From: Sediminibacterium soli | Lineage (GTDB): Bacteria > Bacteroidota > Bacteroidia > Chitinophagales > Chitinophagaceae | Direction of reading: 5' to 3' | DNA length: 64,000 bases | Assembly: GCF_009939225.1 (NCBI RefSeq) | Contig: NZ_JAACJR010000010.1 | Location: 62,001-126,000 of the forward strand | Shown here: positions 1 to 64,000 of the stretch, one piece after another | How positions within the stretch are numbered: the stretch's first letter is position 1 | How the letters are laid out: every line of letters starts with the position of its first letter | Made by a program: the position numbers and the translations under genes | The notes under the pieces: generated by a model | Told to the model about the DNA's origin: nothing | Databases searched by the model: none | The model's input: only the letters and a program-made list of their open reading frames with translations

Positions 1-347
1 CGTTTACGGGGTTGCTATTAGCCGGCTTGTGTATTATCGGCGCTGCATTATCACCCGGTAATATGGGTTGCATTGCATTCTTGTCGGCAGGATTATTTTT
101 CAAGGATTTTACATTGCCTGTATCGTGGACTGTATCGGCAGATATCGGCGGCAAACATGCAGGCGCTATAACAGGGAGCATGCATATGTTTGGTCAGATC
201 GGTTCAACCTTAATGTCGTTGGGGTTTGGTTATGTTGTACAGGAAACCGGGAACTGGAATCTTCCTATGATCGGTATTGGAATACTGGTATTATGCAGCG
301 GATTGTTGTGGCTTTGTATTGACGCCACGAAAAGCATAGAGGAGTGA
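1..347 (+). CDS. MFS transporter, C-terminal fragment (5' end outside window)
   Basis: The reading frame is open from position 3, so the gene begins upstream of the window and only the last 114 or so residues are seen. They form about three hydrophobic helices separated by short loops. The segment with SADIGGKHAGAITG followed by a Gly-rich helix resembles the last helices of the anion:cation symporter branch of the major facilitator superfamily (hexuronate/glucarate transporter-like). This is an inner-membrane protein; the substrate cannot be told from the fragment. The internal TTG at 12 is not the true start. The gene ends just before a long AT-rich inverted repeat and faces queA. Confidence 0.75.
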   Translation, partial: FTGLLLAGLCIIGAALSPGNMGCIAFLSAGLFFKDFTLPVSWTVSADIGGKHAGAITGSMHMFGQIGSTLMSLGFGYVVQETGNWNLPMIGIGILVLCSGLLWLCIDATKSIEE

Positions 348-350
348 GAT

Positions 351-426
351 AATTAATAATTAACAATTAGTAATTAATAATTAGGTGTGACTTCAATTAT
401 TAATTACTAATTGTTAATTATTAATT
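351..426. repeat. Perfect 32-bp AT-rich inverted repeat, 12-nt loop (likely bidirectional terminator)
   Basis: Left arm 351-382 and right arm 395-426 are exact reverse complements, with the 12-nt loop 383-394. Each arm itself carries the 11-mer aattaataatt twice (351-361 and 372-382 in the left arm). It fills the gap between the convergent MFS gene and queA, so it can terminate both transcripts. The arms contain only A and T apart from one C/G position each, unlike a normal GC-rich intrinsic terminator. Confidence 0.85.
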
Positions 427-429
427 CCC

Positions 430-1479
430 CTACAGTATCAGTAATGCATCACCATAACTAAAGAACCTGTATTTGTCCTTAATAGCTTTTTTGTACGCTT
501 CCATGGCGAGATCATAGCCGGCGAATGCGCAGGTCATGATCAGCAGGCTGGTCTTTGGCAGATGGAAATTGGTAACCAGGCTGTCGGCTACATTGAAATT
601 ATACGGTGGGTGGATAAAATGGTTGGTCCATCCCTCGCTGGGCTTCAGCAGTTTTTGTGCGGTGAAGCTGCTTTCCATTGCGCGCATGGTGGTGGTGCCA
701 ACGGAGCAGATGCGGTGCCCTGTTTCTTTCGCTTTGTTCACGATATCGCAGGCCTGTTTATCGATCGCATAATATTCCGCATCCATTTTGTGTTTGCTGA
801 GGTCCTCCACTTCGATGGGGCGGAAGGTACCGAGACCGGTGTGCAGCGTAACTTCTGCAAAACGGATACCCTGTATCTCGCAGCGTTTGATCAGTTCGCG
901 GCTGAAATGCAGACCCGCCGTGGGCGCGGCTACCGCACCTTCGTATTTTGCGTAAACGGTCTGGTAACGCTCTTTGTCTTCATCGTCGGGTTTGCGCTTG
1001 ATGTATTTGGGAAGCGGTGTTTCTCCCAGATGCTCCAGCATTTTTTTGAAACTTTCATCATCTTCCTCCCAGAGAAAACGGATGGTACGCCCGCGGCTGG
1101 TGGTATTATCGATCACTTCGGCCACCAGTTCTTCGTTCTCTCCAAAATATAATTTGTTGCCCACACGGATCTTTCTTGCGGGATCAACGATCACATCCCA
1201 AAGCCGGTTGGGTTTGTTCAGTTCCCTGAGCAGGAATACTTCGATCTTGGCGCCGGTCTTCTCCTTGCGGCCGTACATCCTTGCGGGGAATACCTTGGTG
1301 TTGTTTACGACAAAAACATCTTTGTCGTCAAAATACTCGAGAATGTCGCGGAAATGCTTGTTCTCCATGTGTCCGCTCTTACGGTCAACCACCATCATGC
1401 GACTGTCTTCGCGTTTCTTGGTCGGGTTCTGTGCAATCAGGTTGAGCGGAAGGTCAAACTTGAACTGGGATAATTTCAT
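430..1479 (-). CDS. queA: S-adenosylmethionine:tRNA ribosyltransferase-isomerase QueA
   Basis: A 349-residue protein of normal length for QueA. It transfers and isomerises the ribosyl group of SAM onto 7-aminomethyl-7-deazaguanine in tRNA, giving epoxyqueuosine at the wobble position of GUN anticodons, in the cytosol. Family hallmarks visible are the N-terminal [10 protein letters not shown] segment (Asp-Leu-Pro-type start of the family), [30 protein letters not shown] and the C-terminal [13 protein letters not shown] block. The ATG at 1479 is the only start that gives the canonical N-terminus. It is transcribed leftward from a probable promoter at 1591-1621 and appears monocistronic. Confidence 0.97.
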
Positions 1480-1590
1480 GTGTCTAATCCTGTTTTAAAG
1501 ATGATAGCCACATTAAGTCCGTCGTACCCCGTCAAAAAAACGGGATAAAAATCGACTGGCTTCATGTTACGGCATGAATTTAGAAGTCGG

Positions 1591-1621
1591 CAAAGGTACA
1601 ATAACATAGGTAATCAACCAA
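1591..1621 (-). promoter_or_regulatory. Putative Bacteroidota-type promoter for queA
   Basis: Read on the minus strand this is TTG (1619-1621), 20 nt, then TACCTTTG (1591-1598), an exact match to the -7 consensus TAnnTTTG. It would give a leader of about 105 nt before the queA ATG at 1479. This is a motif match only. Confidence 0.4.
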
Positions 1622-1652
1622 TTTATATTGATTATCAACTGTTAACGGACTG

Positions 1653-3371
1653 TCAAACAGCCATGCGGGGAATGGAGTCGATCAACCGGCGCGTATAGGC
1701 GGTTTTTGGGTTGCGATACAGTTCTTCCGCTTCGCCGATCTCTTCGATCCTGCCCCTGTTCATCACCATGATCCTGTCGCTGATATACCGTACCACCGAA
1801 AGATCGTGTGAAATAAAAATCGCGGTGAACCCGAATTCTTTTTTCAGGTCGTTCAGCAGATTGAGCACCTGCGCCTGTACGCTTACATCCAGTGCCGATA
1901 CGCTTTCATCGCATACCACAAATGAAGGCTCCAATGCCAATGCCCTTGCGATAACGATCCGCTGTCTCTGCCCGCCGCTGAATTCATGCGGGTAACGGTG
2001 GTAATGTGCGGCGGCAAGTCCGACTTTTTCCAGCAGTTCGATCGTTTTTTCCTTTCTTGCTTTTGCGGTGTGGGCTATCCGGTGCACCAGCAAGGGCTCC
2101 GCTATGGCATCGCCTATGGATATCCTCGGGTTCAGCGAAGCATAAGGATCCTGGAAAACAACCTGCATGTCTTTCCGCAATAACTGCATTTCCCTTGCAG
2201 AGCAGCGAAGCAGGTCCTTTCCCCGATATTCCAGCTTACCGGCGGTTGGTTCTGTCAGCCGCAGTATAGCCCGGCCAAGTGTGCTTTTGCCGCAACCGGA
2301 TTCGCCCACCAGTCCCAGTGTTTCGCCTTCCCGTACGGTAAAACTGACACCGTCTACGGCATGTATATAGGTTTTCGGATTGCCCAGCCAGTTCCTTGTA
2401 GCGGGGAAGGATACTTTCAGATCGGTAACAGCAAGCAGGGTATCCGCAGACCGCGTTGCACCGTCATGTATTTTTTGCGGGTGAACCGAAGCGTTTTTTT
2501 CACTGGTGCTGCCATCCGCATCCGTTTCCATAAAATCTGCCACAACGGGCAATCGCTCACCCCTGGTGTGCAATGCCGGGCGGCAGGCGAGCAGGGCTTT
2601 TGTATAAGGGTGCTGCGGCGAACGGAAGAGACTGTCTGTTGCCGCCTGCTCCACAATGGCTCCTTTGTACATAACGGCCACCCTGTCTGCGATCTCGGCC
2701 ACCACGCTGAGGTCATGCGTGATAAAAATTACACCCATATCGTTCTGCTGCTGCAATTCCTTGATCAGCTGCAGTATGTTTTTCTGCACGGTAACATCCA
2801 GCGCGGTGGTGGGCTCATCGCAGATCAGCAGCGAGGGTTCGCAGCTCATGGCCATGGCAATCATCACGCGCTGTTTTTGTCCGCCGCTTAACTGGTGCGG
2901 GTACCTGTCAAACAGCAGCACCGGGTCGGGCAGTTGTACGCGTTCGAACAGCGCCAGCGTTTGTTGTCTGGCGGCGGCGGCCGATAACCGGTTATGGCAG
3001 CGGATGGCTTCGGCTACCTGGAACCCGCAGGTGAGCACGGGGTTTAAAGAGGTCATGGGCTCCTGGAAGATCATGGCGATCTTTTGGCCGCGTAAGGAAG
3101 CCAGTTCTTCCTCCGGCAACTGCAGCAGGCTATGGTTTTGCCCGTTATTGTTGAACAATATCCTGCCCGACGTGTAAACGGCGGGTGGTGAGGGCAAGAG
3201 CTGCAGTACAGACAGCGAGGTGACCGATTTACCCGAGCCCGATTCGCCTACGATCGCCAGGATCTCGCCCCGGTTTACAGATATGGTAATATTGCTTAAT
3301 GCGTTTGCCGTTCCGCCGGGTGTGATGAAAGCAACGGACAAATCCTCTATTTTCAACAAGGGATCGGGCAT
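1653..3371 (-). CDS. Oligopeptide-type ABC transporter, ATP-binding protein with two NBDs (DppD-DppF fusion)
   Basis: About 572 residues containing two complete ATPase modules. The first has Walker A GESGSGKS, signature LSGGQKQR and Walker B LLICDEPTTALD. The second (about residue 310 onward) has Walker A GESGCGKS, signature FSGGQRQR and a Walker B region ending VVCDESVSALD. Each is followed by the oligopeptide-type C-terminal extension (HPYTKALL, AYTRRLI). This is the fused DppD/DppF (YejF-like) form that energises a dipeptide/oligopeptide ABC importer at the inner membrane. No permease or binding-protein gene is adjacent, so the partners are encoded elsewhere. I chose the ATG at 3371 (MPDPLLKIEDLSV) over an upstream TTG at 3392, because the core fold starts immediately after it. 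Confidence 0.9.
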   Translation of the reverse strand: MPDPLLKIEDLSVAFITPGGTANALSNITISVNRGEILAIVGESGSGKSVTSLSVLQLLPSPPAVYTSGRILFNNNGQNHSLLQLPEEELASLRGQKIAMIFQEPMTSLNPVLTCGFQVAEAIRCHNRLSAAAARQQTLALFERVQLPDPVLLFDRYPHQLSGGQKQRVMIAMAMSCEPSLLICDEPTTALDVTVQKNILQLIKELQQQNDMGVIFITHDLSVVAEIADRVAVMYKGAIVEQAATDSLFRSPQHPYTKALLACRPALHTRGERLPVVADFMETDADGSTSEKNASVHPQKIHDGATRSADTLLAVTDLKVSFPATRNWLGNPKTYIHAVDGVSFTVREGETLGLVGESGCGKSTLGRAILRLTEPTAGKLEYRGKDLLRCSAREMQLLRKDMQVVFQDPYASLNPRISIGDAIAEPLLVHRIAHTAKARKEKTIELLEKVGLAAAHYHRYPHEFSGGQRQRIVIARALALEPSFVVCDESVSALDVSVQAQVLNLLNDLKKEFGFTAIFISHDLSVVRYISDRIMVMNRGRIEEIGEAEELYRNPKTAYTRRLIDSIPRMAV

Positions 3372-3450
3372 GGGTAAATATACTGGATGCAATGATCAAC
3401 CATTTCAAAATTTCCCAATTTCAGGGGCCCAAAATGTTATCCTTGTCTTG

Positions 3451-3484
3451 TTTGCCGTAGTTTTGCGCACAATTGTTAGTTTTT
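3451..3484 (+). promoter_or_regulatory. Putative Bacteroidota-type promoter for the ccmC-ccmD pair
   Basis: TTTG (3451-3454) is followed after 22 nt by TAGTTTTG (3477-3484), an exact TAnnTTTG match. It sits 28 nt before the ccmC start. The spacer is slightly longer than ideal. Confidence 0.35.
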
Positions 3485-3512
3485 GTGCGGGTGATCATTT
3501 AAAACTCAGATC

Positions 3513-4196
3513 ATGATTCGGCAATCCTGGTGGAAAATACTGGCTTCTGTATTGCTTGTATATGTTTGTTCTTATGGCTTTATCGTGCAGATACCTTCTC
3601 CGCCGGGCGTTCCGCTGAAAGAAACCATCCGCAACCTCTTCTTTCATGTACCGATGTGGATAGCGATGATGGTATGTTTTACCGTGTCTGTGGTATATGC
3701 GATCAGGTACCTGCGCAGCCAGTCCTATAAAGACGAGATCTATTCCACCGAATTTGTCCGTACGGGTACGGTGCTGGGCATACTGGGTTTGCTTACGGGA
3801 ATGATATGGGCCAATTACCAATGGGGCAAGGCCTGGACCGGCGATGCCAAACTCAACGGCACAGCCATCGCGCTGCTGATCTATTTTGCCTATTTCGTTT
3901 TGAAAGGAAGCCTGCAGGACGAAGTAAAGCAGGCCAGGATCGGATCGGTGTATAACATCTTCGCGTATTTTATGCTCTTTCCCTGTATCTGGATCTTGCC
4001 CCGCCTGGTGGAAAGCCTGCATCCGGGCGGAATGGGTAACGAGGGCAACCCGGGACTGAATCCGAAAGACACTTCCAACCCGATGCGTTTGGTGATGTAC
4101 CCAGCCTTTATCGGGTGGACTTTATTAAGCGTATGGATCAGCACACTGCGTATCCGTGTGCGTATACTTCAGCAAAAAAGACTGTCACATGAATAA
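3513..4196 (+). CDS. ccmC: Heme exporter / cytochrome c biogenesis protein, CcmC/CcsA family
   Basis: A 227-residue polytopic membrane protein with about six hydrophobic helices. It presents heme at the outer face of the inner membrane for cytochrome c maturation. The Trp-rich loop GMIWANYQWGKAWTGDAKLN corresponds to the WWD heme-binding domain of the CcmC/CcsA family. Flanking histidines in FFHVPMW (residue about 45) and SLHPGG (residue about 169) are in the positions of the axial heme ligands. It is followed, with an 8-nt overlap, by a CcmD-like small protein, a usual neighbour. The matching ccmB gene lies apart, at 7401-8060 on the other strand. Confidence 0.9.
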   Translation: MIRQSWWKILASVLLVYVCSYGFIVQIPSPPGVPLKETIRNLFFHVPMWIAMMVCFTVSVVYAIRYLRSQSYKDEIYSTEFVRTGTVLGILGLLTGMIWANYQWGKAWTGDAKLNGTAIALLIYFAYFVLKGSLQDEVKQARIGSVYNIFAYFMLFPCIWILPRLVESLHPGGMGNEGNPGLNPKDTSNPMRLVMYPAFIGWTLLSVWISTLRIRVRILQQKRLSHE

Positions 4197-4401
4197 GTTG
4201 AAAAAACTGGCTGCACTCATCCTGTTGTCTGTGATGAGCATTGCCGCCTATGCACAAACCGATAACGACAACGCCGATATCATGCGCAGCAACGGCAAGA
4301 TATACGTGGTGGTGGCCGTAGTGCTCGTCATACTTGCCGGGTTACTGTTGTATGTAGTCAGTCTCGACAGGAAAATATCCCGGCTCGAGAAAAACAAGTA
4401 A
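4189..4401 (+). CDS. CcmD family small membrane protein
   Basis: A 70-residue protein starting at the ATG at 4189, overlapping the ccmC stop by 8 nt. It has an N-terminal hydrophobic segment ending SIAAYAQ that looks like a cleavable signal peptide, a short acidic linker rich in Asp/Asn, one strong transmembrane helix (about residues 38-58), and a charged tail (DRKISRLEKNK). This layout and position fit the Bacteroidota CcmD family proteins that associate with the heme-handling Ccm membrane complex. The size and context support the call more than any catalytic motif does. Confidence 0.75.
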   Translation: MNKLKKLAALILLSVMSIAAYAQTDNDNADIMRSNGKIYVVVAVVLVILAGLLLYVVSLDRKISRLEKNK

Positions 4402-4464
4402 CCCAGACCGCGGCGCCTGTCTGGGGCCGGTGATCCTGTAAAAACTTTTTTAAAACGATAGCTC

Positions 4465-5886
4465 ATGTCAAGTCAACAACCCTACAGCTTTTTTCACAGT
4501 GTAGAAAAGAGTTTTGATAAGGCTGCCCAGTTCACCAAATGGGAAAAAGGACTGCTGGAACAGATCAAAGCCTGCAACAGCATCTACAGTATGCGTTTCC
4601 CGGTGAAAATGGACGACGGCCGTATCGAAGTAATCGAGGCATACCGTGTACAGCATTCACAGCATAAAACACCGTGTAAAGGCGGTATCCGTTTCAGTAA
4701 TGAAGTGAACCAGGATGAAGTGATGGCCCTCGCCGCACTGATGACCTACAAATGCGCCATCGTGAATGTGCCGTTTGGCGGAGGTAAAGGCGGTATCAGG
4801 ATCAACCCGCGTTCGTTCAGTGCCTACGAACTGGAGAAGATCACACGCCGCTATACCAGCGAACTGGTAAAAAAGAATTTTATCGGACCCGGTATCGATG
4901 TGCCGGCGCCGGATTATGGCACCGGTGAAAGAGAGATGGCCTGGATCGTAGACACCTACCAATCGCTGAAACCCGGTGAGATTGATGCTGCCGGTTGTGT
5001 CACCGGTAAGCCGGTTTCACAGGGTGGCGTGCGTGGCCGCAAGGAAGCAACCGGTCTCGGTGTTTTCTTTGGCATCCGCGAAGTGTGCAGTATGCCTGAG
5101 GTAATGCAAAGACTCGGACTGACCATAGGAGTGGAAGGTAAACGCGTGATCGTTCAGGGACTTGGCAATGTGGGTTACCACAGCGCCAAATTCTTCCGCG
5201 AGCATGGATCGAAGATCATAGCCATTGCAGAATACGAAGGCGCTATTTATAATGAAGCCGGTCTGAACGAAGAGGAAGTGTTCCAGCACAGAAAAGCCAC
5301 CGGCTCTATTCTGAATTTCCCCGGTGCCACCAATCTTGCGAAAAGCACGGATGCACTGGAAACAGAATGTGATATCCTGATCCCGGCGGCACTGGAGAAT
5401 GTGATCAATGGTGAGAACGCGCCAAGGGTGAAAGCAAAGATCATCGGCGAAGCCGCCAATGGTCCGCTGACACCCGAGGCAGATGAAGTGTTTGCTTCAA
5501 AAGGTATCCTTGTGGTGCCCGATATGTACCTCAATGCCGGCGGTGTAACGGTTTCTTATTTTGAGTGGCTGAAGAACCTGAGCCATGTGCGTTACGGCCG
5601 TATGGAAAAAAGATTCACAGAGAACCTGAACACGCATATCCTGGACCAGATCGAAGGACTGACCGGCAAATCGGTATCGGACAGTGAGCGTAAGTTCATC
5701 AAACACGGTCCGGAAGAAGTGGATCTTGTACACAGCGGTCTTGAAGAAACCATGATCACCGCCACCCGCGAAATCATGGAAATCTGGAAAGCCAACCCCG
5801 CCATCCCCGATATGAGAACCGCCGCCTATGTGTGCGCGATCAATAAAGTGGGAACATCGTATACAGAACTGGGAATATTCCCATAA
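4465..5886 (+). CDS. Glu/Leu/Phe/Val family amino-acid dehydrogenase (probable glutamate dehydrogenase)
   Basis: A 473-residue cytosolic oxidoreductase that interconverts an amino acid (probably glutamate) and its 2-oxo acid plus ammonium with NAD(P). Visible motifs are the substrate-binding KGGIRFS (Lys72), [17 protein letters not shown] with the catalytic Lys at about 108, the Rossmann-type [14 protein letters not shown] for the cofactor (about residues 229-242), and [11 protein letters not shown]. Length and motifs are complete. It stands alone between the ccmD gene and a convergent gene at 5963, with a short 9-bp inverted repeat (5896-5904/5952-5960) between them. Glutamate versus branched-chain specificity cannot be decided by eye. 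Confidence 0.92.
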
Positions 5887-5962
5887 CGGCTGTCGAACAG
5901 AGAAGCAGGGAATATCGAAATATTGTCCGATCGGTATTTGGCAGTCCTTGTTTCTCTGTTTA

Positions 5963-6409
5963 TTATTCAGCCATCTCCGGGTATCCCGGAAATTCTTCTT
6001 CCATTTCCGCTTTGCCTTCTTTCAGGCTGAACACAAATACTTCCACGCCATTGGTAATGACGAGGTATTTTGTCTGCAGGCTGATGTTGTAATGCAGCGC
6101 CTGTCTGAGCACGGATTCGGTGATGGGTACGCTCATTTCCTTGCATTCGATCACCATCCAGGGGGTATTCCGGTGGTAGACAAGGATATCGAAACGTTTT
6201 CTGAGATCGCCGAGCGCTATTTCTTTTTCTATCGCGATCAGCGAGGCAGGGTATTGCCGCGTCTGCACCAGGTATTGCAATATGTTTTGCCGTACCCATT
6301 CTTCGGGTGTTAGGCGTACCCATTGTTTCCGGAAGGCATCAAAGATCTGCTCTTTATCATCCTTTTCCCGGATGCGGAAATCCTGCGTAGGGTAGCTGAT
6401 ACGGACCAT
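5963..6409 (-). CDS. Solitary HsdR N-terminal-like (PD-(D/E)xK nuclease fold) protein
   Basis: A 148-residue protein matching the type I restriction enzyme R-subunit N-terminal domain family. The nuclease-fold core is visible as EKEIALGDLRKRFDILVY (Asp of the motif) followed by MVIECKE (the ExK motif), then ITNGVEVFVFSLK, which is typical of HSDR_N domains. There is no helicase module, and no HsdM or HsdS gene nearby, so this is not a restriction system. Such stand-alone genes are widespread in Bacteroidota and their role is unknown. The start ATG at 6409 is divergent from the AMP nucleosidase gene. It may be a repair or nucleic-acid enzyme. Confidence 0.8.
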   Translation of the reverse strand: MVRISYPTQDFRIREKDDKEQIFDAFRKQWVRLTPEEWVRQNILQYLVQTRQYPASLIAIEKEIALGDLRKRFDILVYHRNTPWMVIECKEMSVPITESVLRQALHYNISLQTKYLVITNGVEVFVFSLKEGKAEMEEEFPGYPEMAE

Positions 6410-6492
6410 CGTTTGTTTATGGCTGCGATTTTTTGTATGTTAGCCAATTCATTTTTTCAAAGATACCGGTTGGTGTCTATCAAATTCAGCGT

Positions 6493-7263
6493 ATGAAGAC
6501 AAAAGAAGAGATCGTTAATAACTGGCTGCCGCGTTATACGGGGGAAAAGATCGAGAATTTCGGGAAGTATGTCCTGCTCACCAATTTCAGCAACTATGTG
6601 ACCATGTTTGCAGAGTGGCATAATGTGGAGATCGTAGGCGCCGACAGGCCCATGCAATGCGCTACTGCGGATGGTATTACGATTATCAATTTCGGTATGG
6701 GCAGCCCGGGCGCCGCTACGGTGATGGACCTGCTCACTGCCATAGAACCTGAAGCTGTATTGTTCCTGGGTAAATGCGGGGGGTTAAAGAAAAGAAATAA
6801 GATCGGCGATCTGATATTACCCATTGCCGCTATCAGGGGAGAAGGTACGTCCAACGACTATTTTCCGCCCGAAGTGCCTGCGATGCCCGCATTTGCACTG
6901 CAGAAAGCGATCTCCACAACGATACGCGACTATAAAGTGGATTACTGGACCGGAACGGTGTATACCACCAACCGCCGCGTATGGGAGCACGATGAAGCTT
7001 TCAAGGAATACCTGACCCGGGTAAGGGCTTACGCGATCGATATGGAAACCGCTACGATCTTTATGGTGGGTTTCTTCAACAAAATTCCCACCGGTGCCCT
7101 GCTGCTGGTGAGCGACCAGCCCATGATCCCCGATGGGGTGAAAACAGAGGAGAGCGACAAAAAAGTAACCGCCCAATACGTTGAAAACCATCTCAAAATC
7201 GGCATCGACTCACTCAAGCAACTGATCAACAAAGGGCAGACAGTAAGGCATTTGCGGTTTTAA
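6493..7263 (+). CDS. amn: AMP nucleosidase (phosphorylase superfamily)
   Basis: A 256-residue protein of the purine nucleoside phosphorylase/AMP nucleosidase superfamily, in the short form found in Bacteroidota. It hydrolyses AMP to adenine and ribose 5-phosphate in the cytosol. Visible features are INFGMGSPGAATVMDLL, VLFLGKCGGL, the purine/ribose-site segment YAIDMETATIF with the conserved Met-Glu pair, and LLLVSDQPMIPDGVKTEESD. The ATG at 6493 is chosen over an upstream ATG at 6433: it gives the family N-terminus MKTKEEIV, and the upstream extension has no family likeness. It ends at a large inverted repeat facing ccmB. Confidence 0.9.
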   Translation: MKTKEEIVNNWLPRYTGEKIENFGKYVLLTNFSNYVTMFAEWHNVEIVGADRPMQCATADGITIINFGMGSPGAATVMDLLTAIEPEAVLFLGKCGGLKKRNKIGDLILPIAAIRGEGTSNDYFPPEVPAMPAFALQKAISTTIRDYKVDYWTGTVYTTNRRVWEHDEAFKEYLTRVRAYAIDMETATIFMVGFFNKIPTGALLLVSDQPMIPDGVKTEESDKKVTAQYVENHLKIGIDSLKQLINKGQTVRHLRF

Positions 7264-7398
7264 TAATTTGAGAATTTGAAAACAGAGGTCAATGACAAAT
7301 GGTTGTATTGTTGAATGGCTGTATTGCCTACTGGCAATAGAACAATGTAACCATTTAACCAGATAACCATCCTCTTCCATTTTCAAATTCTCAAATTA
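7264..7398. repeat. Long nested inverted repeat: perfect 19-bp outer arms enclosing further hairpins
   Basis: Outer arms 7264-7282 and 7380-7398 are exact reverse complements (19 bp). The 97 nt between them fold further: aaatggtt pairs with aaccattt, the next segment tggttgtattgtt nearly pairs with aacaatgtaacca, and attgcc/ggcaat form a perfect hairpin around a 4-nt loop near the centre. The whole gap between the convergent amn and ccmB genes is thus one imperfect cruciform of about 135 nt. It may be a bidirectional terminator or a palindromic mobile-type element. Confidence 0.8.
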
Positions 7399-7400
7399 CC

Positions 7401-8060
7401 CTAGTCCTTCCACAAAAAAGGGAACAGAATAATTGCGAGGGTAACCACCAGCACGTCGAGACCTGCAAGCAGGCATACCATCTGCCACCAGCCAGACTGG
7501 ATAACGGCGGAGAAGGAACTGCCGGATATCTTCATCAGGAGAAGCAGTTGCGGTATGATGATCGGAAAGCCCATAATGGCCACCAGCGCCGAGGATTGCT
7601 GTGCTTTGCCGGCGATGGCGGCAAGAAACGTAAAGACCAGGCTGAGGCTAAGTCCGCCAAGACAGGTTACAAAAAGAAAGCGCCAGGCATTTTCCAGCGG
7701 GTTGCCGAGAAAGATGGTGAAGAGCAGCAGACTTAACAGGCTCATCACGATCATCAGAAGCATATTGAAGACAAGCTTGGCGATCACAAAATCGCGGGCG
7801 CTGGTAATAGAATAGAAATAGAGCATGCGGCCGCGGTTCTCGGCAAGAAAACTTTTGGCCACGGCATTTACGCAAACAAACAGCTGAATCACCCAGAACA
7901 GGGCGTTCCATACTTTTTCATCCGGTTCGCCCATGGCCAGGTATACCACAAAAGTGGTGGATGCTATGTACAGCAATATGCCATATAAAGTGTACTGCTG
8001 CCGGGTTTCGAGCAGCAGGTCTTTTTGTACCAGGGCCAGTATGCGGTTCTTAGTTTTCAT
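7401..8060 (-). CDS. ccmB: Heme exporter protein B (CcmB), ABC-type membrane subunit
   Basis: A 219-residue inner-membrane protein with six predicted hydrophobic helices. Its N-terminal [20 protein letters not shown] is the typical cytosolic start of CcmB, and the loop [18 protein letters not shown] is a CcmB hallmark. It works with the CcmA ATPase in heme export for cytochrome c maturation. The ATG at 8060 overlaps the end of tdk by 11 nt, so the two are co-transcribed and translationally coupled. A longer open frame upstream of 8060 merely runs antisense-free through tdk in another frame and is not the start. ccmA is not in the window. Confidence 0.9.
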
Positions 8061-8616
8061 GGGCGCATTTACGGCAGCGGGGTTCGTAGGTTTCTTTTTC
8101 GCCCAGCAATACCTGGCCGGTTTGGTCGGTTTTCCGGAAAGAAACATTCGCAATATTTCCACAACGCACACAAATGGCATGCAGTTTGGTAATGTAGTCG
8201 GCAATGGAAAGCAGGTTTGGCATCTGGCCAAACGGCTTACCTAAATAATCCATATCAAGTCCTGCAACTATGACCCTGGTACCTCTTAAAGCAAGCGTTT
8301 CGCACACATGTACGATCTCGGCATCGAAGAACTGTGCTTCATCTATGCCCACCACATTCACCCCTTCGGCCATCAGCAGTATGGTCTGTGAATTATCGAT
8401 AGGCGTTGATTGTATGGAATTGGCGTCATGACTTACCACCTGGGTCTCATCATACCGTATATCTATCGAGGGCTTGAAAATCTCGGTTTTCAGGTTCGCG
8501 ATCTTGGCTCTTTTCAGCCTGCGTATCAGTTCTTCGGTCTTGCCGCTGAACATGCTTCCGCAGATAACCTCGATCCAGCCACGCTTTTCACCGGTAATAT
8601 GGGGCTCTATAAACAT
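8050..8616 (-). CDS. tdk: Thymidine kinase (type II, zinc-binding)
   Basis: A 188-residue cytosolic enzyme that phosphorylates thymidine in the salvage pathway, of standard length. The P-loop GSMFSGKT is at residues 20-27, the catalytic Glu is in [10 protein letters not shown], the lasso/zinc domain has paired CVRC and CRKC motifs, and [12 protein letters not shown] is conserved. The ATG at 8616 is directly upstream of the family N-terminus. The downstream ccmB gene overlaps by 11 nt. A minus-strand TACATTTG at 8682-8689 is a possible -7 box about 60 nt upstream of the start. Confidence 0.96.
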
Positions 8617-8681
8617 CTGTTAATACTAAAATGTCCAAAAAAACGTTTAGTAACTTTAATAAGTCCTTTTATTGTCAACCT

Positions 8682-8689
8682 CAAATGTA
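8682..8689 (-). promoter_or_regulatory. Putative -7 element for tdk-ccmB
   Basis: On the minus strand the sequence is TACATTTG, an exact TAnnTTTG match, in the gap between tdk and the divergent gene at 8699. I see no convincing -33 TTG at the right spacing, so this is weak. Confidence 0.25.
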
Positions 8690-8698
8690 TTACATCCG

Positions 8699-9352
8699 AT
8701 GGAAAGAGTGGGTACGTTGATCAATAAACTGAAAGAACAGTTTGATGGGCATGCCGATACCGCCAGCCTCGCCATGACTGCCCAGTTATTGCTGGCAGAA
8801 CTGCAGCAAAAAAAAGATACCGGTATGGTTACCCGGAAAGTGTCGGTGGTGATGCCGCAGGTGGTTGCACACCGTGAGACGGAGGAAACCCCGCCGGTGA
8901 AAACAGAAGCTGTTACGCCGTGGATGTTTGACACGCAGCATGCCGAAATTCCGACACTGGCGCATCAGACCGTAACGGAAGCGGCGCCCGAGATCAGGGA
9001 AACCGTGCAGGTAGTGCTGAAAGAAGTGAATCATTTACTCGCGGTGGAATCGGAAAGTCTTAACGAGCGGTTCAGGGAAGAGAGAAAAGAAGTGATGAGC
9101 GCGCTGCAGGATTCGCCTGTCAGGGATCTTAAAAAGGCGATCGGGATCAACGACCGGTACCTGTTCCTTAACGACCTGTTCAGGGGAGACGAGAGTGTGT
9201 ATGAAAGAAGCATCAAAACGATCAATGCTTTCAATATCTATCCCGAAGCGCAATACTGGATCCAGCGCGAGCTGAAAATAAAACTGAGCTGGCCCGATAA
9301 CAGCGAAACGGTGCGGTTGTTCGATCAGTTGATCAGGAGGCGGTTTGCCTGA
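8699..9352 (+). CDS. Conserved Bacteroidota protein of unknown function
   Basis: About 217 residues from the ATG at 8699; an in-frame TTG at 8672 is possible but unlikely. The protein is soluble and has three parts: an N-terminal helical stretch with many Gln/Leu/Ala, a low-complexity acidic/Pro-Thr middle, and a conserved-looking C-terminal block (about residues 145-217) containing GINDRYLFLNDLFRGD, IKTINAFNIYPEAQYWI and a final basic tail. I recall similar C-terminal blocks in hypothetical proteins of many Bacteroidota, but no function is known to me. Its 3' end overlaps the convergent waaA gene by 28 nt. It has no signal peptide or membrane segment. Confidence 0.75.
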   Translation: MERVGTLINKLKEQFDGHADTASLAMTAQLLLAELQQKKDTGMVTRKVSVVMPQVVAHRETEETPPVKTEAVTPWMFDTQHAEIPTLAHQTVTEAAPEIRETVQVVLKEVNHLLAVESESLNERFREERKEVMSALQDSPVRDLKKAIGINDRYLFLNDLFRGDESVYERSIKTINAFNIYPEAQYWIQRELKIKLSWPDNSETVRLFDQLIRRRFA

Positions 9353-10596
9353 ATGTACCCGATGATTCTTTTGGTGGCGCCAGCCCTGCTTTTTACATAA
9401 CTGCCTGCGGCCAGCCCGGTTCGCTGCAGTTTATCGGGGTTATCCAGCAGGGAGGCCATCACCGATTCCAGCTGCAGTGCATCACTTACCGTTACTGCAC
9501 CGTTTTCCGCCAGCATTTCTTCCGCTTCGAAATATTTATCGTAAACGGGACCGAACACGACAGGTTTGCCGAACACGGCCGGCTCAAGTATATTATGTAT
9601 GCCCTCCTCTCCGAAACCGCCCCCTACATATGCAATGGTGGCGTAATGGTACAGCCTGCTGAGCATGCCCATGTTATCGATGATCAGTACATTGGCGTTC
9701 TGCCTGGCAGCGCTAAGGGTTCCATCCTGCAGCATCTGGGCGTAGACGGTGTATCGTACGGTATGTCGATAGAGTTTTTCGCATTCTTTTAACCTGTCTT
9801 CTCCAATATCGTGGGGGGCAATGATGAAGCGGATATCCTGACGGGTATTGGCAAAATGATCCAGTTCTTCGTCGTCATCGGTCCAGTTGCTGCCGGCAAC
9901 GATAACGGGTTTGTCTGCGCAGAAATGTTCAATAGCCGGAATACCCTGGAAAGTGCCCGCTATTTTCAATACCCGGTCAAACCTGGTATCTCCTGCCAGC
10001 ACCGTTTTCTTGCCCAGCCCGATGGCAGCGAGCAACTCGGCCGAAGACCTGTTCTGTACGAAAAGAACAGAAAAAAAAGAGAGCATTTTGCGGTAGGTGC
10101 TGCCATACCATCGGAAGAAAGCCTGTTTTTTTCTGAAGATACCCGAAACCAGTAACAGGGGGATACCCCGTTGATGTGTCTCGTTCAGGTAGTAATACCA
10201 GAATTCGTATTTGACAAAAAGCACCAGCCGCGGATTTACGAGGTCAAGGAATTTTCTGGCATTAGGGGGGGAATCCATGGGCAGATAAAACACATGATCC
10301 GCCGCAGGGTGGTTTTTCCGGATCTCATATCCCGAAGGAGAGAAAAAACTGAGAACGATCTTATGGTCGGGATAACTGTTCCTTAATTGTTCCAGAACCG
10401 GTAAACCCTGTTCAAACTCTCCCAATGAAGCCGTATGCATCCATATTTTTGGCAAGTTGCAGTTGCGAAGTTCGTCCTGTATCCGTTCAAAAATTCCTTC
10501 GCGCCCCCTGATCCATTGTTTGGCTTTGGGATTGAAAAACGCGGCCAGTGCAACGGCTTTCGGGTATAACCATATAAAAATTCGGTAGCTGAGCAT
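9325..10596 (-). CDS. waaA: 3-deoxy-D-manno-octulosonic acid (Kdo) transferase
   Basis: A 423-residue GT30 glycosyltransferase that attaches Kdo from CMP-Kdo to lipid A precursor at the inner membrane, confirming a Gram-negative envelope. The N-terminal hydrophobic anchor lies in the first 20 residues. The N-terminal Rossmann half carries WMHTASLGEFEQGLPVL, with the Glu conserved in the family. The C-terminal half has IAPHDIGEDRL, YVGGGFGEEGIHNILEPA and KPVVFGPVYDKYFEA, the CMP-Kdo-binding region. Length is normal. Its 3' end overlaps the convergent unknown gene by 28 nt. Confidence 0.94.
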   Translation of the reverse strand: MLSYRIFIWLYPKAVALAAFFNPKAKQWIRGREGIFERIQDELRNCNLPKIWMHTASLGEFEQGLPVLEQLRNSYPDHKIVLSFFSPSGYEIRKNHPAADHVFYLPMDSPPNARKFLDLVNPRLVLFVKYEFWYYYLNETHQRGIPLLLVSGIFRKKQAFFRWYGSTYRKMLSFFSVLFVQNRSSAELLAAIGLGKKTVLAGDTRFDRVLKIAGTFQGIPAIEHFCADKPVIVAGSNWTDDDEELDHFANTRQDIRFIIAPHDIGEDRLKECEKLYRHTVRYTVYAQMLQDGTLSAARQNANVLIIDNMGMLSRLYHYATIAYVGGGFGEEGIHNILEPAVFGKPVVFGPVYDKYFEAEEMLAENGAVTVSDALQLESVMASLLDNPDKLQRTGLAAGSYVKSRAGATKRIIGYIQANRLLIN

Positions 10597-10706
10597 AAGC
10601 GGATTGTATCACAAAGAAACAAAAAATGCCGCGTGTGCAGCTCTTCCGCCGCGCCGGGTGTTTTAAGGGTTTTTGCGTTACTTTTACGCCTTAAAGAAGC
10701 AGCAAG

Positions 10707-11837
10707 ATGAGGCCAATTCAGATGGTAGATACCAAATCGCAGTACCTTAAGATCAAAACAGAGATAGACCAGGCGATACACGGGGTGCTGGACAGTGCGG
10801 CCTATATCAATGGCAGGGAGGTACAGGATTTTGCCGGCAGTCTTGCGGCTTACCTGGGTGTGAAACATGTGATACCCTGTGCCAACGGAACAGATGCCTT
10901 GCAGATTGCGCTGATGGCGCTGGATCTGCAGCCGGGCGATGAGGTGATCACACCTTCTTTCACCTATATCGCTACCACGGAGGTAGTGGCATTGCTTCGT
11001 TTAAAACCGGTGTTTGTTGAAGTGGATCCCAGGACTTTTTGTATGGATCCCGAGTCGCTGCGCAAGGCGATCACGCCAAAGACCCGTGCGATCGTTCCGG
11101 TTCATTTATATGGACAGTCTGCACCGATGGAGCCGATTCTGGCAATAGCCGGCGAATACGGTATTCCCGTAGTAGAAGACAATGCCCAGGCGATCGGCTG
11201 CGAGTATACTTTCAGCAACGGAACGAAGAAGAAAACCGGCACCATGGGAACGATCGGAACAACTTCGTTTTACCCCAGCAAGAACCTGGGCGCCTATGGC
11301 GATGGGGGTGCGATCTTCACCAACAACGATGTGCTGGCGGGAAAACTGAAAATGATCGCAAACCATGGACAGCAGAAAAGATACTACCATGATCTGGTGG
11401 GCTGCAATTCCCGCCTCGATTCAGTTCAGGCGGCGGTGCTCAATATCAAACTGACAAAACTGGATGAATACAATTCCGCCCGCAAAAAAGCAGCTGACTA
11501 TTATAACCAGGCTTTTGCAGCGGTTAAACAACTGACGGTTCCCTATGTCGCTCCCTGCAGCGACCATGTATACCATCAATACACGCTTTTGCTGGAGGAT
11601 ATAGACAGGGACGAACTCATCAATCACCTGTTCACGCATAAAATACCTTCGGTGATCTATTACCCGGTACCGGGCCACAGGCAGGAGATGTTTGCTTCAT
11701 TCGGGCTGCCCGAATACCGGCTGGCAACCACCGACTGGCTTACAGACCGTGTGCTCTCGCTGCCCGTACATACGGAAATGGACGAAGAGCAGTTGTTGTA
11801 TATTACTGACCATGTCATCAACTTTATCAACAAATAA
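10707..11837 (+). CDS. DegT/DnrJ/EryC1/StrS family PLP-dependent aminotransferase
   Basis: A 376-residue fold-type I PLP enzyme that aminates a keto-sugar nucleotide, a step in making amino sugars for LPS O-antigen, capsule or glycoprotein glycans. The family motifs are VIPCANGTDALQIAL, PSFTYIATTEVVALL, VPVHLYGQSAPME, VVEDNAQAIGCEY and the Schiff-base Lys in SFYPSKNLGAYGDGG. It lies 3 nt before ugd, so it belongs to the nucleotide-sugar operon 10707-15020. Its closest named relatives by feel are the WbpE/FdtB type. Its own keto-sugar substrate producer is not in the window. Confidence 0.9.
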   Translation: MRPIQMVDTKSQYLKIKTEIDQAIHGVLDSAAYINGREVQDFAGSLAAYLGVKHVIPCANGTDALQIALMALDLQPGDEVITPSFTYIATTEVVALLRLKPVFVEVDPRTFCMDPESLRKAITPKTRAIVPVHLYGQSAPMEPILAIAGEYGIPVVEDNAQAIGCEYTFSNGTKKKTGTMGTIGTTSFYPSKNLGAYGDGGAIFTNNDVLAGKLKMIANHGQQKRYYHDLVGCNSRLDSVQAAVLNIKLTKLDEYNSARKKAADYYNQAFAAVKQLTVPYVAPCSDHVYHQYTLLLEDIDRDELINHLFTHKIPSVIYYPVPGHRQEMFASFGLPEYRLATTDWLTDRVLSLPVHTEMDEEQLLYITDHVINFINK

Positions 11838-11840
11838 CTT

Positions 11841-13145
11841 ATGAGAATAGCTGTTATTGGAACAGGGTATGTTGGACTTGTTACCGGCACCTGTTTCGCC
11901 GAAACAGGCAATAAAGTGGTTTGTGTAGATATAGATGTTACCAAAGTTTCCAAGCTCTCCGATGGCGAGATCACCATCTTTGAGCCAGGCCTGGAGAAAA
12001 TATTCCTGCGCAACCTGAAGGAGGGAAGACTGACCTTCACCACCGATCTGGCAGAGGGCATCAAAGACGCGGCAGTGATTTTTCTTGCGCTTCCAACACC
12101 TCCGGGGGAGGGTGGCGCGGCTGATCTGAAGTATGTCTTGGGCGTAGCGGATCATCTCGGTAAGATACTCACTGATTATAAAGTTATCGTTGACAAAAGC
12201 ACCGTTCCCGTAGGCACGGCTGATAAGGTAAAAGCGGCTGTTGCAGCCAATTATAAAGGAGCGTTTGATGTGGTAAGCAACCCCGAATTTTTACGGGAGG
12301 GCGTGGCAGTGGACGATTTCATGAAACCCGACAGGGTGGTTATTGGTACGGGTTCGGAAAGAGCCAAGAAAGTGATGAGCGATCTGTATGCACCTTTTGT
12401 GCGCCAGGGCAACCCCGTGATCTTTATGGACGAACGATCGGCGGAGCTCACGAAATATGCAGCCAATTCGTTTCTTGCTACCAAGATATCTTTTATGAAC
12501 GAAATTGCGCAGCTATGCGAGCGACTTGGGGCAGATGTGGATATGGTGCGCAGAGGGATCGGCAGCGATGACCGTATCGGCAAAAGATTTCTTTTTCCCG
12601 GCATCGGCTACGGCGGAAGCTGTTTTCCCAAAGATGTGCAGGCATTGATCATGTCGGCGGAAGAGGCGGACTACGATTTTAAAATACTCAAAGCCGTTGA
12701 ATCCGTAAACGACGCGCAGAAACTGCACCTGGTGCCAAAGATCAAAACGTTTTTTAACGGTGATATCAAAGGCAGGAAATTTGCTTTATGGGGACTGGCT
12801 TTCAAACCCAACACAGACGATATACGCGAAGCCCCGGCCCTGTACCTGATAAATGCATTAACGGAAGCCGGTGCAACGGTGATGGCATTCGACCCCGAAG
12901 CGATGGCGAATGTACAGAGAGCCATCGGCGATCAGATCGGTTATGCATCCAGCCAGTACGAAGCGCTGGAAAATGCGGATGCATTGATCATTGCCACGGA
13001 ATGGAGCGAATTCCGTACGCCCGACTTCGAAATGATCGGGGCACGGCTGAAAAATAAAGTCATTTTCGACGGACGCAATCTCTTCGACGTGAAATACATC
13101 ACCGAACTCGGATACCATTATGAAAGCATCGGCAGACTACAATAG
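11841..13145 (+). CDS. ugd: UDP-glucose 6-dehydrogenase
   Basis: A 434-residue NAD-dependent enzyme that oxidises UDP-glucose twice to UDP-glucuronate in the cytosol. The N-terminal dinucleotide motif [17 protein letters not shown] is at residues 7-23, and the catalytic cysteine sits in [14 protein letters not shown] at about residue 260. [14 protein letters not shown] and [19 protein letters not shown] are family signatures. It is the second gene of the operon and overlaps the next gene by 26 nt. Its product is the substrate of that next enzyme, so the pair makes UDP-xylose. Confidence 0.96.
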
Positions 13146-14139
13146 GCCTGATATAAAAGGCAAAAGGGTACTGGTAACAGGCGCCGCAGGGTTCCTGGGA
13201 TCGCATCTGTGTGACCGCTTTATCAAAGAAGGCTGTTCGGTGATCGGTATGGATAACCTGATCACCGGCGATATGCGTAATATCGAACACCTGATGAAGC
13301 GGCCCGAATTTGAGTTTTATCACCACGACGTGACCCGGTTCATCCATATACCCGGCGAACTCGACTATATCCTTCATTTTGCCTCGCCCGCCAGTCCGAT
13401 AGACTACCTGAAAATACCCATACAGACACTGAAAGTGGGCGCACATGGCACACACAATTGCCTGGGGCTGGCAAAAGACAAAAAAGCACGTATTCTGGTG
13501 GCTTCCACAAGTGAAGTATATGGTGATCCGCTGGTACACCCGCAAACGGAAGAATACTGGGGAAACGTAAACCCTGTTGGCCCCCGCGGCGTATACGACG
13601 AAGCCAAACGTTTTATGGAATCCATCACCATGGCTTACCATACTTTTCACCAGGTTGAAACAAGGATCATACGCATATTCAATACCTATGGTCCGCGTAT
13701 GCGTTTGAACGACGGCCGGGCATTACCGGCATTCATCGGCCAGGCGTTGCGCGGGGAAGACCTGACCGTATTCGGCGATGGATCGCAGACGCGTTCGTTC
13801 TGTTACGTAGACGATCTGGTTGAAGGTATCTTCCGGTTGCTGTTGAGTGATTATGCCATGCCGGTAAACATCGGCAACCCCAACGAAATCAGTTTGCTCG
13901 AATTTGCGGAAGAGATACTGAAACTGACAGGTGCTTCGGTGAAGATCGTGCACAAGCCGTTGCCCGTGGACGATCCCAAACAGCGCCGTCCCGATATCAC
14001 CAAGGCAAAACAGCTGCTTGGCTGGGCGCCAACGATCGATCGCGCGGAAGGGCTTAAGCGTACCTACGACTATTTCAAATCATTACCCAAAGCGGAATGG
14101 TCGAAGCAGCCGAAAGAATTCGTTTCCAGAAAAAACTAA
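13120..14139 (+). CDS. uxs: UDP-glucuronate decarboxylase (UDP-xylose synthase), extended SDR
   Basis: A 339-residue extended short-chain dehydrogenase/reductase that decarboxylates UDP-glucuronate to UDP-xylose with bound NAD. The motifs are [16 protein letters not shown] (residues 19-34), the active-site STSEVYGDP and [10 protein letters not shown] (YxxxK, preceded by GPRGV), and [10 protein letters not shown]. These match UXS rather than the ArnA/4-epimerase relatives. The ATG at 13120 lies inside ugd (26-nt overlap), a strong sign of coupled expression. UDP-xylose would feed surface glycan synthesis. Confidence 0.92.
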
Positions 14140-14144
14140 ATCGC

Positions 14145-15020
14145 ATGGCGATACCTCTTGTTGCGGTAAGCGGCAGTAACGGACAGCTGGGTAGGGAATT
14201 ACAGGCGCTGCACCAGGCATTTGCAGGGGTGTTTGATTTTGTTTTTCTCGACAGACAATCATTTGATCTTGGCACAGCAGAGTCCATCAATGTTTTTTTT
14301 GACAGGTATGTCCCGGCGTATTTTATCAATTGCGCCGCCTATACGGCGGTTGACAAAGCCGAATCCGACCAGGTCGCCGCTTATCGCATCAATGCAGAGG
14401 CGGTAGGCGAGATTGCCAGGCATTGCGCGCAGAACGACTGCGTGCTGATTCATTTGTCTACCGATTATGTGTTTAACGGGCAGGGCACCGCACCTTATCA
14501 AACAGATGGCGCAACAGACCCCGTTAATTATTACGGCTACACAAAATGGATAGGGGAAAAGCTTGCGCAGGAAAATAACCCGCGTTCCGTTGTAATACGA
14601 ACTTCCTGGGTGTACAGCGCCTTCGGTAATAATTTTGTAAAGACCATGCTGCGGCTGATGAAGGAGCGCGACGAGATCTCGGTGGTGGCAGATCAAACGG
14701 GATCGCCGACCTATGCGGCCGATCTTGCCGCGGCGATCATGCAGATCATTGTTGCGATCCAAAACAAGGGTCGGGCTTTTGGCACCTATCATTACAGCAA
14801 CAAAGGAGTGATCACCTGGTATGATTTTGCTTCCAGGATCCGGGACATCGCCGGGTATCATTGCCAGGTAAAACCCATACCCGGTTCTGCTTATCCAACG
14901 CCTGCAAAAAGACCTGCCTACTCTGTTATGGATACTTCCGCGATTGAGCGGCAATACCATATAGCTATACCCGAATGGGAAGAAAGCCTGCATGCCTGTC
15001 TGCAGTTGCTTACCCGCTGA
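14145..15020 (+). CDS. rfbD: dTDP-4-dehydrorhamnose reductase (RfbD/RmlD family)
   Basis: A 291-residue SDR enzyme for the last step of dTDP-L-rhamnose synthesis, reducing dTDP-4-dehydro-L-rhamnose with NAD(P)H. Motifs are SGSNGQLGRELQ for the cofactor, HLSTDYVFNG, the catalytic YYGYTKWIGEK (YxxxK) and RTSWVYSAFGNNFVKTM. The ATG at 14145 is preferred to one at 14097, which lies inside uxs and adds a non-family extension. It ends the operon, with its stop only 1 nt from the stop of the convergent GH51 gene. rfbA, rfbB and rfbC are not nearby. Confidence 0.93.
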   Translation: MAIPLVAVSGSNGQLGRELQALHQAFAGVFDFVFLDRQSFDLGTAESINVFFDRYVPAYFINCAAYTAVDKAESDQVAAYRINAEAVGEIARHCAQNDCVLIHLSTDYVFNGQGTAPYQTDGATDPVNYYGYTKWIGEKLAQENNPRSVVIRTSWVYSAFGNNFVKTMLRLMKERDEISVVADQTGSPTYAADLAAAIMQIIVAIQNKGRAFGTYHYSNKGVITWYDFASRIRDIAGYHCQVKPIPGSAYPTPAKRPAYSVMDTSAIERQYHIAIPEWEESLHACLQLLTR

Positions 15021-15021
15021 T

Positions 15022-16992
15022 TTATTTCATTTTGATGGTAAACATATTCACGGAATAAGGCTCCAGCGCAACTGCCATGCGATCGCCGTTGGGCAATGCC
15101 AGGGTTTTGGTGACAGGTGCAATTTTTTTGGGATTGTCGAATGTATTACCAGCTGTCAACTCATCACTTTTCAATAAGGTAGCCATTGCCGTTGGCGGTA
15201 CGGTAAATCCTTTCAGCTGCAGCTGTTCGTTTTTGGGTATGCCGGATGCATTGACCATCTTGATCACCAGTTCGTTCTTTGCTTTATCGATGCACGCGCT
15301 GGCATAGACACTGTCTTTGCCGGCAACAGGCTGCCCGTTTTGCAATATGCTTACGGTATGCGTGCCTTTGTTGGCAGAGAACAGTTGCTGCACATAATAA
15401 CCCGGCGATCCGTATGCACGCAGGTTGTCCACCCAGATGAGATCGGGTGTCCACTGCCATCCTTCCGCATGCGCAAACAGGGGAGCATAGGAAGCCATAT
15501 GCACTACGTCGGCGTTTCGCTCAAGACCCGTCATAAAAGCGGCTTCTGCCAGTGCTCCCTGCCAGTTATTTTTTTGCGGTCCGTTGGGAACCCTTGGATG
15601 CGCCGCATACTCACCGGCAAATATTTTGGAACTGTTGCGGTCATACTGATCATACCTGCCTGCCTGCTGCAAAAACCATTCTGGGTTCCGGTAATAATGC
15701 TCGTCGATAATATCGGCCTTGTTCTTGCGTAACGCCGTATTCAGTAAATCAAAACGCGCACCATCTGGGTCGGTGCCCGAGCTGTTCACGATGCGGATAT
15801 TGGGATATTTCTTTTTGATCGCATTGGTGAACACTGCCAGCCGCTCCAGGTATTGCGGACCCCAGTTTTCATTTCCAATACCCATCATCTTCAGGTTAAA
15901 GGGAGCAGGATGACCCAGTTTTGCGCGTATTTTTCCCCAGTGCGTGGCGGTATCGCCGTTGGCAAACTCTACCAGGTCCAGGGCATCCTGCACATAGGGG
16001 CCAAGTTCCTCCAGGGGCACCAGTTCCGCGGTATTGAACTGGCAGGCCATGCCGCAGTTGAGTATGGGTAAGGGCGAAGCGCCGATATCTTCTGCCAGTA
16101 AAAAATATTCATAGAATCCCAGCCCGAAACTCTGGAAATAATCGGGCGTGGACCGGTTCGCGAATTCTGTATTCCACCGATTGATGATGAGTTCCCTGTC
16201 TTCGGGTGCACCGATCGTTTTTTTCCATTGGTACCGCGTGGCGAGATCACGGCCTTCTACAATACATCCCCCGGGAAAACGGATAAAACCGGGTTTGAGA
16301 TCGGCCAGCATCTGCACCATATCGGAACGTAATCCGCCCGGTCTGTTCTTCCAGGTATCGGATGGGAAAAGCGACAGGTTATCGATATCCAGCAGGCCGC
16401 TGCCTTCGAACCAGAGCAGTAATTTTGCTTTGGCATTTGTTTCCGCAGGTACCAGCGTTGCCCCGGCGGATCTCCAGGTATTGCCGGTAGGTTTTGTGTC
16501 GATAACCGTTTCGCCAAGGGTGCGGTTAGCGGTATCCACCAGTCGCGCATGTATCCTGATCCCGCCTTTTGGTGAACGATAACTGAGCGAAAAACGACAT
16601 ACGGCGGCTTGTTTTACACCCATTCCGCGGAATCCTTCATTAACCAGCGTGAGGTCTTTGTCGGTAGTGGCATTCTTTGCCCGTATCCTGAGAAAGCGTG
16701 CGGTGCGTTGCTTTGTTTTTGTATTCAGTGCCAGAAAATCACCTTCCTGCCGCTGGTTGCCGCCTGTTCGCCAGCCCATCATGGGCGTGGCAAATTCAAA
16801 AGACCGGTTCTTGACCAGTTCAGGATATAAGCCTCCGTCTGCGCCGAGGTTGATGTCTTCGAAGAAAATGCCCCACATCGTGGGTTGAATGGCGGACCTG
16901 ATATTGCCCGCATCAACAACGATGGTTTGCGCGCGCAGCGGGGAATAGGATACACAAAGCGCAAGCAGGAAAAATAACGATGTTTTTTTCAT
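15022..16992 (-). CDS. Secreted alpha-L-arabinofuranosidase, GH51
   Basis: A 656-residue secreted enzyme that removes terminal alpha-L-arabinofuranosyl groups from arabinan, arabinoxylan or arabinogalactan. The signal peptide is MKKTSLFFLLALCVSYSPLRAQ; the ATG at 16992 gives it directly, and an in-frame codon at 17025 only adds residues before it. The mature protein opens with the GH51 start PTMWGIFFEDINLGADGG. A carbohydrate-binding-like jelly roll follows (about residues 80-210), then the TIM barrel with acid/base Glu in GIGNENWGPQY and nucleophile Glu in IFAGEYAAH. The C-terminal beta-sandwich is complete. The gene stands alone on the minus strand between the nucleotide-sugar operon and the plus-strand accessory region. 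Confidence 0.93.
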   Translation of the reverse strand: MKKTSLFFLLALCVSYSPLRAQTIVVDAGNIRSAIQPTMWGIFFEDINLGADGGLYPELVKNRSFEFATPMMGWRTGGNQRQEGDFLALNTKTKQRTARFLRIRAKNATTDKDLTLVNEGFRGMGVKQAAVCRFSLSYRSPKGGIRIHARLVDTANRTLGETVIDTKPTGNTWRSAGATLVPAETNAKAKLLLWFEGSGLLDIDNLSLFPSDTWKNRPGGLRSDMVQMLADLKPGFIRFPGGCIVEGRDLATRYQWKKTIGAPEDRELIINRWNTEFANRSTPDYFQSFGLGFYEYFLLAEDIGASPLPILNCGMACQFNTAELVPLEELGPYVQDALDLVEFANGDTATHWGKIRAKLGHPAPFNLKMMGIGNENWGPQYLERLAVFTNAIKKKYPNIRIVNSSGTDPDGARFDLLNTALRKNKADIIDEHYYRNPEWFLQQAGRYDQYDRNSSKIFAGEYAAHPRVPNGPQKNNWQGALAEAAFMTGLERNADVVHMASYAPLFAHAEGWQWTPDLIWVDNLRAYGSPGYYVQQLFSANKGTHTVSILQNGQPVAGKDSVYASACIDKAKNELVIKMVNASGIPKNEQLQLKGFTVPPTAMATLLKSDELTAGNTFDNPKKIAPVTKTLALPNGDRMAVALEPYSVNMFTIKMK

Positions 16993-17110
16993 AACGATAA
17001 GCAGGTGCCGAATATAAGCAAACAATACGGCATGCCGAGCCTGTGCCGTCCTGCCGTCTGGAACGGTTCAGGACACTGGCACGGTTTTGCGGCTATTGAT
17101 CAGAAAGGCG

Positions 17111-17338
17111 ATGAAAAAGTCAAAACAAAAACCCGTAACGGAGAATAAACCAACACGTGCAGCGATTCACCAGGGCTCTGCCACGCAGGGCGGATCTAAT
17201 TTCGGACAGGGATCCGCAGGACTGGGAAGAGACAGTATCCGGCAGGGTGAACAAAAAGGCAGGGGTTCGAACTATGAAAACGAGCAGGGCTGGAATAATG
17301 AAGCGCTTCGGGGGGAGGATATCCCGAAAAACAAATAG
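17111..17338 (+). CDS. Small Gly/Gln/Asn-rich hydrophilic protein, unknown function
   Basis: A 75-residue protein from the ATG at 17111, beginning with a basic MKKSKQK patch. The rest is low complexity and probably disordered, with repeated G-S/Q/N units (QGSATQGGSNFGQGSAGLG) and an acidic Asn/Glu-rich end. It has no Cys, signal peptide or membrane segment. It precedes the methyltransferase gene by 55 nt. Small proteins of this composition are common in Chitinophagaceae-like genomes, but I know of no function. It might be a stress or spore-type small protein; this is unsupported. Confidence 0.5.
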   Translation: MKKSKQKPVTENKPTRAAIHQGSATQGGSNFGQGSAGLGRDSIRQGEQKGRGSNYENEQGWNNEALRGEDIPKNK

Positions 17339-17393
17339 GGCGGGTCTTTCTGCGGACTTAAATTTGCGGCGATTGACCGATCCAACCGAACGC

Positions 17394-17984
17394 ATGCAGC
17401 TCAGGTATTTCAACGAAACCGCTTTGTTTGTTCCCGACGAAACGCTGATCCGCGTGGAACATGAAAAACAAAAAGGGGCGTTTCCCTTCTGGGCAAGGGT
17501 ATGGCCCTCGTCGATGGCCCTTGCGGAGTTTATTGCAGCCAATCCCCGTTTCGTAAAAAATAAAACCGTGCTGGAACTGGCCGGTGGTTTAGGACTGCCA
17601 TCCATTGTGGCGGCGCCTCATGCAGGGAAAGTGATCTGTTCCGATCTTTTTCCGGAAGCATTGCATTTTGTCGACGCCACCATTCGGCACCACCGGCTCA
17701 CCAATACCGTCACACAGCTGATCGATATTCATGCCGTTCCATCAGCTATCGATCCCGATGTGGTTCTGCTGAGCGATGTGAACTACAATAGGGAGCTATT
17801 ACCCGTTATCGGCCACCTGGTCGCCAATTACCTTGCACAAAACAAACGCATCCTGCTTACCACACCCCAACGCGTCGTTGCAAAACCTTTTGTTGCTGAC
17901 CTGCTGCCCTACTGCGTACACCAGGAAGAGAAAGATATTGACGATCAGTTGGTGCATGTATATGTTTTAGAGAATAATGTTTAG
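17394..17984 (+). CDS. Class I SAM-dependent methyltransferase (METTL/Nnt1-like, Methyltransf_16 type)
   Basis: About 196 residues. The SAM-binding motif I is VLELAGGLGLPSIVAA (residues about 62-77), followed by the acidic end of strand beta2 in KVICSDLFPEAL and a DVVLLSDVNY segment resembling the post-motif of the protein/nicotinamide N-methyltransferase-like family. The N-terminal HEKQKGAFPFWARVWPSSMALAEFI, with Trp and Pro before motif I, is typical of that family, whose members often methylate protein lysines. The frame is open back to 17157 but would overlap the small gene upstream; the ATG at 17394 fits the family start. The substrate is unknown. Confidence 0.8.
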   Translation: MQLRYFNETALFVPDETLIRVEHEKQKGAFPFWARVWPSSMALAEFIAANPRFVKNKTVLELAGGLGLPSIVAAPHAGKVICSDLFPEALHFVDATIRHHRLTNTVTQLIDIHAVPSAIDPDVVLLSDVNYNRELLPVIGHLVANYLAQNKRILLTTPQRVVAKPFVADLLPYCVHQEEKDIDDQLVHVYVLENNV

Positions 17985-18250
17985 TGAGGCGATATGAGTT
18001 ATCGTTTGCAGGTGTGGTGGCCTTCTGTTTTCCCATCTGCAAGGGCATAACCATCAGACCGTGTAGCCTGGAAACAATGCAGCTATCAAACAGTGCAACA
18101 ATGCAACGGGAAACCGCTTTCCGATTCATCACAACCCGCTCAAAATTGATAACACTAAAATGATATTTCAATAATAAACAGATAATGCGCCGGGCCGCTT
18201 TATAAGCCGCATGGATTGAAACTTTGCAGCCAACCAAAATTGACTCTGCA

Positions 18251-21200
18251 ATGAAGACAGGCCATCTTTTCAGGCTATCCGCAGCTATTTTTCTTTTTGC
18301 CCAGTTCATTCTCATCAACGGGTTTTCCCAGACAAGGACCTCTGCCGTAAGCGGTATTGTTCGCAACGAACGCTCGGAGAAAATGCCGGGTGTTACTGTA
18401 ACGGTGACAAGGGAAGGGCAATCCTTTCGCAGAACCACACAAACAGGTAATAACGGTGAATTTTCCGTTAGCGCTCTCGATAAAGGCAATTACCGGTTCA
18501 GTTTTTCGCATGTGGGCTATTCAGACAGTACCACGGCGGTATATATGTATGACGGGAGTCCTTTGCGGCTGGAGATCCGGTTACAGCCCGGTACCTCGGC
18601 TATCACCGGCGAAGTGGTGGTGGTAGGGTACGGAAGAACGGCCAGGAAAGATGTAACGGGTGCGGTGAAGTCCGTGCAAAGCGCCGGTTTCAATAAAGGA
18701 ATCATCAATACGCCCGAAGAACTGCTACAGGGCAAGGTATCGGGTGTGAATGTTACGTCTGCGAGCGGTGAGCCGGGTGCAATACAGAATATTACGGTGC
18801 GGGGCCCGGGCGGCGTTCGTACCGGCAGCACGCCTTTGTTTGTTGTTGACGGGCTTGCACTCGACAATGCCTCTGCCGGCGGCGCGACCAACCCATTAAG
18901 TTTTATCAATCCACAGGATATCGAATCCATCGATGTATTGAAAGATGCTTCCGCCACCGCTATCTACGGTTCAAGAGGCGCCAACGGTGTGATACTGATC
19001 ACCACCAAAAAAGGGAAAACCGGTTTTAATACGATGAGTTATTCGGTGAACGCGGGTATGAGCAGTCTTGCGCGCGCACTCCCGGTGTTCAATACCGATG
19101 AATACCGGAAACAGGTGACAGCACTTGGCGGAACGCTGCAGGACTTTGGCGGTTCAACCGATTGGCAGAACCAGATCACACGCAATGCGTTTACGCAAAA
19201 CCACAACCTTGCCTTATCGGGCGGAGCCAACAAGCTTACCTACTACGGTTCTTTTGGTATGCAGCTGCAGCAAGGTATCCTGAAGGGAAATGACCTGAAG
19301 CGATATACCGGACGGATCAACATTACCCAGAAACTGCTTGACGACCGGTTAACGATCGATGTAAACCTCAGCGCAAGCAATACGGTGAATACACGACCCG
19401 ATATCGGTGGCCTGATCGGGACGGCGATCTCCACCAATCCCACCATCCCGGCCTATGGAACAGATGGTAAACCTTACCAGTTCCAGAACGGCATCAATCC
19501 ACTCACACTGCTTGCACTTGAAAAAGATATTACCAGCATCAACCGGTTACTCGGCAGTATCACCGGCTCGCTGAATATCACAAGGGGATTGGTTTACCGG
19601 ATCAATTTCGGTATCGATAACGCCACTTCCACCAGAGATCTTCAATCGCTGCCGAATACGACTCCTTTGCGTTTGGGCAGACTGGCCACGATCAACAATT
19701 ACAACCGTAACCACCTGATCGAAAACTATATTACCTACACCGGTGCCACAGGCGACCATCGTTATACGGCGCTGGCGGGGCATTCGTACCAGAAAATATT
19801 TATCCAGGGAAGAAGTACCAGTATCAACAATTTTCCCATTTCCGGAGTGGAGCCGATCTACAACCCCGGACTGGGACAGGACCTGACGCTGGCGAACAAC
19901 CGGCCTGGAGGTTATGCACTGATCAACGAACTGCAGTCTTTTTTCTCAAGGCTGAACTACCAGTTCAAAGACAAATACCTGTTTACCGCCACGGTGAGGG
20001 CAGACGGATCGTCTAAATTCGGTCAGAACAATAAATATGGCGTGTTCCCTTCGTTCTCGGCGGCATGGGTGATCAGCAAGGAGCATTTCATGGCCAACTC
20101 ATTCCTGAATAGCCTTAAGCTGCGTGCCGGCTGGGGACAAACCGGTAACCAGGAAATACCTTCCAAAATTACACAGGCCCTGTTTACATCGCAGGTATCC
20201 GGAACCACCAGTTACCCGTTGTACCCAACGGGTGCTTATCCTGCGGGCACTTCCTATTCAAGATTGGCTAATCCCAATATACAGTGGGAGGTATCTGCGC
20301 AAACCGATCTTGGCTTAGACTTCGAACTGTTCAAGGGTAAACTTTCCGGAACGGTTGATTATTTCAGAAAAGTCACCAACAACATCCTGCTGGAAGTGAT
20401 CCCTGCGGATCCGGTTCAACCCGCTACCACGGTTTGGACCAATGTGGAGAATATGAAGATCACCAACAGGGGTGTGGAGCTGGAACTGGGCTATAAAGAC
20501 AAAGCCGGCGCGTTTACCTATTCTGTTGGCGGTAACATAACCTTTATCGATAATAAGGTGACGAATTCACCTTACAGCGTGATCTCATCCGGCTCGGCTT
20601 CGGGTTCGGGTCTTACATCGGCCACGATCAATGGTTATGTGAACAACCAGTCCATCGGTACTTTTTTCCTGCAGGAGTTCACCGGTTTTACCGCTGCAGG
20701 CATGAGCCAGTACCGCGATGCGAACGGTGATGGTATAGTAAATGATAAAGACCGTTTGCCGCTCGGTTCGGCACTTCCGAAAACCATGTATAATTTCTTC
20801 GGAACGCTGGCCTGGAAAGGATTTGATCTTGCCGTTAACTTCAACGGTGTGTCCGGCAACAAATTATACGACAATACGGCCAATGCAGGTTTTTACAAAC
20901 TGCTGTTGTCAAAAGGGGTGAATACCACCGCGGAAGCCATTGCCTACCCCAATGAAGCAGTGAACAATGCAGCGCCGGTTTCATCACGTTTTCTGAAAGA
21001 CGGTAAGTTCCTCCGTCTGAATAACCTTACGCTGGGTTACACATTCAATACCGAAGCGATGGGTATTTCAAAGTATGTATCCGCAATCCGGTTTTATGTA
21101 ACCGGACAGAACCTATTCGTGATCACACCCTACAAAGGCTATGATCCGGAAGTGAATACGGACAGAACCATCAACGGCATTTCATCATACGGCATCGATT

Positions 21201-21256
21201 ACCTGAGTTACCCCAAGGCAAGAACATTCCTTGCGGGACTTACTGTAAACTTTTAA
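18251..21256 (+). CDS. SusC/RagA-type TonB-dependent outer-membrane transporter (first PUL)
   Basis: A 1001-residue outer-membrane protein. It has a signal peptide (about residues 1-28), a carboxypeptidase-D-like regulatory domain (about 33-105, SGIVRNERSEKMPGVTVTV), then the SusC signature EVVVVGYGRTARKDVTGAV, a plug domain (VVDGLALDN, LKDASATAIYGSRGANGVILITTKKG) and a long beta-barrel ending in an aromatic-rich final strand (FLAGLTVNF). There is no STN domain, so it does not signal through a FecR-type anti-sigma factor. It imports an oligomeric nutrient with the SusD gene 10 nt downstream. The ATG at 18251 gives the signal peptide; an in-frame ATG-like extension to 18224 is not needed. Confidence 0.95.
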   Translation: MKTGHLFRLSAAIFLFAQFILINGFSQTRTSAVSGIVRNERSEKMPGVTVTVTREGQSFRRTTQTGNNGEFSVSALDKGNYRFSFSHVGYSDSTTAVYMYDGSPLRLEIRLQPGTSAITGEVVVVGYGRTARKDVTGAVKSVQSAGFNKGIINTPEELLQGKVSGVNVTSASGEPGAIQNITVRGPGGVRTGSTPLFVVDGLALDNASAGGATNPLSFINPQDIESIDVLKDASATAIYGSRGANGVILITTKKGKTGFNTMSYSVNAGMSSLARALPVFNTDEYRKQVTALGGTLQDFGGSTDWQNQITRNAFTQNHNLALSGGANKLTYYGSFGMQLQQGILKGNDLKRYTGRINITQKLLDDRLTIDVNLSASNTVNTRPDIGGLIGTAISTNPTIPAYGTDGKPYQFQNGINPLTLLALEKDITSINRLLGSITGSLNITRGLVYRINFGIDNATSTRDLQSLPNTTPLRLGRLATINNYNRNHLIENYITYTGATGDHRYTALAGHSYQKIFIQGRSTSINNFPISGVEPIYNPGLGQDLTLANNRPGGYALINELQSFFSRLNYQFKDKYLFTATVRADGSSKFGQNNKYGVFPSFSAAWVISKEHFMANSFLNSLKLRAGWGQTGNQEIPSKITQALFTSQVSGTTSYPLYPTGAYPAGTSYSRLANPNIQWEVSAQTDLGLDFELFKGKLSGTVDYFRKVTNNILLEVIPADPVQPATTVWTNVENMKITNRGVELELGYKDKAGAFTYSVGGNITFIDNKVTNSPYSVISSGSASGSGLTSATINGYVNNQSIGTFFLQEFTGFTAAGMSQYRDANGDGIVNDKDRLPLGSALPKTMYNFFGTLAWKGFDLAVNFNGVSGNKLYDNTANAGFYKLLLSKGVNTTAEAIAYPNEAVNNAAPVSSRFLKDGKFLRLNNLTLGYTFNTEAMGISKYVSAIRFYVTGQNLFVITPYKGYDPEVNTDRTINGISSYGIDYLSYPKARTFLAGLTVNF

Positions 21257-21266
21257 ACCAAACATC

Positions 21267-22955
21267 ATGTACAAGTCAATATTTGTAAGGATCGCATGCA
21301 TAGGACTTTTTTTTACGGCAGGCTGCACAAAGCTTTCGGAGAAAGTGCTGGATGAGTCATCGGCAACAGGGCTGACAGACAAACAGGCGGCAGAAGGTAT
21401 TATTGCGCCGGTGTATGCACAGCTGCCGGGTATTTTTACGCATACCAACTATTTTGCGTTGCAGGAAATTTCAACCGATGAAGCCATCCTGCCGTATCGC
21501 GGCGGTACCGACTGGGGTGATAACGGTATTTATATCGCGATGCATACGCATAATTTTACCACCACCGATCCCAACCAGCGCAACACATGGAACCTGATCC
21601 TGACCGGTCTTTCCAGGTCGATCACGGCGATCAACGCGCTGCCAACCAACGCTGATCCGTCTTCCAAAACTTTTCTGGCCGAGGCAAAAGCCATGCGCGC
21701 ATATTATTGCCTGCTGTCGCTCGATCTGTTCGGAATCGTATTCGTGAAGAACGATCCAAGCGAGGTGTCAAAGATCATCAGGGGAAAAGAGGCTGTTGAA
21801 TACATCAAATCGGAACTGCTGGCAGCGGAGCCCAACCTGGAAATGGATGTAACGCACGGTCGTATGTCGAAGCCGGCTGTATGGGGTCTGCTTGCGAGGC
21901 TGTATCTCAACAATGCCGTTTACAGCAATGTATATGCAAACCAGTTCAGTTTTTCAGGTGAGGATATGGACAAAGTGACCGAATACTGCAATAAGATCAT
22001 CGCCACCAATAAATACCAGCTTGCGTCTGAATTCTTCTCTCTTTTTGATGATAACAACGATTCCAGCAAAGAGATCATTTTTGCGGTAGACCAGCGCGCA
22101 GATCTGAACGGGCATAACAGACTGGCTTATTTTTCGCTTTCGGGGGATCAGTTTCCTTTGCCGCAGTATGTAAACGCCAACGGAACGGATGGTCCTGCCA
22201 TTACGTCCGATTACTACCGAACCTGGGCCAATGCATATGCTCCGCAGGATCCCGGCACAGATCCCCGTTTTTACAAGGAGAACCTCAGGATCTATTCAAA
22301 CAGCAACGATACCTGCGTGCCTGCTGCCAGTTTCAGCATCAACCGCGGTATCCTGCGCGGTCAGCAATACGGACTGATCCGCAGGAACGGTGTATTCCTG
22401 AAATGTGCAGACGGCAGCATGAAGGTGGGCCCCCTGTACCATGATACCCGCAACAGGCCCACACTGCCGGTGATCTTTACCGAACAGGTTGACTATACCA
22501 CGGCCGGCAGCAATTATCCGAGCGGGTACCGGGTTGAGAAATATGAGTTCAGCAAGAAATCGGAGAGCGGAAGAAATTTTGGTGAAGCCAATATTGTGAT
22601 TCTGCGGCTGGCCGATATATACCTGATGCGCGCAGAAGCCAAACTGCGGAAAAACAACGATGCGGCAGCGGCGCTGGCCGATGTAAACCTGGTAAGAGCG
22701 GCCAGAACGGCAAGACCTCCGGCGCCACCTGCCCTTACCGCAATGAACCTTGACCTGTTGTACCGCGAAAGAGGGTTTGAACTTTACTGGGAAATGCTGC
22801 GCAGAACCGATATGATCCGTTTCAACAAATACGAAGACAGCTGGACAGAAAAGTCGGATAAAAATGTACAGAAAAGGATCTTCCCGATACCGCAGACGGC
22901 CATCGACGGGGCAAGTAACCTGCCGGGTTACCTGGTACAGAACCCGGGTTATTAA
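21267..22955 (+). CDS. SusD/RagB-type surface substrate-binding lipoprotein (first PUL)
   Basis: A 562-residue lipoprotein with lipobox FFTAGC, so it is anchored by Cys19 and exported to the outer leaflet, where it forms the lid of the adjacent SusC barrel. The TPR-like alpha-helical fold of SusD is visible in AKAMRAYYCLLSLDLFG, WGLLARLYLNNAVY and LRLADIYLMRAEAKLR, with the C-terminal YRERGFELYWEMLRRTDMIRF being a strong SusD signature. The substrate is not evident. The following genes are phosphohydrolases rather than glycosidases, so a phosphorylated substrate is possible. Confidence 0.95.
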   Translation: MYKSIFVRIACIGLFFTAGCTKLSEKVLDESSATGLTDKQAAEGIIAPVYAQLPGIFTHTNYFALQEISTDEAILPYRGGTDWGDNGIYIAMHTHNFTTTDPNQRNTWNLILTGLSRSITAINALPTNADPSSKTFLAEAKAMRAYYCLLSLDLFGIVFVKNDPSEVSKIIRGKEAVEYIKSELLAAEPNLEMDVTHGRMSKPAVWGLLARLYLNNAVYSNVYANQFSFSGEDMDKVTEYCNKIIATNKYQLASEFFSLFDDNNDSSKEIIFAVDQRADLNGHNRLAYFSLSGDQFPLPQYVNANGTDGPAITSDYYRTWANAYAPQDPGTDPRFYKENLRIYSNSNDTCVPAASFSINRGILRGQQYGLIRRNGVFLKCADGSMKVGPLYHDTRNRPTLPVIFTEQVDYTTAGSNYPSGYRVEKYEFSKKSESGRNFGEANIVILRLADIYLMRAEAKLRKNNDAAAALADVNLVRAARTARPPAPPALTAMNLDLLYRERGFELYWEMLRRTDMIRFNKYEDSWTEKSDKNVQKRIFPIPQTAIDGASNLPGYLVQNPGY

Positions 22956-23096
22956 TGCGGGGATAAGAAAAATATACAGCGGATATTTATTTCGCAGGGC
23001 GTGACTATTACCCGGAGCATACCAGCCCGGCCGGATATACCCACCAGGTTATTTGGGGAACGGCTTCGGAATGGTAACTATCTATACCGGTATTGG

Positions 23097-23104
23097 TACA
23101 TTTG
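23097..23104 (+). promoter_or_regulatory. Putative -7 element for the phosphodiesterase/phosphatase gene
   Basis: TACATTTG matches TAnnTTTG exactly and lies 65 nt before the ATG at 23170, in the 214-nt gap after the susD gene. No TTTG is seen at the ideal distance, so the gene may instead be read through from susCD. Confidence 0.35.
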
Positions 23105-23169
23105 CGGCGATGGCGATTTATCAATTACAAAGACCAGGTGATACGCGAAGATCACCAAGCAATAAGCTT

Positions 23170-24975
23170 ATGAAATCTCTTGTATCTTTTTTTTGCTGTA
23201 TAGGACTGCTGCAGGCAGCCGCGCAGCACTATACTACGGCCAATGTTCATTCGCACAACGATTATGAACAGTCCATGCCTTTTACAGCTGCCTGGAAAGC
23301 AGGTTTTGGCTCTGTTGAAGCGGATATCTTCCTGGATGGAGGAGAACTCATTGTGGCGCATGATACGGTGCAGGTAAAGAAAAGACGTACGCTGCAGCAA
23401 CTCTACCTGCAGCCCCTGTATGATTGTATGGTGCGTAACGGGGGAACGGTATATGCCGACGGCAAACAGCAGTTGCTGTTGCTCGTGGATATCAAAACCG
23501 AAACAGATGCCACCCTGAAAAAACTGGTGGAGGTACTGCAGCAGTACCCTGCGCTGACAGCTGCTGCCTCGTTGAAGATCGTGGTGTCTGGCAACCGCCC
23601 GCAGCCTGGGCAATACCATAACTGGCCGGAGTGGCTGTTGTTTGACGGCGATCCGGGAAGAAGCTATTCGGATGCGGAATGGAAAAGGGTGGGACTGCTG
23701 AGCGCCAATTTTGCCCGGTACACCAAGTGGAATGGCAAGGGACGTATTCCCGAACAGGAACGAAAAACGATCCTGGCACTGGTGAACGATGCGCATACGC
23801 ACAACCGAAAGATCCGGTTCTGGAATTCTCCGGATATGCTTAACAGCTGGTATGGCTTGATGGATATGGGCGTAGACTATCTCAATACCGATCATATTGA
23901 CGCGATCAGTCAATTTCTGCGGCAGCTTCCCGACAGAAGTTTCACCAATACAACGCCGCATGAATTGTACAAGCCCGAATGGCGTAACGACGGAACGGAA
24001 AAAAAAGTAAAAAATATCATACTGATCGTGGGCGATGGCACCGGGCTGGCGCAGTGGTATGCAGGATACACTGCCAACAGAGCCGCACTGAATGTATTCA
24101 ATATGCGCCATAGCGGTCTTTCAAAAACCAGCTCATACGATAATTATATCACCGATTCGGCGCCCGGCGCAACGGCTTTTTCTGCCGGTATAAAAACCAA
24201 TAACCGCGCAGTGGGCGTTGACCATACCGGTCAGAAGCTGCTGCTGCTGCCTTCCATCCTGAAAAAGCAGCGTAAGAAAACCGGTCTGATCACCAGCGGT
24301 GATCTGCGCGATGCCACACCAGCGGCATTCTATGCACACCAGTCCGAGCGAAGCAGCTATGCAGCCATCCTGAACGATCTATATGCAGCGCCGGTGGACA
24401 TCATTATGGGCGCCTGCCAGGGTATGCCCGATAGTCTGCACGACCGGCTTTTAACAAAAATGAAAATCTATTCTTCTTTATCGATGCTTCCGGCAACCAG
24501 TCCTACACCGGTGATGGTGGCCGACAGCATTGCCGCAAAACCTGCGGCTGCAGGACGCGGTGCATGGCTGCAGGAAGCGTTTACCCGGTCGGTACAGCTG
24601 CTGTCTGCCAACAGGGATGGTTTCTTCCTGATGATTGAGGGTGCACAGGTGGATCATGGGGGGCATGCGAACCGGTTGCCCTGGCTGGTGACCGAACTGC
24701 TTGACCTGGACAAACTGATTGGCAGGGCCATGGCATTTGCCGACCAGAACGGCGAAACGCTGGTGGTCGTAACCGGTGACCACGAAACAGGCGGTCTTAC
24801 GCTTACCGGTGGTGATTATACCAGGGGTTTTATATCGGGCCAGTTCTCAACGGAAGACCATACCGCCGTGCCGGTGCCGGTATACGCATATGGGCCGGGC
24901 TCACAGAAATTCGACGGTGTATACGAGAATACCGAGATATTCAGAAAGCTGCTGCAGGTGCTGGGAAGTAAATAA
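23170..24975 (+). CDS. Secreted fusion: GDPD/PI-PLC-like domain plus alkaline phosphatase
   Basis: A 601-residue exported protein with signal peptide MKSLVSFFCCIGLLQAAAQ. Residues about 20-265 form a phosphodiesterase TIM barrel resembling glycerophosphodiester phosphodiesterases: VHSHNDYEQ, VEADIFLDG and LIVAHD supply the His/Glu/Asp/His metal-site pattern. Residues about 285-601 form an alkaline phosphatase: NIILIVGDGTGLAQW (metal Asp), ITDSAPGATAFSAG with the nucleophile Ser, EGAQVDHGGHAN and VVTGDHETGGL. Such a protein could cut a phosphodiester and then release inorganic phosphate in the periplasm. The ATG at 23170 is chosen because it yields the signal peptide; longer in-frame starts do not. 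It directly follows a SusC/SusD pair. Confidence 0.88.
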   Translation: MKSLVSFFCCIGLLQAAAQHYTTANVHSHNDYEQSMPFTAAWKAGFGSVEADIFLDGGELIVAHDTVQVKKRRTLQQLYLQPLYDCMVRNGGTVYADGKQQLLLLVDIKTETDATLKKLVEVLQQYPALTAAASLKIVVSGNRPQPGQYHNWPEWLLFDGDPGRSYSDAEWKRVGLLSANFARYTKWNGKGRIPEQERKTILALVNDAHTHNRKIRFWNSPDMLNSWYGLMDMGVDYLNTDHIDAISQFLRQLPDRSFTNTTPHELYKPEWRNDGTEKKVKNIILIVGDGTGLAQWYAGYTANRAALNVFNMRHSGLSKTSSYDNYITDSAPGATAFSAGIKTNNRAVGVDHTGQKLLLLPSILKKQRKKTGLITSGDLRDATPAAFYAHQSERSSYAAILNDLYAAPVDIIMGACQGMPDSLHDRLLTKMKIYSSLSMLPATSPTPVMVADSIAAKPAAAGRGAWLQEAFTRSVQLLSANRDGFFLMIEGAQVDHGGHANRLPWLVTELLDLDKLIGRAMAFADQNGETLVVVTGDHETGGLTLTGGDYTRGFISGQFSTEDHTAVPVPVYAYGPGSQKFDGVYENTEIFRKLLQVLGSK

Positions 24976-25172
24976 CGTCGAAGAAGGTCAGTCTCTACCC
25001 CCCATTCTCCGGGCGGGAAAAACCGAAAGTAAGGCGGTAAAACCGCAGATGTATCCACACCGGCTGCCGGGATGTGGCTGGTATTTTGGTGCCGGTCGGC
25101 CAGACCCGGCTACCGGATTACCCATTCGTTTTGCAATACGCCCGTTAATAGCCGCCAATTTACCGAATGATG

Positions 25173-25202
25173 TTTGGGGAAAATCGGAAATGAATATATT
25201 TG
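25173..25202 (+). promoter_or_regulatory. Strong Bacteroidota-type promoter for the GMC oxidoreductase gene
   Basis: TTTG (25173-25176), an 18-nt spacer, then TATATTTG (25195-25202), matching both the -33 and the -7 consensus exactly. Transcription would start near 25209. That excludes the in-frame ATG at 25190 and selects the ATG at 25226, with a leader of about 17 nt. Confidence 0.6.
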
Positions 25203-25225
25203 GTTCTACATCAAGTAAAAACGAT

Positions 25226-26926
25226 ATGGCCGGAGATACGCTGTACCTGAATACAAAAGCAAGGAGCAAGAATACATTTGACGTGATCGTTGTCGGATCC
25301 GGCATCAGCGGCGGATGGGCTGCAAAGGAACTTTGCGAAAAAGGATTGAAAGTATTGCTGCTGGAACGCGGAAAGAATGTGGAGCACCCTGTTTATCCCA
25401 CGGCGGCGAAAGCCCCCTGGGAATTCGAACACAGGAATTCGCTTTCGGTGGAGGATAAAAAGGAGCATGCCGTGCAAAGCAGGCATTTTTCGTACCGCGA
25501 GGATAACAAGCATTTTTACATCAACGATGCGCAGAACCCTTACGAGGAAACCAACCGGTTTGACTGGGTGCGCGGCGATATTGTTGGCGGAAGATCCCTT
25601 TTATGGGGCCGGGCCTGCTATCGCTGGAGCGATTACGAATTTGAATCCAACCTGCGGGATGGCCATGGTGTTGACTGGCCGATACGTTACCGCGATATTG
25701 CGCCATGGTATGCTTATGTGGAGCGTTTTATCGGTATCAGCGGTAACCGAGACGGGATTGATATCATTCCCGACGGCGAGTTTCAGCCGCCTTTTGAAAT
25801 GAATTGCGTGGAGAAGGATTTCAAGGCGAAGCTGGAGAGGAAATACAGCAACCGGCATGTGATCATCGGCCGTACTGCCAATATCACCCAGCCGGTGCAT
25901 GGGCGTACACAGTGCCAGGCAAGAAATTTATGTCATAGGGGATGTCCGTTCGGTGCCTATTTCAGCACCAATGCAAGTACCATGCCGGCTGCCATTGCAA
26001 CGGGTAACCTTACGGTGCGCCCGCATGCGATGGTCAAAAATGTTTTGTATGATGAGCAGCATAACAGGGCCAGCGGTGTGGAGATCATCGATACCGAAAC
26101 ACGCAAGACAGAGCAGTTCTTTGCGAAAATAATTTTCCTGAACGCTTCTACGGTGGCAACCGCAACGATACTGCTTCGCTCAACCTCGCACCGTTTTCCC
26201 AATGGTTTGGGTAATGGCAGCGACCAGGTTGGCCGCAACCTGATGGATCACCACAAAGGCATAGCGGTTTCCGCAGCGGTGGAAGGATTTGAAGACAAAT
26301 ACTATTACGGCCGCAGACCGAACCCGCTTTATATTCCCAAGTTCAGGAACGTGAATGGCGATGTGTCAGATTTCCTGCGCGGGTACCATATGAATGCCAA
26401 TGCCAGCCGTGGCAGCGTAGAACCCGGCAGCCCGCTCGGCGCCGATTTTAAAGATGCGATGTGCGAACCCGGTCCGTGGAAGATACAGCTGTATGCATAC
26501 GGGGAATGTCTTCCTTACCAGGATAACCGTATCACACTTAACAACCGGAAAAACGATCCGTGGGGCCTGCCAATGGTAACCGTTGATTGTACATTCCGTG
26601 AGAATGAAAAAAAGATGCATAAAGACATGGCCGCTTCCGCCGTTGAGATGCTGACTTCATTGGGTTACCGGAATGTGGTTGATAGGTCTGCGATTTCTGC
26701 ACCCGGTAATGCCAATCATGAAATGGGTACGGTGCGCATGGGTAAGGATCCCAAAACTTCGGTGCTGAATGCATTTAACCAGATGCACGAAGTACCCAAT
26801 GTATTTGTGACCGATGGATCCTGTATGGCGTCGAGTTCCTGTTCCAATCCCTCCGTAACTTATATGGCACTCACGGCAAGGGCCTGTGATTATGCGGTGA
26901 AGGAGCTGAAGAAAGGAAACCTGTAA
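25226..26926 (+). CDS. GMC family FAD-dependent oxidoreductase
   Basis: A 566-residue flavoenzyme of the glucose-methanol-choline family, which oxidises alcohols or sugars. The FAD Rossmann motif is VVGSGISGGWAAKEL (about residues 20-34), then LLLERGKN, VGGRSLLWGRACYRW, a Cys-rich CQARNLCHRGCPFGAY segment typical of Bacteroidota members, and the C-terminal catalytic part NHEMGTVRMG with the active-site His, and SCSNPSVTYMALTARA. There is no evident signal peptide. The gluconate-2-dehydrogenase subunit 3 that often accompanies such proteins is absent. It has its own promoter and is followed by a 321-nt gap. The substrate is unknown; a role in sugar oxidation fits its neighbours. Confidence 0.88.
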   Translation: MAGDTLYLNTKARSKNTFDVIVVGSGISGGWAAKELCEKGLKVLLLERGKNVEHPVYPTAAKAPWEFEHRNSLSVEDKKEHAVQSRHFSYREDNKHFYINDAQNPYEETNRFDWVRGDIVGGRSLLWGRACYRWSDYEFESNLRDGHGVDWPIRYRDIAPWYAYVERFIGISGNRDGIDIIPDGEFQPPFEMNCVEKDFKAKLERKYSNRHVIIGRTANITQPVHGRTQCQARNLCHRGCPFGAYFSTNASTMPAAIATGNLTVRPHAMVKNVLYDEQHNRASGVEIIDTETRKTEQFFAKIIFLNASTVATATILLRSTSHRFPNGLGNGSDQVGRNLMDHHKGIAVSAAVEGFEDKYYYGRRPNPLYIPKFRNVNGDVSDFLRGYHMNANASRGSVEPGSPLGADFKDAMCEPGPWKIQLYAYGECLPYQDNRITLNNRKNDPWGLPMVTVDCTFRENEKKMHKDMAASAVEMLTSLGYRNVVDRSAISAPGNANHEMGTVRMGKDPKTSVLNAFNQMHEVPNVFVTDGSCMASSSCSNPSVTYMALTARACDYAVKELKKGNL

Positions 26927-27247
26927 CCGGTTTTATTAAACGAATGATGTTGCCGCGGGCTCCAGCCAGGTCACCGTATCCATTATGCAAAAAAAGTCTT
27001 TCACCGCTCAGGTTATTCATAAGCGCCAATGTAAGTATTTGGATGGAAGGAACCGGTTTTTGTGTGCTGCGTAACCTGTCATGTGCCGGCCGGCATATGT
27101 ATAGGAATAGTAATATCTTCCATCAAGACAGTAAAACCTGACATTGAACAGCAGATCGCCTTGCGGTAATTTGATGTTCCGATTTATGGCCTCATCCGGG
27201 TGCAGTAAAATATGCCCGTTCTGAGCCAGATACAGGTCGGATAATGA
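26927..27247. other. 321-nt intergenic region without a supported gene
   Basis: It separates the GMC gene from the MaoC-led operon. I see no convincing terminator hairpin and no exact TAnnTTTG (a near match ggtaatttg lies near 27160). On the minus strand, 27017 to about 27245 is open and reads like protein (about 77 residues, Tyr-rich near the end), but it only continues as antisense of the MaoC gene. It could be a decayed gene remnant. Confidence 0.4.
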
Positions 27248-27700
27248 ATGCCTGTCATGTTTGCAAAACGATATTTCGAAGAATTTGAATCCCGCGAAAC
27301 CCGGCATACCCGGGGACGAACCATCACCGAAGCGGATATTGTGATCCATGCCGGACAATCCGGCGATTTTTTCCCGCATCACATGGATGAAGCCTGGTGC
27401 CGTACCCAGCCTTTTCAGAAAAGAATCGCGCACGGTACCCTGATCTTTACCGTAGCCATCGGTCTTACCGCCGATATGGTGAACGAAGTTTCCATGACCT
27501 ATGGATACGACCGGCTGCGGTTTATCAAACCGGTGTTCATAGGAGATACACTGACGGTAACAGTAACGGTAACGGATAAAAAAGACCATAAAAAACCCGG
27601 CTACGGACTGGTGACCGAACTGGTGGAATGTTTTAACCAGGAAAGGGAATTGGTCATGGTCTGTGAACACATATTGCTGGTGAACAAGAAGAACGTGTAA
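27248..27700 (+). CDS. MaoC family (R)-hydratase/dehydratase
   Basis: A 150-residue hot-dog-fold protein. The hydratase-2 motif is intact: [13 protein letters not shown] with Asp40 and His45 in the positions of the catalytic pair of (R)-specific enoyl-CoA hydratase PhaJ (SGDFNPLH), then RIAHGTLIF and [14 protein letters not shown]. Such enzymes add or remove water at the C2-C3 bond of acyl-CoA thioesters in the cytosol. It opens a long operon: the next gene starts 2 nt after its stop, and two CoA-transferases follow, which supports a CoA-thioester substrate. The PhaJ Asn in this loop is Phe here, pointing to an unusual acyl group. The start could also be the Met at 27257. Confidence 0.88.
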
Positions 27701-27702
27701 GC

Positions 27703-28866
27703 ATGGAAGCAGTCTTAAACGGTATAACATGGGGGCACAGCAGGGGCTTTACGCCATTGCTGGCGGCTTCGCAGCGATACGAAGAACTGCATCCGGGCAT
27801 ACGCGTGCAGTGGAAAAAAAGAACACTGCAGGAGTTTGCCGATGTTTCTATTAACGGGCTGGCCAAAACCTACGATCTGTTGATCATCGATCACCCGTCG
27901 GCAGGTCTTGCCGCGGCCACGGGCTGCCTATTGCCGCTTAATGAATACCTTACGCCTGCCTACCTGCAGGACCAGCTAACTCATTCGGTTGGTAACTCAC
28001 ACCTCAGTTACCAGTACGACCAGGTGCAATGGGCACTGGCCATAGATGCAGCCACCCCGGCCGCGAGTTTTCGCGAAGATCTTTTACTGCATCATAAAGA
28101 ACAGGTACCCCGTACATGGGAAGAGGTATTGGCACTGGCGCGAAAAGGATTGGTGGCCGTGCCCGCCATCCCCATCGACCTGCTGATGAATTTCTATAGT
28201 TTCTGCATCGCCTGTGGCGCCACGCCTTTTACCGGTGCAGACGAAGTAATCGATAAAACAACAGGCATACAGGCGATCGAGACCATGCGGCAGCTATATG
28301 CATTGGTTGACCGGGACATGTTTCATTGCAACCCCATTGCGGTGGCGGAACTCATGTCGGCAACAGACCGCTATGCGTATTGTCCCTTTGCATATGGGTA
28401 TTCCAACTACAGCAGAACAGGCTTTGCCCGCCACCTGCTGCGGTATACCGCTGTGGTGAAACTGAACGGCAGGGCCCTGCGTACGACCATCGGCGGCGCG
28501 GGACTGGCGGTTTCGGCCCATTGCGCCAGCAAAAAAGCGGCGGTGGATTTTGTCGCCTGGCTGGTATCGGGTCCGGTACAGAAAACCCTGTACCTGGAGC
28601 ATGGCGGACAGCCCGGGCATCGCTCGGCATGGACGGATGCGGGTGCCAACCGGCTTACCCACGATTATTTCACCAACGTGTTACCGGTTATGGATAACGG
28701 GTATACAAGACCGCGGTATGACGGCTATCTTTATTTCCAGGATCATGCCGGCACACCGCTGCGCAAATGCCTGATGGACGACGGCGATGCACAGACGGCG
28801 CTGGATGCGATGAACGAACTGTACCGGGAAAGCCTGGTGCGCAAACAATCAATCACCACTGTATGA
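27703..28866 (+). CDS. ABC-type solute-binding protein family 1 homologue lacking a signal peptide
   Basis: A 387-residue protein with the fold pattern of carbohydrate ABC solute-binding proteins: an opening strand GITWGHSRGFTPLLAA, YEELHPGIRVQW, a FAD...YDLLIIDHPS strand, LLPLNEYL, EQVPRTWEEVLALARKG, the hinge-region LRTTIGGAGLAVSAH, KAAVDFVAWLVSGPVQK and GGQPGHRSAW. It starts 2 nt after the MaoC stop, directly at the first strand of the mature domain, so there is no room for an export signal. No ABC permease or ATPase is encoded nearby. It ends in a 4-nt ATGA overlap with a CaiB gene. I infer a cytosolic ligand-binding role tied to the CoA enzymes; the actual function is unknown. Confidence 0.8.
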   Translation: MEAVLNGITWGHSRGFTPLLAASQRYEELHPGIRVQWKKRTLQEFADVSINGLAKTYDLLIIDHPSAGLAAATGCLLPLNEYLTPAYLQDQLTHSVGNSHLSYQYDQVQWALAIDAATPAASFREDLLLHHKEQVPRTWEEVLALARKGLVAVPAIPIDLLMNFYSFCIACGATPFTGADEVIDKTTGIQAIETMRQLYALVDRDMFHCNPIAVAELMSATDRYAYCPFAYGYSNYSRTGFARHLLRYTAVVKLNGRALRTTIGGAGLAVSAHCASKKAAVDFVAWLVSGPVQKTLYLEHGGQPGHRSAWTDAGANRLTHDYFTNVLPVMDNGYTRPRYDGYLYFQDHAGTPLRKCLMDDGDAQTALDAMNELYRESLVRKQSITTV

Positions 28867-30002
28867 CAGATTTGCCATTGGAAGGAATTGTTGTGCTGGA
28901 ATTCTGCCAGTATTTGTCGGGCCCCTCGGCGGCCCTGCGGCTGGCCGATCTCGGCGCAAGGGTGATCAAAATAGAAAAACCCGGTGTAGGCGATGCCGGC
29001 CGCAAACTGGCGATCAAAAACCTCTGGGTGGATGATGACAGCCTGTTATACCATACCATCAACCGCAATAAGGAAAGCTTCGCCGCCGATCTTAAGAACG
29101 CCGGCGATCTCGGATACATCAAGCAGCTGATCGGCAAAGCCGATGTGCTGATACATAATTTCCGACCGGGCGTAATGGACCGGGCAGGACTGGGATACGC
29201 AGCGGTACAGGCGATCAACCCGCGGATCATTTATGCCGAGATATCGGGTTACGGCAAAGAAGGTCCGTGGAAAGATCTGCCGGGGCAGGATCTTTTGCTG
29301 CAGTCCATCACCGGGTTGGCGTATACTACCGGTAACGGCAGCAGCGCCCCCGTGCCTTTTGGCATTGCCATCGGCGATATCCTTGCCGGCAGCCAGCTGG
29401 TACAGGGTATTCTCGCCGCGCTGATACGCCGTCAGAAAACAAAGACAGGTGCGCTGATCGAAATCAGCCTGATGGAATCCCTGCTCGATTTCCAGTTCGA
29501 ACTGCTTACCACTTATTTCGCCAACGGTCAGCAGCCGCAACGAAGCGATATCAACAACGGGCATCCACTGCTCAACGCGCCCTATGGGCTCTACCAGACA
29601 AAAAACGGTCATATTGCACTGGCCATGATGGAAATACCGGCACTGGCTGCAGCCATCGATTGTCCCGCATTGCAGGATGCTTCAAAAGAATACGCTTTTT
29701 CGGAACGCGACCGCGTTAAGCAGGTATTGGCCGATCACCTGGTAAAACAATCATCGGCTTACTGGATAGAAAGATTACACGAGAACGGCTTATGGGCGAT
29801 GGAAGTGCTGGACTGGGAAAACATGATGACACAGGAAGCCTACCGCAGCCTGCAGATGGAACAGGCACTGACCATCCCCGGCGGTAAGATCGTTACCACG
29901 CGGTGCCCGATACGGTTAAATGGCAAAAGACTGTTCTCCGACAGACCGGCACCGGCATTGGGTAATGCAAACAAAACCCTGCTGGCGGAACTGAATAAAT
30001 AA
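28863..30002 (+). CDS. CaiB/BaiF class III CoA-transferase, copy 1
   Basis: A 379-residue cytosolic transferase that moves CoA between carboxylic acids through an aspartyl intermediate. It opens with the family start LEGIVVLEFCQYLSGPSA, LADLGARVIKIEKPG and NRNKESFAADLK. The catalytic Asp is predicted as Asp143 in LPGQDLLLQSITGLA, and VLIHNFRPGVMDRAGLG and EISGYGKEGPW are further signatures. It overlaps the solute-binding-protein gene by 4 nt and is followed 8 nt later by a paralogue, so the two may form a heteromeric enzyme like BbsEF or SmtAB. The ATG at 28863 is the family start; the frame is open further upstream without family similarity. The acid substrate is unknown. Confidence 0.92.
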   Translation: MTDLPLEGIVVLEFCQYLSGPSAALRLADLGARVIKIEKPGVGDAGRKLAIKNLWVDDDSLLYHTINRNKESFAADLKNAGDLGYIKQLIGKADVLIHNFRPGVMDRAGLGYAAVQAINPRIIYAEISGYGKEGPWKDLPGQDLLLQSITGLAYTTGNGSSAPVPFGIAIGDILAGSQLVQGILAALIRRQKTKTGALIEISLMESLLDFQFELLTTYFANGQQPQRSDINNGHPLLNAPYGLYQTKNGHIALAMMEIPALAAAIDCPALQDASKEYAFSERDRVKQVLADHLVKQSSAYWIERLHENGLWAMEVLDWENMMTQEAYRSLQMEQALTIPGGKIVTTRCPIRLNGKRLFSDRPAPALGNANKTLLAELNK

Positions 30003-30010
30003 AACTGCGA

Positions 30011-31183
30011 ATGAAATTATTAGAAGATATTGTCGTGATCGATTTCAGCCAGTTCCTCTCGGGACCTTCCGCATCACTGCGTCTGGCAGATATGGGCGCA
30101 CGTGTTATCAAAGTGGAAAAACCCGTTACCGGCGATATCTGCCGGCAGCTGTATGTGTCCGATGTAAAGATAGAAGGCGAGTCCACGATTTTTCATGCGA
30201 TCAACCGCAACAAACAGAGTTACGCGGCAGACCTGAAAGATGCAGACGACCTCGAAAAAATAAAACAGCTGCTTGCGGAAGCCGATGTGATGATGCACAA
30301 TTTCCGCCCGGGTGTTATGCAGCGGCTGGGCCTGGACTACGAAAGCGTAAAAAAAATAAATCCTTCCATCGTCTACGCAGAGATCAGCGGGTACGGTAAC
30401 GAAGGGCCCTGGAAAGACCTGCCCGGGCAGGACCTTTTGCTGCAGGCTGCATCAGGACTTGCGTGGCTGAGTAATAATCACGCCGAAAATCCCACACCGG
30501 TGGGCGTGGCTGCAGTGGATATTCTTGCCGGCACACATATTGCGCAGGGCATTCTTGCCGCATTGTACAAACGTGGCGTAAACGGAGAGGGAGCGCTGGT
30601 GCAGGTAAGCATGTTTGAGTCGGTGCTGGATTTTCAGTTTGAGGTACTTACCTGTTATTATAACGATGGCAATAAACTGCCCGTGCGCAGTGCCGTTAAC
30701 AGCGGGCATGCGTATATCGCTGCGCCTTATGGCATCTACAGTACAAAAAATGGATACATTGCATTGGCGATGACGGATATTGTACGTCTGGGATCCCTGC
30801 TGGGATGCGAGGCGCTGAAAACATTCACACATGCCGGCGATTGGTTCGACAAACGTGATGAAATAAAAAAGATACTGGCAGATCATCTGCAGCAGGCAAC
30901 TGCCGGTCACTGGCTGCAGATACTGCAGTCGGCAGATATCTGGTGTGCGCCTGTGCTTGACTACGATGCACTCATAAAAGAAGAAGCATACCGCGTATTG
31001 AACATGGAGATCACCGTTACAACCGGAAACGGGCTGTCGGTGAAAACCACCCGATGCCCGATACGCGTGGATGGAAAATTATTAGTGAATACCACGGGCG
31101 CACCCCTGCTCGGCGAACACAACGAAGTGATCGACGCGCAGTTTGGATTGGTAAATGCCCTGCAGCAGGTTGCAAAACCTTAA
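30011..31183 (+). CDS. CaiB/BaiF class III CoA-transferase, copy 2
   Basis: A 390-residue paralogue of the preceding gene, clearly similar along its whole length (DIVVIDFSQFLSGPSASL, RVIKVEKPVTGD, MMHNFRPGVMQRLGLDY, EISGYGNEGPWKDLPGQD). The predicted catalytic Asp141 is kept, so it is not an obvious inactive partner. Differences lie in the middle substrate-facing part and the C-terminus. Tandem class III transferases in one operon are typical of heterodimeric CoA-transferases using succinyl-CoA as donor; that is inference here. It is followed 10 nt later by the lactonase-like amidohydrolase. Confidence 0.92.
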   Translation: MKLLEDIVVIDFSQFLSGPSASLRLADMGARVIKVEKPVTGDICRQLYVSDVKIEGESTIFHAINRNKQSYAADLKDADDLEKIKQLLAEADVMMHNFRPGVMQRLGLDYESVKKINPSIVYAEISGYGNEGPWKDLPGQDLLLQAASGLAWLSNNHAENPTPVGVAAVDILAGTHIAQGILAALYKRGVNGEGALVQVSMFESVLDFQFEVLTCYYNDGNKLPVRSAVNSGHAYIAAPYGIYSTKNGYIALAMTDIVRLGSLLGCEALKTFTHAGDWFDKRDEIKKILADHLQQATAGHWLQILQSADIWCAPVLDYDALIKEEAYRVLNMEITVTTGNGLSVKTTRCPIRVDGKLLVNTTGAPLLGEHNEVIDAQFGLVNALQQVAKP

Positions 31184-31193
31184 CGATTGAGCC

Positions 31194-32072
31194 ATGAAAC
31201 GCATTGTTGATACGCACCTGCATATCTGGGATCTCGGTAAAGCCGATTATCCCTGGCTGGCGGGCGACAACTCCCTGCTCAACCGCAGCTGGCTGCTCGA
31301 TGAAATGGAACCGGAGCGGGCACAGGCAGGCGTTACCGCCGGCGTGCTGGTGCAGGCAGCCGGTAACCTGGAAGATACCAGGCTGATGTTTGAAACCGCT
31401 GCGCACACGCCATGGATTGCGGGTGTGGTTGCCTGGCTTCCGCTCATGGATACCGTGGCAACGCAGAACCTGCTCGAAAACCTTCACCTGAAAGAAAAGA
31501 TCTGCAAAGGCATCCGCCACCAGACCCACGATGAACCCGATCCGCAATGGCTGCTGCAGCCCGCGGTACTGGAAAGCCTTAAACTGGTGGCTGCCGCAGG
31601 GTTAACATACGATGCAGTGGGTATACTGCCCGCCCATATCGATACTGTTCGGCAACTGGCGGAAAAACTGCCGGAACTCAACATCGTCTTCGATCACCTG
31701 AACTGGCCGCCGATACCCGCCACGAACGGGTTGGGACAATGGGGCCGGCTGATGGCGGCGGCAGCACAGCAGCCGAATATTTTTGCGAAGATATCCGGAC
31801 TGGGAACCGCTTCGGGCAATTTTGCAGAACGCACCGCAGAGGATATCAAACCCGCTGTGGCATTTGCACTGGAGCATTTCGGAACGGATCGCTGTTTCTG
31901 CGGCAGCGACTGGCCGGTATCCATGCTGGCCGGCAGCTACAGCCATACCTGGGAAACCCTATCGGCCATCCTTTCGGATCTGCTGAGCGAAGCGGAACAG
32001 CAACAGGTGCTGTTTACCAATGCAGACAATTTTTACCAATTAGGACTCAATCAACCGCATGGAAGCAATTAA
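31194..32072 (+). CDS. Amidohydrolase-2 family protein, probable sugar-lactone hydrolase
   Basis: A 292-residue TIM-barrel metal hydrolase of the group that contains L-fucono-1,5-lactonase and L-rhamnono-lactonase (COG3618-like). The HxH pair is in DTHLHIWDL with the family tail YPWL, a barrel His is in IVFDHLNWPP, and the catalytic Asp is in CFCGSDWPVS. KGIRHQTHDEPDPQWLL is a signature of this lactonase branch. It would open a deoxyaldonolactone produced by a sugar 1-dehydrogenase. Its 3' end overlaps rhaT by 14 nt. No signal peptide, so it is cytosolic. Confidence 0.88.
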   Translation: MKRIVDTHLHIWDLGKADYPWLAGDNSLLNRSWLLDEMEPERAQAGVTAGVLVQAAGNLEDTRLMFETAAHTPWIAGVVAWLPLMDTVATQNLLENLHLKEKICKGIRHQTHDEPDPQWLLQPAVLESLKLVAAAGLTYDAVGILPAHIDTVRQLAEKLPELNIVFDHLNWPPIPATNGLGQWGRLMAAAAQQPNIFAKISGLGTASGNFAERTAEDIKPAVAFALEHFGTDRCFCGSDWPVSMLAGSYSHTWETLSAILSDLLSEAEQQQVLFTNADNFYQLGLNQPHGSN

Positions 32073-33096
32073 CGGTATCCTGTATCATGCAGTGGGTGCG
32101 TCGGGTGCGGCGCTTTGCTACACGCCGGGTAAAGGTGTGAAAAGCTGGAGCTGGCAAACCTACTGGTTGCTGCAGGCAGCCGTTTGCTGGCTGGCATTAC
32201 CTGTGCTGGTGGCACTGATCACCATACCCGAACTCCGGCTGGTACTGCAGGAAGCGCCCACCGACATCATGCAGAAAGTATTTCTACTGGGAATGGCATA
32301 CGGCATCGGCGGAACCGCTTTTGGGATAGCTATCAGGTACCTCGGTTTTTCACTTACCTACGCCATCGCTGTGGGCATCAGCTGCGTGCTGGGCACTTTG
32401 TTGCCACCGCTGGTACACGGCACGCTTACCGAAGTAATGCAATCCAGCGGCGCGGGTTTCCTCATGGGAGGCGTAGCAATGGGCGCCGCAGGTATCGCCC
32501 TTTGCGGTGTGGCGGGAAGGAACAAGGAGAAAGATATGATGGCCGGCGAAAAAGACAGGGGCCGGTTCTCGCTGCGGAAAGGATTGCCGCTATGCCTGCT
32601 GGCGGGCATATTGTCTGCACTATACGGGTTTGCACTCGACCATGGCCAGCCCATTGCCGATGTGGCGGCGCAGCACGGCGCGGGCAATTTCCAGGGTAAT
32701 GTGATCTATATTTTTGCCAATACCGGTGCCTTTGTTTCTACGGCATGCTACTGCCTGTACCTGCACGTAAAAGAGAAAACTTTCAGGGAATTTGGCAACG
32801 CGGGCAATGACAGTCTTCTGCAGAATTATTTGCTGTCGGCACTGACCGGCGTGCTGTGGTACGGCCAGTTTTTCTTTTACGGACTTGGCCATGTGCGGAT
32901 GGGGCGCTATCGTTTCAGCAGCTGGGCCATACATATGATCATGCTGGTGCTTTTCAGCACCGTAGCAGGCATTATCATGAAAGAATGGAAACAGTGCAGC
33001 GTAAAAACAAAACGATGGCTGGCGCTGGCACTGCTCGCGCTGGTAACCGCTATATTACTTCTGACCTATGGCAATTATCTTGGTGAAAATAAATGA
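32059..33096 (+). CDS. rhaT: L-rhamnose/H+ symporter RhaT family
   Basis: A 345-residue membrane protein with about ten transmembrane helices, matching RhaT. The N-terminal VGASGAALCYTPGKGVKSWSWQTYW and the repeated Gly/Ala-rich helices (GMAYGIGGTAFGIAIRYLG, FLMGGVAMGAAGIAL) are typical, as is the C-terminal GRYRFSSWAIHMIMLVLFSTVAGI. It would import L-rhamnose or a related deoxysugar released by the GH78 and GH95 enzymes encoded downstream. It overlaps the lactonase gene by 14 nt and the dehydrogenase gene by 4 nt (ATGA), so it is embedded in one operon. Confidence 0.9.
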   Translation: MEAINGILYHAVGASGAALCYTPGKGVKSWSWQTYWLLQAAVCWLALPVLVALITIPELRLVLQEAPTDIMQKVFLLGMAYGIGGTAFGIAIRYLGFSLTYAIAVGISCVLGTLLPPLVHGTLTEVMQSSGAGFLMGGVAMGAAGIALCGVAGRNKEKDMMAGEKDRGRFSLRKGLPLCLLAGILSALYGFALDHGQPIADVAAQHGAGNFQGNVIYIFANTGAFVSTACYCLYLHVKEKTFREFGNAGNDSLLQNYLLSALTGVLWYGQFFFYGLGHVRMGRYRFSSWAIHMIMLVLFSTVAGIIMKEWKQCSVKTKRWLALALLALVTAILLLTYGNYLGENK

Positions 33097-34181
33097 TGCA
33101 TACTGTGACCGTTGACCATATACTGCCCCGCGAAAAAAGACCCGTATTTATCATAGGGGCGGGTGGTATCGTCAATACCGCACACCTGCCTGCGTACCGT
33201 ATTGCCGGGTTTGATGTGCAGGGTATATACGATATCACACCGGGCAGAGCGCAGGACACGGCCCACCGGTTTTCGATACCGCATGTATTTGAAACACTGC
33301 AGGCGATGATCACCCATGCGCCCGCAAATGCGGTGTTTGACGTGGCGGTACCGGGCTCGCAAACAATACCTGTGCTGGAACAGCTGCCGGAGGGGGCCGC
33401 CGTGTTATTGCAGAAGCCGATGGGCGAGAACCTGTCCGAAGCAAAAAAAATTCACCGGCTGGTAAAAGAGAAAAACATGCTGGCCGCCATCAATTTCCAG
33501 TTGCGGTATGCACCTTATATACTCGCTGTAAAAAAACTGCTGCGCGAAGACCTGCTGGGCGAACTGAACGATATTGAAGTGAACGTTAATGTGTACACGC
33601 CCTGGGATATGTGGGACTTTCTGGCCGCATCGCCGCGTGTGGAAATATTGTACCACAGCATTCATTATATAGACCTCGTGCGCAACATGCTGGGTAATCC
33701 GCAGGCTGTATACGCGCGTACCACCGGGCATCCTTTCATGAAAAACATGGCCTCGGTGCGCAGTAATATCATCATGAACTACGGCGAAATGGTACGTGCA
33801 AATATTCTTACCAACCATTGCCACCGCTACGGTTTGCCCAAACAGCAGTCTTATATCAAATTTGAAGGAAGCAGGGGCGCCGTCATGATCAATTTCGGGG
33901 CACTGATCAATTATCCGCGCGGGGCGGCAGACAGCTTCGAATACATCCTGCTCAGTCCGGAAGCAGAACCCGAGTGGAAAACATTGCCGATAGAAGGCAG
34001 CTGGTTTCCACATGCATTCATCGGCAGCATGGCAGAACTGATGCTGGCCGCAGAAGGCAGCATAGCAGCGCCCGATAACAGCGCAGACGATTGTATCTAT
34101 ACCATGGCCTGCGTGGAAGCCGCTTACCAAAGCAGCAACAACGGCGGTACCCCTTTGGCAGATTTTATTGAAAACCCATAA
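33093..34181 (+). CDS. Gfo/Idh/MocA family NAD(P)-dependent oxidoreductase
   Basis: A 362-residue cytosolic sugar dehydrogenase. The Rossmann motif is VFIIGAGGIVNTAHLPA (residues about 18-34), and the catalytic Lys is in LLQKPMGEN, where the usual Glu of the EKP motif is Gln. HSIHYIDLVRN carries the conserved His/Asp of the second domain. The family oxidises or epimerises sugars and inositols. In this operon, between rhaT and secreted glycosidases and close to a lactonase, it could oxidise the imported sugar at C1 to its lactone; this is inferred from position. It begins in a 4-nt overlap with rhaT. There is no export signal. Confidence 0.88.
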   Translation: MMHTVTVDHILPREKRPVFIIGAGGIVNTAHLPAYRIAGFDVQGIYDITPGRAQDTAHRFSIPHVFETLQAMITHAPANAVFDVAVPGSQTIPVLEQLPEGAAVLLQKPMGENLSEAKKIHRLVKEKNMLAAINFQLRYAPYILAVKKLLREDLLGELNDIEVNVNVYTPWDMWDFLAASPRVEILYHSIHYIDLVRNMLGNPQAVYARTTGHPFMKNMASVRSNIIMNYGEMVRANILTNHCHRYGLPKQQSYIKFEGSRGAVMINFGALINYPRGAADSFEYILLSPEAEPEWKTLPIEGSWFPHAFIGSMAELMLAAEGSIAAPDNSADDCIYTMACVEAAYQSSNNGGTPLADFIENP

Positions 34182-34190
34182 GTCAGGTCA

Positions 34191-36947
34191 GTGTTGAAGC
34201 AGTATCTTACAAATAGTATCCTTGTTTTCAGCCTGTTCATTGCAGGCACGGCCTATGCGCAGCGCCCGGTGCGGGTACGCAATGCCTCGCCTTCGCCACG
34301 AACAGTATTTGCCGTGCAGAAACTGTTTGCTGCATTGCAGGCAAACGGTTACCGCAACGCGGAAACTCACCCTGTTGCCGGCATGCCGGCAACAACCATC
34401 ATCGTCGGCAAAAAAAACGATACGGCGGTAAGCAACGCGGCAGGAGCCTTGGGTCTTACCATCCCCGAACTGCGTAAGGAAGGTTTTTTTATTCACGCCG
34501 AAAAAAATACCGTGCTGGTAGCCGGTGCCGACGAGTCGGGCGTGTTGTACGGCTGTCTTGAACTGGCAGAAGCGATCGGGGCGCAGCATCGCATTCCGCT
34601 GAACATGCATACCAGCGATGCGCCCGAAATGGTGCTGCGCGGCACCTGCATCGGCCTGCAGAAACCGTATTACCTGCCGGGAAGAACGGTGTATGAATAT
34701 CCCTATACGCCGGAAACTTTTCCCTGGTTCTACAACAGGCAGCACTGGTTGCAGGTGCTGGACTCGATGCTCGCCAACCGCATGAACTCACTGTACCTGT
34801 GGAATGGCCATCCGTTTGCTTCGCTGGTAAAACTAAAGGAATATCCCTATGCGGTGGAAGTGGATGACAGCACCTTCAAACGCAACGAAGACATGTACCG
34901 GTTCATTACCGCCGAAGCGGACAAGCGTGGTATCTGGGTCATACAGATGTTCTACAACATCATCGTGTCCAAACCTTTTGCCGAATACCATCATATCAAA
35001 ACTCAGGACAGGGAACGTCCCATCATTCCGCTGATCGCAGACTATACACGCAAATCAATTGCCGCGTTTGTTGAGAAATACCCCAACACAGGCCTGATGG
35101 TCTGCCTGGGCGAAGCCATGGAGGGCGTTGGCAAAGACGATATCGAATGGTTCACCAAAACCATTATCCCCGGCGTACAGGACGGACTTAAAGCGCTTGG
35201 CAAAAAAGAAGAGCCGCCGATCGTTTTACGTGCCCACGATACTGATGCTCCTGCTGTAATGAAAGCCGCATTGCCGCTGTACAGCAACTTATATACCGAG
35301 GCCAAATTCAACGGCGAGGCGCTGACTACACCCCGTCCGCGCGGCGCCTGGGCAGCATTGCACCAAACACTCAGTCGCCTGGGCAGCGTACAGATAGAGA
35401 ATGTGCACATACTCGCCAACCTGGAACCTTTCCGCTACGGATCGCCGGATTTTATCCGCCAGTCCGTAACGGGTATGCACGAGGTAATGGGCGGCAACGG
35501 GCTGCATCTGTACCCGCAGGCATCGTACTGGGACTGGCCCTATACGGCAGACAGTGTGAAAGGCAAACGCCTGTGGCAGATTGAACGCGACTGGATCTGG
35601 TACGGCGCCTGGAGCCGCTATGCCTGGAAGGCAAAACGCGACAGTCTCGGGGAAAATGCCTACTGGAGCAAGAAACTGGCGGCAAGGTTCGGATGCAGCG
35701 AACGCGAAGGAAAAAACATACTCGCGGCCTATGAACAGTCTGGTGAGATAGCGCCGAAACTGCTCAGGCGCTTTGGCATCACAGACGGCAACCGGCAAAC
35801 CCTTACACTGGGTATGCTGATGACCCAACTGATCAACCCTTACCGGTACGGTCTGTTCACCCTGCTGTACGAGAGCGAAAGTCCCGAAGGGGAAATGCTT
35901 ACCGACTATGCCGAAAAAGAATGGAAGAAACAACCGCATAACGGCGAAACGCCAGCGCGGGTGATCCATGAAGTGAAACAACATGCCGACAAAGCAGTGG
36001 CGGCGATAGAACGCGCGGCGACAGGGATAACCGCCGGCAAAGCGGAATTTGGAAGATTGAAAAACGATATGTACTGTTACCGTGCGCTGGCCTATCATTA
36101 TGCTTTCAAGGCCGAAGCGGCGTTGCATGTGCTGCGGTATAAATATTCAGCCGATGTGAAAGACCTGGAAGCAGCGATGCCCCTGCTGGAACAAAGTGTG
36201 CGCGAATACCGGTTGCTTGCCCGTCTTACAAAAGACAGCTACCGTTACGCCAACAGCATGCAGACGCAGCAGCGGAAGATACCCATTCGCGGATCCAACG
36301 GAACGTTCAAGCACTGGACTGAAGTGCTGGTGCCGATGGAAGAGGAACTGCGGCATTTCAGGCATAAGATCGATTCGCTCAAAAACGATCGCAGCGATGA
36401 AACTGCGCGAAAGGTGCGGTTCAGGGAAGCGGCCATTAGCCTCGGAAAAACAACTGCTGAATGGTATACGCTCGACAGTGCTGCGCCATGCACGCTGGAC
36501 AGGGATTACCATATCCGCAATCTTGTCCCTGAGCTGAAAGGACTGCAGGCATTGCGGTTGTCGTTCAGGGAACAGTTACAATCGGGTACAGAACTCAGGT
36601 TTTCTGCCAGGGAGCCGGTGAAAATACTGGTGGGTTATTTCAACCCGAAAAGAGCGGCATTTGCAAAAGATACCGTGTACCTTAAACCGCCCGAACTCGA
36701 AACCAATGCCGGCGCCAACAATTACGGGCAGGCCGAAGTGAAGATTGCTAACGCCTTGGTGATACCGGGACTGCCACCGGTGAACGTTCACAGCTACAGT
36801 TTTCCGGCAGGCGACCAGGTGCTGAAACTGCCGAAGGGATTCTGTATCGTACTGGGCGTTGTTGCAGAAAGCCAGCCGATCGTTCCTTATGATGCAGGTT
36901 TAACGGAGAGCGGTATCAAACGCGAGATCGACTGGTTATTTGAATAA
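34191..36947 (+). CDS. Secreted alpha-glucuronidase-like glycoside hydrolase (GH67/GH115-like layout)
   Basis: A 918-residue secreted protein. The start is non-ATG: GTG at 34191 or TTG at 34194; both give the signal peptide KQYLTNSILVFSLFIAGTAYAQ. Residues about 25-140 form a GH20/GH67-type alpha-beta N-domain (GFFIHAEKNTVLVAGADESGVLYGCLELAEAI). Residues about 145-480 form a TIM barrel (ANRMNSLYLWNGHPFASL, GIWVIQMFYN, LMVCLGEAMEG with an acidic residue, IVLRAHDTDAP). Residues 490-760 form a helical region, and the end is beta-rich. The order matches alpha-glucuronidase-type enzymes, so removal of a uronic acid is plausible, but I cannot assign a CAZy family. It is followed 4 nt later by GH95. 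Confidence 0.65.
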   Translation: MLKQYLTNSILVFSLFIAGTAYAQRPVRVRNASPSPRTVFAVQKLFAALQANGYRNAETHPVAGMPATTIIVGKKNDTAVSNAAGALGLTIPELRKEGFFIHAEKNTVLVAGADESGVLYGCLELAEAIGAQHRIPLNMHTSDAPEMVLRGTCIGLQKPYYLPGRTVYEYPYTPETFPWFYNRQHWLQVLDSMLANRMNSLYLWNGHPFASLVKLKEYPYAVEVDDSTFKRNEDMYRFITAEADKRGIWVIQMFYNIIVSKPFAEYHHIKTQDRERPIIPLIADYTRKSIAAFVEKYPNTGLMVCLGEAMEGVGKDDIEWFTKTIIPGVQDGLKALGKKEEPPIVLRAHDTDAPAVMKAALPLYSNLYTEAKFNGEALTTPRPRGAWAALHQTLSRLGSVQIENVHILANLEPFRYGSPDFIRQSVTGMHEVMGGNGLHLYPQASYWDWPYTADSVKGKRLWQIERDWIWYGAWSRYAWKAKRDSLGENAYWSKKLAARFGCSEREGKNILAAYEQSGEIAPKLLRRFGITDGNRQTLTLGMLMTQLINPYRYGLFTLLYESESPEGEMLTDYAEKEWKKQPHNGETPARVIHEVKQHADKAVAAIERAATGITAGKAEFGRLKNDMYCYRALAYHYAFKAEAALHVLRYKYSADVKDLEAAMPLLEQSVREYRLLARLTKDSYRYANSMQTQQRKIPIRGSNGTFKHWTEVLVPMEEELRHFRHKIDSLKNDRSDETARKVRFREAAISLGKTTAEWYTLDSAAPCTLDRDYHIRNLVPELKGLQALRLSFREQLQSGTELRFSAREPVKILVGYFNPKRAAFAKDTVYLKPPELETNAGANNYGQAEVKIANALVIPGLPPVNVHSYSFPAGDQVLKLPKGFCIVLGVVAESQPIVPYDAGLTESGIKREIDWLFE

Positions 36948-36951
36948 CAAG

Positions 36952-39780
36952 ATGAAGAAACCTCAGATAATATACCTGTTGCTGCTGCTCATGCAGTTGC
37001 TGTACAGCCGGCTGCCCGCACAGGAACTGAAACTATGGTACCAGCGTCCCGCAGCAACCTGGACCGAGGCATTGCCCATAGGCAACGGCCGTATAGGCGC
37101 TATGTTATTCGGCGGCGTGCAGGAGGATCGCATACAGTTCAACGAAGAAACACTGTGGACAGGCGCGCCACGTTCTCATAGCAGACCTGGCGCCTGGAAA
37201 TACCTCGATACCATCCGCCATTTGTTGTTCGCGGGCGACCAGCGCTCCGCGGAGGCATTGGCGGAGAAAAATTTTATGGGCCTAAAAAGCAGTGAAGGGA
37301 AAAAAGAAGCCTGGACCCGGGACATGCTGTCGCTGAAAGGCCTGCACGGAGACCCATCCGCCGCGCATTTTGACGACGGGCAGTGGAAAACCATGCAGGT
37401 GCCTGCCTACGATGGCTGGGAGAGTGTGGGTTTTGAAGGTCTCGACGGCGCGGTTTGGCTGCGGACCTATTTTGAACTGCCGGCATCATGGCTGGGTAAA
37501 GACCTGGTGCTCGACCTGAACCGCATCCGCGATTACGACCGCAGTTATGTGAACGGCAAACCGGTGGGGGAACAGGAAAACAACGAAGCAAGAAAATACC
37601 GCATACCCGCAGGCCAACTGCATGCCGGTCGCAACAGCATTGCCATACAGGTACTGAACTATTCCGATAAAGGAGGTATTACCGGGTATAAAGACACAAC
37701 AAGGCATATCGGTGTTTATCCCTTTGGCAGCGAACAGGAAAAGCTATCACTCAACGGTGCGTGGAAATACCTGGTGCAGGATGATGAATCTCCGCCTACA
37801 GCCGTTTACCAGGCCAGCTACCAGCCTTTTGGCGACCTGCTGCTGCGTTTTCAGCACACAGGTGCCGTTACCCGTTACAGGCGTGAACTGGATCTGCATA
37901 CGGCGATTGCCAGCACGGCCTACACGGCAGACGGTGTAGATTTCACGCGCAGCTACCTGGTGAGCCAGCCCAGCCAGACGCTCGCCGTTAACCTGTCGGC
38001 CTCCCGCAAAAACAGCATCAGCTTCGAAGCGGAGCTGAACAGTCCGCATAAAAACTTCCGTGTCACAAAAACCGGCGACAATACCATCGCACTTTCAGTG
38101 CAGGTGAGGAATGGCGCGCTGCGGGGCGAAAGCTACCTGCTTATCCGGCTCAGGGGCGGCAGTCTTTCTGTGGCCGGTAACAGGCTGGTCGTGCGCGGGG
38201 CCGATGAGGCAACACTGTATTTGACGGCTGCAACCAACTACCAGAATTTCCAGTCTGTAAAAGCCGATCCTGCCGCAGCCTGCAGGCAGGCGTTGCAAAA
38301 CCTGTCAGGAAAAACATACGAAAGCATCAGGGCCGCGCATATTGCCGAGTACAGAAAATATTTCAACACGTTTTCACTTGATCTCGGAAAAAGCGGCTAT
38401 GAGCAGCTGCCCACCGACCAGCGTCTTGCGCAGTTTGCGGGCACCGGCGATCCCTCTTTTGTTGCCTTGTACCTGCAGTACGGGCGATACCTGCTGATCG
38501 CTTCTTCAAGACCCGGAACCCGTCCTGCCAACCTGCAGGGTATCTGGAATGAATTGCTTACGCCGCCCTGGGGCAGCAAGTATACCACCAATATCAACCT
38601 CGAGATGAATTACTGGCCCGCAGAGCCGCTCAATCTTTCACCCATGCACGAGCCGCTGTTTCAGATGATCGGAGAACTTGCGGCCACCGGAAAACAGACA
38701 GCCCTCGATCATTACAACGCCCCGGGATGGGTGCTGCACCATAACACCGATCTCTGGAGGGGAACGGCGCCGATCAATGCGGCCAACCACGGTATATGGG
38801 TTACCGGCGGAGCATGGCTCTGTCAGCACCTGTGGGAACATTACCTGTATACCCAGGACCGGCAATTTCTGCGGAACAAAGCGTACCCGCTGATGCGTGA
38901 CTGTGCGCGGTTCTTTAACGCATTCCTGGTAAAAGATCCGGCAACGGGATGGCTGATCAGCACACCTTCTAATTCGCCGGAGCAGGGAGGACTTGTGGCA
39001 GGCCCTGCGATGGACCACCAGATCATACGCGCGCTGTTTGGAAATGTGATTGCCGCGGGCAGCATACTCAACAGTGATGCGGTTTTTCGCGATACGCTGC
39101 AGAAAAATCTGGCGCAGCTGGCACCCGACCAGGTGGGCCGCTACGGCCAGTTGCAGGAATGGCTGCGCGATGTGGACGACACCACCAACAAGCACCGGCA
39201 TATATCGCATCTCTGGGCCGTGTACCCAGGTAAGGAAATCAACTGGGACGAGACACCGCAACTCATGAACGCCGCCCGCCGGTCTTTACGCTACCGCGGC
39301 GATGCCGCCACCGGTTGGAGTCTTGGCTGGAAGATCAACTGCTGGGCGCGTTTTAAAGACGGCGATCACGCCTTCCGCATGATACAGATGCTTATAAGCC
39401 CCGCCAAAGGAGGCGCCGGCAGTTACCCCAACCTGTTTGATGCACACCCGCCGTTCCAGATCGACGGCAATTTTGGCGGCGCCGCAGGTATCGGCGAACT
39501 GCTTGTGCAGAGCCATACAAAATACATTGACCTGCTGCCCGCGCTGCCGGAGGCGCTGCCCTATGGTAAACTGAAAGGTATCTGCGCGCGCGGCGGATTC
39601 GTGATCGATATGGATTGGGATAAGAACAAGCTGCAGAAGATAACCGTTACCTCACTGGCAGGACAGCCGCTATTGCTGCGCTACCGCGATAAAGTGACAG
39701 AGATCGCTACCGTAAAAAACGGTCGCTACCAATTCAACGCATTGCTTGAACCGGTAAAACAAATAACTGCTGACAATTAG
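36952..39780 (+). CDS. Secreted GH95 enzyme (alpha-L-fucosidase/alpha-L-galactosidase family) with inserted jelly-roll domain
   Basis: A 942-residue secreted enzyme with signal peptide ending RLPAQ and the GH95 opening LWYQRPAATWTEALPIGNGRIGAMLFGG. The (alpha/alpha)6 part carries the catalytic Asn region NINLEMNYWPAEPLNL and the catalytic Asp region PFQIDGNFGGAAGIGELL. Residues about 130-265 (LHGDPSAAHFDDGQWKTMQV, WLRTYFELPASWLGKDLVL, YVNGKPVGEQ) read as a GH2-type sugar-binding jelly roll inserted into the N-terminal beta-domain, longer than a basic GH95. It would remove L-fucose or L-galactose. The ATG at 36952 is better than a TTG at 36940. It sits 4 nt after the previous gene. Confidence 0.9.
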   Translation: MKKPQIIYLLLLLMQLLYSRLPAQELKLWYQRPAATWTEALPIGNGRIGAMLFGGVQEDRIQFNEETLWTGAPRSHSRPGAWKYLDTIRHLLFAGDQRSAEALAEKNFMGLKSSEGKKEAWTRDMLSLKGLHGDPSAAHFDDGQWKTMQVPAYDGWESVGFEGLDGAVWLRTYFELPASWLGKDLVLDLNRIRDYDRSYVNGKPVGEQENNEARKYRIPAGQLHAGRNSIAIQVLNYSDKGGITGYKDTTRHIGVYPFGSEQEKLSLNGAWKYLVQDDESPPTAVYQASYQPFGDLLLRFQHTGAVTRYRRELDLHTAIASTAYTADGVDFTRSYLVSQPSQTLAVNLSASRKNSISFEAELNSPHKNFRVTKTGDNTIALSVQVRNGALRGESYLLIRLRGGSLSVAGNRLVVRGADEATLYLTAATNYQNFQSVKADPAAACRQALQNLSGKTYESIRAAHIAEYRKYFNTFSLDLGKSGYEQLPTDQRLAQFAGTGDPSFVALYLQYGRYLLIASSRPGTRPANLQGIWNELLTPPWGSKYTTNINLEMNYWPAEPLNLSPMHEPLFQMIGELAATGKQTALDHYNAPGWVLHHNTDLWRGTAPINAANHGIWVTGGAWLCQHLWEHYLYTQDRQFLRNKAYPLMRDCARFFNAFLVKDPATGWLISTPSNSPEQGGLVAGPAMDHQIIRALFGNVIAAGSILNSDAVFRDTLQKNLAQLAPDQVGRYGQLQEWLRDVDDTTNKHRHISHLWAVYPGKEINWDETPQLMNAARRSLRYRGDAATGWSLGWKINCWARFKDGDHAFRMIQMLISPAKGGAGSYPNLFDAHPPFQIDGNFGGAAGIGELLVQSHTKYIDLLPALPEALPYGKLKGICARGGFVIDMDWDKNKLQKITVTSLAGQPLLLRYRDKVTEIATVKNGRYQFNALLEPVKQITADN

Positions 39781-39792
39781 CAGCATACCATT

Positions 39793-42531
39793 ATGAAAAA
39801 ATACGGCAGTTATATCGCAATCCTTTGCCTGTTTACCCAGGTAGCCGCGCAGGAAGGATTGTCTGTTGACAACCTCCGCTGCGAATACCGTAAAAACCCG
39901 GTAGGGGTAGAGCTGAGCGCACCGGCGCTGAGTTGGGAGTTGCTGTCTTCTATGCGCAATACCCGCCAGGCTGCTTACCGAATACAAGTGGCGGAAGATT
40001 CCCTGTCATTGACAAAGGGAGAGGCCGGCAGCTGGGATACACAAAAACAAACAGGCAATACCTCGCTGCAGGTAGGGTACGGCGGAAAAAAACTGGTGCC
40101 CGCAAAAAAATATTTCTGGAGAGTGATGGTATGGGACAACAGGGGCCGCCATTCTGCCTGGAGCAAACCGGCTGCCTGGCAGATGGGATTGCCGCAGCGC
40201 AGCGACTGGCGCCATGCGCAATGGATCGCATACGACATCATTGCCGATACAGCCATCATTGCGCCGCATATACACCTCAACGGTAAAAAATCGTGGGGGG
40301 GCAGACGTAACACACTTCCGATGTTCCGTAAAACCTTTGCAGTGGAGAAAAGACTGAAAAGAGCCACGGCATTTATCTGCGGACTCGGGCATTTTGAACT
40401 GTATGTGAATGGCCGTAAAACAGGTGATCATTTTCTTGACCCCGGCTGGACCAATTACGCCAAACATGCGCAGTATGTTGGGTTTGATATCACCGACCAG
40501 GTAAAAAAAGGCAGTAACGCCATCGGCGTAATGCTGGGCAATGGGTTTTATTATATTCCCGGCCAGCGGTACAGGAAAATGACGGGCGCTTACGGGCTTC
40601 CCAAAATGATACTGCGCACGGTCATTGAATACGAAGACGGTTCTGCGGAAGACATCGTATCGGATCAAAGCTGGCAAACAGCGCCTTCACCCATTATTTT
40701 TTCCAGTATCTACGGAGGAGAGGATTACGACGCCACGCTTGAGCAGCAAGGATGGAATACGGCAGCCTTCTCTGCGCAAGCGTGGAAACCCGCTGTCGTT
40801 ACCAGTGGCCCGCCGGTGCTGGAAGCGCAGATGGCCGAACCGGTGAAACTGCTGCAACATTTTTTGCCGGTACAGCAAAAATCACTGGACAGCCACACTT
40901 CGGTATACGATCTTGGGCAGAATTTTTCCGGTATTCCGCGCATTACGGTCAGCGGCCGCCGCGGAGACACGGTGCGCATACGCCCGGCAGAACTGCTTAC
41001 CGCCGATGGCAGGGCCAACCAGAAAGCCACGGGGTCCCCGTCTTATTATACCTATGTGTTAAAAGGCGACGGCGCAGAGCAATGGCAGCCGCGTTTCAGT
41101 TATTACGGTTTCCGTTACCTGCAGGCAGAATGCATTGCAGCAGACAGCAACGGACAATTACCAAAACTGCTTGCGCTGGAAGGATGGCATATGCGTAACG
41201 CCGCAGATTCGGTTAGTTCGTTTTCCTGTTCCAGTGAACTGTTTAACAGAACGCATTCACTGATCAACTGGGCCATCAAAAGCAATATGGTAAGCGTGTT
41301 CACTGATTGTCCGCACCGCGAAAAACTGGGCTGGCTCGAGGAAACGCATCTTATGGGCGCTTCGGTGCAGTACAATTACGATATCGCCGCACTTTGCCGG
41401 AAAGTGATCCGGGATATGATGCAGGCACAATACCCCAACGGGAAGATCCCCGAAATAGCGCCGGAGTTTACCGTGTTCACACCACCCTTTGACGAATCAC
41501 CCGAATGGGGCAGCGCGGCGATTATTCTGCCCTGGTATTACTACCAATGGTACGGCGATCGCCGCATACTGGCCGAAGCCTACGATATGATGAAGCGCTA
41601 CCTCGGTTACCTGCAGGGCAGATCAAGTGAGCATATTGTTTCGCATGGACTGGGCGACTGGTTCGATATCGGTCCCAAACCCTCGGGATTTTCACAAATG
41701 ACCAGGATGGGGATCACTGCCACCGCCATGTATTATTATGATATCACCATCCTCGCAAAAGTGGCGGGGCTGCTTCGCAAGGATGCCGACGCTGCGGCGT
41801 ACAACCGGCTGGCAGGCGAGGTACGACAGGCATTCAACAAAACATTTTTCGACCCGGTAAAACAACAATACGATTCTGCGAGCCAGACGGCCAATGCCAT
41901 GGCGCTTTTTATGGAACTGGCAGAACCGCAGCAAAGAGACCAGGCGGTGAAAGCCCTGGTACGGGATATCCGCAGCCGCAACAACGCGCTCACCGCCGGT
42001 GATGTGGGGTATCGCTATGTATTGAAAGCGCTGGAAGCAGCAGGAAAGAACGATGTGGTTTTTGATATGAACAGCCGGTACGATGTGCCCGGCTATGGCT
42101 TCCAGTTGCAGCACGGCGCCACCGCGCTCACCGAAAGCTGGCAGGCATATGAATCCGTATCCAATAACCATTTTATGCTTGGGCACCTGATGGAGTGGCT
42201 GTATGCAGCCGTTGCAGGCATACGGCAGGCGCCGCAATCTGCGGGCTGGAAACAAATAGAGATACGACCCGAAGCAGTGGGCGATCTGCAGTTTGCCACG
42301 GCAACATTTCATTCGCCTTACGGGTTGATCGGAAGCGCATGGAAAAAAACGGCAGACGGCTTTGCGCTGCAGGTTACCATACCTGCCAATACCACCGCAG
42401 CGGTATACCTGCCGGCAAATAAAAATTCGGTGATAAAGGAAGGCGCTGTCAGCAGGCGTTTTCGCTATACCAACGGCAGGGCCCTGGTAACAATAGGATC
42501 GGGGACCTATCATTTTACAGTAAACAACTAA
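39793..42531 (+). CDS. Secreted alpha-L-rhamnosidase, GH78
   Basis: A 912-residue secreted enzyme removing alpha-L-rhamnose from pectic or glycosidic substrates. The signal peptide is short (ends FTQVAAQ). The N-terminal fibronectin-like domain has LRCEYRKNPVGVE and PALSWELLS, followed by jelly-roll modules (YVNGRKTGDHFLDPGWTNY). The catalytic (alpha/alpha)6 barrel holds VFTDCPHREKLGWLEETHL with the acidic catalytic residues, then FDESPEWGSAAIILPWYYYQ and HGLGDWFDIGP. The C-terminal beta-domain is complete. Its product, L-rhamnose, matches the RhaT gene upstream in the same operon. Confidence 0.94.
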   Translation: MKKYGSYIAILCLFTQVAAQEGLSVDNLRCEYRKNPVGVELSAPALSWELLSSMRNTRQAAYRIQVAEDSLSLTKGEAGSWDTQKQTGNTSLQVGYGGKKLVPAKKYFWRVMVWDNRGRHSAWSKPAAWQMGLPQRSDWRHAQWIAYDIIADTAIIAPHIHLNGKKSWGGRRNTLPMFRKTFAVEKRLKRATAFICGLGHFELYVNGRKTGDHFLDPGWTNYAKHAQYVGFDITDQVKKGSNAIGVMLGNGFYYIPGQRYRKMTGAYGLPKMILRTVIEYEDGSAEDIVSDQSWQTAPSPIIFSSIYGGEDYDATLEQQGWNTAAFSAQAWKPAVVTSGPPVLEAQMAEPVKLLQHFLPVQQKSLDSHTSVYDLGQNFSGIPRITVSGRRGDTVRIRPAELLTADGRANQKATGSPSYYTYVLKGDGAEQWQPRFSYYGFRYLQAECIAADSNGQLPKLLALEGWHMRNAADSVSSFSCSSELFNRTHSLINWAIKSNMVSVFTDCPHREKLGWLEETHLMGASVQYNYDIAALCRKVIRDMMQAQYPNGKIPEIAPEFTVFTPPFDESPEWGSAAIILPWYYYQWYGDRRILAEAYDMMKRYLGYLQGRSSEHIVSHGLGDWFDIGPKPSGFSQMTRMGITATAMYYYDITILAKVAGLLRKDADAAAYNRLAGEVRQAFNKTFFDPVKQQYDSASQTANAMALFMELAEPQQRDQAVKALVRDIRSRNNALTAGDVGYRYVLKALEAAGKNDVVFDMNSRYDVPGYGFQLQHGATALTESWQAYESVSNNHFMLGHLMEWLYAAVAGIRQAPQSAGWKQIEIRPEAVGDLQFATATFHSPYGLIGSAWKKTADGFALQVTIPANTTAAVYLPANKNSVIKEGAVSRRFRYTNGRALVTIGSGTYHFTVNN

Positions 42532-42535
42532 CGGC

Positions 42536-43552
42536 ATGAAAGCATGGATATGTGAACAGCCTGGTGTATTCAGGTACGACGTAAAGGAAATACCCATGGC
42601 GCAAAAGGGAAACGCCCTTCTCAGGATCAGGCGCATCGGTATCTGCGGTACAGACCTGCATGCATTTGAAGGCACACAGCCTTTTTTTTCTTACCCGAGA
42701 ATACTCGGCCACGAACTGGCAGCCGAGATAGCGGCGATTGACGGCGGCGGAACATTTGCGGTTGGCGACAGGGTTACCTTCATCCCGTATTTTCATTGCG
42801 GTCATTGCATTGCCTGCCGCAACGGGCTTACCAATTGCTGTACCGATATCAAAGTATTCGGTGTGCATATCGACGGGGGTATGCAGGAATTTGTTTCGGT
42901 GCCGGTGCAGTATCTGGTGCAGGGCGGTGACATGGCATTTGATGAACTGGCGCTTGTGGAGCCGCTGGCCATCGGCGCACATGGTATCCGCAGGGCCGGC
43001 GTAAAAGCAGGCGAACTGGTGGCGGTGATAGGCGCCGGGCCCATCGGTCTGGGCGTAATGGAGTTTGCACGCATCTCGGGCGCACAGGTGATCGCCATCG
43101 ATGTAAACGAGAGACGGCTGCAGTTCTGCAGGGAGCGGTTGCAGGTGGTGCATACCATCAATCCATCGGCAACCGATACGCTCGAAGCCTTGCAGACAAT
43201 CACCGGCGGCGATATGCCCGCAGTGGTGATCGATGCCACGGGCAACCTGAATGCCATCAACCAGGGCTTTCGCTACCTGGCGCATGGCGGGCGGTATGTG
43301 CTGGTGGGACTGCAGAAAGCGGAGATAGCGTTCAGTCACCCCGAATTCCATAAACGCGAGGCAACCCTGATGAGCAGCCGCAATGCAACACGCGAGGATT
43401 TCGATCATGTGCTGGCCTGTATGCGTAACAGGCAGATCGATCCGGCCACTTATATTACGCACTGTGTGCAGTTCAGCGAGATCGGCAGCCGGTTTGAAAG
43501 CTGGCTGAACCCCGCCTCGGGTGTGATCAAGGCCATGGCACTGATCGATTAA
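42536..43552 (+). CDS. Zinc-dependent alcohol dehydrogenase (MDR family), sugar/sugar-acid oxidising type
   Basis: A 338-residue cytosolic medium-chain dehydrogenase. Catalytic zinc ligands are Cys37 (GICGTDLH) and His59-Glu60 (ILGHE); the structural zinc site is HCGHCIACRNGLTNC (Cys88, 91, 94 and 101 or 102). The NAD motif is VIGAGPIGLGVMEFA. It resembles the branch with L-galactonate/L-fuconate-type and threonine-type dehydrogenases. Together with the lactonase and Gfo/Idh protein it supplies a second redox step for sugar catabolism. It starts 4 nt after the GH78 stop, so a cytosolic enzyme is placed between two secreted glycosidases. Confidence 0.9.
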   Translation: MKAWICEQPGVFRYDVKEIPMAQKGNALLRIRRIGICGTDLHAFEGTQPFFSYPRILGHELAAEIAAIDGGGTFAVGDRVTFIPYFHCGHCIACRNGLTNCCTDIKVFGVHIDGGMQEFVSVPVQYLVQGGDMAFDELALVEPLAIGAHGIRRAGVKAGELVAVIGAGPIGLGVMEFARISGAQVIAIDVNERRLQFCRERLQVVHTINPSATDTLEALQTITGGDMPAVVIDATGNLNAINQGFRYLAHGGRYVLVGLQKAEIAFSHPEFHKREATLMSSRNATREDFDHVLACMRNRQIDPATYITHCVQFSEIGSRFESWLNPASGVIKAMALID

Positions 43553-43564
43553 TTTTTCGATGAT

Positions 43565-45970
43565 ATGATGACACGATATAGTTGGTACCTGTTTTTTCTG
43601 CTGCTGTCACTTGGCGCCGGCGCGCAACCCCGTACCGTGCTTGGGTTTAACAGCGACTGGAAATTTCAACTGGGTGATGACAGCGCGATGGCCGGCCCCG
43701 GTTACAACGATACCCGCTGGCGCAGGCTTGTATTGCCGCACGACTGGAGTATTGAATCGGATTTCAGCAAGGCATACCCCGCAACAAACCAGGGCGGTGC
43801 GCTGCCCGGCGGTATCGGCTGGTACCGAAAAAGTTTTGTTCTTCCGCAGTCGGCAAACGGCAGGCAGGTATCGATCGAGTTCGACGGCGTTTATCGCAAC
43901 AGCGAAGTGTGGATCAACGGCATCCTTCTGGGCAAACGCCCCAATGGCTATCTCTCTTTCGCCTACGATCTGACGCCCTACCTCAAACCGGCGCCCGGGG
44001 AAAACACCCTTGCGGTGAGGGTGGACAACAGTGCGCAGCCCAATTCAAGATGGTACAGCGGCTCGGGCATTTACCGCAGCGTACAGCTGGTGATCACGGG
44101 TAAAACATTTGTGGAAAGAGGCGGCAGTTATATCACCACACCCGCGGTTAGCGCGCAGCAGGCAACGGTACATATTGAAACAACCATCAAAACCATTGAT
44201 ACAGGAAAACAACAGGTATCGGTCGTTCATTCAATATACGATCCCGCAGGACGGTTGGTAAAAAGAGGCAGGAACATACCGGTGACGGCAGCAGGTCTTA
44301 CGGCTACCGAACAACTGTTGCTGCACCAGCCACTGCGCTGGCATACAGACCGGCCGGCGCTGTACCGTCTCAAAACACAGGTATTTCGCAGTGCGAAGCT
44401 GGTGGATGAAACGCTAACCAGTTTTGGTATACGCAGCTTTCGTTTCGATCCCGCAAAGGGTTTTTTCCTGAACGGTCAGCCGCAGAAGATAAAGGGGGTG
44501 TGTATGCACCACGATCTGGGCATACTTGGCGCAGCATTCAATGAGGCGGCGGCGCAGCGGCAGCTAAGGCTGCTGAAAGCCATGGGTTGCAACGCTATCC
44601 GCACGGCGCATAACCCACCCGCTTCCGAATGGCTTGACCTCTGTGACCGTATGGGTTTTCTGGTAATGGACGAAGCGTTTGATATGTGGCAGAAACGAAA
44701 AAATAAATTCGACTACCACCTCGATTTTAAAGAATGGGCTACGCGGGATATTGCCGAAATGGTGCTGCGCGACCGTAACCATCCTTCCGTATTCTCCTGG
44801 AGCATTGGCAACGAAATACGCGAACAGTTCGACAGCTCGGGCATTGCCCTTGCCAGAGATCTTGCTGCTGCCGTAAAGCGGCTCGATACGACAAGACCTG
44901 TTGTATCGGCGCTCACCGAAACCGATCCGGGGAAGAATTTTATCTACCGCTCCGGCGCGCTGGATCTGCTGGGGTTTAATTACAAGCTCTACGATTATGC
45001 CACGCTGCCCGGCAAATTCCCAGGGCAGAACATCATCGCCGCCGAAACTGTATCGGCGCTTGCCACGCGCGGCGTATACGATCAGCCTTCAGACAGTATG
45101 CGTGTATGGCCGCCGGATGCCAAACCTTTTACCGCAGGCAAGGCCGATATGACCGTTTCTGCCTACGACCACGTATATGCCTACTGGGGCGCCACGCACG
45201 AGCAGTCGCTGATCGCCGCCAACCGCTATCCTTTTATCAGCGGCAGTTTTGTCTGGAGCGGCTTCGATTTCCTGGGCGAACCGGTTCCCTATGCGTGGCC
45301 CGCGCGAAGTGCGTACTACGGCATAATCGACCTGGCAGGTTTTCCCAAAGATGTCTATTACCTGTACCAGAGTCAATGGACACGTACACCCGTACTGCAT
45401 ATTTTTCCGCACTGGAACTGGCAGCCCGGACAGATGGTAGATGTATGGGCCTATTACAACCAGGCAGACGAAGTGGAATTATTCCTAAACGGCAGATCGC
45501 TGGGCAAACAGCATACTACGCCTGGGAAGCTGCATGTTATGTGGCGGGTGCCTTTTGAACCCGGCACATTGAAAGCGGTATCGAGGAAAGCAGGGAAGAC
45601 CGTGCTGGTAAAAGAAATCAGCACCGCGGGCCGCCCGGCACGCATTGAGCTGGCAGCGGATAAAATCTACAAACCGCGCGATGGCAACAACCTGGTATAT
45701 ATCACCGCACGCATTACAGACAGCAGCGGCAATACGGTGCCCGGCGCAGACAATACCATCCGCTTTTCGGTGACAGGCGATGCCAGGATTGCCGGCAGCG
45801 ACAACGGCTACCAGGCCGATAGCAGCTCCCTGCAGAAACCGGTGCGAAAAGCCTGGAAAGGACTGGTGCTGGCATTGGTGCGCATTACCGGAAAAAAGGG
45901 AAATAGTACATTAACGGCAACCAGCCCCGGATTGCCGATCGCTTACATAACCCTGAAAGCAAATAGGTGA
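43565..45970 (+). CDS. Secreted GH2 glycoside hydrolase (beta-galactosidase family)
   Basis: An 801-residue secreted enzyme with a signal peptide ending GAGAQ. The N-terminal jelly roll (WRRLVLPHDWSIESDF, GIGWYRKSFVLP, VWINGILLGKRPNGY) and Ig-like domain precede the TIM barrel: KGVCMHHDLGILGAAF, RTAHNPPASEWLDLCDRMG, acid/base Glu in FSWSIGNEIREQ and the nucleophile Glu in NIIAAETVSA. C-terminal Ig-like domains of the DUF4982/invasin-like type follow (VWAYYNQADEVELFLNG, ITDSSGNTVPGADN). Family members act on beta-galactosides, beta-mannosides or beta-glucuronides. It closes the 12-gene run; a 172-nt gap with a candidate promoter follows. Confidence 0.93.
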   Translation: MMTRYSWYLFFLLLSLGAGAQPRTVLGFNSDWKFQLGDDSAMAGPGYNDTRWRRLVLPHDWSIESDFSKAYPATNQGGALPGGIGWYRKSFVLPQSANGRQVSIEFDGVYRNSEVWINGILLGKRPNGYLSFAYDLTPYLKPAPGENTLAVRVDNSAQPNSRWYSGSGIYRSVQLVITGKTFVERGGSYITTPAVSAQQATVHIETTIKTIDTGKQQVSVVHSIYDPAGRLVKRGRNIPVTAAGLTATEQLLLHQPLRWHTDRPALYRLKTQVFRSAKLVDETLTSFGIRSFRFDPAKGFFLNGQPQKIKGVCMHHDLGILGAAFNEAAAQRQLRLLKAMGCNAIRTAHNPPASEWLDLCDRMGFLVMDEAFDMWQKRKNKFDYHLDFKEWATRDIAEMVLRDRNHPSVFSWSIGNEIREQFDSSGIALARDLAAAVKRLDTTRPVVSALTETDPGKNFIYRSGALDLLGFNYKLYDYATLPGKFPGQNIIAAETVSALATRGVYDQPSDSMRVWPPDAKPFTAGKADMTVSAYDHVYAYWGATHEQSLIAANRYPFISGSFVWSGFDFLGEPVPYAWPARSAYYGIIDLAGFPKDVYYLYQSQWTRTPVLHIFPHWNWQPGQMVDVWAYYNQADEVELFLNGRSLGKQHTTPGKLHVMWRVPFEPGTLKAVSRKAGKTVLVKEISTAGRPARIELAADKIYKPRDGNNLVYITARITDSSGNTVPGADNTIRFSVTGDARIAGSDNGYQADSSSLQKPVRKAWKGLVLALVRITGKKGNSTLTATSPGLPIAYITLKANR

Positions 45971-46051
45971 CAGCAGATTTACGCAATCGTTCCCGGAGCA
46001 AAGGGTTTTTGCAAATAGTAAAATAGTACATCTTTATAATCAAACCTTACA

Positions 46052-46082
46052 TTGTTGCCCCTATAGTGCCTGTGTATCTTTA
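46052..46082 (+). promoter_or_regulatory. Putative promoter of the DUF3826-SusCD pectin PUL
   Basis: TTG at 46052-46054 (with a second TTG at 46055-46057), 20 nt, then TATCTTTA (46075-46082), one mismatch to TAnnTTTG. It would give a leader of about 54 nt before the ATG at 46143. It lies in the only sizeable gap between the two gene runs. Confidence 0.4.
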
Positions 46083-46142
46083 GCGTGATCATCGATATTC
46101 CTATGGGAACAGATGAATCATCTCCGATCAAAACGCAATTCG

Positions 46143-46892
46143 ATGAAAAGGTTATTGCTTGCCGGCCTCCGTCCGAATACTGTTGGTTATGCCCGAGGGG
46201 TTGCCTTCCGCCTGGCGGGGATACTTTTTTATTTTATCGCCGCACAACCCGCTGCAAATTGCCAGTCGCCCGGCGACAGGCAGGCCGAATTCCGTAAAGT
46301 ACTGACGGAGCGCTCATCCAAAATCATACAGACACTTTCCATCCCGGATTCTGCCAGCTACAAAGCGGTACTGGCCGCAGTGGTGGAGCAGTATGTGCAG
46401 TTGAACCATATTCACGACGGCTATAAAGCGATCGCCGATTCGGTGAAAAAAAATGCCGGCGCAGCCGAAGACAGGGATGCCGCGCTGAAACAGGCGGCAT
46501 CCGAAAAAACGGCAAGACTGCAGCAGCTGCATGCAGCGTTCCTGGCGCAGTTAAAAACGAAACTTTCAGACGAACAGATAGAAAAGATCAAAGACGGGAT
46601 GACCTACCGCGTACTGCCTGTTACCTGGAGCGCCTATATGGATATGCTGCCGGCGCTTACCGAAGAACAGAAGAAAAAAATGTACGGATGGCTCACCGAA
46701 GCAAGGGAGATAGCGATGGATGAAGGGTCTTCCGAAAAAAAACACGAAGTGTTCGGAAAATACAAAGGACGCATTAATAATTACCTGTCGGCCGCCGGCT
46801 ATGATATGAAAAAGGAAGGGGAAGAATGGCAGAAGCGGATCAGGGAAAGGGAAGCGGCCAAAAAAGGCCAGTCCGGCAATGCGCCGCTATAA
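46143..46892 (+). CDS. DUF3826-family exported protein
   Basis: About 249 residues from the ATG at 46143. It has an N-terminal hydrophobic segment with an Ala-rich end (FYFIAAQPAANCQ) consistent with an export or lipoprotein signal. The mature part is highly charged and helical (many Lys/Glu/Ala), with conserved-looking YVQLNHIHDGYKAIADSVKK, LKTKLSDEQIEKIKDGMTY and KYKGRINNYLSAAGYDMKKE. I recognise this as the DUF3826 family, frequently encoded beside SusCD and pectate lyase genes in Bacteroidota; its function is unknown. It lies 22 nt before the SusC start, so it is probably the first gene of this PUL. Confidence 0.8.
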   Translation: MKRLLLAGLRPNTVGYARGVAFRLAGILFYFIAAQPAANCQSPGDRQAEFRKVLTERSSKIIQTLSIPDSASYKAVLAAVVEQYVQLNHIHDGYKAIADSVKKNAGAAEDRDAALKQAASEKTARLQQLHAAFLAQLKTKLSDEQIEKIKDGMTYRVLPVTWSAYMDMLPALTEEQKKKMYGWLTEAREIAMDEGSSEKKHEVFGKYKGRINNYLSAAGYDMKKEGEEWQKRIREREAAKKGQSGNAPL

Positions 46893-46914
46893 CTGTTTTT
46901 TAAACTACACACAT

Positions 46915-49900
46915 ATGAACCGAAATCGACTTGCTGCCAAATGGGGTGTACTGTTGCTGCTTTTGTGCGCCCATTTTCTCTCCGTTGCCCAGGAGAGAAC
47001 CGTCACCGGTAAAGTGACGGATCAACAAACGGGTAAACCCATGGAAGGGGTCAATATCCGCATCAAAAACACAAAGAACGCCACCATTACCAACGACAAA
47101 GGCGAGTTCTCCGTTAAAGTGCCCTCAAGTGAATCGGTGATCTCCGTTACCTACGTAGGTTATATGGTTTATGAGACCAAAGTAGGCAACGGTGCCTCGC
47201 TGCGTATTGAAATGACCAATGCAGACAAGCCGCTGGAAGATGTGATCATCGTAGGATACGGCACCCAGAAAAGAAGTCACCTCACAGGCTCCGTAGGAAC
47301 AGTGGATATGAAATCGATACAGGATGTGCCCGTTGGTAACTTATCGGAAGCGCTTAAAGGACAGATCGTAGGCGTAGGTGTATCGGGCGGATTCTCCCGT
47401 CCCGGCGAACCCGCCAGCATCACGATCCGTAACCCGATCTATTTTTCCAAAGACGGCGGTTCCAAAGAGCCCCTGTATGTGATCGACGATATCATCCGCA
47501 CAAAACTGGATTTTGACCTGCTGGATGCCACCGAAGTGGAGAACATCACCGTATTGAAAGATGCGGCGGCGGCCATTTACGGTATCCTCGGTTCCAACGG
47601 TGTGATCATGATCAAAACCCGCCGTGGTAAAGTGGGGGCATCCACCATCAATTACAACGCGTCATACGGCGTTTCCGACGCACCGGTTATGCCCAAGATG
47701 ATGAACGGATACCAGCAGGCGGTATACCTTAATAACTACAACGCTGGTTCCAAGAACTGGGATACCACGGCTACGGCTGCCCTGGCCGCTTATTATACCC
47801 AGGATGAACTGGACTATTTCAAAACACATAACTATAACTGGCTGCAGCAGGCATGGCATGCATCGCATGAAATGCGCCAGACCCTCAATATCTCCGGCGG
47901 TTCTGACAAAGCCACCTATTTTGCCGGCTTCACCTACAACGAGCAGAACAGCAATTTTGACGGTCTTGGTTACAAACGGTATTCTTTCCGCGCAAGCAGC
48001 GATATCAAACTGACAACGGGTCTGAAACTTGGTCTTGCGCTGAGCGGCAACCTTTCCGATAAAAAGAACACCTTCAATAAACAGGGTAACGAAAGCCTCG
48101 ATAACGACTGGCGTACGCTGGTAGGTGAGTCGCAGTTCAACCCACCGTTTGTGAACGGCCTGCCCATCCTGATACCGGGCGCGGGCACCAGTTCCAATAT
48201 CAATACCTACCATTATTTTGCCGTGCATAACCTGGACAACTATACCAGCTCTTATAATACCGGTCTTAATTTCCAGGGACAGCTGTCTTACGAAGTTCCG
48301 TTTATCAAGGGACTGAGAGCCGCTGTGAATTACAACAAGAACATCGCCAATTCATGGGGCAAGCAATACGGTACCAAGTACGATGTGTACCAGTTTAACA
48401 CCCTTGGCAACCACGGGCATATCCTCGATACTTCGGTGGTGAGATCGTATACCTGGAGCAATGGCGACCGGGTAAGGCTTAACCCCACCATGGCCCGTAA
48501 CTACCAGGTGAATGCAACCATTAACTACGACCGCAGTTTCGGCCAGCACCAGATTGCCGTCTTGCTCGGATACGAGCAGAGCGAATCGTTTGCAGACGGT
48601 GTGGCCGGACAGGTAGACGGTGTGGTGGCCGGCGGTCTGGATAACCAGAATTTTGCAACCGGTAACCAGGCCTCCAATGAAACCATTTCCGAGGGAGGAC
48701 GTCTTGCCTACATAGGCAGGCTGAATTACAACTACGCCAACAAATACCTGGTGGAAGTACAGTTCAGGGCCGATGCAAGCATCAATTTTGCACCCGAGAA
48801 CAGGTGGGGTTATTTCCCTTCCGTATCCGGAGGATGGGTGCTGTCTGAAGAAAGTTTTTTCAAAAGACTGTTTCCAAAAGTGAACTACTTCAAGATCCGC
48901 GGATCGGTGGGCTGGCTTGGACTGGACGCCACCAAACCTTACCAGTGGCTGAGAAGCTATACGATACAGACCGGTAAAGCCGCTGTGTTTGGCAGCAATA
49001 CCGACAGGGGACTGGCCGTAGTAAGCAATGTTGACCTGGCCAACCGTGCCGTGCACTGGGATAACGTTGATAAATACAATGCCGGTATCGACGCGCGTTT
49101 CCTGAACGGAAGACTGGGTGTTTCCATAGACGGATTCATCGACAGGCGTTCGAATATGTTATCCAACCTCACTTCCGCGCCTTCCATACTGATAGGTACG
49201 GCCATACCTTCAGAGAATTTCGGCAGGGCCAATACATTCGGTTACGAGATTTCGGCAAACTGGAAAGACAGGATCAGCCGCGACTGGAGCTATAACGTCA
49301 CAGCCAACTTCAGCTGGAACGATAATAAGGTACTGGTAACCGATGTGGCCAAAGGCAATATCGGCACCTACCTGGATCCTACCGGCAGATCAAGCGATCT
49401 GGGCTTCCTTGGCTACCGCAGCCTCGGTATCTTCAGAACCCAGGCCGATGTGGATGCATTTTTATCCAAGAACCCGGGCTATACCATCTTTGGCCAGGCA
49501 CCTAAACCCGGTATGCTTTATTTCCAGGATATCCGCGGACCGCAGGATCCGGCTACCGGCTTATACGGCGCGCCAGATGGTATTATTACCACGGTTGACC
49601 AAGACTACCTGAAACCGAAAGCGGAGAACCATTATGGCCTCGGCATCAACTGGGGACTGGCTTACAAATCGCTTTCGCTGAACGTGGTGATGGGAATGAG
49701 CTGGGGTGGCATCGGTTCGGTTGAGGGGCCGGCAAGGAAAGTGGGTAATGCCTATTCCAACAGACCTGCATTCTGGTCTGATCACTGGACGCCTACCAAT
49801 ACAGGTGCAGCATACCCATCGCCGTTTTACACAGGCACCTATGATGTGGCCACCGATTTCTGGTGGAGAAGTTCCTTCTCATTCAGGGTAACCACGCTGA

Positions 49901-50088
49901 ACCTGGCCTATACGCTTCCGCAGCAGGTGCTGAGGAAACTGGGCATGAACAGCGGAAGGTTGTACCTGACAGCGATCAATCCGTTCAACTTCTTTAACCC
50001 CTACGATTACAAAGACAACGCCAACGGATCATACGATGTGTTCCCGCAGTTAAGGTCTGTAAGCATGGGATTAAACGTGAACTTCTAA
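46915..50088 (+). CDS. SusC/RagA-type TonB-dependent outer-membrane transporter (pectin PUL)
   Basis: A 1057-residue outer-membrane transporter. The signal peptide ends near HFLSVAQ, followed by a carboxypeptidase-like regulatory domain (VTGKVTDQQTGKPMEGVNI), the SusC junction LEDVIIVGYGTQKRSHLTGS, the plug (LYVIDDIIRTK, LKDAAAAIYGILGSNGVIMI) and the beta-barrel to a C-terminal VSMGLNVNF. No STN domain is seen. With the SusD gene 18 nt downstream it should import pectic oligosaccharides. I chose the ATG at 46915, which gives the signal peptide; an upstream in-frame codon at 46879 lies inside the DUF3826 gene. Confidence 0.95.
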   Translation: MNRNRLAAKWGVLLLLLCAHFLSVAQERTVTGKVTDQQTGKPMEGVNIRIKNTKNATITNDKGEFSVKVPSSESVISVTYVGYMVYETKVGNGASLRIEMTNADKPLEDVIIVGYGTQKRSHLTGSVGTVDMKSIQDVPVGNLSEALKGQIVGVGVSGGFSRPGEPASITIRNPIYFSKDGGSKEPLYVIDDIIRTKLDFDLLDATEVENITVLKDAAAAIYGILGSNGVIMIKTRRGKVGASTINYNASYGVSDAPVMPKMMNGYQQAVYLNNYNAGSKNWDTTATAALAAYYTQDELDYFKTHNYNWLQQAWHASHEMRQTLNISGGSDKATYFAGFTYNEQNSNFDGLGYKRYSFRASSDIKLTTGLKLGLALSGNLSDKKNTFNKQGNESLDNDWRTLVGESQFNPPFVNGLPILIPGAGTSSNINTYHYFAVHNLDNYTSSYNTGLNFQGQLSYEVPFIKGLRAAVNYNKNIANSWGKQYGTKYDVYQFNTLGNHGHILDTSVVRSYTWSNGDRVRLNPTMARNYQVNATINYDRSFGQHQIAVLLGYEQSESFADGVAGQVDGVVAGGLDNQNFATGNQASNETISEGGRLAYIGRLNYNYANKYLVEVQFRADASINFAPENRWGYFPSVSGGWVLSEESFFKRLFPKVNYFKIRGSVGWLGLDATKPYQWLRSYTIQTGKAAVFGSNTDRGLAVVSNVDLANRAVHWDNVDKYNAGIDARFLNGRLGVSIDGFIDRRSNMLSNLTSAPSILIGTAIPSENFGRANTFGYEISANWKDRISRDWSYNVTANFSWNDNKVLVTDVAKGNIGTYLDPTGRSSDLGFLGYRSLGIFRTQADVDAFLSKNPGYTIFGQAPKPGMLYFQDIRGPQDPATGLYGAPDGIITTVDQDYLKPKAENHYGLGINWGLAYKSLSLNVVMGMSWGGIGSVEGPARKVGNAYSNRPAFWSDHWTPTNTGAAYPSPFYTGTYDVATDFWWRSSFSFRVTTLNLAYTLPQQVLRKLGMNSGRLYLTAINPFNFFNPYDYKDNANGSYDVFPQLRSVSMGLNVNF

Positions 50089-50106
50089 TTCTAAAGTCAA
50101 TCAACA

Positions 50107-51969
50107 ATGAAAACGATACACATATTTTGCGCGGTTGCAGGATTGTCGGTGTTGGGAGCCTGTCAGAAAGTGCTTGACAAAACCGATCTCTCCAAACTGG
50201 AACCTACCATGGTATTTTCCGATTCAACCCTGGTACGTCTCAACCTGGATAATATCTATGATAACAATCTTCCTTTGTGGGGCGGACAGAACACCAGCAG
50301 TTCGCTCAGCGGTGTGCAGTCGCAGCTGTCGGAAGAAGGGCAGTCGTCCGGTAACAAGATCATGGAAGGCACACTGAGCTACGGCACGGATGAGCCGAAA
50401 GATTTTGGTACCACGCTCAACTCGAACAATACCCAACCCAATACCAACTGGGGTAAAATAAGACAGCTGAACAGTTTTATCAGTTCTATGGAAAAAAGCC
50501 CCCTGTCGGCCGCCTTCCGCACAAGGGCGATCGCAGAAGCAAGATTTTTCCGGGCCTTCCGTTACTGGGACATTGTGCGGATCTATGGCGGCGTACCCAT
50601 AGTGCTGAAAGCGCTTGAAGGCGTAGGAACGGCCGCACGCGACTCTGCGCTGCTGCCCAGAAATAAAACTTCCGAATGTTTTGCACAGATAGCTGCCGAT
50701 CTTGATTTTGCCATCGCCAACCTTCCCGCCAAATGGAGCAACAGCGATTGGGGTAAGATCACAAAAGGCGCCGCCGCGGCTTTCAAAGGCAGGGTATTGT
50801 TGTACTGGGCCAGTCCCATGTTTAACCCCAACGACCTGGCAGCACGCTGGCAGGCCGCTTACGACGCCAACCTGCAGGCCAAAAGCCTGCTCGACGCAGG
50901 CGGATATGGTCTGAATGCCTCGTATAAAACCATGTGGTTTACAGAACTGAATAACCCCGAGGCAGTAATGGTAACCAGTTACAATACCTCCACCGCAGAC
51001 CAGACCAAGAAAAACAATAGCTGGGACAAATCCTGCCGCCCTTCGTACATGAACGGCAGCGGTTCCAACCTGCCCACCTGGGAACTGGTGCGCTCATACC
51101 CGATGAAAGACGGAAAAATGCCGGGCGATGCCACGGGCTCGTTCCAGTACTACGATTCACTGTTTTACAAGAACAGGGATCCCCGTTTCGACGCCACCAT
51201 CGCCTATAATGGCTGCTCATGGGCTTTGGACGGTGATGTGAACAACAAACTGTGGACGTACTACGAAACCTCCACCAAATCCACCGAATCTTCCGCTACC
51301 AATACCGGTTTTTATTGCCGCAAAGCGGTGTCTGAAGGAACCTTTACATTCGGCGATCCGCAGTACAGCGGTACAGACTGGATGGAGATCCGTTATGCCG
51401 AAGTGCTGCTCAACCTTGCGGAAAGTGCGGTGGGCATCGGCAAAACATCGGCTACCGATGAGGGCTACAGCGGTTTGATAGCCGTAAGAAAAAGAGCCGG
51501 TATTACAAGCGGCACCGGTAGTCTCTACGGACTTGCAGCTGGTATGAACCGCGCCCAGCTGTTTGATGCGATACTGCTCGAAAGAAAGATCGAATTCGCT
51601 TTCGAAGGCAAACGTTTCTGGGACCTGTACCGGTGGAAAAGAATGTCGGACCTGAACGGATGGTACCGCAACAGACTGCGTATCGTACTCAAAACAGGCG
51701 GTACCGTACCAACGGCCACTGCGCTGAAAGATGCATCCGGCAGCAGCTACCGCAACACACAGAACCTGGATAACATGATGGCCAACTATTTTACAACGAT
51801 CCGGAATAATAACCACGACAACACCAATTCCACTACCAAGCTGGATACCAACCCCATCAATTTCCTGTCGACCTATTATTTCTTCCCGATACCGTTGCTT
51901 GCCATCACCAATAATCCTAAACTTGTTCAGAACAATAACTGGAGCGGTGGTTTTGATCCGTTACAGTAA
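50107..51969 (+). CDS. SusD/RagB-type surface substrate-binding lipoprotein (pectin PUL)
   Basis: A 620-residue lipoprotein, lipobox SVLGAC with the anchor Cys at about residue 19. The SusD fold is shown by AFRTRAIAEARFFRAFRYWDIVRIYGGVP, AAAFKGRVLLYWASPMFNP, EIRYAEVLLNLAESAVG and the C-terminal LLERKIEFAFEGKRFWDLYRWKRM. It pairs with the adjacent SusC at the cell surface and determines, together with surface enzymes, which pectic oligosaccharides are captured. It is 32 nt upstream of the pectate lyase gene. Confidence 0.95.
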   Translation: MKTIHIFCAVAGLSVLGACQKVLDKTDLSKLEPTMVFSDSTLVRLNLDNIYDNNLPLWGGQNTSSSLSGVQSQLSEEGQSSGNKIMEGTLSYGTDEPKDFGTTLNSNNTQPNTNWGKIRQLNSFISSMEKSPLSAAFRTRAIAEARFFRAFRYWDIVRIYGGVPIVLKALEGVGTAARDSALLPRNKTSECFAQIAADLDFAIANLPAKWSNSDWGKITKGAAAAFKGRVLLYWASPMFNPNDLAARWQAAYDANLQAKSLLDAGGYGLNASYKTMWFTELNNPEAVMVTSYNTSTADQTKKNNSWDKSCRPSYMNGSGSNLPTWELVRSYPMKDGKMPGDATGSFQYYDSLFYKNRDPRFDATIAYNGCSWALDGDVNNKLWTYYETSTKSTESSATNTGFYCRKAVSEGTFTFGDPQYSGTDWMEIRYAEVLLNLAESAVGIGKTSATDEGYSGLIAVRKRAGITSGTGSLYGLAAGMNRAQLFDAILLERKIEFAFEGKRFWDLYRWKRMSDLNGWYRNRLRIVLKTGGTVPTATALKDASGSSYRNTQNLDNMMANYFTTIRNNNHDNTNSTTKLDTNPINFLSTYYFFPIPLLAITNNPKLVQNNNWSGGFDPLQ

Positions 51970-52001
51970 AGCAAACCGTATATCGTAAAACAGAAGTAAT
52001 C

Positions 52002-53645
52002 ATGCAGGCAAAGAGAATTTTACTGGTGGCAGTGATGGGCGTATGCGCCACGCTGGAAGCGGCAGCGCAATACCCGGAGATACCGGCTGCTGTGCAGAAA
52101 TCGGCTGACTCGCTGTTGAAGGCGGCCCGGAAACACTCCGATTCCGCCTGGAATCTGGCATACCCCATCATTCGTGAAGAAGCCAGAAAAGGAAAGCCGT
52201 TTGTGCCCTGGGCAACCCGTTTCGACGATCTGCCGCAGGCTTCCATACCGGCGTTCCCGGGTGCTGAAGGCGGTGGCAAATACAGCTTCGGTGGCAGGGG
52301 CGGCAAAGTGCTGGTGGTAACCAACCTGAATGACGACGGCCCCGGAAGCTTCCGCTGGGCCTGCGAACAGGGCGGCGCCAGGATCGTGGTGTTCAATATA
52401 GCCGGCATCATCCGCATCAAAACACCCGTGATCATCCGGGCGCCTTATATCACCATTGCGGGACAAACCGCTCCGGGCGACGGTGTGTGCCTGGCTGGCG
52501 AAAGCGTATGGGTGGATACCCATGATGTGATCGTGCGCTATATGCGCTTCCGCCGCGGCGAAACCTGGGTGGGCAGAAGAGACGATGCCATCGGCGGCAA
52601 CCCCGTGGGCAATATCATCATCGATCACGTGTCTGCCACCTGGGGACTGGATGAGAACATGAGCATGTACCGGCATATGTACAACGACAGTACCGGTTCG
52701 CAGGAGCTAAAACTCGGAACGGTGAACATCACCATCCAGAATTCCATTTTCGGTGAAGCGCTTGATACCTGGAACCATGCATTCGGCAGCACGCTGGGAG
52801 GCGAGAACTGTACGTTTATGCGTAATCTATGGGCCAACAACGCGGGCCGCAATCCCTCTGTTGGCTGGAACGGCGTATTCAATTTCGTGAACAATGTGGT
52901 GTTCAACTGGGTGCACCGTTCGATCGACGGCGGTGATTACAGGGCGCAGTTCAATATCATCAACAATTATTTCAAACCCGGTCCCGCCACACCAAAGAAC
53001 ACGGTAGGACACCGCATACTCAAACCCGAGAGCGGCAGGAGTAAGCTCAAACACCATGAATACGGACGCGCCTATGTGAACGGTAATATCATGGAGGGCT
53101 ATCCCGAGATCACCCGCGATAACTGGAACGGCGGCGTACAGGTGGAAGAACTCCCCAATACCGGCGAATACACGGCCGAAATAAAATGGAACAAACCCCT
53201 GCCCATGCCGGCCCTTACCATTACCGATGCCGAAACGGCAAGACAGTATGTGCTGGCCAATGCAGGCGCTACACTACCCAAAAGAGATGCAGTAGACAGC
53301 CGGATAGTGGAGCAGGTAAGAACAGGTAAGATCGTTTTTGATCCCGGTGTTCCGCTGCCGACCGCGCAGTTCAAACACCGCCGTTTGCCGATCGATTCGT
53401 ATAAAACCGGTATCATCACCGATCCGGTGCAGGTAGGCGGCTATCCCGTGTATGCCGGTACACCGTATAAAGACAGCGATAACGACGGTATGCCCGATGC
53501 CTGGGAACTGAAGCATAAACTGAATCCCAACGACCCGGCAGACGCCGCCAGGATCACCGCCAGCGGCTACAGCAATATTGAATTGTATCTTGACAGTGTG
53601 GTTGACATCAAAAATGTAAGACCGGTTGGTACGGCCAGGAAATAA
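52002..53645 (+). CDS. Secreted pectate lyase family protein (PL1-like beta-helix)
   Basis: A 547-residue secreted protein with signal peptide ending LEAAAQ. The catalytic part is a right-handed parallel beta-helix: PAFPGAEGGGKYSFGGRGG, VTNLNDDGPGSFRWAC, FNIAGIIRI, ITIAGQTAPGDGVCLAG, RRDDAIGG, IIIDHVSATWGLDENMS (the Asp/His-rich calcium and substrate region) and TFMRNLWANNAGRNPSVGW. Bacteroidota members of this type are pectate or pectin lyases of the PL1 group. The C-terminus (DSDNDGMPDAWELKHKLNPN) is a calcium-binding repeat followed by GYSNIELYLDSV, a common tail in these enzymes. It cleaves homogalacturonan or related backbones by beta-elimination. Confidence 0.87.
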   Translation: MQAKRILLVAVMGVCATLEAAAQYPEIPAAVQKSADSLLKAARKHSDSAWNLAYPIIREEARKGKPFVPWATRFDDLPQASIPAFPGAEGGGKYSFGGRGGKVLVVTNLNDDGPGSFRWACEQGGARIVVFNIAGIIRIKTPVIIRAPYITIAGQTAPGDGVCLAGESVWVDTHDVIVRYMRFRRGETWVGRRDDAIGGNPVGNIIIDHVSATWGLDENMSMYRHMYNDSTGSQELKLGTVNITIQNSIFGEALDTWNHAFGSTLGGENCTFMRNLWANNAGRNPSVGWNGVFNFVNNVVFNWVHRSIDGGDYRAQFNIINNYFKPGPATPKNTVGHRILKPESGRSKLKHHEYGRAYVNGNIMEGYPEITRDNWNGGVQVEELPNTGEYTAEIKWNKPLPMPALTITDAETARQYVLANAGATLPKRDAVDSRIVEQVRTGKIVFDPGVPLPTAQFKHRRLPIDSYKTGIITDPVQVGGYPVYAGTPYKDSDNDGMPDAWELKHKLNPNDPADAARITASGYSNIELYLDSVVDIKNVRPVGTARK

Positions 53646-53666
53646 CAACTATACCAACTGTTGTAC

Positions 53667-53684
53667 TTTTAATGATCATTAAAA
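53667..53684. repeat. 18-bp perfect palindrome upstream of the DUF6298-like gene
   Basis: The sequence ttttaatgatcattaaaa is its own reverse complement, centred on GATC, in the 54-nt gap between the pectate lyase stop and the GTG start at 53700. It could be an operator for an internal regulator or a weak transcript-end hairpin. Confidence 0.5.
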
Positions 53685-53699
53685 CCGGCACCCCTTGCT

Positions 53700-56600
53700 G
53701 TGGTAACGAAACGTTTATACAGGATTATCGTTGGTTGTATATGGTTGCTCTTTTCTCAACAGCCTTTATCTGCGCAAAAGCAGGTAAGGGCTGTTCTTCC
53801 TTTGTCTTATGAAAAAGGCCGTCTTGTGTATGCGCCCGACTCGGCCGGCAACCGTATTCCCGATTTCTCCTATTGCGGTTATAAGGCGTCGGAAGAAGCG
53901 ATACCGGTTGTGCCGATAAAAATTTCCGTGACCGCCAGAAAAGGCGATGCCACCGCCCGCATACAAAGCGCAATTGATTTTGTAAGCGCCTTGCCCATGG
54001 ATGCAAACGGTTTTCGCGGCGCCGTTTTGCTGCTGCCGGGTACGCACGAAGTATATGGCCAGCTCAGGATCAGCGTCTCCGGCGTGGTACTGCGGGGCGG
54101 CGGGGTTGGTACAAAAGGCACTGTTCTTCTCGGTGCGGGAACAGACCGCGCCACACTGCTGCGCATAGCAGGGTATGCGGATAAAAAAACAGCAACCGAA
54201 AACAGGATAAGCAGCGCTTATGTACCGGTTGGCGCTATGTCGTTTCAGTTGGATAATGCCGCTGCTTACCGCTCCGGTGACCGCATCACCATCCGCCGGC
54301 CGTCTACCGCAAACTGGATCAGGGCACTCGGCTGCGATCATTTCGGCGGCGGCATCACCGCACTCGGCTGGAAGCCAGGCGAGCTCGATCTCCATTTCGA
54401 CAGAACCGTTACAGCCGTAAACGGCCGCACGCTTACGATAGATGCACCCCTTACAACCGCACTGGATACCACCTATGGCGGAGGATATGTTGCCGGCTAC
54501 CAATGGAACGGCCGCATGTTCAATAGCGGCGTTGAGAACCTGCAGATGGTATCGGCCTTTGCCGCCGGCAATCCCAAAGACGAAGCCCATCGCTGGATGG
54601 CCATTACCATAGAGAACGCTGCCGATATATGGGTTCGACAAATGCAGTTCCGGCATTTTGCGGGATCCGCCGTAATGATACTGGAAACGGCAAAACGGGT
54701 TACGGTAGAAGACTGCCTGTCCCTGCAACCTGTTTCCGAACTGGGCGGCGAAAGAAGAAACAGTTTTTACACCGCCGGCCAGCAAACACTGTTTCAGCGC
54801 TGTGCGGCTTTTGATGGCATGCACGATTTTGCCACGGGTTACTGCACACCCGGCCCCAACGCATTCGTACAGTGCGAGTCCAACCTGCCGCACCATTTCA
54901 GCGGCGCCATCGACAGCTGGTCCTCGGGTATTTTATTCGATATCGTGAATGTGGACGGCGAAGCATTGCGTTTTGGTAACAGGGGGCAGGATGGTCAGGG
55001 CGCGGGCTGGTCGGCAGCCAACAGCGTATTCTGGAACTGCAGCGCGGCACGCATAGACTGCTACAGACCGCCTACGGCCCAGAACTGGTCGTTCGGAAGC
55101 TGGAGCCAGTTTGCCGGCGACGGCTACTGGGGCGAATCCAATAATTCCATCAACCCCCGCAGTCTTTTTTACGCGCAGCTTGCAGAACGGCTTTCTGTCA
55201 ATACCGACCAGCGCGCGCAACTGATAAAACTGGAGACCGAGGCCAGCAGCAGTCCTTCCGCCGAGCAGGCCGCAGCACTTACCCGGCAGGCATACCAGCC
55301 AAGAATATTGTTACAGAACTGGATAGCGGATGCTGCGCAACGGCAGCCTTTGCCGGTTGATGCAGCAGGCATCCCTTCTGTAGATGCACTCCCTGTGCAA
55401 CCTTCAGCACCGCCCGCGGCAGCGCCCGCGCTGCAGCTGCAGAACGGATGGCTGGTGCGTGGCAACCTGGTGCAGACCGGCAGGCGGGCGGATATACCCT
55501 GGTGGACCGGCGGCATACACGGGAAAGACCTCGAGAATGCAAAACCGGCCATCACCCGTTTTGTACCGGGGCGTACGGGCAGGGGATTTACAGACGACCT
55601 GCAGGAAGTGACCGACAATATGCTGCGCACAAACACCGTCGGCATAGAACAACATTATGGCCTCTGGTATGAGCGCAGACGCGATGACCACGAACGCATC
55701 CGTAGAATGGACGGCGATGTATGGGCCCCTTTTTATGAACTGCCTTTTGCGCGGTCGGGAAAAGAAACGGCCTGGGATGGACTGAGCAAATACGATCTCA
55801 CCAAATACAATACCTGGTACTGGAGCCGTATGAAACAGTTTGCCGATATCGCAGACCGGAAAGGGCTGCTGCTCCTGCACCAGCAGTATTTTCAGCACAA
55901 CATCATCGAAGCAGGCGCGCACTATGCGGATTTTCCATGGCGCACGGCAAACAACATCAACCGGGTGGGTTTTCCGGAACCGGTGAATTATGCAGGTGAT
56001 AAGCGCATCTTTATGGCGGAGCAGTTTTACGATACCACGGTTGCGGTACGAAACAAACTTCACCGGCAATATATCTGGCAATGCCTCAACAATTTCAAAG
56101 ACAATAACGGCGTCATACAACTGATAGGGGAAGAGTTTACCGGTCCGCTGCATTTTGTACAGTTCTGGGTGGATGCCGTACGCGGCTGGGAGCAGGCCAA
56201 CCGCAAAAAACAGTGGATAGCGCTCAGCACCACAAAAGACGTACAGGATGCGATCCTTGCAGACCGGCAACGGGCCGCAGTCATCGATATCATCGATATC
56301 CGTTACTGGCATTACCAGTCCGACGGAACACCCTATGCGCCTGCCGGCGGGCAAAACCTGGCGCCACGCCAGCATGCACGGCTGCTGAAACCCAAACGCA
56401 GTTCGTTTGAACAGGTATACCGGGCGGTAAAGGAATACAGAACACAATATCCCGCCAAGGCGGTTATGTATTCTGCGGAAGGCAGCGAGCAGTTTGGCTG
56501 GGCCGTACTGATGGCAGGAGGTTCCCTGCCGGTATTGCCTGCATCGGTTGATAAAGAACTGCTGCGCGCGGCAGCGGGTATGCAGCCCGCGCAAAACATC

Positions 56601-56819
56601 GGTGCCTGTGTACTCGCCAACGGGCAGGCATTGCTGGCATATACCGGTGGCGACAGACAACTGCAGCTTGATCTGCGGGGTTACCAGGGTCAGCTGCAGG
56701 GCAAATACATCAGTCTTGCCACCGGCAGACCGCTGCAGGAAGGCTTTGTGGTTACCGGAGGCACAACCGTTACGCTTGCCATTCCGCAGGAGGCAGGCAT
56801 GGTATGGCTGACAAAATAA
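53700..56819 (+). CDS. Secreted beta-helix plus TIM-barrel protein, DUF6298-like
   Basis: A 1039-residue exported protein starting with GTG at 53700; the frame gives a good signal peptide (GCIWLLFSQQPLSAQ). Residues about 60-480 read as a pectate-lyase-like beta-helix (RIQSAIDFVSALP, GVVLRGGGVGTKGTVLLGAG, NLQMVSAFAAGNPKDEAHRW, VTVEDCLSL). Residues about 600-900 read as a glycosidase-like TIM barrel (TVGIEQHYGLWYERRRDDH, LLLLHQQYFQHN, VIQLIGEEFTGPLHF with a possible acid/base Glu, RYWHYQSDGTPYAP), closed by a beta-sandwich. The combination matches what is annotated as DUF6298 proteins in pectin PULs. I infer a two-activity enzyme on rhamnogalacturonan or similar, but no activity is known to me. 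Confidence 0.7.
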   Translation: MVTKRLYRIIVGCIWLLFSQQPLSAQKQVRAVLPLSYEKGRLVYAPDSAGNRIPDFSYCGYKASEEAIPVVPIKISVTARKGDATARIQSAIDFVSALPMDANGFRGAVLLLPGTHEVYGQLRISVSGVVLRGGGVGTKGTVLLGAGTDRATLLRIAGYADKKTATENRISSAYVPVGAMSFQLDNAAAYRSGDRITIRRPSTANWIRALGCDHFGGGITALGWKPGELDLHFDRTVTAVNGRTLTIDAPLTTALDTTYGGGYVAGYQWNGRMFNSGVENLQMVSAFAAGNPKDEAHRWMAITIENAADIWVRQMQFRHFAGSAVMILETAKRVTVEDCLSLQPVSELGGERRNSFYTAGQQTLFQRCAAFDGMHDFATGYCTPGPNAFVQCESNLPHHFSGAIDSWSSGILFDIVNVDGEALRFGNRGQDGQGAGWSAANSVFWNCSAARIDCYRPPTAQNWSFGSWSQFAGDGYWGESNNSINPRSLFYAQLAERLSVNTDQRAQLIKLETEASSSPSAEQAAALTRQAYQPRILLQNWIADAAQRQPLPVDAAGIPSVDALPVQPSAPPAAAPALQLQNGWLVRGNLVQTGRRADIPWWTGGIHGKDLENAKPAITRFVPGRTGRGFTDDLQEVTDNMLRTNTVGIEQHYGLWYERRRDDHERIRRMDGDVWAPFYELPFARSGKETAWDGLSKYDLTKYNTWYWSRMKQFADIADRKGLLLLHQQYFQHNIIEAGAHYADFPWRTANNINRVGFPEPVNYAGDKRIFMAEQFYDTTVAVRNKLHRQYIWQCLNNFKDNNGVIQLIGEEFTGPLHFVQFWVDAVRGWEQANRKKQWIALSTTKDVQDAILADRQRAAVIDIIDIRYWHYQSDGTPYAPAGGQNLAPRQHARLLKPKRSSFEQVYRAVKEYRTQYPAKAVMYSAEGSEQFGWAVLMAGGSLPVLPASVDKELLRAAAGMQPAQNIGACVLANGQALLAYTGGDRQLQLDLRGYQGQLQGKYISLATGRPLQEGFVVTGGTTVTLAIPQEAGMVWLTK

Positions 56820-56868
56820 TTCAGTGTCAAACAGCGGAACAGCGCCGCACATAAAAAGAGAATACCGC

Positions 56869-58248
56869 ATGAAAATATTGGCTACGATCCTGTTGTTCGC
56901 CTGCAGCGTATCTGCACAAAGACCGGCCGCGCTGCCGCTGTTGCGCGTATCGGCGGACAAACATTTTTTTGAGACCGGTAAAGGAGCACCTTTTTTCTGG
57001 CTGGGCGATACCGGCTGGCTGCTGTTTACCAAATGCAGCCGCGAGGAGGCCGTGCAATACCTGGAGACACGCAGGCAACAGGGGTTTAATGTCATACAGG
57101 TAATGGTATTGCACCAGCTGCGCGCAAAAAATGCATACGGCGATTCGGCGCTTGTCAACGGCGATATCGCAGCACCGCGTGCGGTGCCCGGAAGCGATTT
57201 TACAAAGAAAGCGCAGTACGACTACTGGGATCATATCGCCTATATCATTGATGAAGCCGCTGCAAGGGGCATCTACCTGGCACTGGTGCCGGTATGGGGC
57301 GGCAATATAAAAGAAGGACATGTAACCACACAGCAGGCAGAAACCTATGCCAGGTTTTTGGCAACGCGGTTCGGGAATAAGAACAACATTATCTGGCTTA
57401 ACGGCGGCGATATCAAAGGAACGGATGGCTACGATGTATGGAATACCATCGGCAGCACCATCCGGAAATACGATGCCAGGCACCTGATCGGTTTTCATCC
57501 CCGCGGGCGGTATTCTTCTTCCGAATGGTTTCAGCAGCAGCCCTGGCTTGATTTCAACATGGCCCAGAGCGGGCACCGCACCTATGCGCAGGATACAAGC
57601 AGCCAGGAAAAAAATCATTTCGGCGAAGACAACTGGCGGTATATCCGCCGGGACTATGCACTGCAACCCACGCGGCCTGTGCTGGACGGCGAGCCGTCTT
57701 ATGAAAATATTCCGCATGGACTGCATGACAGCCTGCAGCCGCGGTGGACAGCTGCCGACCTGCGCAGGTATGCTTACTGGAGTGTGCTCTCCGGAGGTGC
57801 AGGGTTTACCTATGGCGAGAACGCCGTAATGCAGTTTCACCGAAAGGGCGATACAGATGGCAACTACGGCGTTACCACCACCTGGAAGGAATCCGTTGCC
57901 GCACCCGGCGCGTGGCAGATGCAATACCTGAAGAAACTCCTGCTTGGCAGATCCTATTTCGATCGCAAACCGGCGCAGGAACTGCTGGTCGATAACTCCG
58001 AAAACAGGTACCGGTACCTTGTTGCCGCAAAAGGAAACAGCTATGCACTGGTGTACACCTATACCGGGCGCAGCTTCAGACTGAACATGCAGCAACTGGG
58101 TTTTACAGCCCGCAAAGCGGCATGGTACCGGCCGGCCGGCGGCAGCATGACCGCTATCCCTGTCTTTGCAAAAAAAGGGATAACCGAATTTGATCCGCCG
58201 GGCAAAGAAGCCGATGGTAACGACTGGGTACTTGTTCTCGAAAAATAA
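56869..58248 (+). CDS. Secreted DUF4038 / GH140-like glycoside hydrolase
   Basis: A 459-residue secreted enzyme, signal peptide ending FACSVSAQ from the ATG at 56869. The TIM barrel opens with APFFWLGDTGWLLFTKCSRE, as in the apiosidase family GH140. The two catalytic acids are predicted as Asp in IIWLNGGDIKGTDGYD and Glu in VLDGEPSYENIPHG, the same motifs as in the rhamnogalacturonan-II apiosidase BT1012. The C-terminal domain (about residue 360 on) is the putative collagen-binding-type beta-sandwich usual in this family. Activity on apiose, or on another pectic side-chain sugar, is inferred from family and locus. Confidence 0.85.
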   Translation: MKILATILLFACSVSAQRPAALPLLRVSADKHFFETGKGAPFFWLGDTGWLLFTKCSREEAVQYLETRRQQGFNVIQVMVLHQLRAKNAYGDSALVNGDIAAPRAVPGSDFTKKAQYDYWDHIAYIIDEAAARGIYLALVPVWGGNIKEGHVTTQQAETYARFLATRFGNKNNIIWLNGGDIKGTDGYDVWNTIGSTIRKYDARHLIGFHPRGRYSSSEWFQQQPWLDFNMAQSGHRTYAQDTSSQEKNHFGEDNWRYIRRDYALQPTRPVLDGEPSYENIPHGLHDSLQPRWTAADLRRYAYWSVLSGGAGFTYGENAVMQFHRKGDTDGNYGVTTTWKESVAAPGAWQMQYLKKLLLGRSYFDRKPAQELLVDNSENRYRYLVAAKGNSYALVYTYTGRSFRLNMQQLGFTARKAAWYRPAGGSMTAIPVFAKKGITEFDPPGKEADGNDWVLVLEK

Positions 58249-58254
58249 CATCGA

Positions 58255-59169
58255 TTGAAAAAGACACGCTTACTGCTATACTCCGTTATCTTACTGGCCG
58301 GCTGTTCGGGCAGGGCCTTTCTGTTCACTTCCTTTCATGAACCGGCCACCGATGGACTGCGTATGCTGTACAGCTACGACGGTTACCGCTGGCGTGATTT
58401 CGATACGGTATTCCTGCGCCCGCATACCGGCGGCCGGCAGGTGCTGCGCGATCCCTCTATGGTGCAGGGACCCGACGGTGTTTTTCACCTGGTATGGACC
58501 AGCAGCTGGCGCGGCGACAAAGGCTTCGGATATGCATCTTCAAAAGACCTGCTGCACTGGAGCGAACAACGCCTTATACCTGTAATGCAGCACGAGCCAA
58601 CTACCGTAAATGTATGGGCGCCCGAATTGTTTTACGACGACGAAGCCGGCCGGTACATCATCGTATGGGCAAGCTGTATTCCCGGGCGTTTTGCAAAAGG
58701 TATGGAGGCAGACAGCAATAACCACCGCCTGTATGCTGCCACCACCAGGGACTTTACCACTTTCACCGATACGCGTCTGTTTCTCGATCCGGGCTTCAGC
58801 GTGATCGATGCGGTGATCGTAAAAAGAAAACGGAACGATTATGTGCTGGTGCTGAAAGACAATACCCGCCAGGAACGCAACATCAAAGTGGCATTCGGCG
58901 ATTCGCCGCTGGGTCCCTGGAACCGGGTGTCGAAACCGTTTACGGATACGTTCACCGAAGGGCCTTCGGTGGTGAAACTGCGCAACGAATGGCTGATCTA
59001 TTATGATGCATACCGCAAAAAAACCTACGAAGCCGTGGCAACCGGGGATTTCAACCGGTTCAATGCAGTGAATGATAAAATATCCGTTCCCGAAGGACAT
59101 AAACACGGAACCATCGTGCCGGTGAAGCGAAAAACGATCCGGAATCTGCTGAAAGCCATACAACAGTGA
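58255..59169 (+). CDS. GH43-like five-bladed beta-propeller lipoprotein
   Basis: A 304-residue lipoprotein starting at TTG (58255): the lipoprotein signal KKTRLLLYSVILLAGC begins immediately after it, so the non-ATG start is needed. The propeller blades show the GH43 pattern: RDPSMVQGPDGVFHLVWTS (first acidic residue, catalytic base position), VWAPELFYDDEAGRYIIVWAS, VIDAVIVKRKRNDYVLVLKD (second acidic residue, pKa modulator position) and TEGPSVVKLRNEWLIYYDAY (EGP, the general acid Glu). All three acids are present, so it is probably active, for example on arabinan or galactan side chains. It overlaps nothing but is 6 nt after the preceding stop. Confidence 0.8.
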   Translation: MKKTRLLLYSVILLAGCSGRAFLFTSFHEPATDGLRMLYSYDGYRWRDFDTVFLRPHTGGRQVLRDPSMVQGPDGVFHLVWTSSWRGDKGFGYASSKDLLHWSEQRLIPVMQHEPTTVNVWAPELFYDDEAGRYIIVWASCIPGRFAKGMEADSNNHRLYAATTRDFTTFTDTRLFLDPGFSVIDAVIVKRKRNDYVLVLKDNTRQERNIKVAFGDSPLGPWNRVSKPFTDTFTEGPSVVKLRNEWLIYYDAYRKKTYEAVATGDFNRFNAVNDKISVPEGHKHGTIVPVKRKTIRNLLKAIQQ

Positions 59170-59170
59170 C

Positions 59171-61000
59171 ATGAAATATTTAGTACCGCTAATAACAGGT
59201 GTATGCTGTGTATCCAGTGCAATTGTATTGGCGCAGGATACCGTTCACTATACCGGAAAACAGCTGGTGAATATAGACTACCATCATGGCCGGCTGTCGC
59301 CCGCCATCGGTGTGCACAATATCCAGACATTCCGCGCCAACCGCGGGGATACGGGTGTGGCTTCCTGGACCTACAACCACGCGCCGATGCTGGCCTGCTG
59401 GAACAAACAGTTTTACCTCGAATACCTGAGCAACCCCGTGGGCGAGCATGTGCCGCCGGGCCGCACCCTGCTGCAACGCTCCACAGACGGCTATCACTGG
59501 ACGCAGCCCGAAGTGATCTTTCCGCCTTACAAGGTGCCGGATGGGTTTGTAAAAAAAGGAAGGACCGATACGGCCAAGAATGCATACGCCGTGATGCACC
59601 AGCGCATCGGTTTTTACACATCTGCCGGTAACCGGTTATTTGCGCTGGGTTTTTACGGCGTGGTGCTCGGCGCCAAAGATGATCCCAACGACGGCAACGG
59701 CATCGGCAGGGTGATCAGGGAGATCAAAAAAGACGGTGCATTCGGACCGATCTATTTCCTGCGCTACAACCATGCTTTCAGCGAAAAAAATACCGACTAT
59801 CCTTTTTACCGTTCATCGCCCGACAGGGATTTTGTACAGGCCTGCGAAACGCTGCTGCACACGCCACTGCTGATGCTGCAAACCGTGGAGGAAGCAGACA
59901 AAGACGACCCGCTGGTTCCGTTACAGAAAGATCACAAAGCCTTCAACTACTACCATCTTGCCGATGGCAGGGTGGTGGGTCTCTGGAAATATGCATTGAC
60001 CAGCATCAGCAAAGACCAGGGCAAAACCTGGCAGTACCCGCCGCTGCGCGCGCCGGGCTTTGTCAATGCCAATGCCAAGATATGGGGGCAGCGCACCAGC
60101 GATGGCAGGTATGCAACCGTATACAACCCTTCCGAATTCCGCTGGCCGTTGGCGGTCAGTGTTAGTCCGAACGGGCTCGGCTACCAGAACCTATTATTGG
60201 TTAACGGCGAGATCAGTTCCATGCGGTACGGCGGCGCGTATAAAAGTTACGGACCGCAATACGTTCGCGGCATACAGGAAATGGATGGCAAGCCTGCCGA
60301 CGGGAACCTATGGGTTAGCTACAGCATGAATAAGGAAGATATCTGGATAAGTAAGATACCGGTACCGGTCAAAGAAAAAGCCAGCGGAGAGGCCAACGAT
60401 GTATTCGACAGGATGACCGGGGGAAATGAGCTCGCGGAATGGAATATCTTCAGTCCGCTCTGGTGCCGCACATCGATAGAGCAATACCAGGGCAAAAAAG
60501 TGCTGGCCCTCCGCGACAGCGATCCCTTCGATTATGCCAAAGCGGAAAGGGTGTTCCCCGCCGCAGGCAAACGAACACTCGAGGTAACGCTTACACCCGT
60601 GCAGGACAGCCATGGCCGGTTGGAAATAGAATGGCAGGATGCAAACGGAACGCCCTGTCTGCGCCTGATGCTCGATTCCGCCGGTAACCTGCTGACAAAA
60701 CAGGGCTACCGCAACAAGAGCCTGGGTAAATACCGGGCAGGTGAAACGCTGGTGATACGTATTGAACTGAACACCGCCTCGAGAATGTATACGGTTACTG
60801 TCAACAATGGCAAACCATCGCTCAACCTCTGTTTTGCGCCGGTAACCAGCGTGGAAAGACTGGTATTCAGAACGGGCGGGGTGCGCCATTTTCCCGACGC
60901 GGAAACGCCCACCGACCAGGACTACGACCTGCCCGGTGCAGACCGCCGCGAAAAAGAAGCACTGTATTATATTCATGCAGTAAAAACCATCGGGCAATAA
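59171..61000 (+). CDS. Secreted beta-propeller protein with C-terminal lectin-like domain, unassigned
   Basis: A 609-residue exported protein (signal peptide ending SAIVLAQ). Residues about 30-400 form a sialidase-like six-bladed propeller with Asp-box-like turns (RSTDGYHWTQPEV, SISKDQGKTWQYPP, TYNHAPMLACWNKQFYLEYL). Residues about 410-600 form a beta-sandwich resembling a LamG or GH43-type accessory domain (NELAEWNIFSPLWCRTSIE, RLEIEWQDANGTPCLRLML). I cannot assign it to a named CAZy family. A sialidase role is unlikely in a pectin locus; a role in rhamnogalacturonan side-chain removal or a lyase is possible. It starts 1 nt after the GH43 stop. Confidence 0.6.
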   Translation: MKYLVPLITGVCCVSSAIVLAQDTVHYTGKQLVNIDYHHGRLSPAIGVHNIQTFRANRGDTGVASWTYNHAPMLACWNKQFYLEYLSNPVGEHVPPGRTLLQRSTDGYHWTQPEVIFPPYKVPDGFVKKGRTDTAKNAYAVMHQRIGFYTSAGNRLFALGFYGVVLGAKDDPNDGNGIGRVIREIKKDGAFGPIYFLRYNHAFSEKNTDYPFYRSSPDRDFVQACETLLHTPLLMLQTVEEADKDDPLVPLQKDHKAFNYYHLADGRVVGLWKYALTSISKDQGKTWQYPPLRAPGFVNANAKIWGQRTSDGRYATVYNPSEFRWPLAVSVSPNGLGYQNLLLVNGEISSMRYGGAYKSYGPQYVRGIQEMDGKPADGNLWVSYSMNKEDIWISKIPVPVKEKASGEANDVFDRMTGGNELAEWNIFSPLWCRTSIEQYQGKKVLALRDSDPFDYAKAERVFPAAGKRTLEVTLTPVQDSHGRLEIEWQDANGTPCLRLMLDSAGNLLTKQGYRNKSLGKYRAGETLVIRIELNTASRMYTVTVNNGKPSLNLCFAPVTSVERLVFRTGGVRHFPDAETPTDQDYDLPGADRREKEALYYIHAVKTIGQ

Positions 61001-61004
61001 CAGG

Positions 61005-62540
61005 ATGAAAGCTATAATCCGGATATTTCTTTTGCTTTGTGCCGCATTGCCGCGGGTGCATGCGCAGGGCAGGAGCATGGTGCTGCGGGCAGAGCAGTTC
61101 AGGCATTATGCGGACTATTTTAACGGGATGGAAGACGAGAATATCGTGCAGGCCATTCCCAATGCAAAGGCCTGGAACTGGATGAAAGAAAACATACCCC
61201 TCTTCGAATGCCCGCAACAGAATTTTGAAGAGATCTATTATTACCGCTGGTGGACATTGCGCAAACATATCCGGAAAACCGAACAGGGCTTTGCTTTCAC
61301 CGAGTTCCTGGTGCCACGCAGTTATGCGGATAAATACAACCTGATCTCCAGCGCGCTGGGCCACCATATATACGAATCAAGATGGCTGCACAACAGCAGG
61401 TATATGAACGAGAACCTGCATATCTGGTACCGGGGCAACCAAGGCAAACCGTTGAAAAGACTCCGCTTCTACAGCAGCTGGAACATGGATGCGGTGTATA
61501 ACCGCTACCTTGTAAACCGCGACAGCAAATTCCTGCTCGGTATGCTGCCCGATATGGAACAGGATTATACCGCATGGGAACAGGAAAAAAAATTACCGGG
61601 CGGTCTGTTCTGGCAATACGATGTGCGCGATGCCATGGAAGAAACCATCAGCGGCGGACGGAAAGAGAAAAATGCACGGCCTTCCATCAACAGCTACATG
61701 TATGGAAACGCGCGTGCAATGGCGGCGATGGAAAAAATTGCGGGACGGTCGCAGCAGGCGCAGGCATATACCGTAAAGGCAGATACCATCCGGCGTCTGC
61801 TGCAGGATAAATTATGGAACACCGGCCAGCAGTTTTTCGAAACACGTAAAGCGGATGGCGATACGCTTGCCAGCGTAAAAGAAGAGATCGGGTTTATTCC
61901 CTGGTATTTTAATATGCCCGACAGCAATTACAGCATCGCCTGGAAAAGCCTGGCTGATACCGTTACCTTTCGCGCACCTTATGGCATAACCACCGCCGAC
62001 AGGAAACACCCCGCTTTTCGTACGCATGGCTGCTGCAAATGCGAATGGGATGGCGCGGTATGGCCTTTCGCAACCTCGCAAACCCTTACTGGCATGGCCA
62101 ACCTGCTTAACAACTACCGCCAGCAACACGTAACCGACACCGATTATTTTTCCATGCTCGAAACACTTGTCGAATCACAATACCATCGCGGCAGACCCTA
62201 TGTGGGCGAATACCTCGACGAAACCACCGGCTACTGGCTGAAAGGCGATGAAGAACGCAGCCGGTACTACAACCATTCCACTTTTAATGACCTGGTCATT
62301 ACCGGTCTGGTGGGACTGCGGCCAAGAGAAGATAATATCCTCGAACTCAACCCGCTGCTGCCTGCCGGTAAATGGAACTGGTTCTGCCTCGACAATGTGC
62401 TGTACCATGGAAAGATCATCACCATTATCTGGGACGCAACCGGGCTGAAATACAAAAAAGGCAAAGGCCTTACGGTATGGGCTGATGGAAGGAAGATCGC
62501 CGCTGCACCCAAGCTTACCAAACTGACCGGCAGATTATGA
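61005..62540 (+). CDS. Secreted MGH1-like (alpha/alpha)6 glycoside hydrolase
   Basis: A 511-residue secreted protein, signal peptide ending ALPRVHAQ. It has an (alpha/alpha)6-barrel pattern like the mannosylglycerate hydrolase/GH63/GH37 group: YYYRWWTLRKHIRKTEQGF, EFLVPRSYADKYNLISSALGHH, FYSSWNMDAVYNRYLV, FWQYDVRDAMEETISGG (acidic pair, possible catalytic Asp), NSYMYGNARAMA, CKCEWDGAVWPFATSQTLTG and HSTFNDLVITGLVGL. Similar proteins are encoded in Bacteroidota PULs and often labelled MGH1-like or alpha-L-rhamnosidase-like. The substrate is not determined. Its stop codon overlaps the start of the next gene (ATGA). Confidence 0.78.
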   Translation: MKAIIRIFLLLCAALPRVHAQGRSMVLRAEQFRHYADYFNGMEDENIVQAIPNAKAWNWMKENIPLFECPQQNFEEIYYYRWWTLRKHIRKTEQGFAFTEFLVPRSYADKYNLISSALGHHIYESRWLHNSRYMNENLHIWYRGNQGKPLKRLRFYSSWNMDAVYNRYLVNRDSKFLLGMLPDMEQDYTAWEQEKKLPGGLFWQYDVRDAMEETISGGRKEKNARPSINSYMYGNARAMAAMEKIAGRSQQAQAYTVKADTIRRLLQDKLWNTGQQFFETRKADGDTLASVKEEIGFIPWYFNMPDSNYSIAWKSLADTVTFRAPYGITTADRKHPAFRTHGCCKCEWDGAVWPFATSQTLTGMANLLNNYRQQHVTDTDYFSMLETLVESQYHRGRPYVGEYLDETTGYWLKGDEERSRYYNHSTFNDLVITGLVGLRPREDNILELNPLLPAGKWNWFCLDNVLYHGKIITIIWDATGLKYKKGKGLTVWADGRKIAAAPKLTKLTGRL

Positions 62541-64000
62541 AGGGCAACTCTGACATATCCCGTTTTCAGCAACTGTTTTACCGGGCAACCCTTGCCTGCG
62601 CTATGCTGTTACTGATGGAATATGCCGGCGCACAGGTTACCGAAAAAATATACCTGTCGGGCACCGGCAGCGATGATGCGGTGCCATGGGATTTTTATTG
62701 TACCGGAGGAAAACAGGCCGGCAAATGGACCACCATACCCGTACCGTCCTGCTGGGAACTGCAGGGCTTTGGTAAATACGATTACGGATTTGCCAAAGAC
62801 AGTGTTCGCGGCAGGGAGCAGGGTATCTACAAACACCGTTTCCGGGCGCCTGCCGCCTGGAAAGGAAAAAAGATCAGCCTCGTGTTCGAAGGCGTGATGA
62901 CCGACGCGCTCGTAACCCTGAACGGCCGCCCGGCGGGTGCTTTGCACCAGGGTGCTTTTTATGCATTCAAATACGATATCAGTGATGCGCTGCAATACGG
63001 CGGCGATAATATACTCGAAGTGACCGTTAGCAAACATTCGGCCAACGAATCTGTGAACGCGGCCGAGCGCAAAGGCGATTTCTGGATTTTCGGTGGAATA
63101 TTTCGCCCGGTATGGCTGGAACTGTTGCCGCAGCAATCCATTGAACAGGTTAGCATACATGCGCGGTCGAATGGTCTGTTCCAGGCAAAACTCGATATGA
63201 ATGGCGTGGCCGACAGCGTGTCGGTTTCTTTGTATTCGCAAAAAGGCGCTGCATGGGGCAGGGCGTTTGGCGTTGCCGTAAAAAACAACCGTGCAACGCT
63301 GGCAGTAAAAACAGTTTCGCCTTTGTTGTGGAGCCCTGAGTTCCCTAACCTGTACACCGCCTCCTTCACCCTGTTTGCAAAAGGAAAACCGGTGCACCGG
63401 GTTTCCAGACGATTCGGTTTCAGATCGGTGGAGGTAAAACCGCGCGATGGCTTGTACGTAAACGGCGTGAAAGTAAAAATGAAAGGTGTGAACCGCCATT
63501 CCTTCCGTCCGGAAACAGGCCGCACCATGAGCCACAGGAACAGCATCGAAGACGTGCAGCTGATGAAAGACATGAACATGAATGCCGTACGCATGAGTCA
63601 TTATCCACCCGACGATCATTTCCTGGATGTATGCGATTCGCTCGGCTTATTCGTGATGGATGAACTCGCGGGCTGGCATGGACATTACGACACACGAACG
63701 GGCACACAGTTGCTGCGCGAAATGATCCTGCACGATGTAAACCATCCCAGCATCATCATATGGTCTAACGGAAACGAAGGCGGACATAACCTGGAACTGG
63801 ATTCGCTTTTTGCCGGTTACGATATACAGCAGCGGCCCGTGGTACATCCCTGGCAGCTGTTCGGCGGTTTCGACACGCAGCATTACCGCGAATACAATTA
63901 CGGTATCGGCAATTACGAGAACGGTCATGAGATCACCATGCCAACAGAATTTTTGCATGGCCAGTTCGATGGCGGTCATGGCGCCGGTCTCGAAGATTAC
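62537..64000 (+). CDS. Secreted GH2 glycoside hydrolase, truncated by the window end
   Basis: The frame runs open from the ATG at 62537 to the end of the window (488 codons), so the C-terminus is missing. The start overlaps the previous stop by 4 nt (ATGA), indicating coupling. The signal region ends LLMEYAGAQ. The GH2 sugar-binding jelly roll has IPVPSCWELQGFGKYDYGF, GIYKHRFRAP and GDFWIFGGIFRPVWLELLPQ; then the barrel has VKMKGVNRHSFRPETGRTMS, VRMSHYPPDDHFLDVCDSLG, LFVMDELAGWHG and the acid/base Glu in HPSIIIWSNGNEGGHN. The nucleophile lies beyond or near the end. Beta-galactosidase or beta-glucuronidase activity on pectic side chains is likely. Confidence 0.92.
   Translation, partial: MKGNSDISRFQQLFYRATLACAMLLLMEYAGAQVTEKIYLSGTGSDDAVPWDFYCTGGKQAGKWTTIPVPSCWELQGFGKYDYGFAKDSVRGREQGIYKHRFRAPAAWKGKKISLVFEGVMTDALVTLNGRPAGALHQGAFYAFKYDISDALQYGGDNILEVTVSKHSANESVNAAERKGDFWIFGGIFRPVWLELLPQQSIEQVSIHARSNGLFQAKLDMNGVADSVSVSLYSQKGAAWGRAFGVAVKNNRATLAVKTVSPLLWSPEFPNLYTASFTLFAKGKPVHRVSRRFGFRSVEVKPRDGLYVNGVKVKMKGVNRHSFRPETGRTMSHRNSIEDVQLMKDMNMNAVRMSHYPPDDHFLDVCDSLGLFVMDELAGWHGHYDTRTGTQLLREMILHDVNHPSIIIWSNGNEGGHNLELDSLFAGYDIQQRPVVHPWQLFGGFDTQHYREYNYGIGNYENGHEITMPTEFLHGQFDGGHGAGLEDY

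Follow-up and report, generated by a model that had tools for sequence, protein, structure and literature searches.

The gene run and its surroundings

The window, by which we mean the whole stretch of 64,000 nucleotides of Sediminibacterium soli DNA that was analysed, contains a run of twelve genes on the plus strand (27248-45970), in which neighbours overlap by at most 14 bases or are separated by at most 12 bases. As shown in Table 1, the run begins with a MaoC gene and closes with a GH2 gene. Spacing was measured from the first possible start codons, and CaiB1 was taken to start at the ATG inside its frame, at 28863, so that it shares 4 bases with the end of SBP1, stop codon included. The genes named in the initial annotation, for MaoC, a solute-binding protein, two CaiB proteins, a lactonase, RhaT, a Gfo/Idh/MocA dehydrogenase, a zinc dehydrogenase, GH95 and GH78, were all found, in order and on the same strand. 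The alpha-D-galacturonidase and the GH2 gene had been omitted from it.

Table 1. Features of the gene run and of the adjoining locus, with window positions and profile scores
Feature	Position	Strand	Details
MaoC / PaaZ-hydratase-type	27248..27700	+	150 aa, motif GDFFPHH, opens run; Pfam PF01575 88.2 bits
SBP1	27703..28866	+	solute-binding-protein fold, 387 aa, start MEAVLNGITWGHSRG; Pfam SBP_bac_1 45.4 bits
CaiB1 type III CoA-transferase	28863..30002	+	379 aa; CoA_transf_3 PF02515 319.5 bits
CaiB2 type III CoA-transferase	30011..31183	+	390 aa; CoA_transf_3 PF02515 323.3 bits
Amidohydro_2 lactonase, L-fucono-1,5-lactonase-like	31194..32072	+	PF04909 127.5 bits
RhaT-family sugar/proton symporter homologue	32059..33096	+	PF06379 195.8 bits
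Gfo/Idh/MocA dehydrogenase	33093..34181	+	PF01408 50 bits
Alpha-D-galacturonidase, RG-II type	34191..36947	+	NCBIfam NF049878 1434.9 bits, cut-off 1300
GH95 glycosidase	36940..39780	+	PF22124 581.6 bits
GH78 alpha-L-rhamnosidase	39793..42531	+	PF17389 322.9 bits
Zn-dependent dehydrogenase	42536..43552	+	PF00107 91.4 bits; NF007489 181.2, cut-off 376
GH2 beta-glycosidase	43565..45970	+	closes tight run; PF02836 103.9 bits; NF041463 840.1 vs 900
Remainder of pectin/RG-II-type locus	46113..62540	+	DUF3826, SusC-like, SusD, PelZ-like, DUF6298, apiosidase, GH43, BT_1020-like, MGH1-like GH

With RG-II-type glycosidases, SusD and TonB-dependent receptor genes, the window has the make-up of a utilisation locus for rhamnogalacturonan II (RG-II); in its downstream part, the apiosidase matched PF13204 with 369.5 bits and the BT_1020-like protein matched Beta-prop_BT_1020 with 373.9 bits. 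We take GH95 to be the family of alpha-L-fucosidases and alpha-L-galactosidases. The sole NCBIfam model matched by the lactonase was L-fucono-1,5-lactonase (NF052480, 154.8 bits, under the cut-off of 400). The Gfo/Idh/MocA dehydrogenase, whose nearest PDB chains score only about 44 bits, probably converts the sugar to the lactone. The Zn-dependent dehydrogenase is an accessory and no constant member of the set, as the label ADHz was found in L033, L095, L111 and L132 only, among the 96 loci described below.

A Pfam scan of 38 window ORFs detected no enolase-type or IlvD-type dehydratase, no sugar kinase and no isomerase, in line with what had been claimed for the locus. Also absent from 27248-45970 were an SDR for a keto-deoxy acid, an FAH-type hydrolase and an aldolase, as well as the isomerase, kinase and aldolase of the phosphorylative L-rhamnose pathway, and no aldolase or hydrolase for a 2-keto-3-deoxy product was found in the run. 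The Bacteroidota promoter pattern gave one match in the window, with 1.33 expected, and none at the cassette operon.

Spread and composition of the cassette

SBP1 was used as the marker to locate cassettes. We confirmed at least 585 relatives of it, and found it in 42 of 244 genomes of the same family. The 96 neighbourhoods considered here comprise 80 from the scan of these relatives (of at least 585) and 16 hand-chosen plasmid stretches. Within 9 kb of SBP1, CaiB was present in 87 of the 96 loci, Gfo in 70, MaoC in 67, the lactonase in 43, SBP2 (a second protein with a binding-protein fold) in 25 and a crotonase in 10; MaoC or crotonase was present in 72 of the 87 loci with CaiB, and an L-rhamnose mutarotase in 12 of the 96. 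Conserved linkage, for which the initial annotation had proposed to look, was seen: a unit of MaoC, CaiB, the lactonase, Gfo and a transporter for sugars is found again and again beside sugar genes in several phyla. We read the cytosolic half of the window operon as a single copy of this widespread, presumably catabolic cassette.

The cassette occurs in several versions. The lactonase and SBP2 were never found together (0/96), and this mutual exclusion suggests that SBP2 performs or bypasses the lactone-opening step; with one naturally taking the place of the other, what SBP2 does is open to a direct test. In the Gfo tree the lactonase/SBP2 label changes at least 5 times, with 4 changes forced by supported branches, and in the SBP1 tree only 3 times. 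An independent-pairs sign test of lactonase against SBP2 gave 4 pairs on supported branches, too few for significance (p 0.25-1). In L048 and L051, an SBP1-CaiB-CaiB-lactonase block is joined to an SBP2-type Gfo-MaoC-MFS block; these two look like hybrids and may go back to a single event. A sister version of the cassette combines a crotonase with an aldehyde dehydrogenase, which would yield the acid without a lactone. Seven of its eight loci are devoid of Gfo, lactonase, SBP2 and MaoC, and the remaining one, L105, carries both sets.

The apparently intracellular binding proteins are the strangest part of the cassette. The AlphaFold model of SBP1 (pLDDT 94.5) has MalE3 (6dtq) as its best Foldseek match with a TM of 0.83, and the fold of SBP2 reaches 0.85 to the same structure. 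In the window, the SBP1 reading frame is closed 12 codons upstream. In 84 of 95 SBP1 rows an ATG stands no more than about 10 residues from the LKGITW motif, and none was found there in the other 11; judged from the start position relative to this motif in the 95 rows, no export signal was seen. Nor does an ABC permease adjoin SBP1 in the labelled Bacteroidota cassettes, and no SBP1 was detected in phage records at E 1e-5. The initial annotation had listed the solute-binding protein but assigned no role to it. It is conceivable, if doubtful, that sugar-binding proteins of ABC transporters moved to the cytosol and became enzymes or subunits of a CoA-dependent sugar-acid pathway, in which SBP2 would take over the opening of the lactone from the amidohydrolase, and SBP1 would be a partner of the paired CaiB proteins that presents the sugar acid to them or converts it. 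We also considered SBP1 as an obligate CaiB subunit, and searched for CaiB in seven genomes whose SBP1 locus is devoid of it (L058 and L078 were left out). A close CaiB was encoded elsewhere in the genome for L065 (62%) and L113 (58%), L077 gave only a partial match of 36%, and no match was found for L071, L074, L075 and L076. These four genomes weaken the idea, and SBP1 is thus probably not strictly a CaiB partner.

A possible CoA-dependent route and its alternatives

Two features of a carnitine-type module are found in the cassette: the catalytic Asp of CaiB is invariant in 156 of 156 aligned rows, and the hydratase partner, MaoC, keeps its Asp and His in 73 of 73. CaiB1 aligned with YfdE (4hl6) at 196.4 bits, with the catalytic Asp aligned. 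In some loci a crotonase takes the place of MaoC, which is consistent with hydration or dehydration of a CoA thioester. The proposal that CaiB may load an aldonate and MaoC may dehydrate the aldonyl-CoA would fit this gene evidence.

We tentatively propose, as a possibility rather than an expectation, that the cassette serves the CoA-dependent catabolism of L-galacto-/L-manno-type (6-deoxy)hexoses; each reaction, the sugar acted upon and what SBP1 does in it are inferred. The symporter would import the free sugar, the Gfo/Idh/MocA dehydrogenase would oxidise its C1 to give the lactone, and the amidohydrolase, or SBP2 in other loci, would convert the lactone to the aldonate. Inside the cell, CaiB1 and CaiB2 together with SBP1 would exchange CoA onto the aldonate carboxylate, and MaoC, or the crotonase elsewhere, would eliminate the 3-hydroxyl as water to form the enol of the 2-keto-3-deoxyacyl-CoA. 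CaiB would then hand the CoA from the product to a further aldonate molecule, in the way known for CaiB and CaiD in the breakdown of carnitine.

The relatives of MaoC count against its part in this route. Its nearest solved chains were 4ffu (170.5 bits), then 1q6w, with PaaZ third, and its best NCBIfam match, at 93.7 bits and far under the cut-off of 562.8, was to the C-terminal portion of PaaZ. The known reaction of the PaaZ hydratase domain differs from the dehydration of an aldonyl-CoA: PaaZ hydrates an enol ether, oxepin-CoA. This likeness would suit a different reading, which we regard as unlikely, in which CaiB and MaoC act on a modified sugar or a side branch, such as a fucose in RG-II that is O-methylated or bears an acid substituent; MaoC would hydrate an enol ether, and the product would join the ordinary oxidative route. 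RG-II contains odd sugars, the locus in the window is of the RG-II type, and in some alphaproteobacterial versions a dehydratase route lies beside the cassette. However, rhamnosidases accompany some copies of the cassette, and the copy in L098 adjoins a protein with a weak Agarase_CBM match (29.9 bits), settings in which RG-II sugars are unexpected, and no recurrent methyl- or ether-handling gene was seen across the cassette loci.

The proposed CoA-dependent route had been put forward as a replacement for the sugar-acid dehydratase, and this part does not hold in general. An annotated L-fuconate dehydratase was present in 5 of 14 alphaproteobacterial stretches with the cassette, so that the replacement cannot hold everywhere; most of these five also carry MR/MLE, SDR or FAH-type genes, and a route of dehydratase plus such genes requires no CoA step. 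Profiles of the dehydratase type (FucD, MR/MLE, IlvD, UxaA, UxuA-like) matched 18 of the 96 loci, the other 78 having none within the examined stretch. Nor were homologues of L-fuconate dehydratase (FucD) rarer in SBP1-positive family genomes, with 9 of 42, than in SBP1-negative ones, with 3 of 38, the latter being a non-random choice by handle number from 202 genomes without a match, with absence in some taken from the match table. These statistics show no replacement. FucD homologues of at least 60% identity were confined to two genomes, both SBP1-positive. The absence of RhaA was discarded as a correlate of the cassette, as PF06134 is rare in the family (1/42 SBP1-positive, 0/38 SBP1-negative genomes) and hence uninformative.

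In the genome of the window (G000), searches detected no FucD homologue at E 1e-60, no fucose isomerase (PF02952) and no RhaA (PF06134). For its two proteins with MR_MLE_C above cut-off, the highest-scoring models were those of a cycloisomerase or an epimerase, none of them reaching the model cut-off. One IlvD-type sugar-acid dehydratase is encoded elsewhere in the genome, near arabinosidase- and xylosidase-like genes, and might act in the cassette route. These data also bear on the idea that a normal dehydratase acts first and the CoA steps come after it, with the 2-keto-3-deoxy acid, or what is cleaved from it, as their substrate. Dehydratase genes adjoin the cassette in some alphaproteobacteria, and in 6 of the 96 loci, from Bacteroidota and Paenibacillus, a RuBisCO-like protein, a DUF1537 kinase and an Asp/Glu racemase stand beside it. 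Since this genome has neither a FucD homologue nor an MR_MLE protein scoring as an aldonate dehydratase, and 78 of the loci are without a dehydratase-type match in the examined stretch, we consider it quite improbable. Apiose as a general substrate, suggested by the RuBisCO-like and DUF1537 neighbours, was rejected because such neighbours are confined to these six loci; a literature search for a link of these neighbours in the cassette to apiose found none among the papers listed.

As to the sugar of the proposed route, the window RhaT homologue scored 321.5 against NF010024 (cut-off 468) and is probably not the L-rhamnose symporter. A separate L-rhamnose operon (C13) contains RhaEW (953.9 bits, cut-off 567.75), an L-rhamnose isomerase homologue (512.1, below the cut-off of 646.75) and a RhaT copy (in L140) that reached 541.9, above the same cut-off of 468. 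In the 47 of 95 rows with exactly one transporter type (the 43 that lack the two types and the 5 that carry both were dropped, and kinship is uncorrected), fucosidase-type GHs (GH29/GH95/DUF5703) lay near 12 of 33 RhaT loci vs 0 of 14 MFS loci, and rhamnosidases (GH78/GH106) near 1 of 33 vs 11 of 14. The window RhaT is adjoined by both GH95 and GH78, so the glycosidase pattern singles out no one sugar here. That the cassette handles L-rhamnose in Sediminibacterium soli, as the GH78 gene in the same run, a symporter of the RhaT family and the rhamnosidases flanking MFS-type cassettes might suggest, is very unlikely given the separate operon and the low score of the window RhaT, and L-rhamnose was set aside for this genome once that operon was found. 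The most likely sugar in the window is L-fucose or L-galactose freed from RG-II. Finally, an assembly of unrelated genes by chance, to which the differing gene order between phyla might point, is refuted, as the same families recur over 96 neighbourhoods in many genomes of several phyla with catalytic residues kept, an arrangement that is beyond chance.

Meaning and comparison with known systems

If the chemistry holds, dehydration of a sugar acid via a CoA thioester that is recycled would join the enolase-type and IlvD-type dehydratases as another solution, and would be present in several hundred genome stretches, given the number of SBP1 relatives, under genes that currently bear fatty-acid and "extracellular solute-binding" names. 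The intracellular binding proteins would likewise represent a transport fold recruited into metabolism.

In carnitine breakdown, CaiB and CaiD remove water from a 3-hydroxy acid, and the product gives up its CoA to the substrate. The cassette resembles this module of Escherichia coli in pairing a type III CoA-transferase with a hydratase, and some copies use a CaiD-like crotonase. In contrast to it, the cassette lies in a sugar operon, its aldonate would come from Gfo and the lactonase, it mostly uses MaoC, it usually has two CaiB proteins, and it contains intracellular binding proteins. The non-phosphorylative route for L-fucose and L-rhamnose runs through a mutarotase, a dehydrogenase, a lactonase, an enolase-type dehydratase, an SDR and an FAH-type hydrolase. 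Many cassette copies share the lactonase and Gfo with it, and some alphaproteobacterial copies the mutarotase, SDR, FAH-type hydrolase and L-fuconate dehydratase, whereas the cassette adds CaiB, SBP1 and MaoC, and this genome is without a FucD homologue. Our literature searches found no report of L-fucose or L-rhamnose catabolism via a CoA-transferase and MaoC; locus tags of Sinorhizobium meliloti led to a paper that is reportedly on a tolC mutant.

SBP1 and SBP2 have the fold of the CUT1-type ABC sugar-binding proteins (MalE3, SmoF, trehalose/maltose-binding protein), but show no signal peptide and are set among cytosolic enzymes. Cyclohexadienyl dehydratase and MqnA are solute-binding folds turned enzyme and provide a precedent, although they belong to other sub-families and act on other substrates. 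The RG-II loci of Bacteroides thetaiotaomicron contain an alpha-D-galacturonidase, an apiosidase, a BT_1020-like protein, GH95 and GH78; the window locus shares these families by content, and differs in that its gene run also includes the CoA cassette.

CaiB is a class III CoA-transferase, and in Haloarcula a succinyl-CoA:mesaconate CoA-transferase works with mesaconyl-CoA hydratase (PMC5592240). This pair resembles the cassette in joining a class III CoA-transferase to an (R)-specific enoyl-CoA hydratase from what used to be called the MaoC family, and differs in that its substrate is an unsaturated dicarboxylic acid, that it works in the direction of hydration and that it lies outside sugar catabolism (PMC5592240).

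A conserved unit around a solute-binding protein

SBP1, a solute-binding-protein fold without a recognised export signal, served as the cassette marker and was present in 42 of the 244 genomes of the host's family. A scan of named genomes matched at least 593 stretches, at least 585 of them confirmed. The 96 loci analysed comprise the best 80 of these confirmed matches, which over-represent near relatives (several Niastella, Lacibacter, Pedobacter), and 16 plasmid stretches hand-picked from 152 records (14 alphaproteobacterial, two Bacteroidota). Record titles place among the best 80 several families of Bacteroidota, Paenibacillus, Cohnella, Vibrio, Microbulbifer, a Sodalis, one MAG each of Mediterraneibacter and Bryobacteraceae, and Chloroflexi MAGs.

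Neighbouring genes were labelled with profile HMMs built from annotated seeds. Within 9 kb of SBP1, in counts depressed by short contigs, CaiB was found in 87 of the 96 loci (at least two copies in 68), Gfo in 70, MaoC in 67, lactonase in 43, RhaT in 38, a second such binding protein (SBP2) in 25, IclR in 25, MFS in 19, L-rhamnose mutarotase in 12 and crotonase in 10; MaoC or crotonase occurred in 72 of the 87 CaiB-bearing loci. The sugar-linked unit described in the initial annotation is real and conserved. Among rows that span 80% or more of the profile and lie no farther than 14 kb from SBP1, a second MaoC type (11 loci) left out, the MaoC Asp and His were unchanged in 73/73 and the CaiB Asp in 156/156, the window included; in these families the residues are catalytic.

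Crotonase and aldehyde dehydrogenase lay within 9 kb of SBP1 in eight loci, and seven of these (L087, L092, L093, L095, L097, L116, L117) have SBP1 and two CaiB genes without Gfo, lactonase, SBP2 or MaoC. Because crotonase loci keep SBP1 and CaiB and swap the acid-making genes and the hydratase, SBP1 plus CaiB is the most constant part, and the acid-making enzyme and following hydratase vary. An aldehyde dehydrogenase makes the acid without a lactone, so the absence of both lactone genes in the seven crotonase loci fits such a route. In the eighth, from Lutibacter agarilyticus (L105), a crotonase/aldehyde-dehydrogenase version and a Gfo/MaoC/SBP2 version surround a single SBP1-CaiB-CaiB set, and two RhaT homologues and a GH29 gene are also present.

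Further variants were observed. RuBisCO-like protein, DUF1537 kinase and Asp/Glu racemase genes adjoin the cassette in six Bacteroidota and Paenibacillus stretches (L080, L088, L089, L090, L099, L101), following an MFS gene in the same direction in L090 and L099. In five others (L071, L074, L076, L077, L078) CaiB is absent and SBP1 neighbours an MR/MLE gene and a transporter of the SSS type, the longer contigs also carrying PhyH-like, UxuA-like and RraA-like genes (families assigned by sight and built profiles); no CaiB match was found in the searched genomes of L071, L074 and L076.

Coordinates of the features discussed
Feature	Coordinates	Strand	Content
Window in host genome (3.88 Mb, 14 contigs)	G000:C2:62001-126000		
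Gene run in window	27248-45970	+	Twelve genes, slightly overlapping or separated by 12 bases or fewer: MaoC, SBP1, CaiB1, CaiB2, amidohydrolase, RhaT homologue, Gfo/Idh/MocA dehydrogenase, alpha-D-galacturonidase, GH95, GH78, Zn-dehydrogenase, GH2
Directly upstream of the run, window	24776-26926		GMC-type oxidoreductase, scoring 64.9 bits on the pyranose-oxidase model, a long way short of the 544.9 cut-off
Host stretch L125	G000:C10:86000-101000		IlvD-type sugar-acid dehydratase
L. agarilyticus	L105:1607-20883		Both cassette versions
Sinorhizobium meliloti plasmid	L132:4679-15414		Distant version whose SBP1 has 33% identity, with Gfo, sugar isomerase, aldose epimerase, SDR, CaiB, SBP, crotonase, ABC transporter
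L064 (likewise L063)	L064:2321-14166		GH29-type fucosidase, DUF5703 protein (weak GH95 match) and second MaoC between CaiB pair and SBP1

On both the Gfo and SBP1 trees, the nearest rows to the window copy were Chitinophagaceae and other Bacteroidota. The amidohydrolase of the run had the L-fucono-1,5-lactonase model as its sole NCBIfam match (154.8 bits, below the cut-off of 400), and the alpha-D-galacturonidase scored over its own cut-off. The nearest solved structure to MaoC was 4ffu (170.5 bits; molecule name 'oxidase'). An apiosidase, a BT_1020-like protein and genes for SusD and TonB-dependent receptors lie 3' of the run; with the glycosidases, they make the locus look like a rhamnogalacturonan-II locus. 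The run holds no enzyme for the step after the proposed dehydration.

Lactonase, SBP2 and probably intracellular binding proteins

Lactonase and SBP2 never occurred together in the 96 loci. Among the 70 Gfo-bearing loci, 38 had lactonase, 24 SBP2 and eight neither; at a 14 kb limit (96 rows: 95 loci plus the window, L134 dropped) the counts were 46 and 25, again with no overlap. In whole-genome searches, 0/22 SBP2-type genomes had a cassette-level lactonase: 20 had just a 25-34% identical paralogue (at most 153 bits) and two had no match at E 1e-20. Cassette-level lactonase (303-353 bits) was found in 7/7 lactonase-type controls, which also carry the weak paralogue, so a distant lactonase elsewhere in SBP2 genomes is possible. 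Conversely, SBP2 was not matched at E 1e-20 in 23 of 24 lactonase-type genomes, the host being among the 24, and the remaining genome gave a 28% match (95.6 bits); both positive controls matched, one being the query's own genome. In L048 and L051, lactonase sits between CaiB2 and an SBP2-type-clade Gfo, the place of SBP2 in Pedobacter-type loci. The lactonase/SBP2 label must switch at least five times on the Gfo tree (supported branches forcing four), but the minimum on the SBP1 tree is just three, and an independent-pairs test had too few pairs for significance. Since the two exclude each other in loci and genomes, the case that SBP2 performs the lactone-opening step, or renders it unnecessary, is good but not decisive.

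The window SBP1 has its reading frame closed 12 codons upstream of the ATG. Of 95 full-length rows, 84 have an ATG no more than about 10 residues from the conserved LKGITW motif and 11 have none there. In alphaproteobacterial records the annotated SBP1 start overlaps the CaiB stop. The alignment (55 rows) has 40 invariant columns, and the AlphaFold model (pLDDT 94.5) resembles sugar-binding proteins, e.g. MalE3 (TM 0.83). SBP2 has the same fold (pLDDT 93.8; TM 0.85 to 6dtq), and 23 of its 25 rows carry an ATG immediately ahead of the conserved start. Judged by these starts, both proteins appear to lie inside the cell, and together the data make it unlikely that the window protein is an importer component.

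Sugar substrate and dehydratase

L-rhamnose, one of the candidate sugars named initially, is not a likely substrate in the window, because the host has a separate operon. This carries a RhaEW that scores 953.9 bits against a cut-off of 567.75, a homologue of L-rhamnose isomerase (512.1 bits, under its cut-off of 646.75) and a RhaT over the model cut-off, which the window RhaT does not reach. The transporter comparison covers the 47 of 95 rows with exactly one type and leaves out the window, five rows holding both types and 43 holding none. Fucosidase-type glycosidases lay near 12/33 RhaT loci versus 0/14 MFS loci, and rhamnosidases near 11/14 MFS versus 1/33 RhaT loci (Fisher p 2e-7, kinship ignored). 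The window RhaT is accompanied by both GH95 and GH78. L-fuconate dehydratase is annotated in 5/14 alphaproteobacterial stretches. From the glycosidase association, the separate rhamnose operon and this dehydratase, we infer that RhaT-type copies, including the window, would act on L-fucose or L-galactose, and MFS-type copies on L-rhamnose.

According to PMC11378808, the oxidative L-fucose route begins with dehydrogenase, lactonase and L-fuconate dehydratase (FucD). The host genome has no FucD homologue at E 1e-60 and no detectable fucose isomerase (PF02952; control search positive in E. coli and two others). It does hold one IlvD-type dehydratase (L125), scoring 858.1 bits against the L-arabinonate dehydratase model (cut-off 882), beside GH3-like genes, arabinosidase-like genes and a GntP permease; this is probably a separate oxidative pentose locus. 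The proposal that CaiB and MaoC replace the dehydratase agrees with the conserved unit and its catalytic residues, the alternation of two hydratase kinds and the lack of a FucD or fucose isomerase match in the host, as well as with 78/96 stretches lacking a dehydratase-type profile match. Against it stand the other 18 stretches, which have one, the IlvD-type dehydratase of the host and the lack of a following enzyme in the run. The expected absence of sugar-acid dehydratases from cassette genomes did not show: FucD homologues occurred in 9/42 SBP1-positive versus 3/38 SBP1-negative family genomes, and hence there is no statistical sign of replacement.

Relation to known systems

In the proposed chemistry, CaiB would load a sugar acid onto CoA and MaoC or crotonase would then (de)hydrate it, which fits the variable acid source and alternate hydratases. 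Full CoA-dependent dehydration of a sugar acid is a tentative reading of these gene sets, somewhat short of an even chance. Carnitine CaiB/CaiD load an acid onto CoA before (de)hydration, and the cassette would follow the same logic. For mesaconate, PMC5592240 describes the pairing of a class III CoA-transferase with a hydratase of the former MaoC family, a pairing also seen in the cassette. The full-text literature searched, which leaves out most subscription papers and all bioRxiv preprints, yielded no pathway in which a CoA-transferase and MaoC act on L-fucose or L-rhamnose. CoA-recycling dehydration and oxidative sugar catabolism are known already, and the cassette would be a variant of these. 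The part that could be categorically new is the binding proteins that seem to lie inside the cell: SBP1 and SBP2 share their fold with sugar-binding proteins such as MalE3, but appear to lack an export signal.
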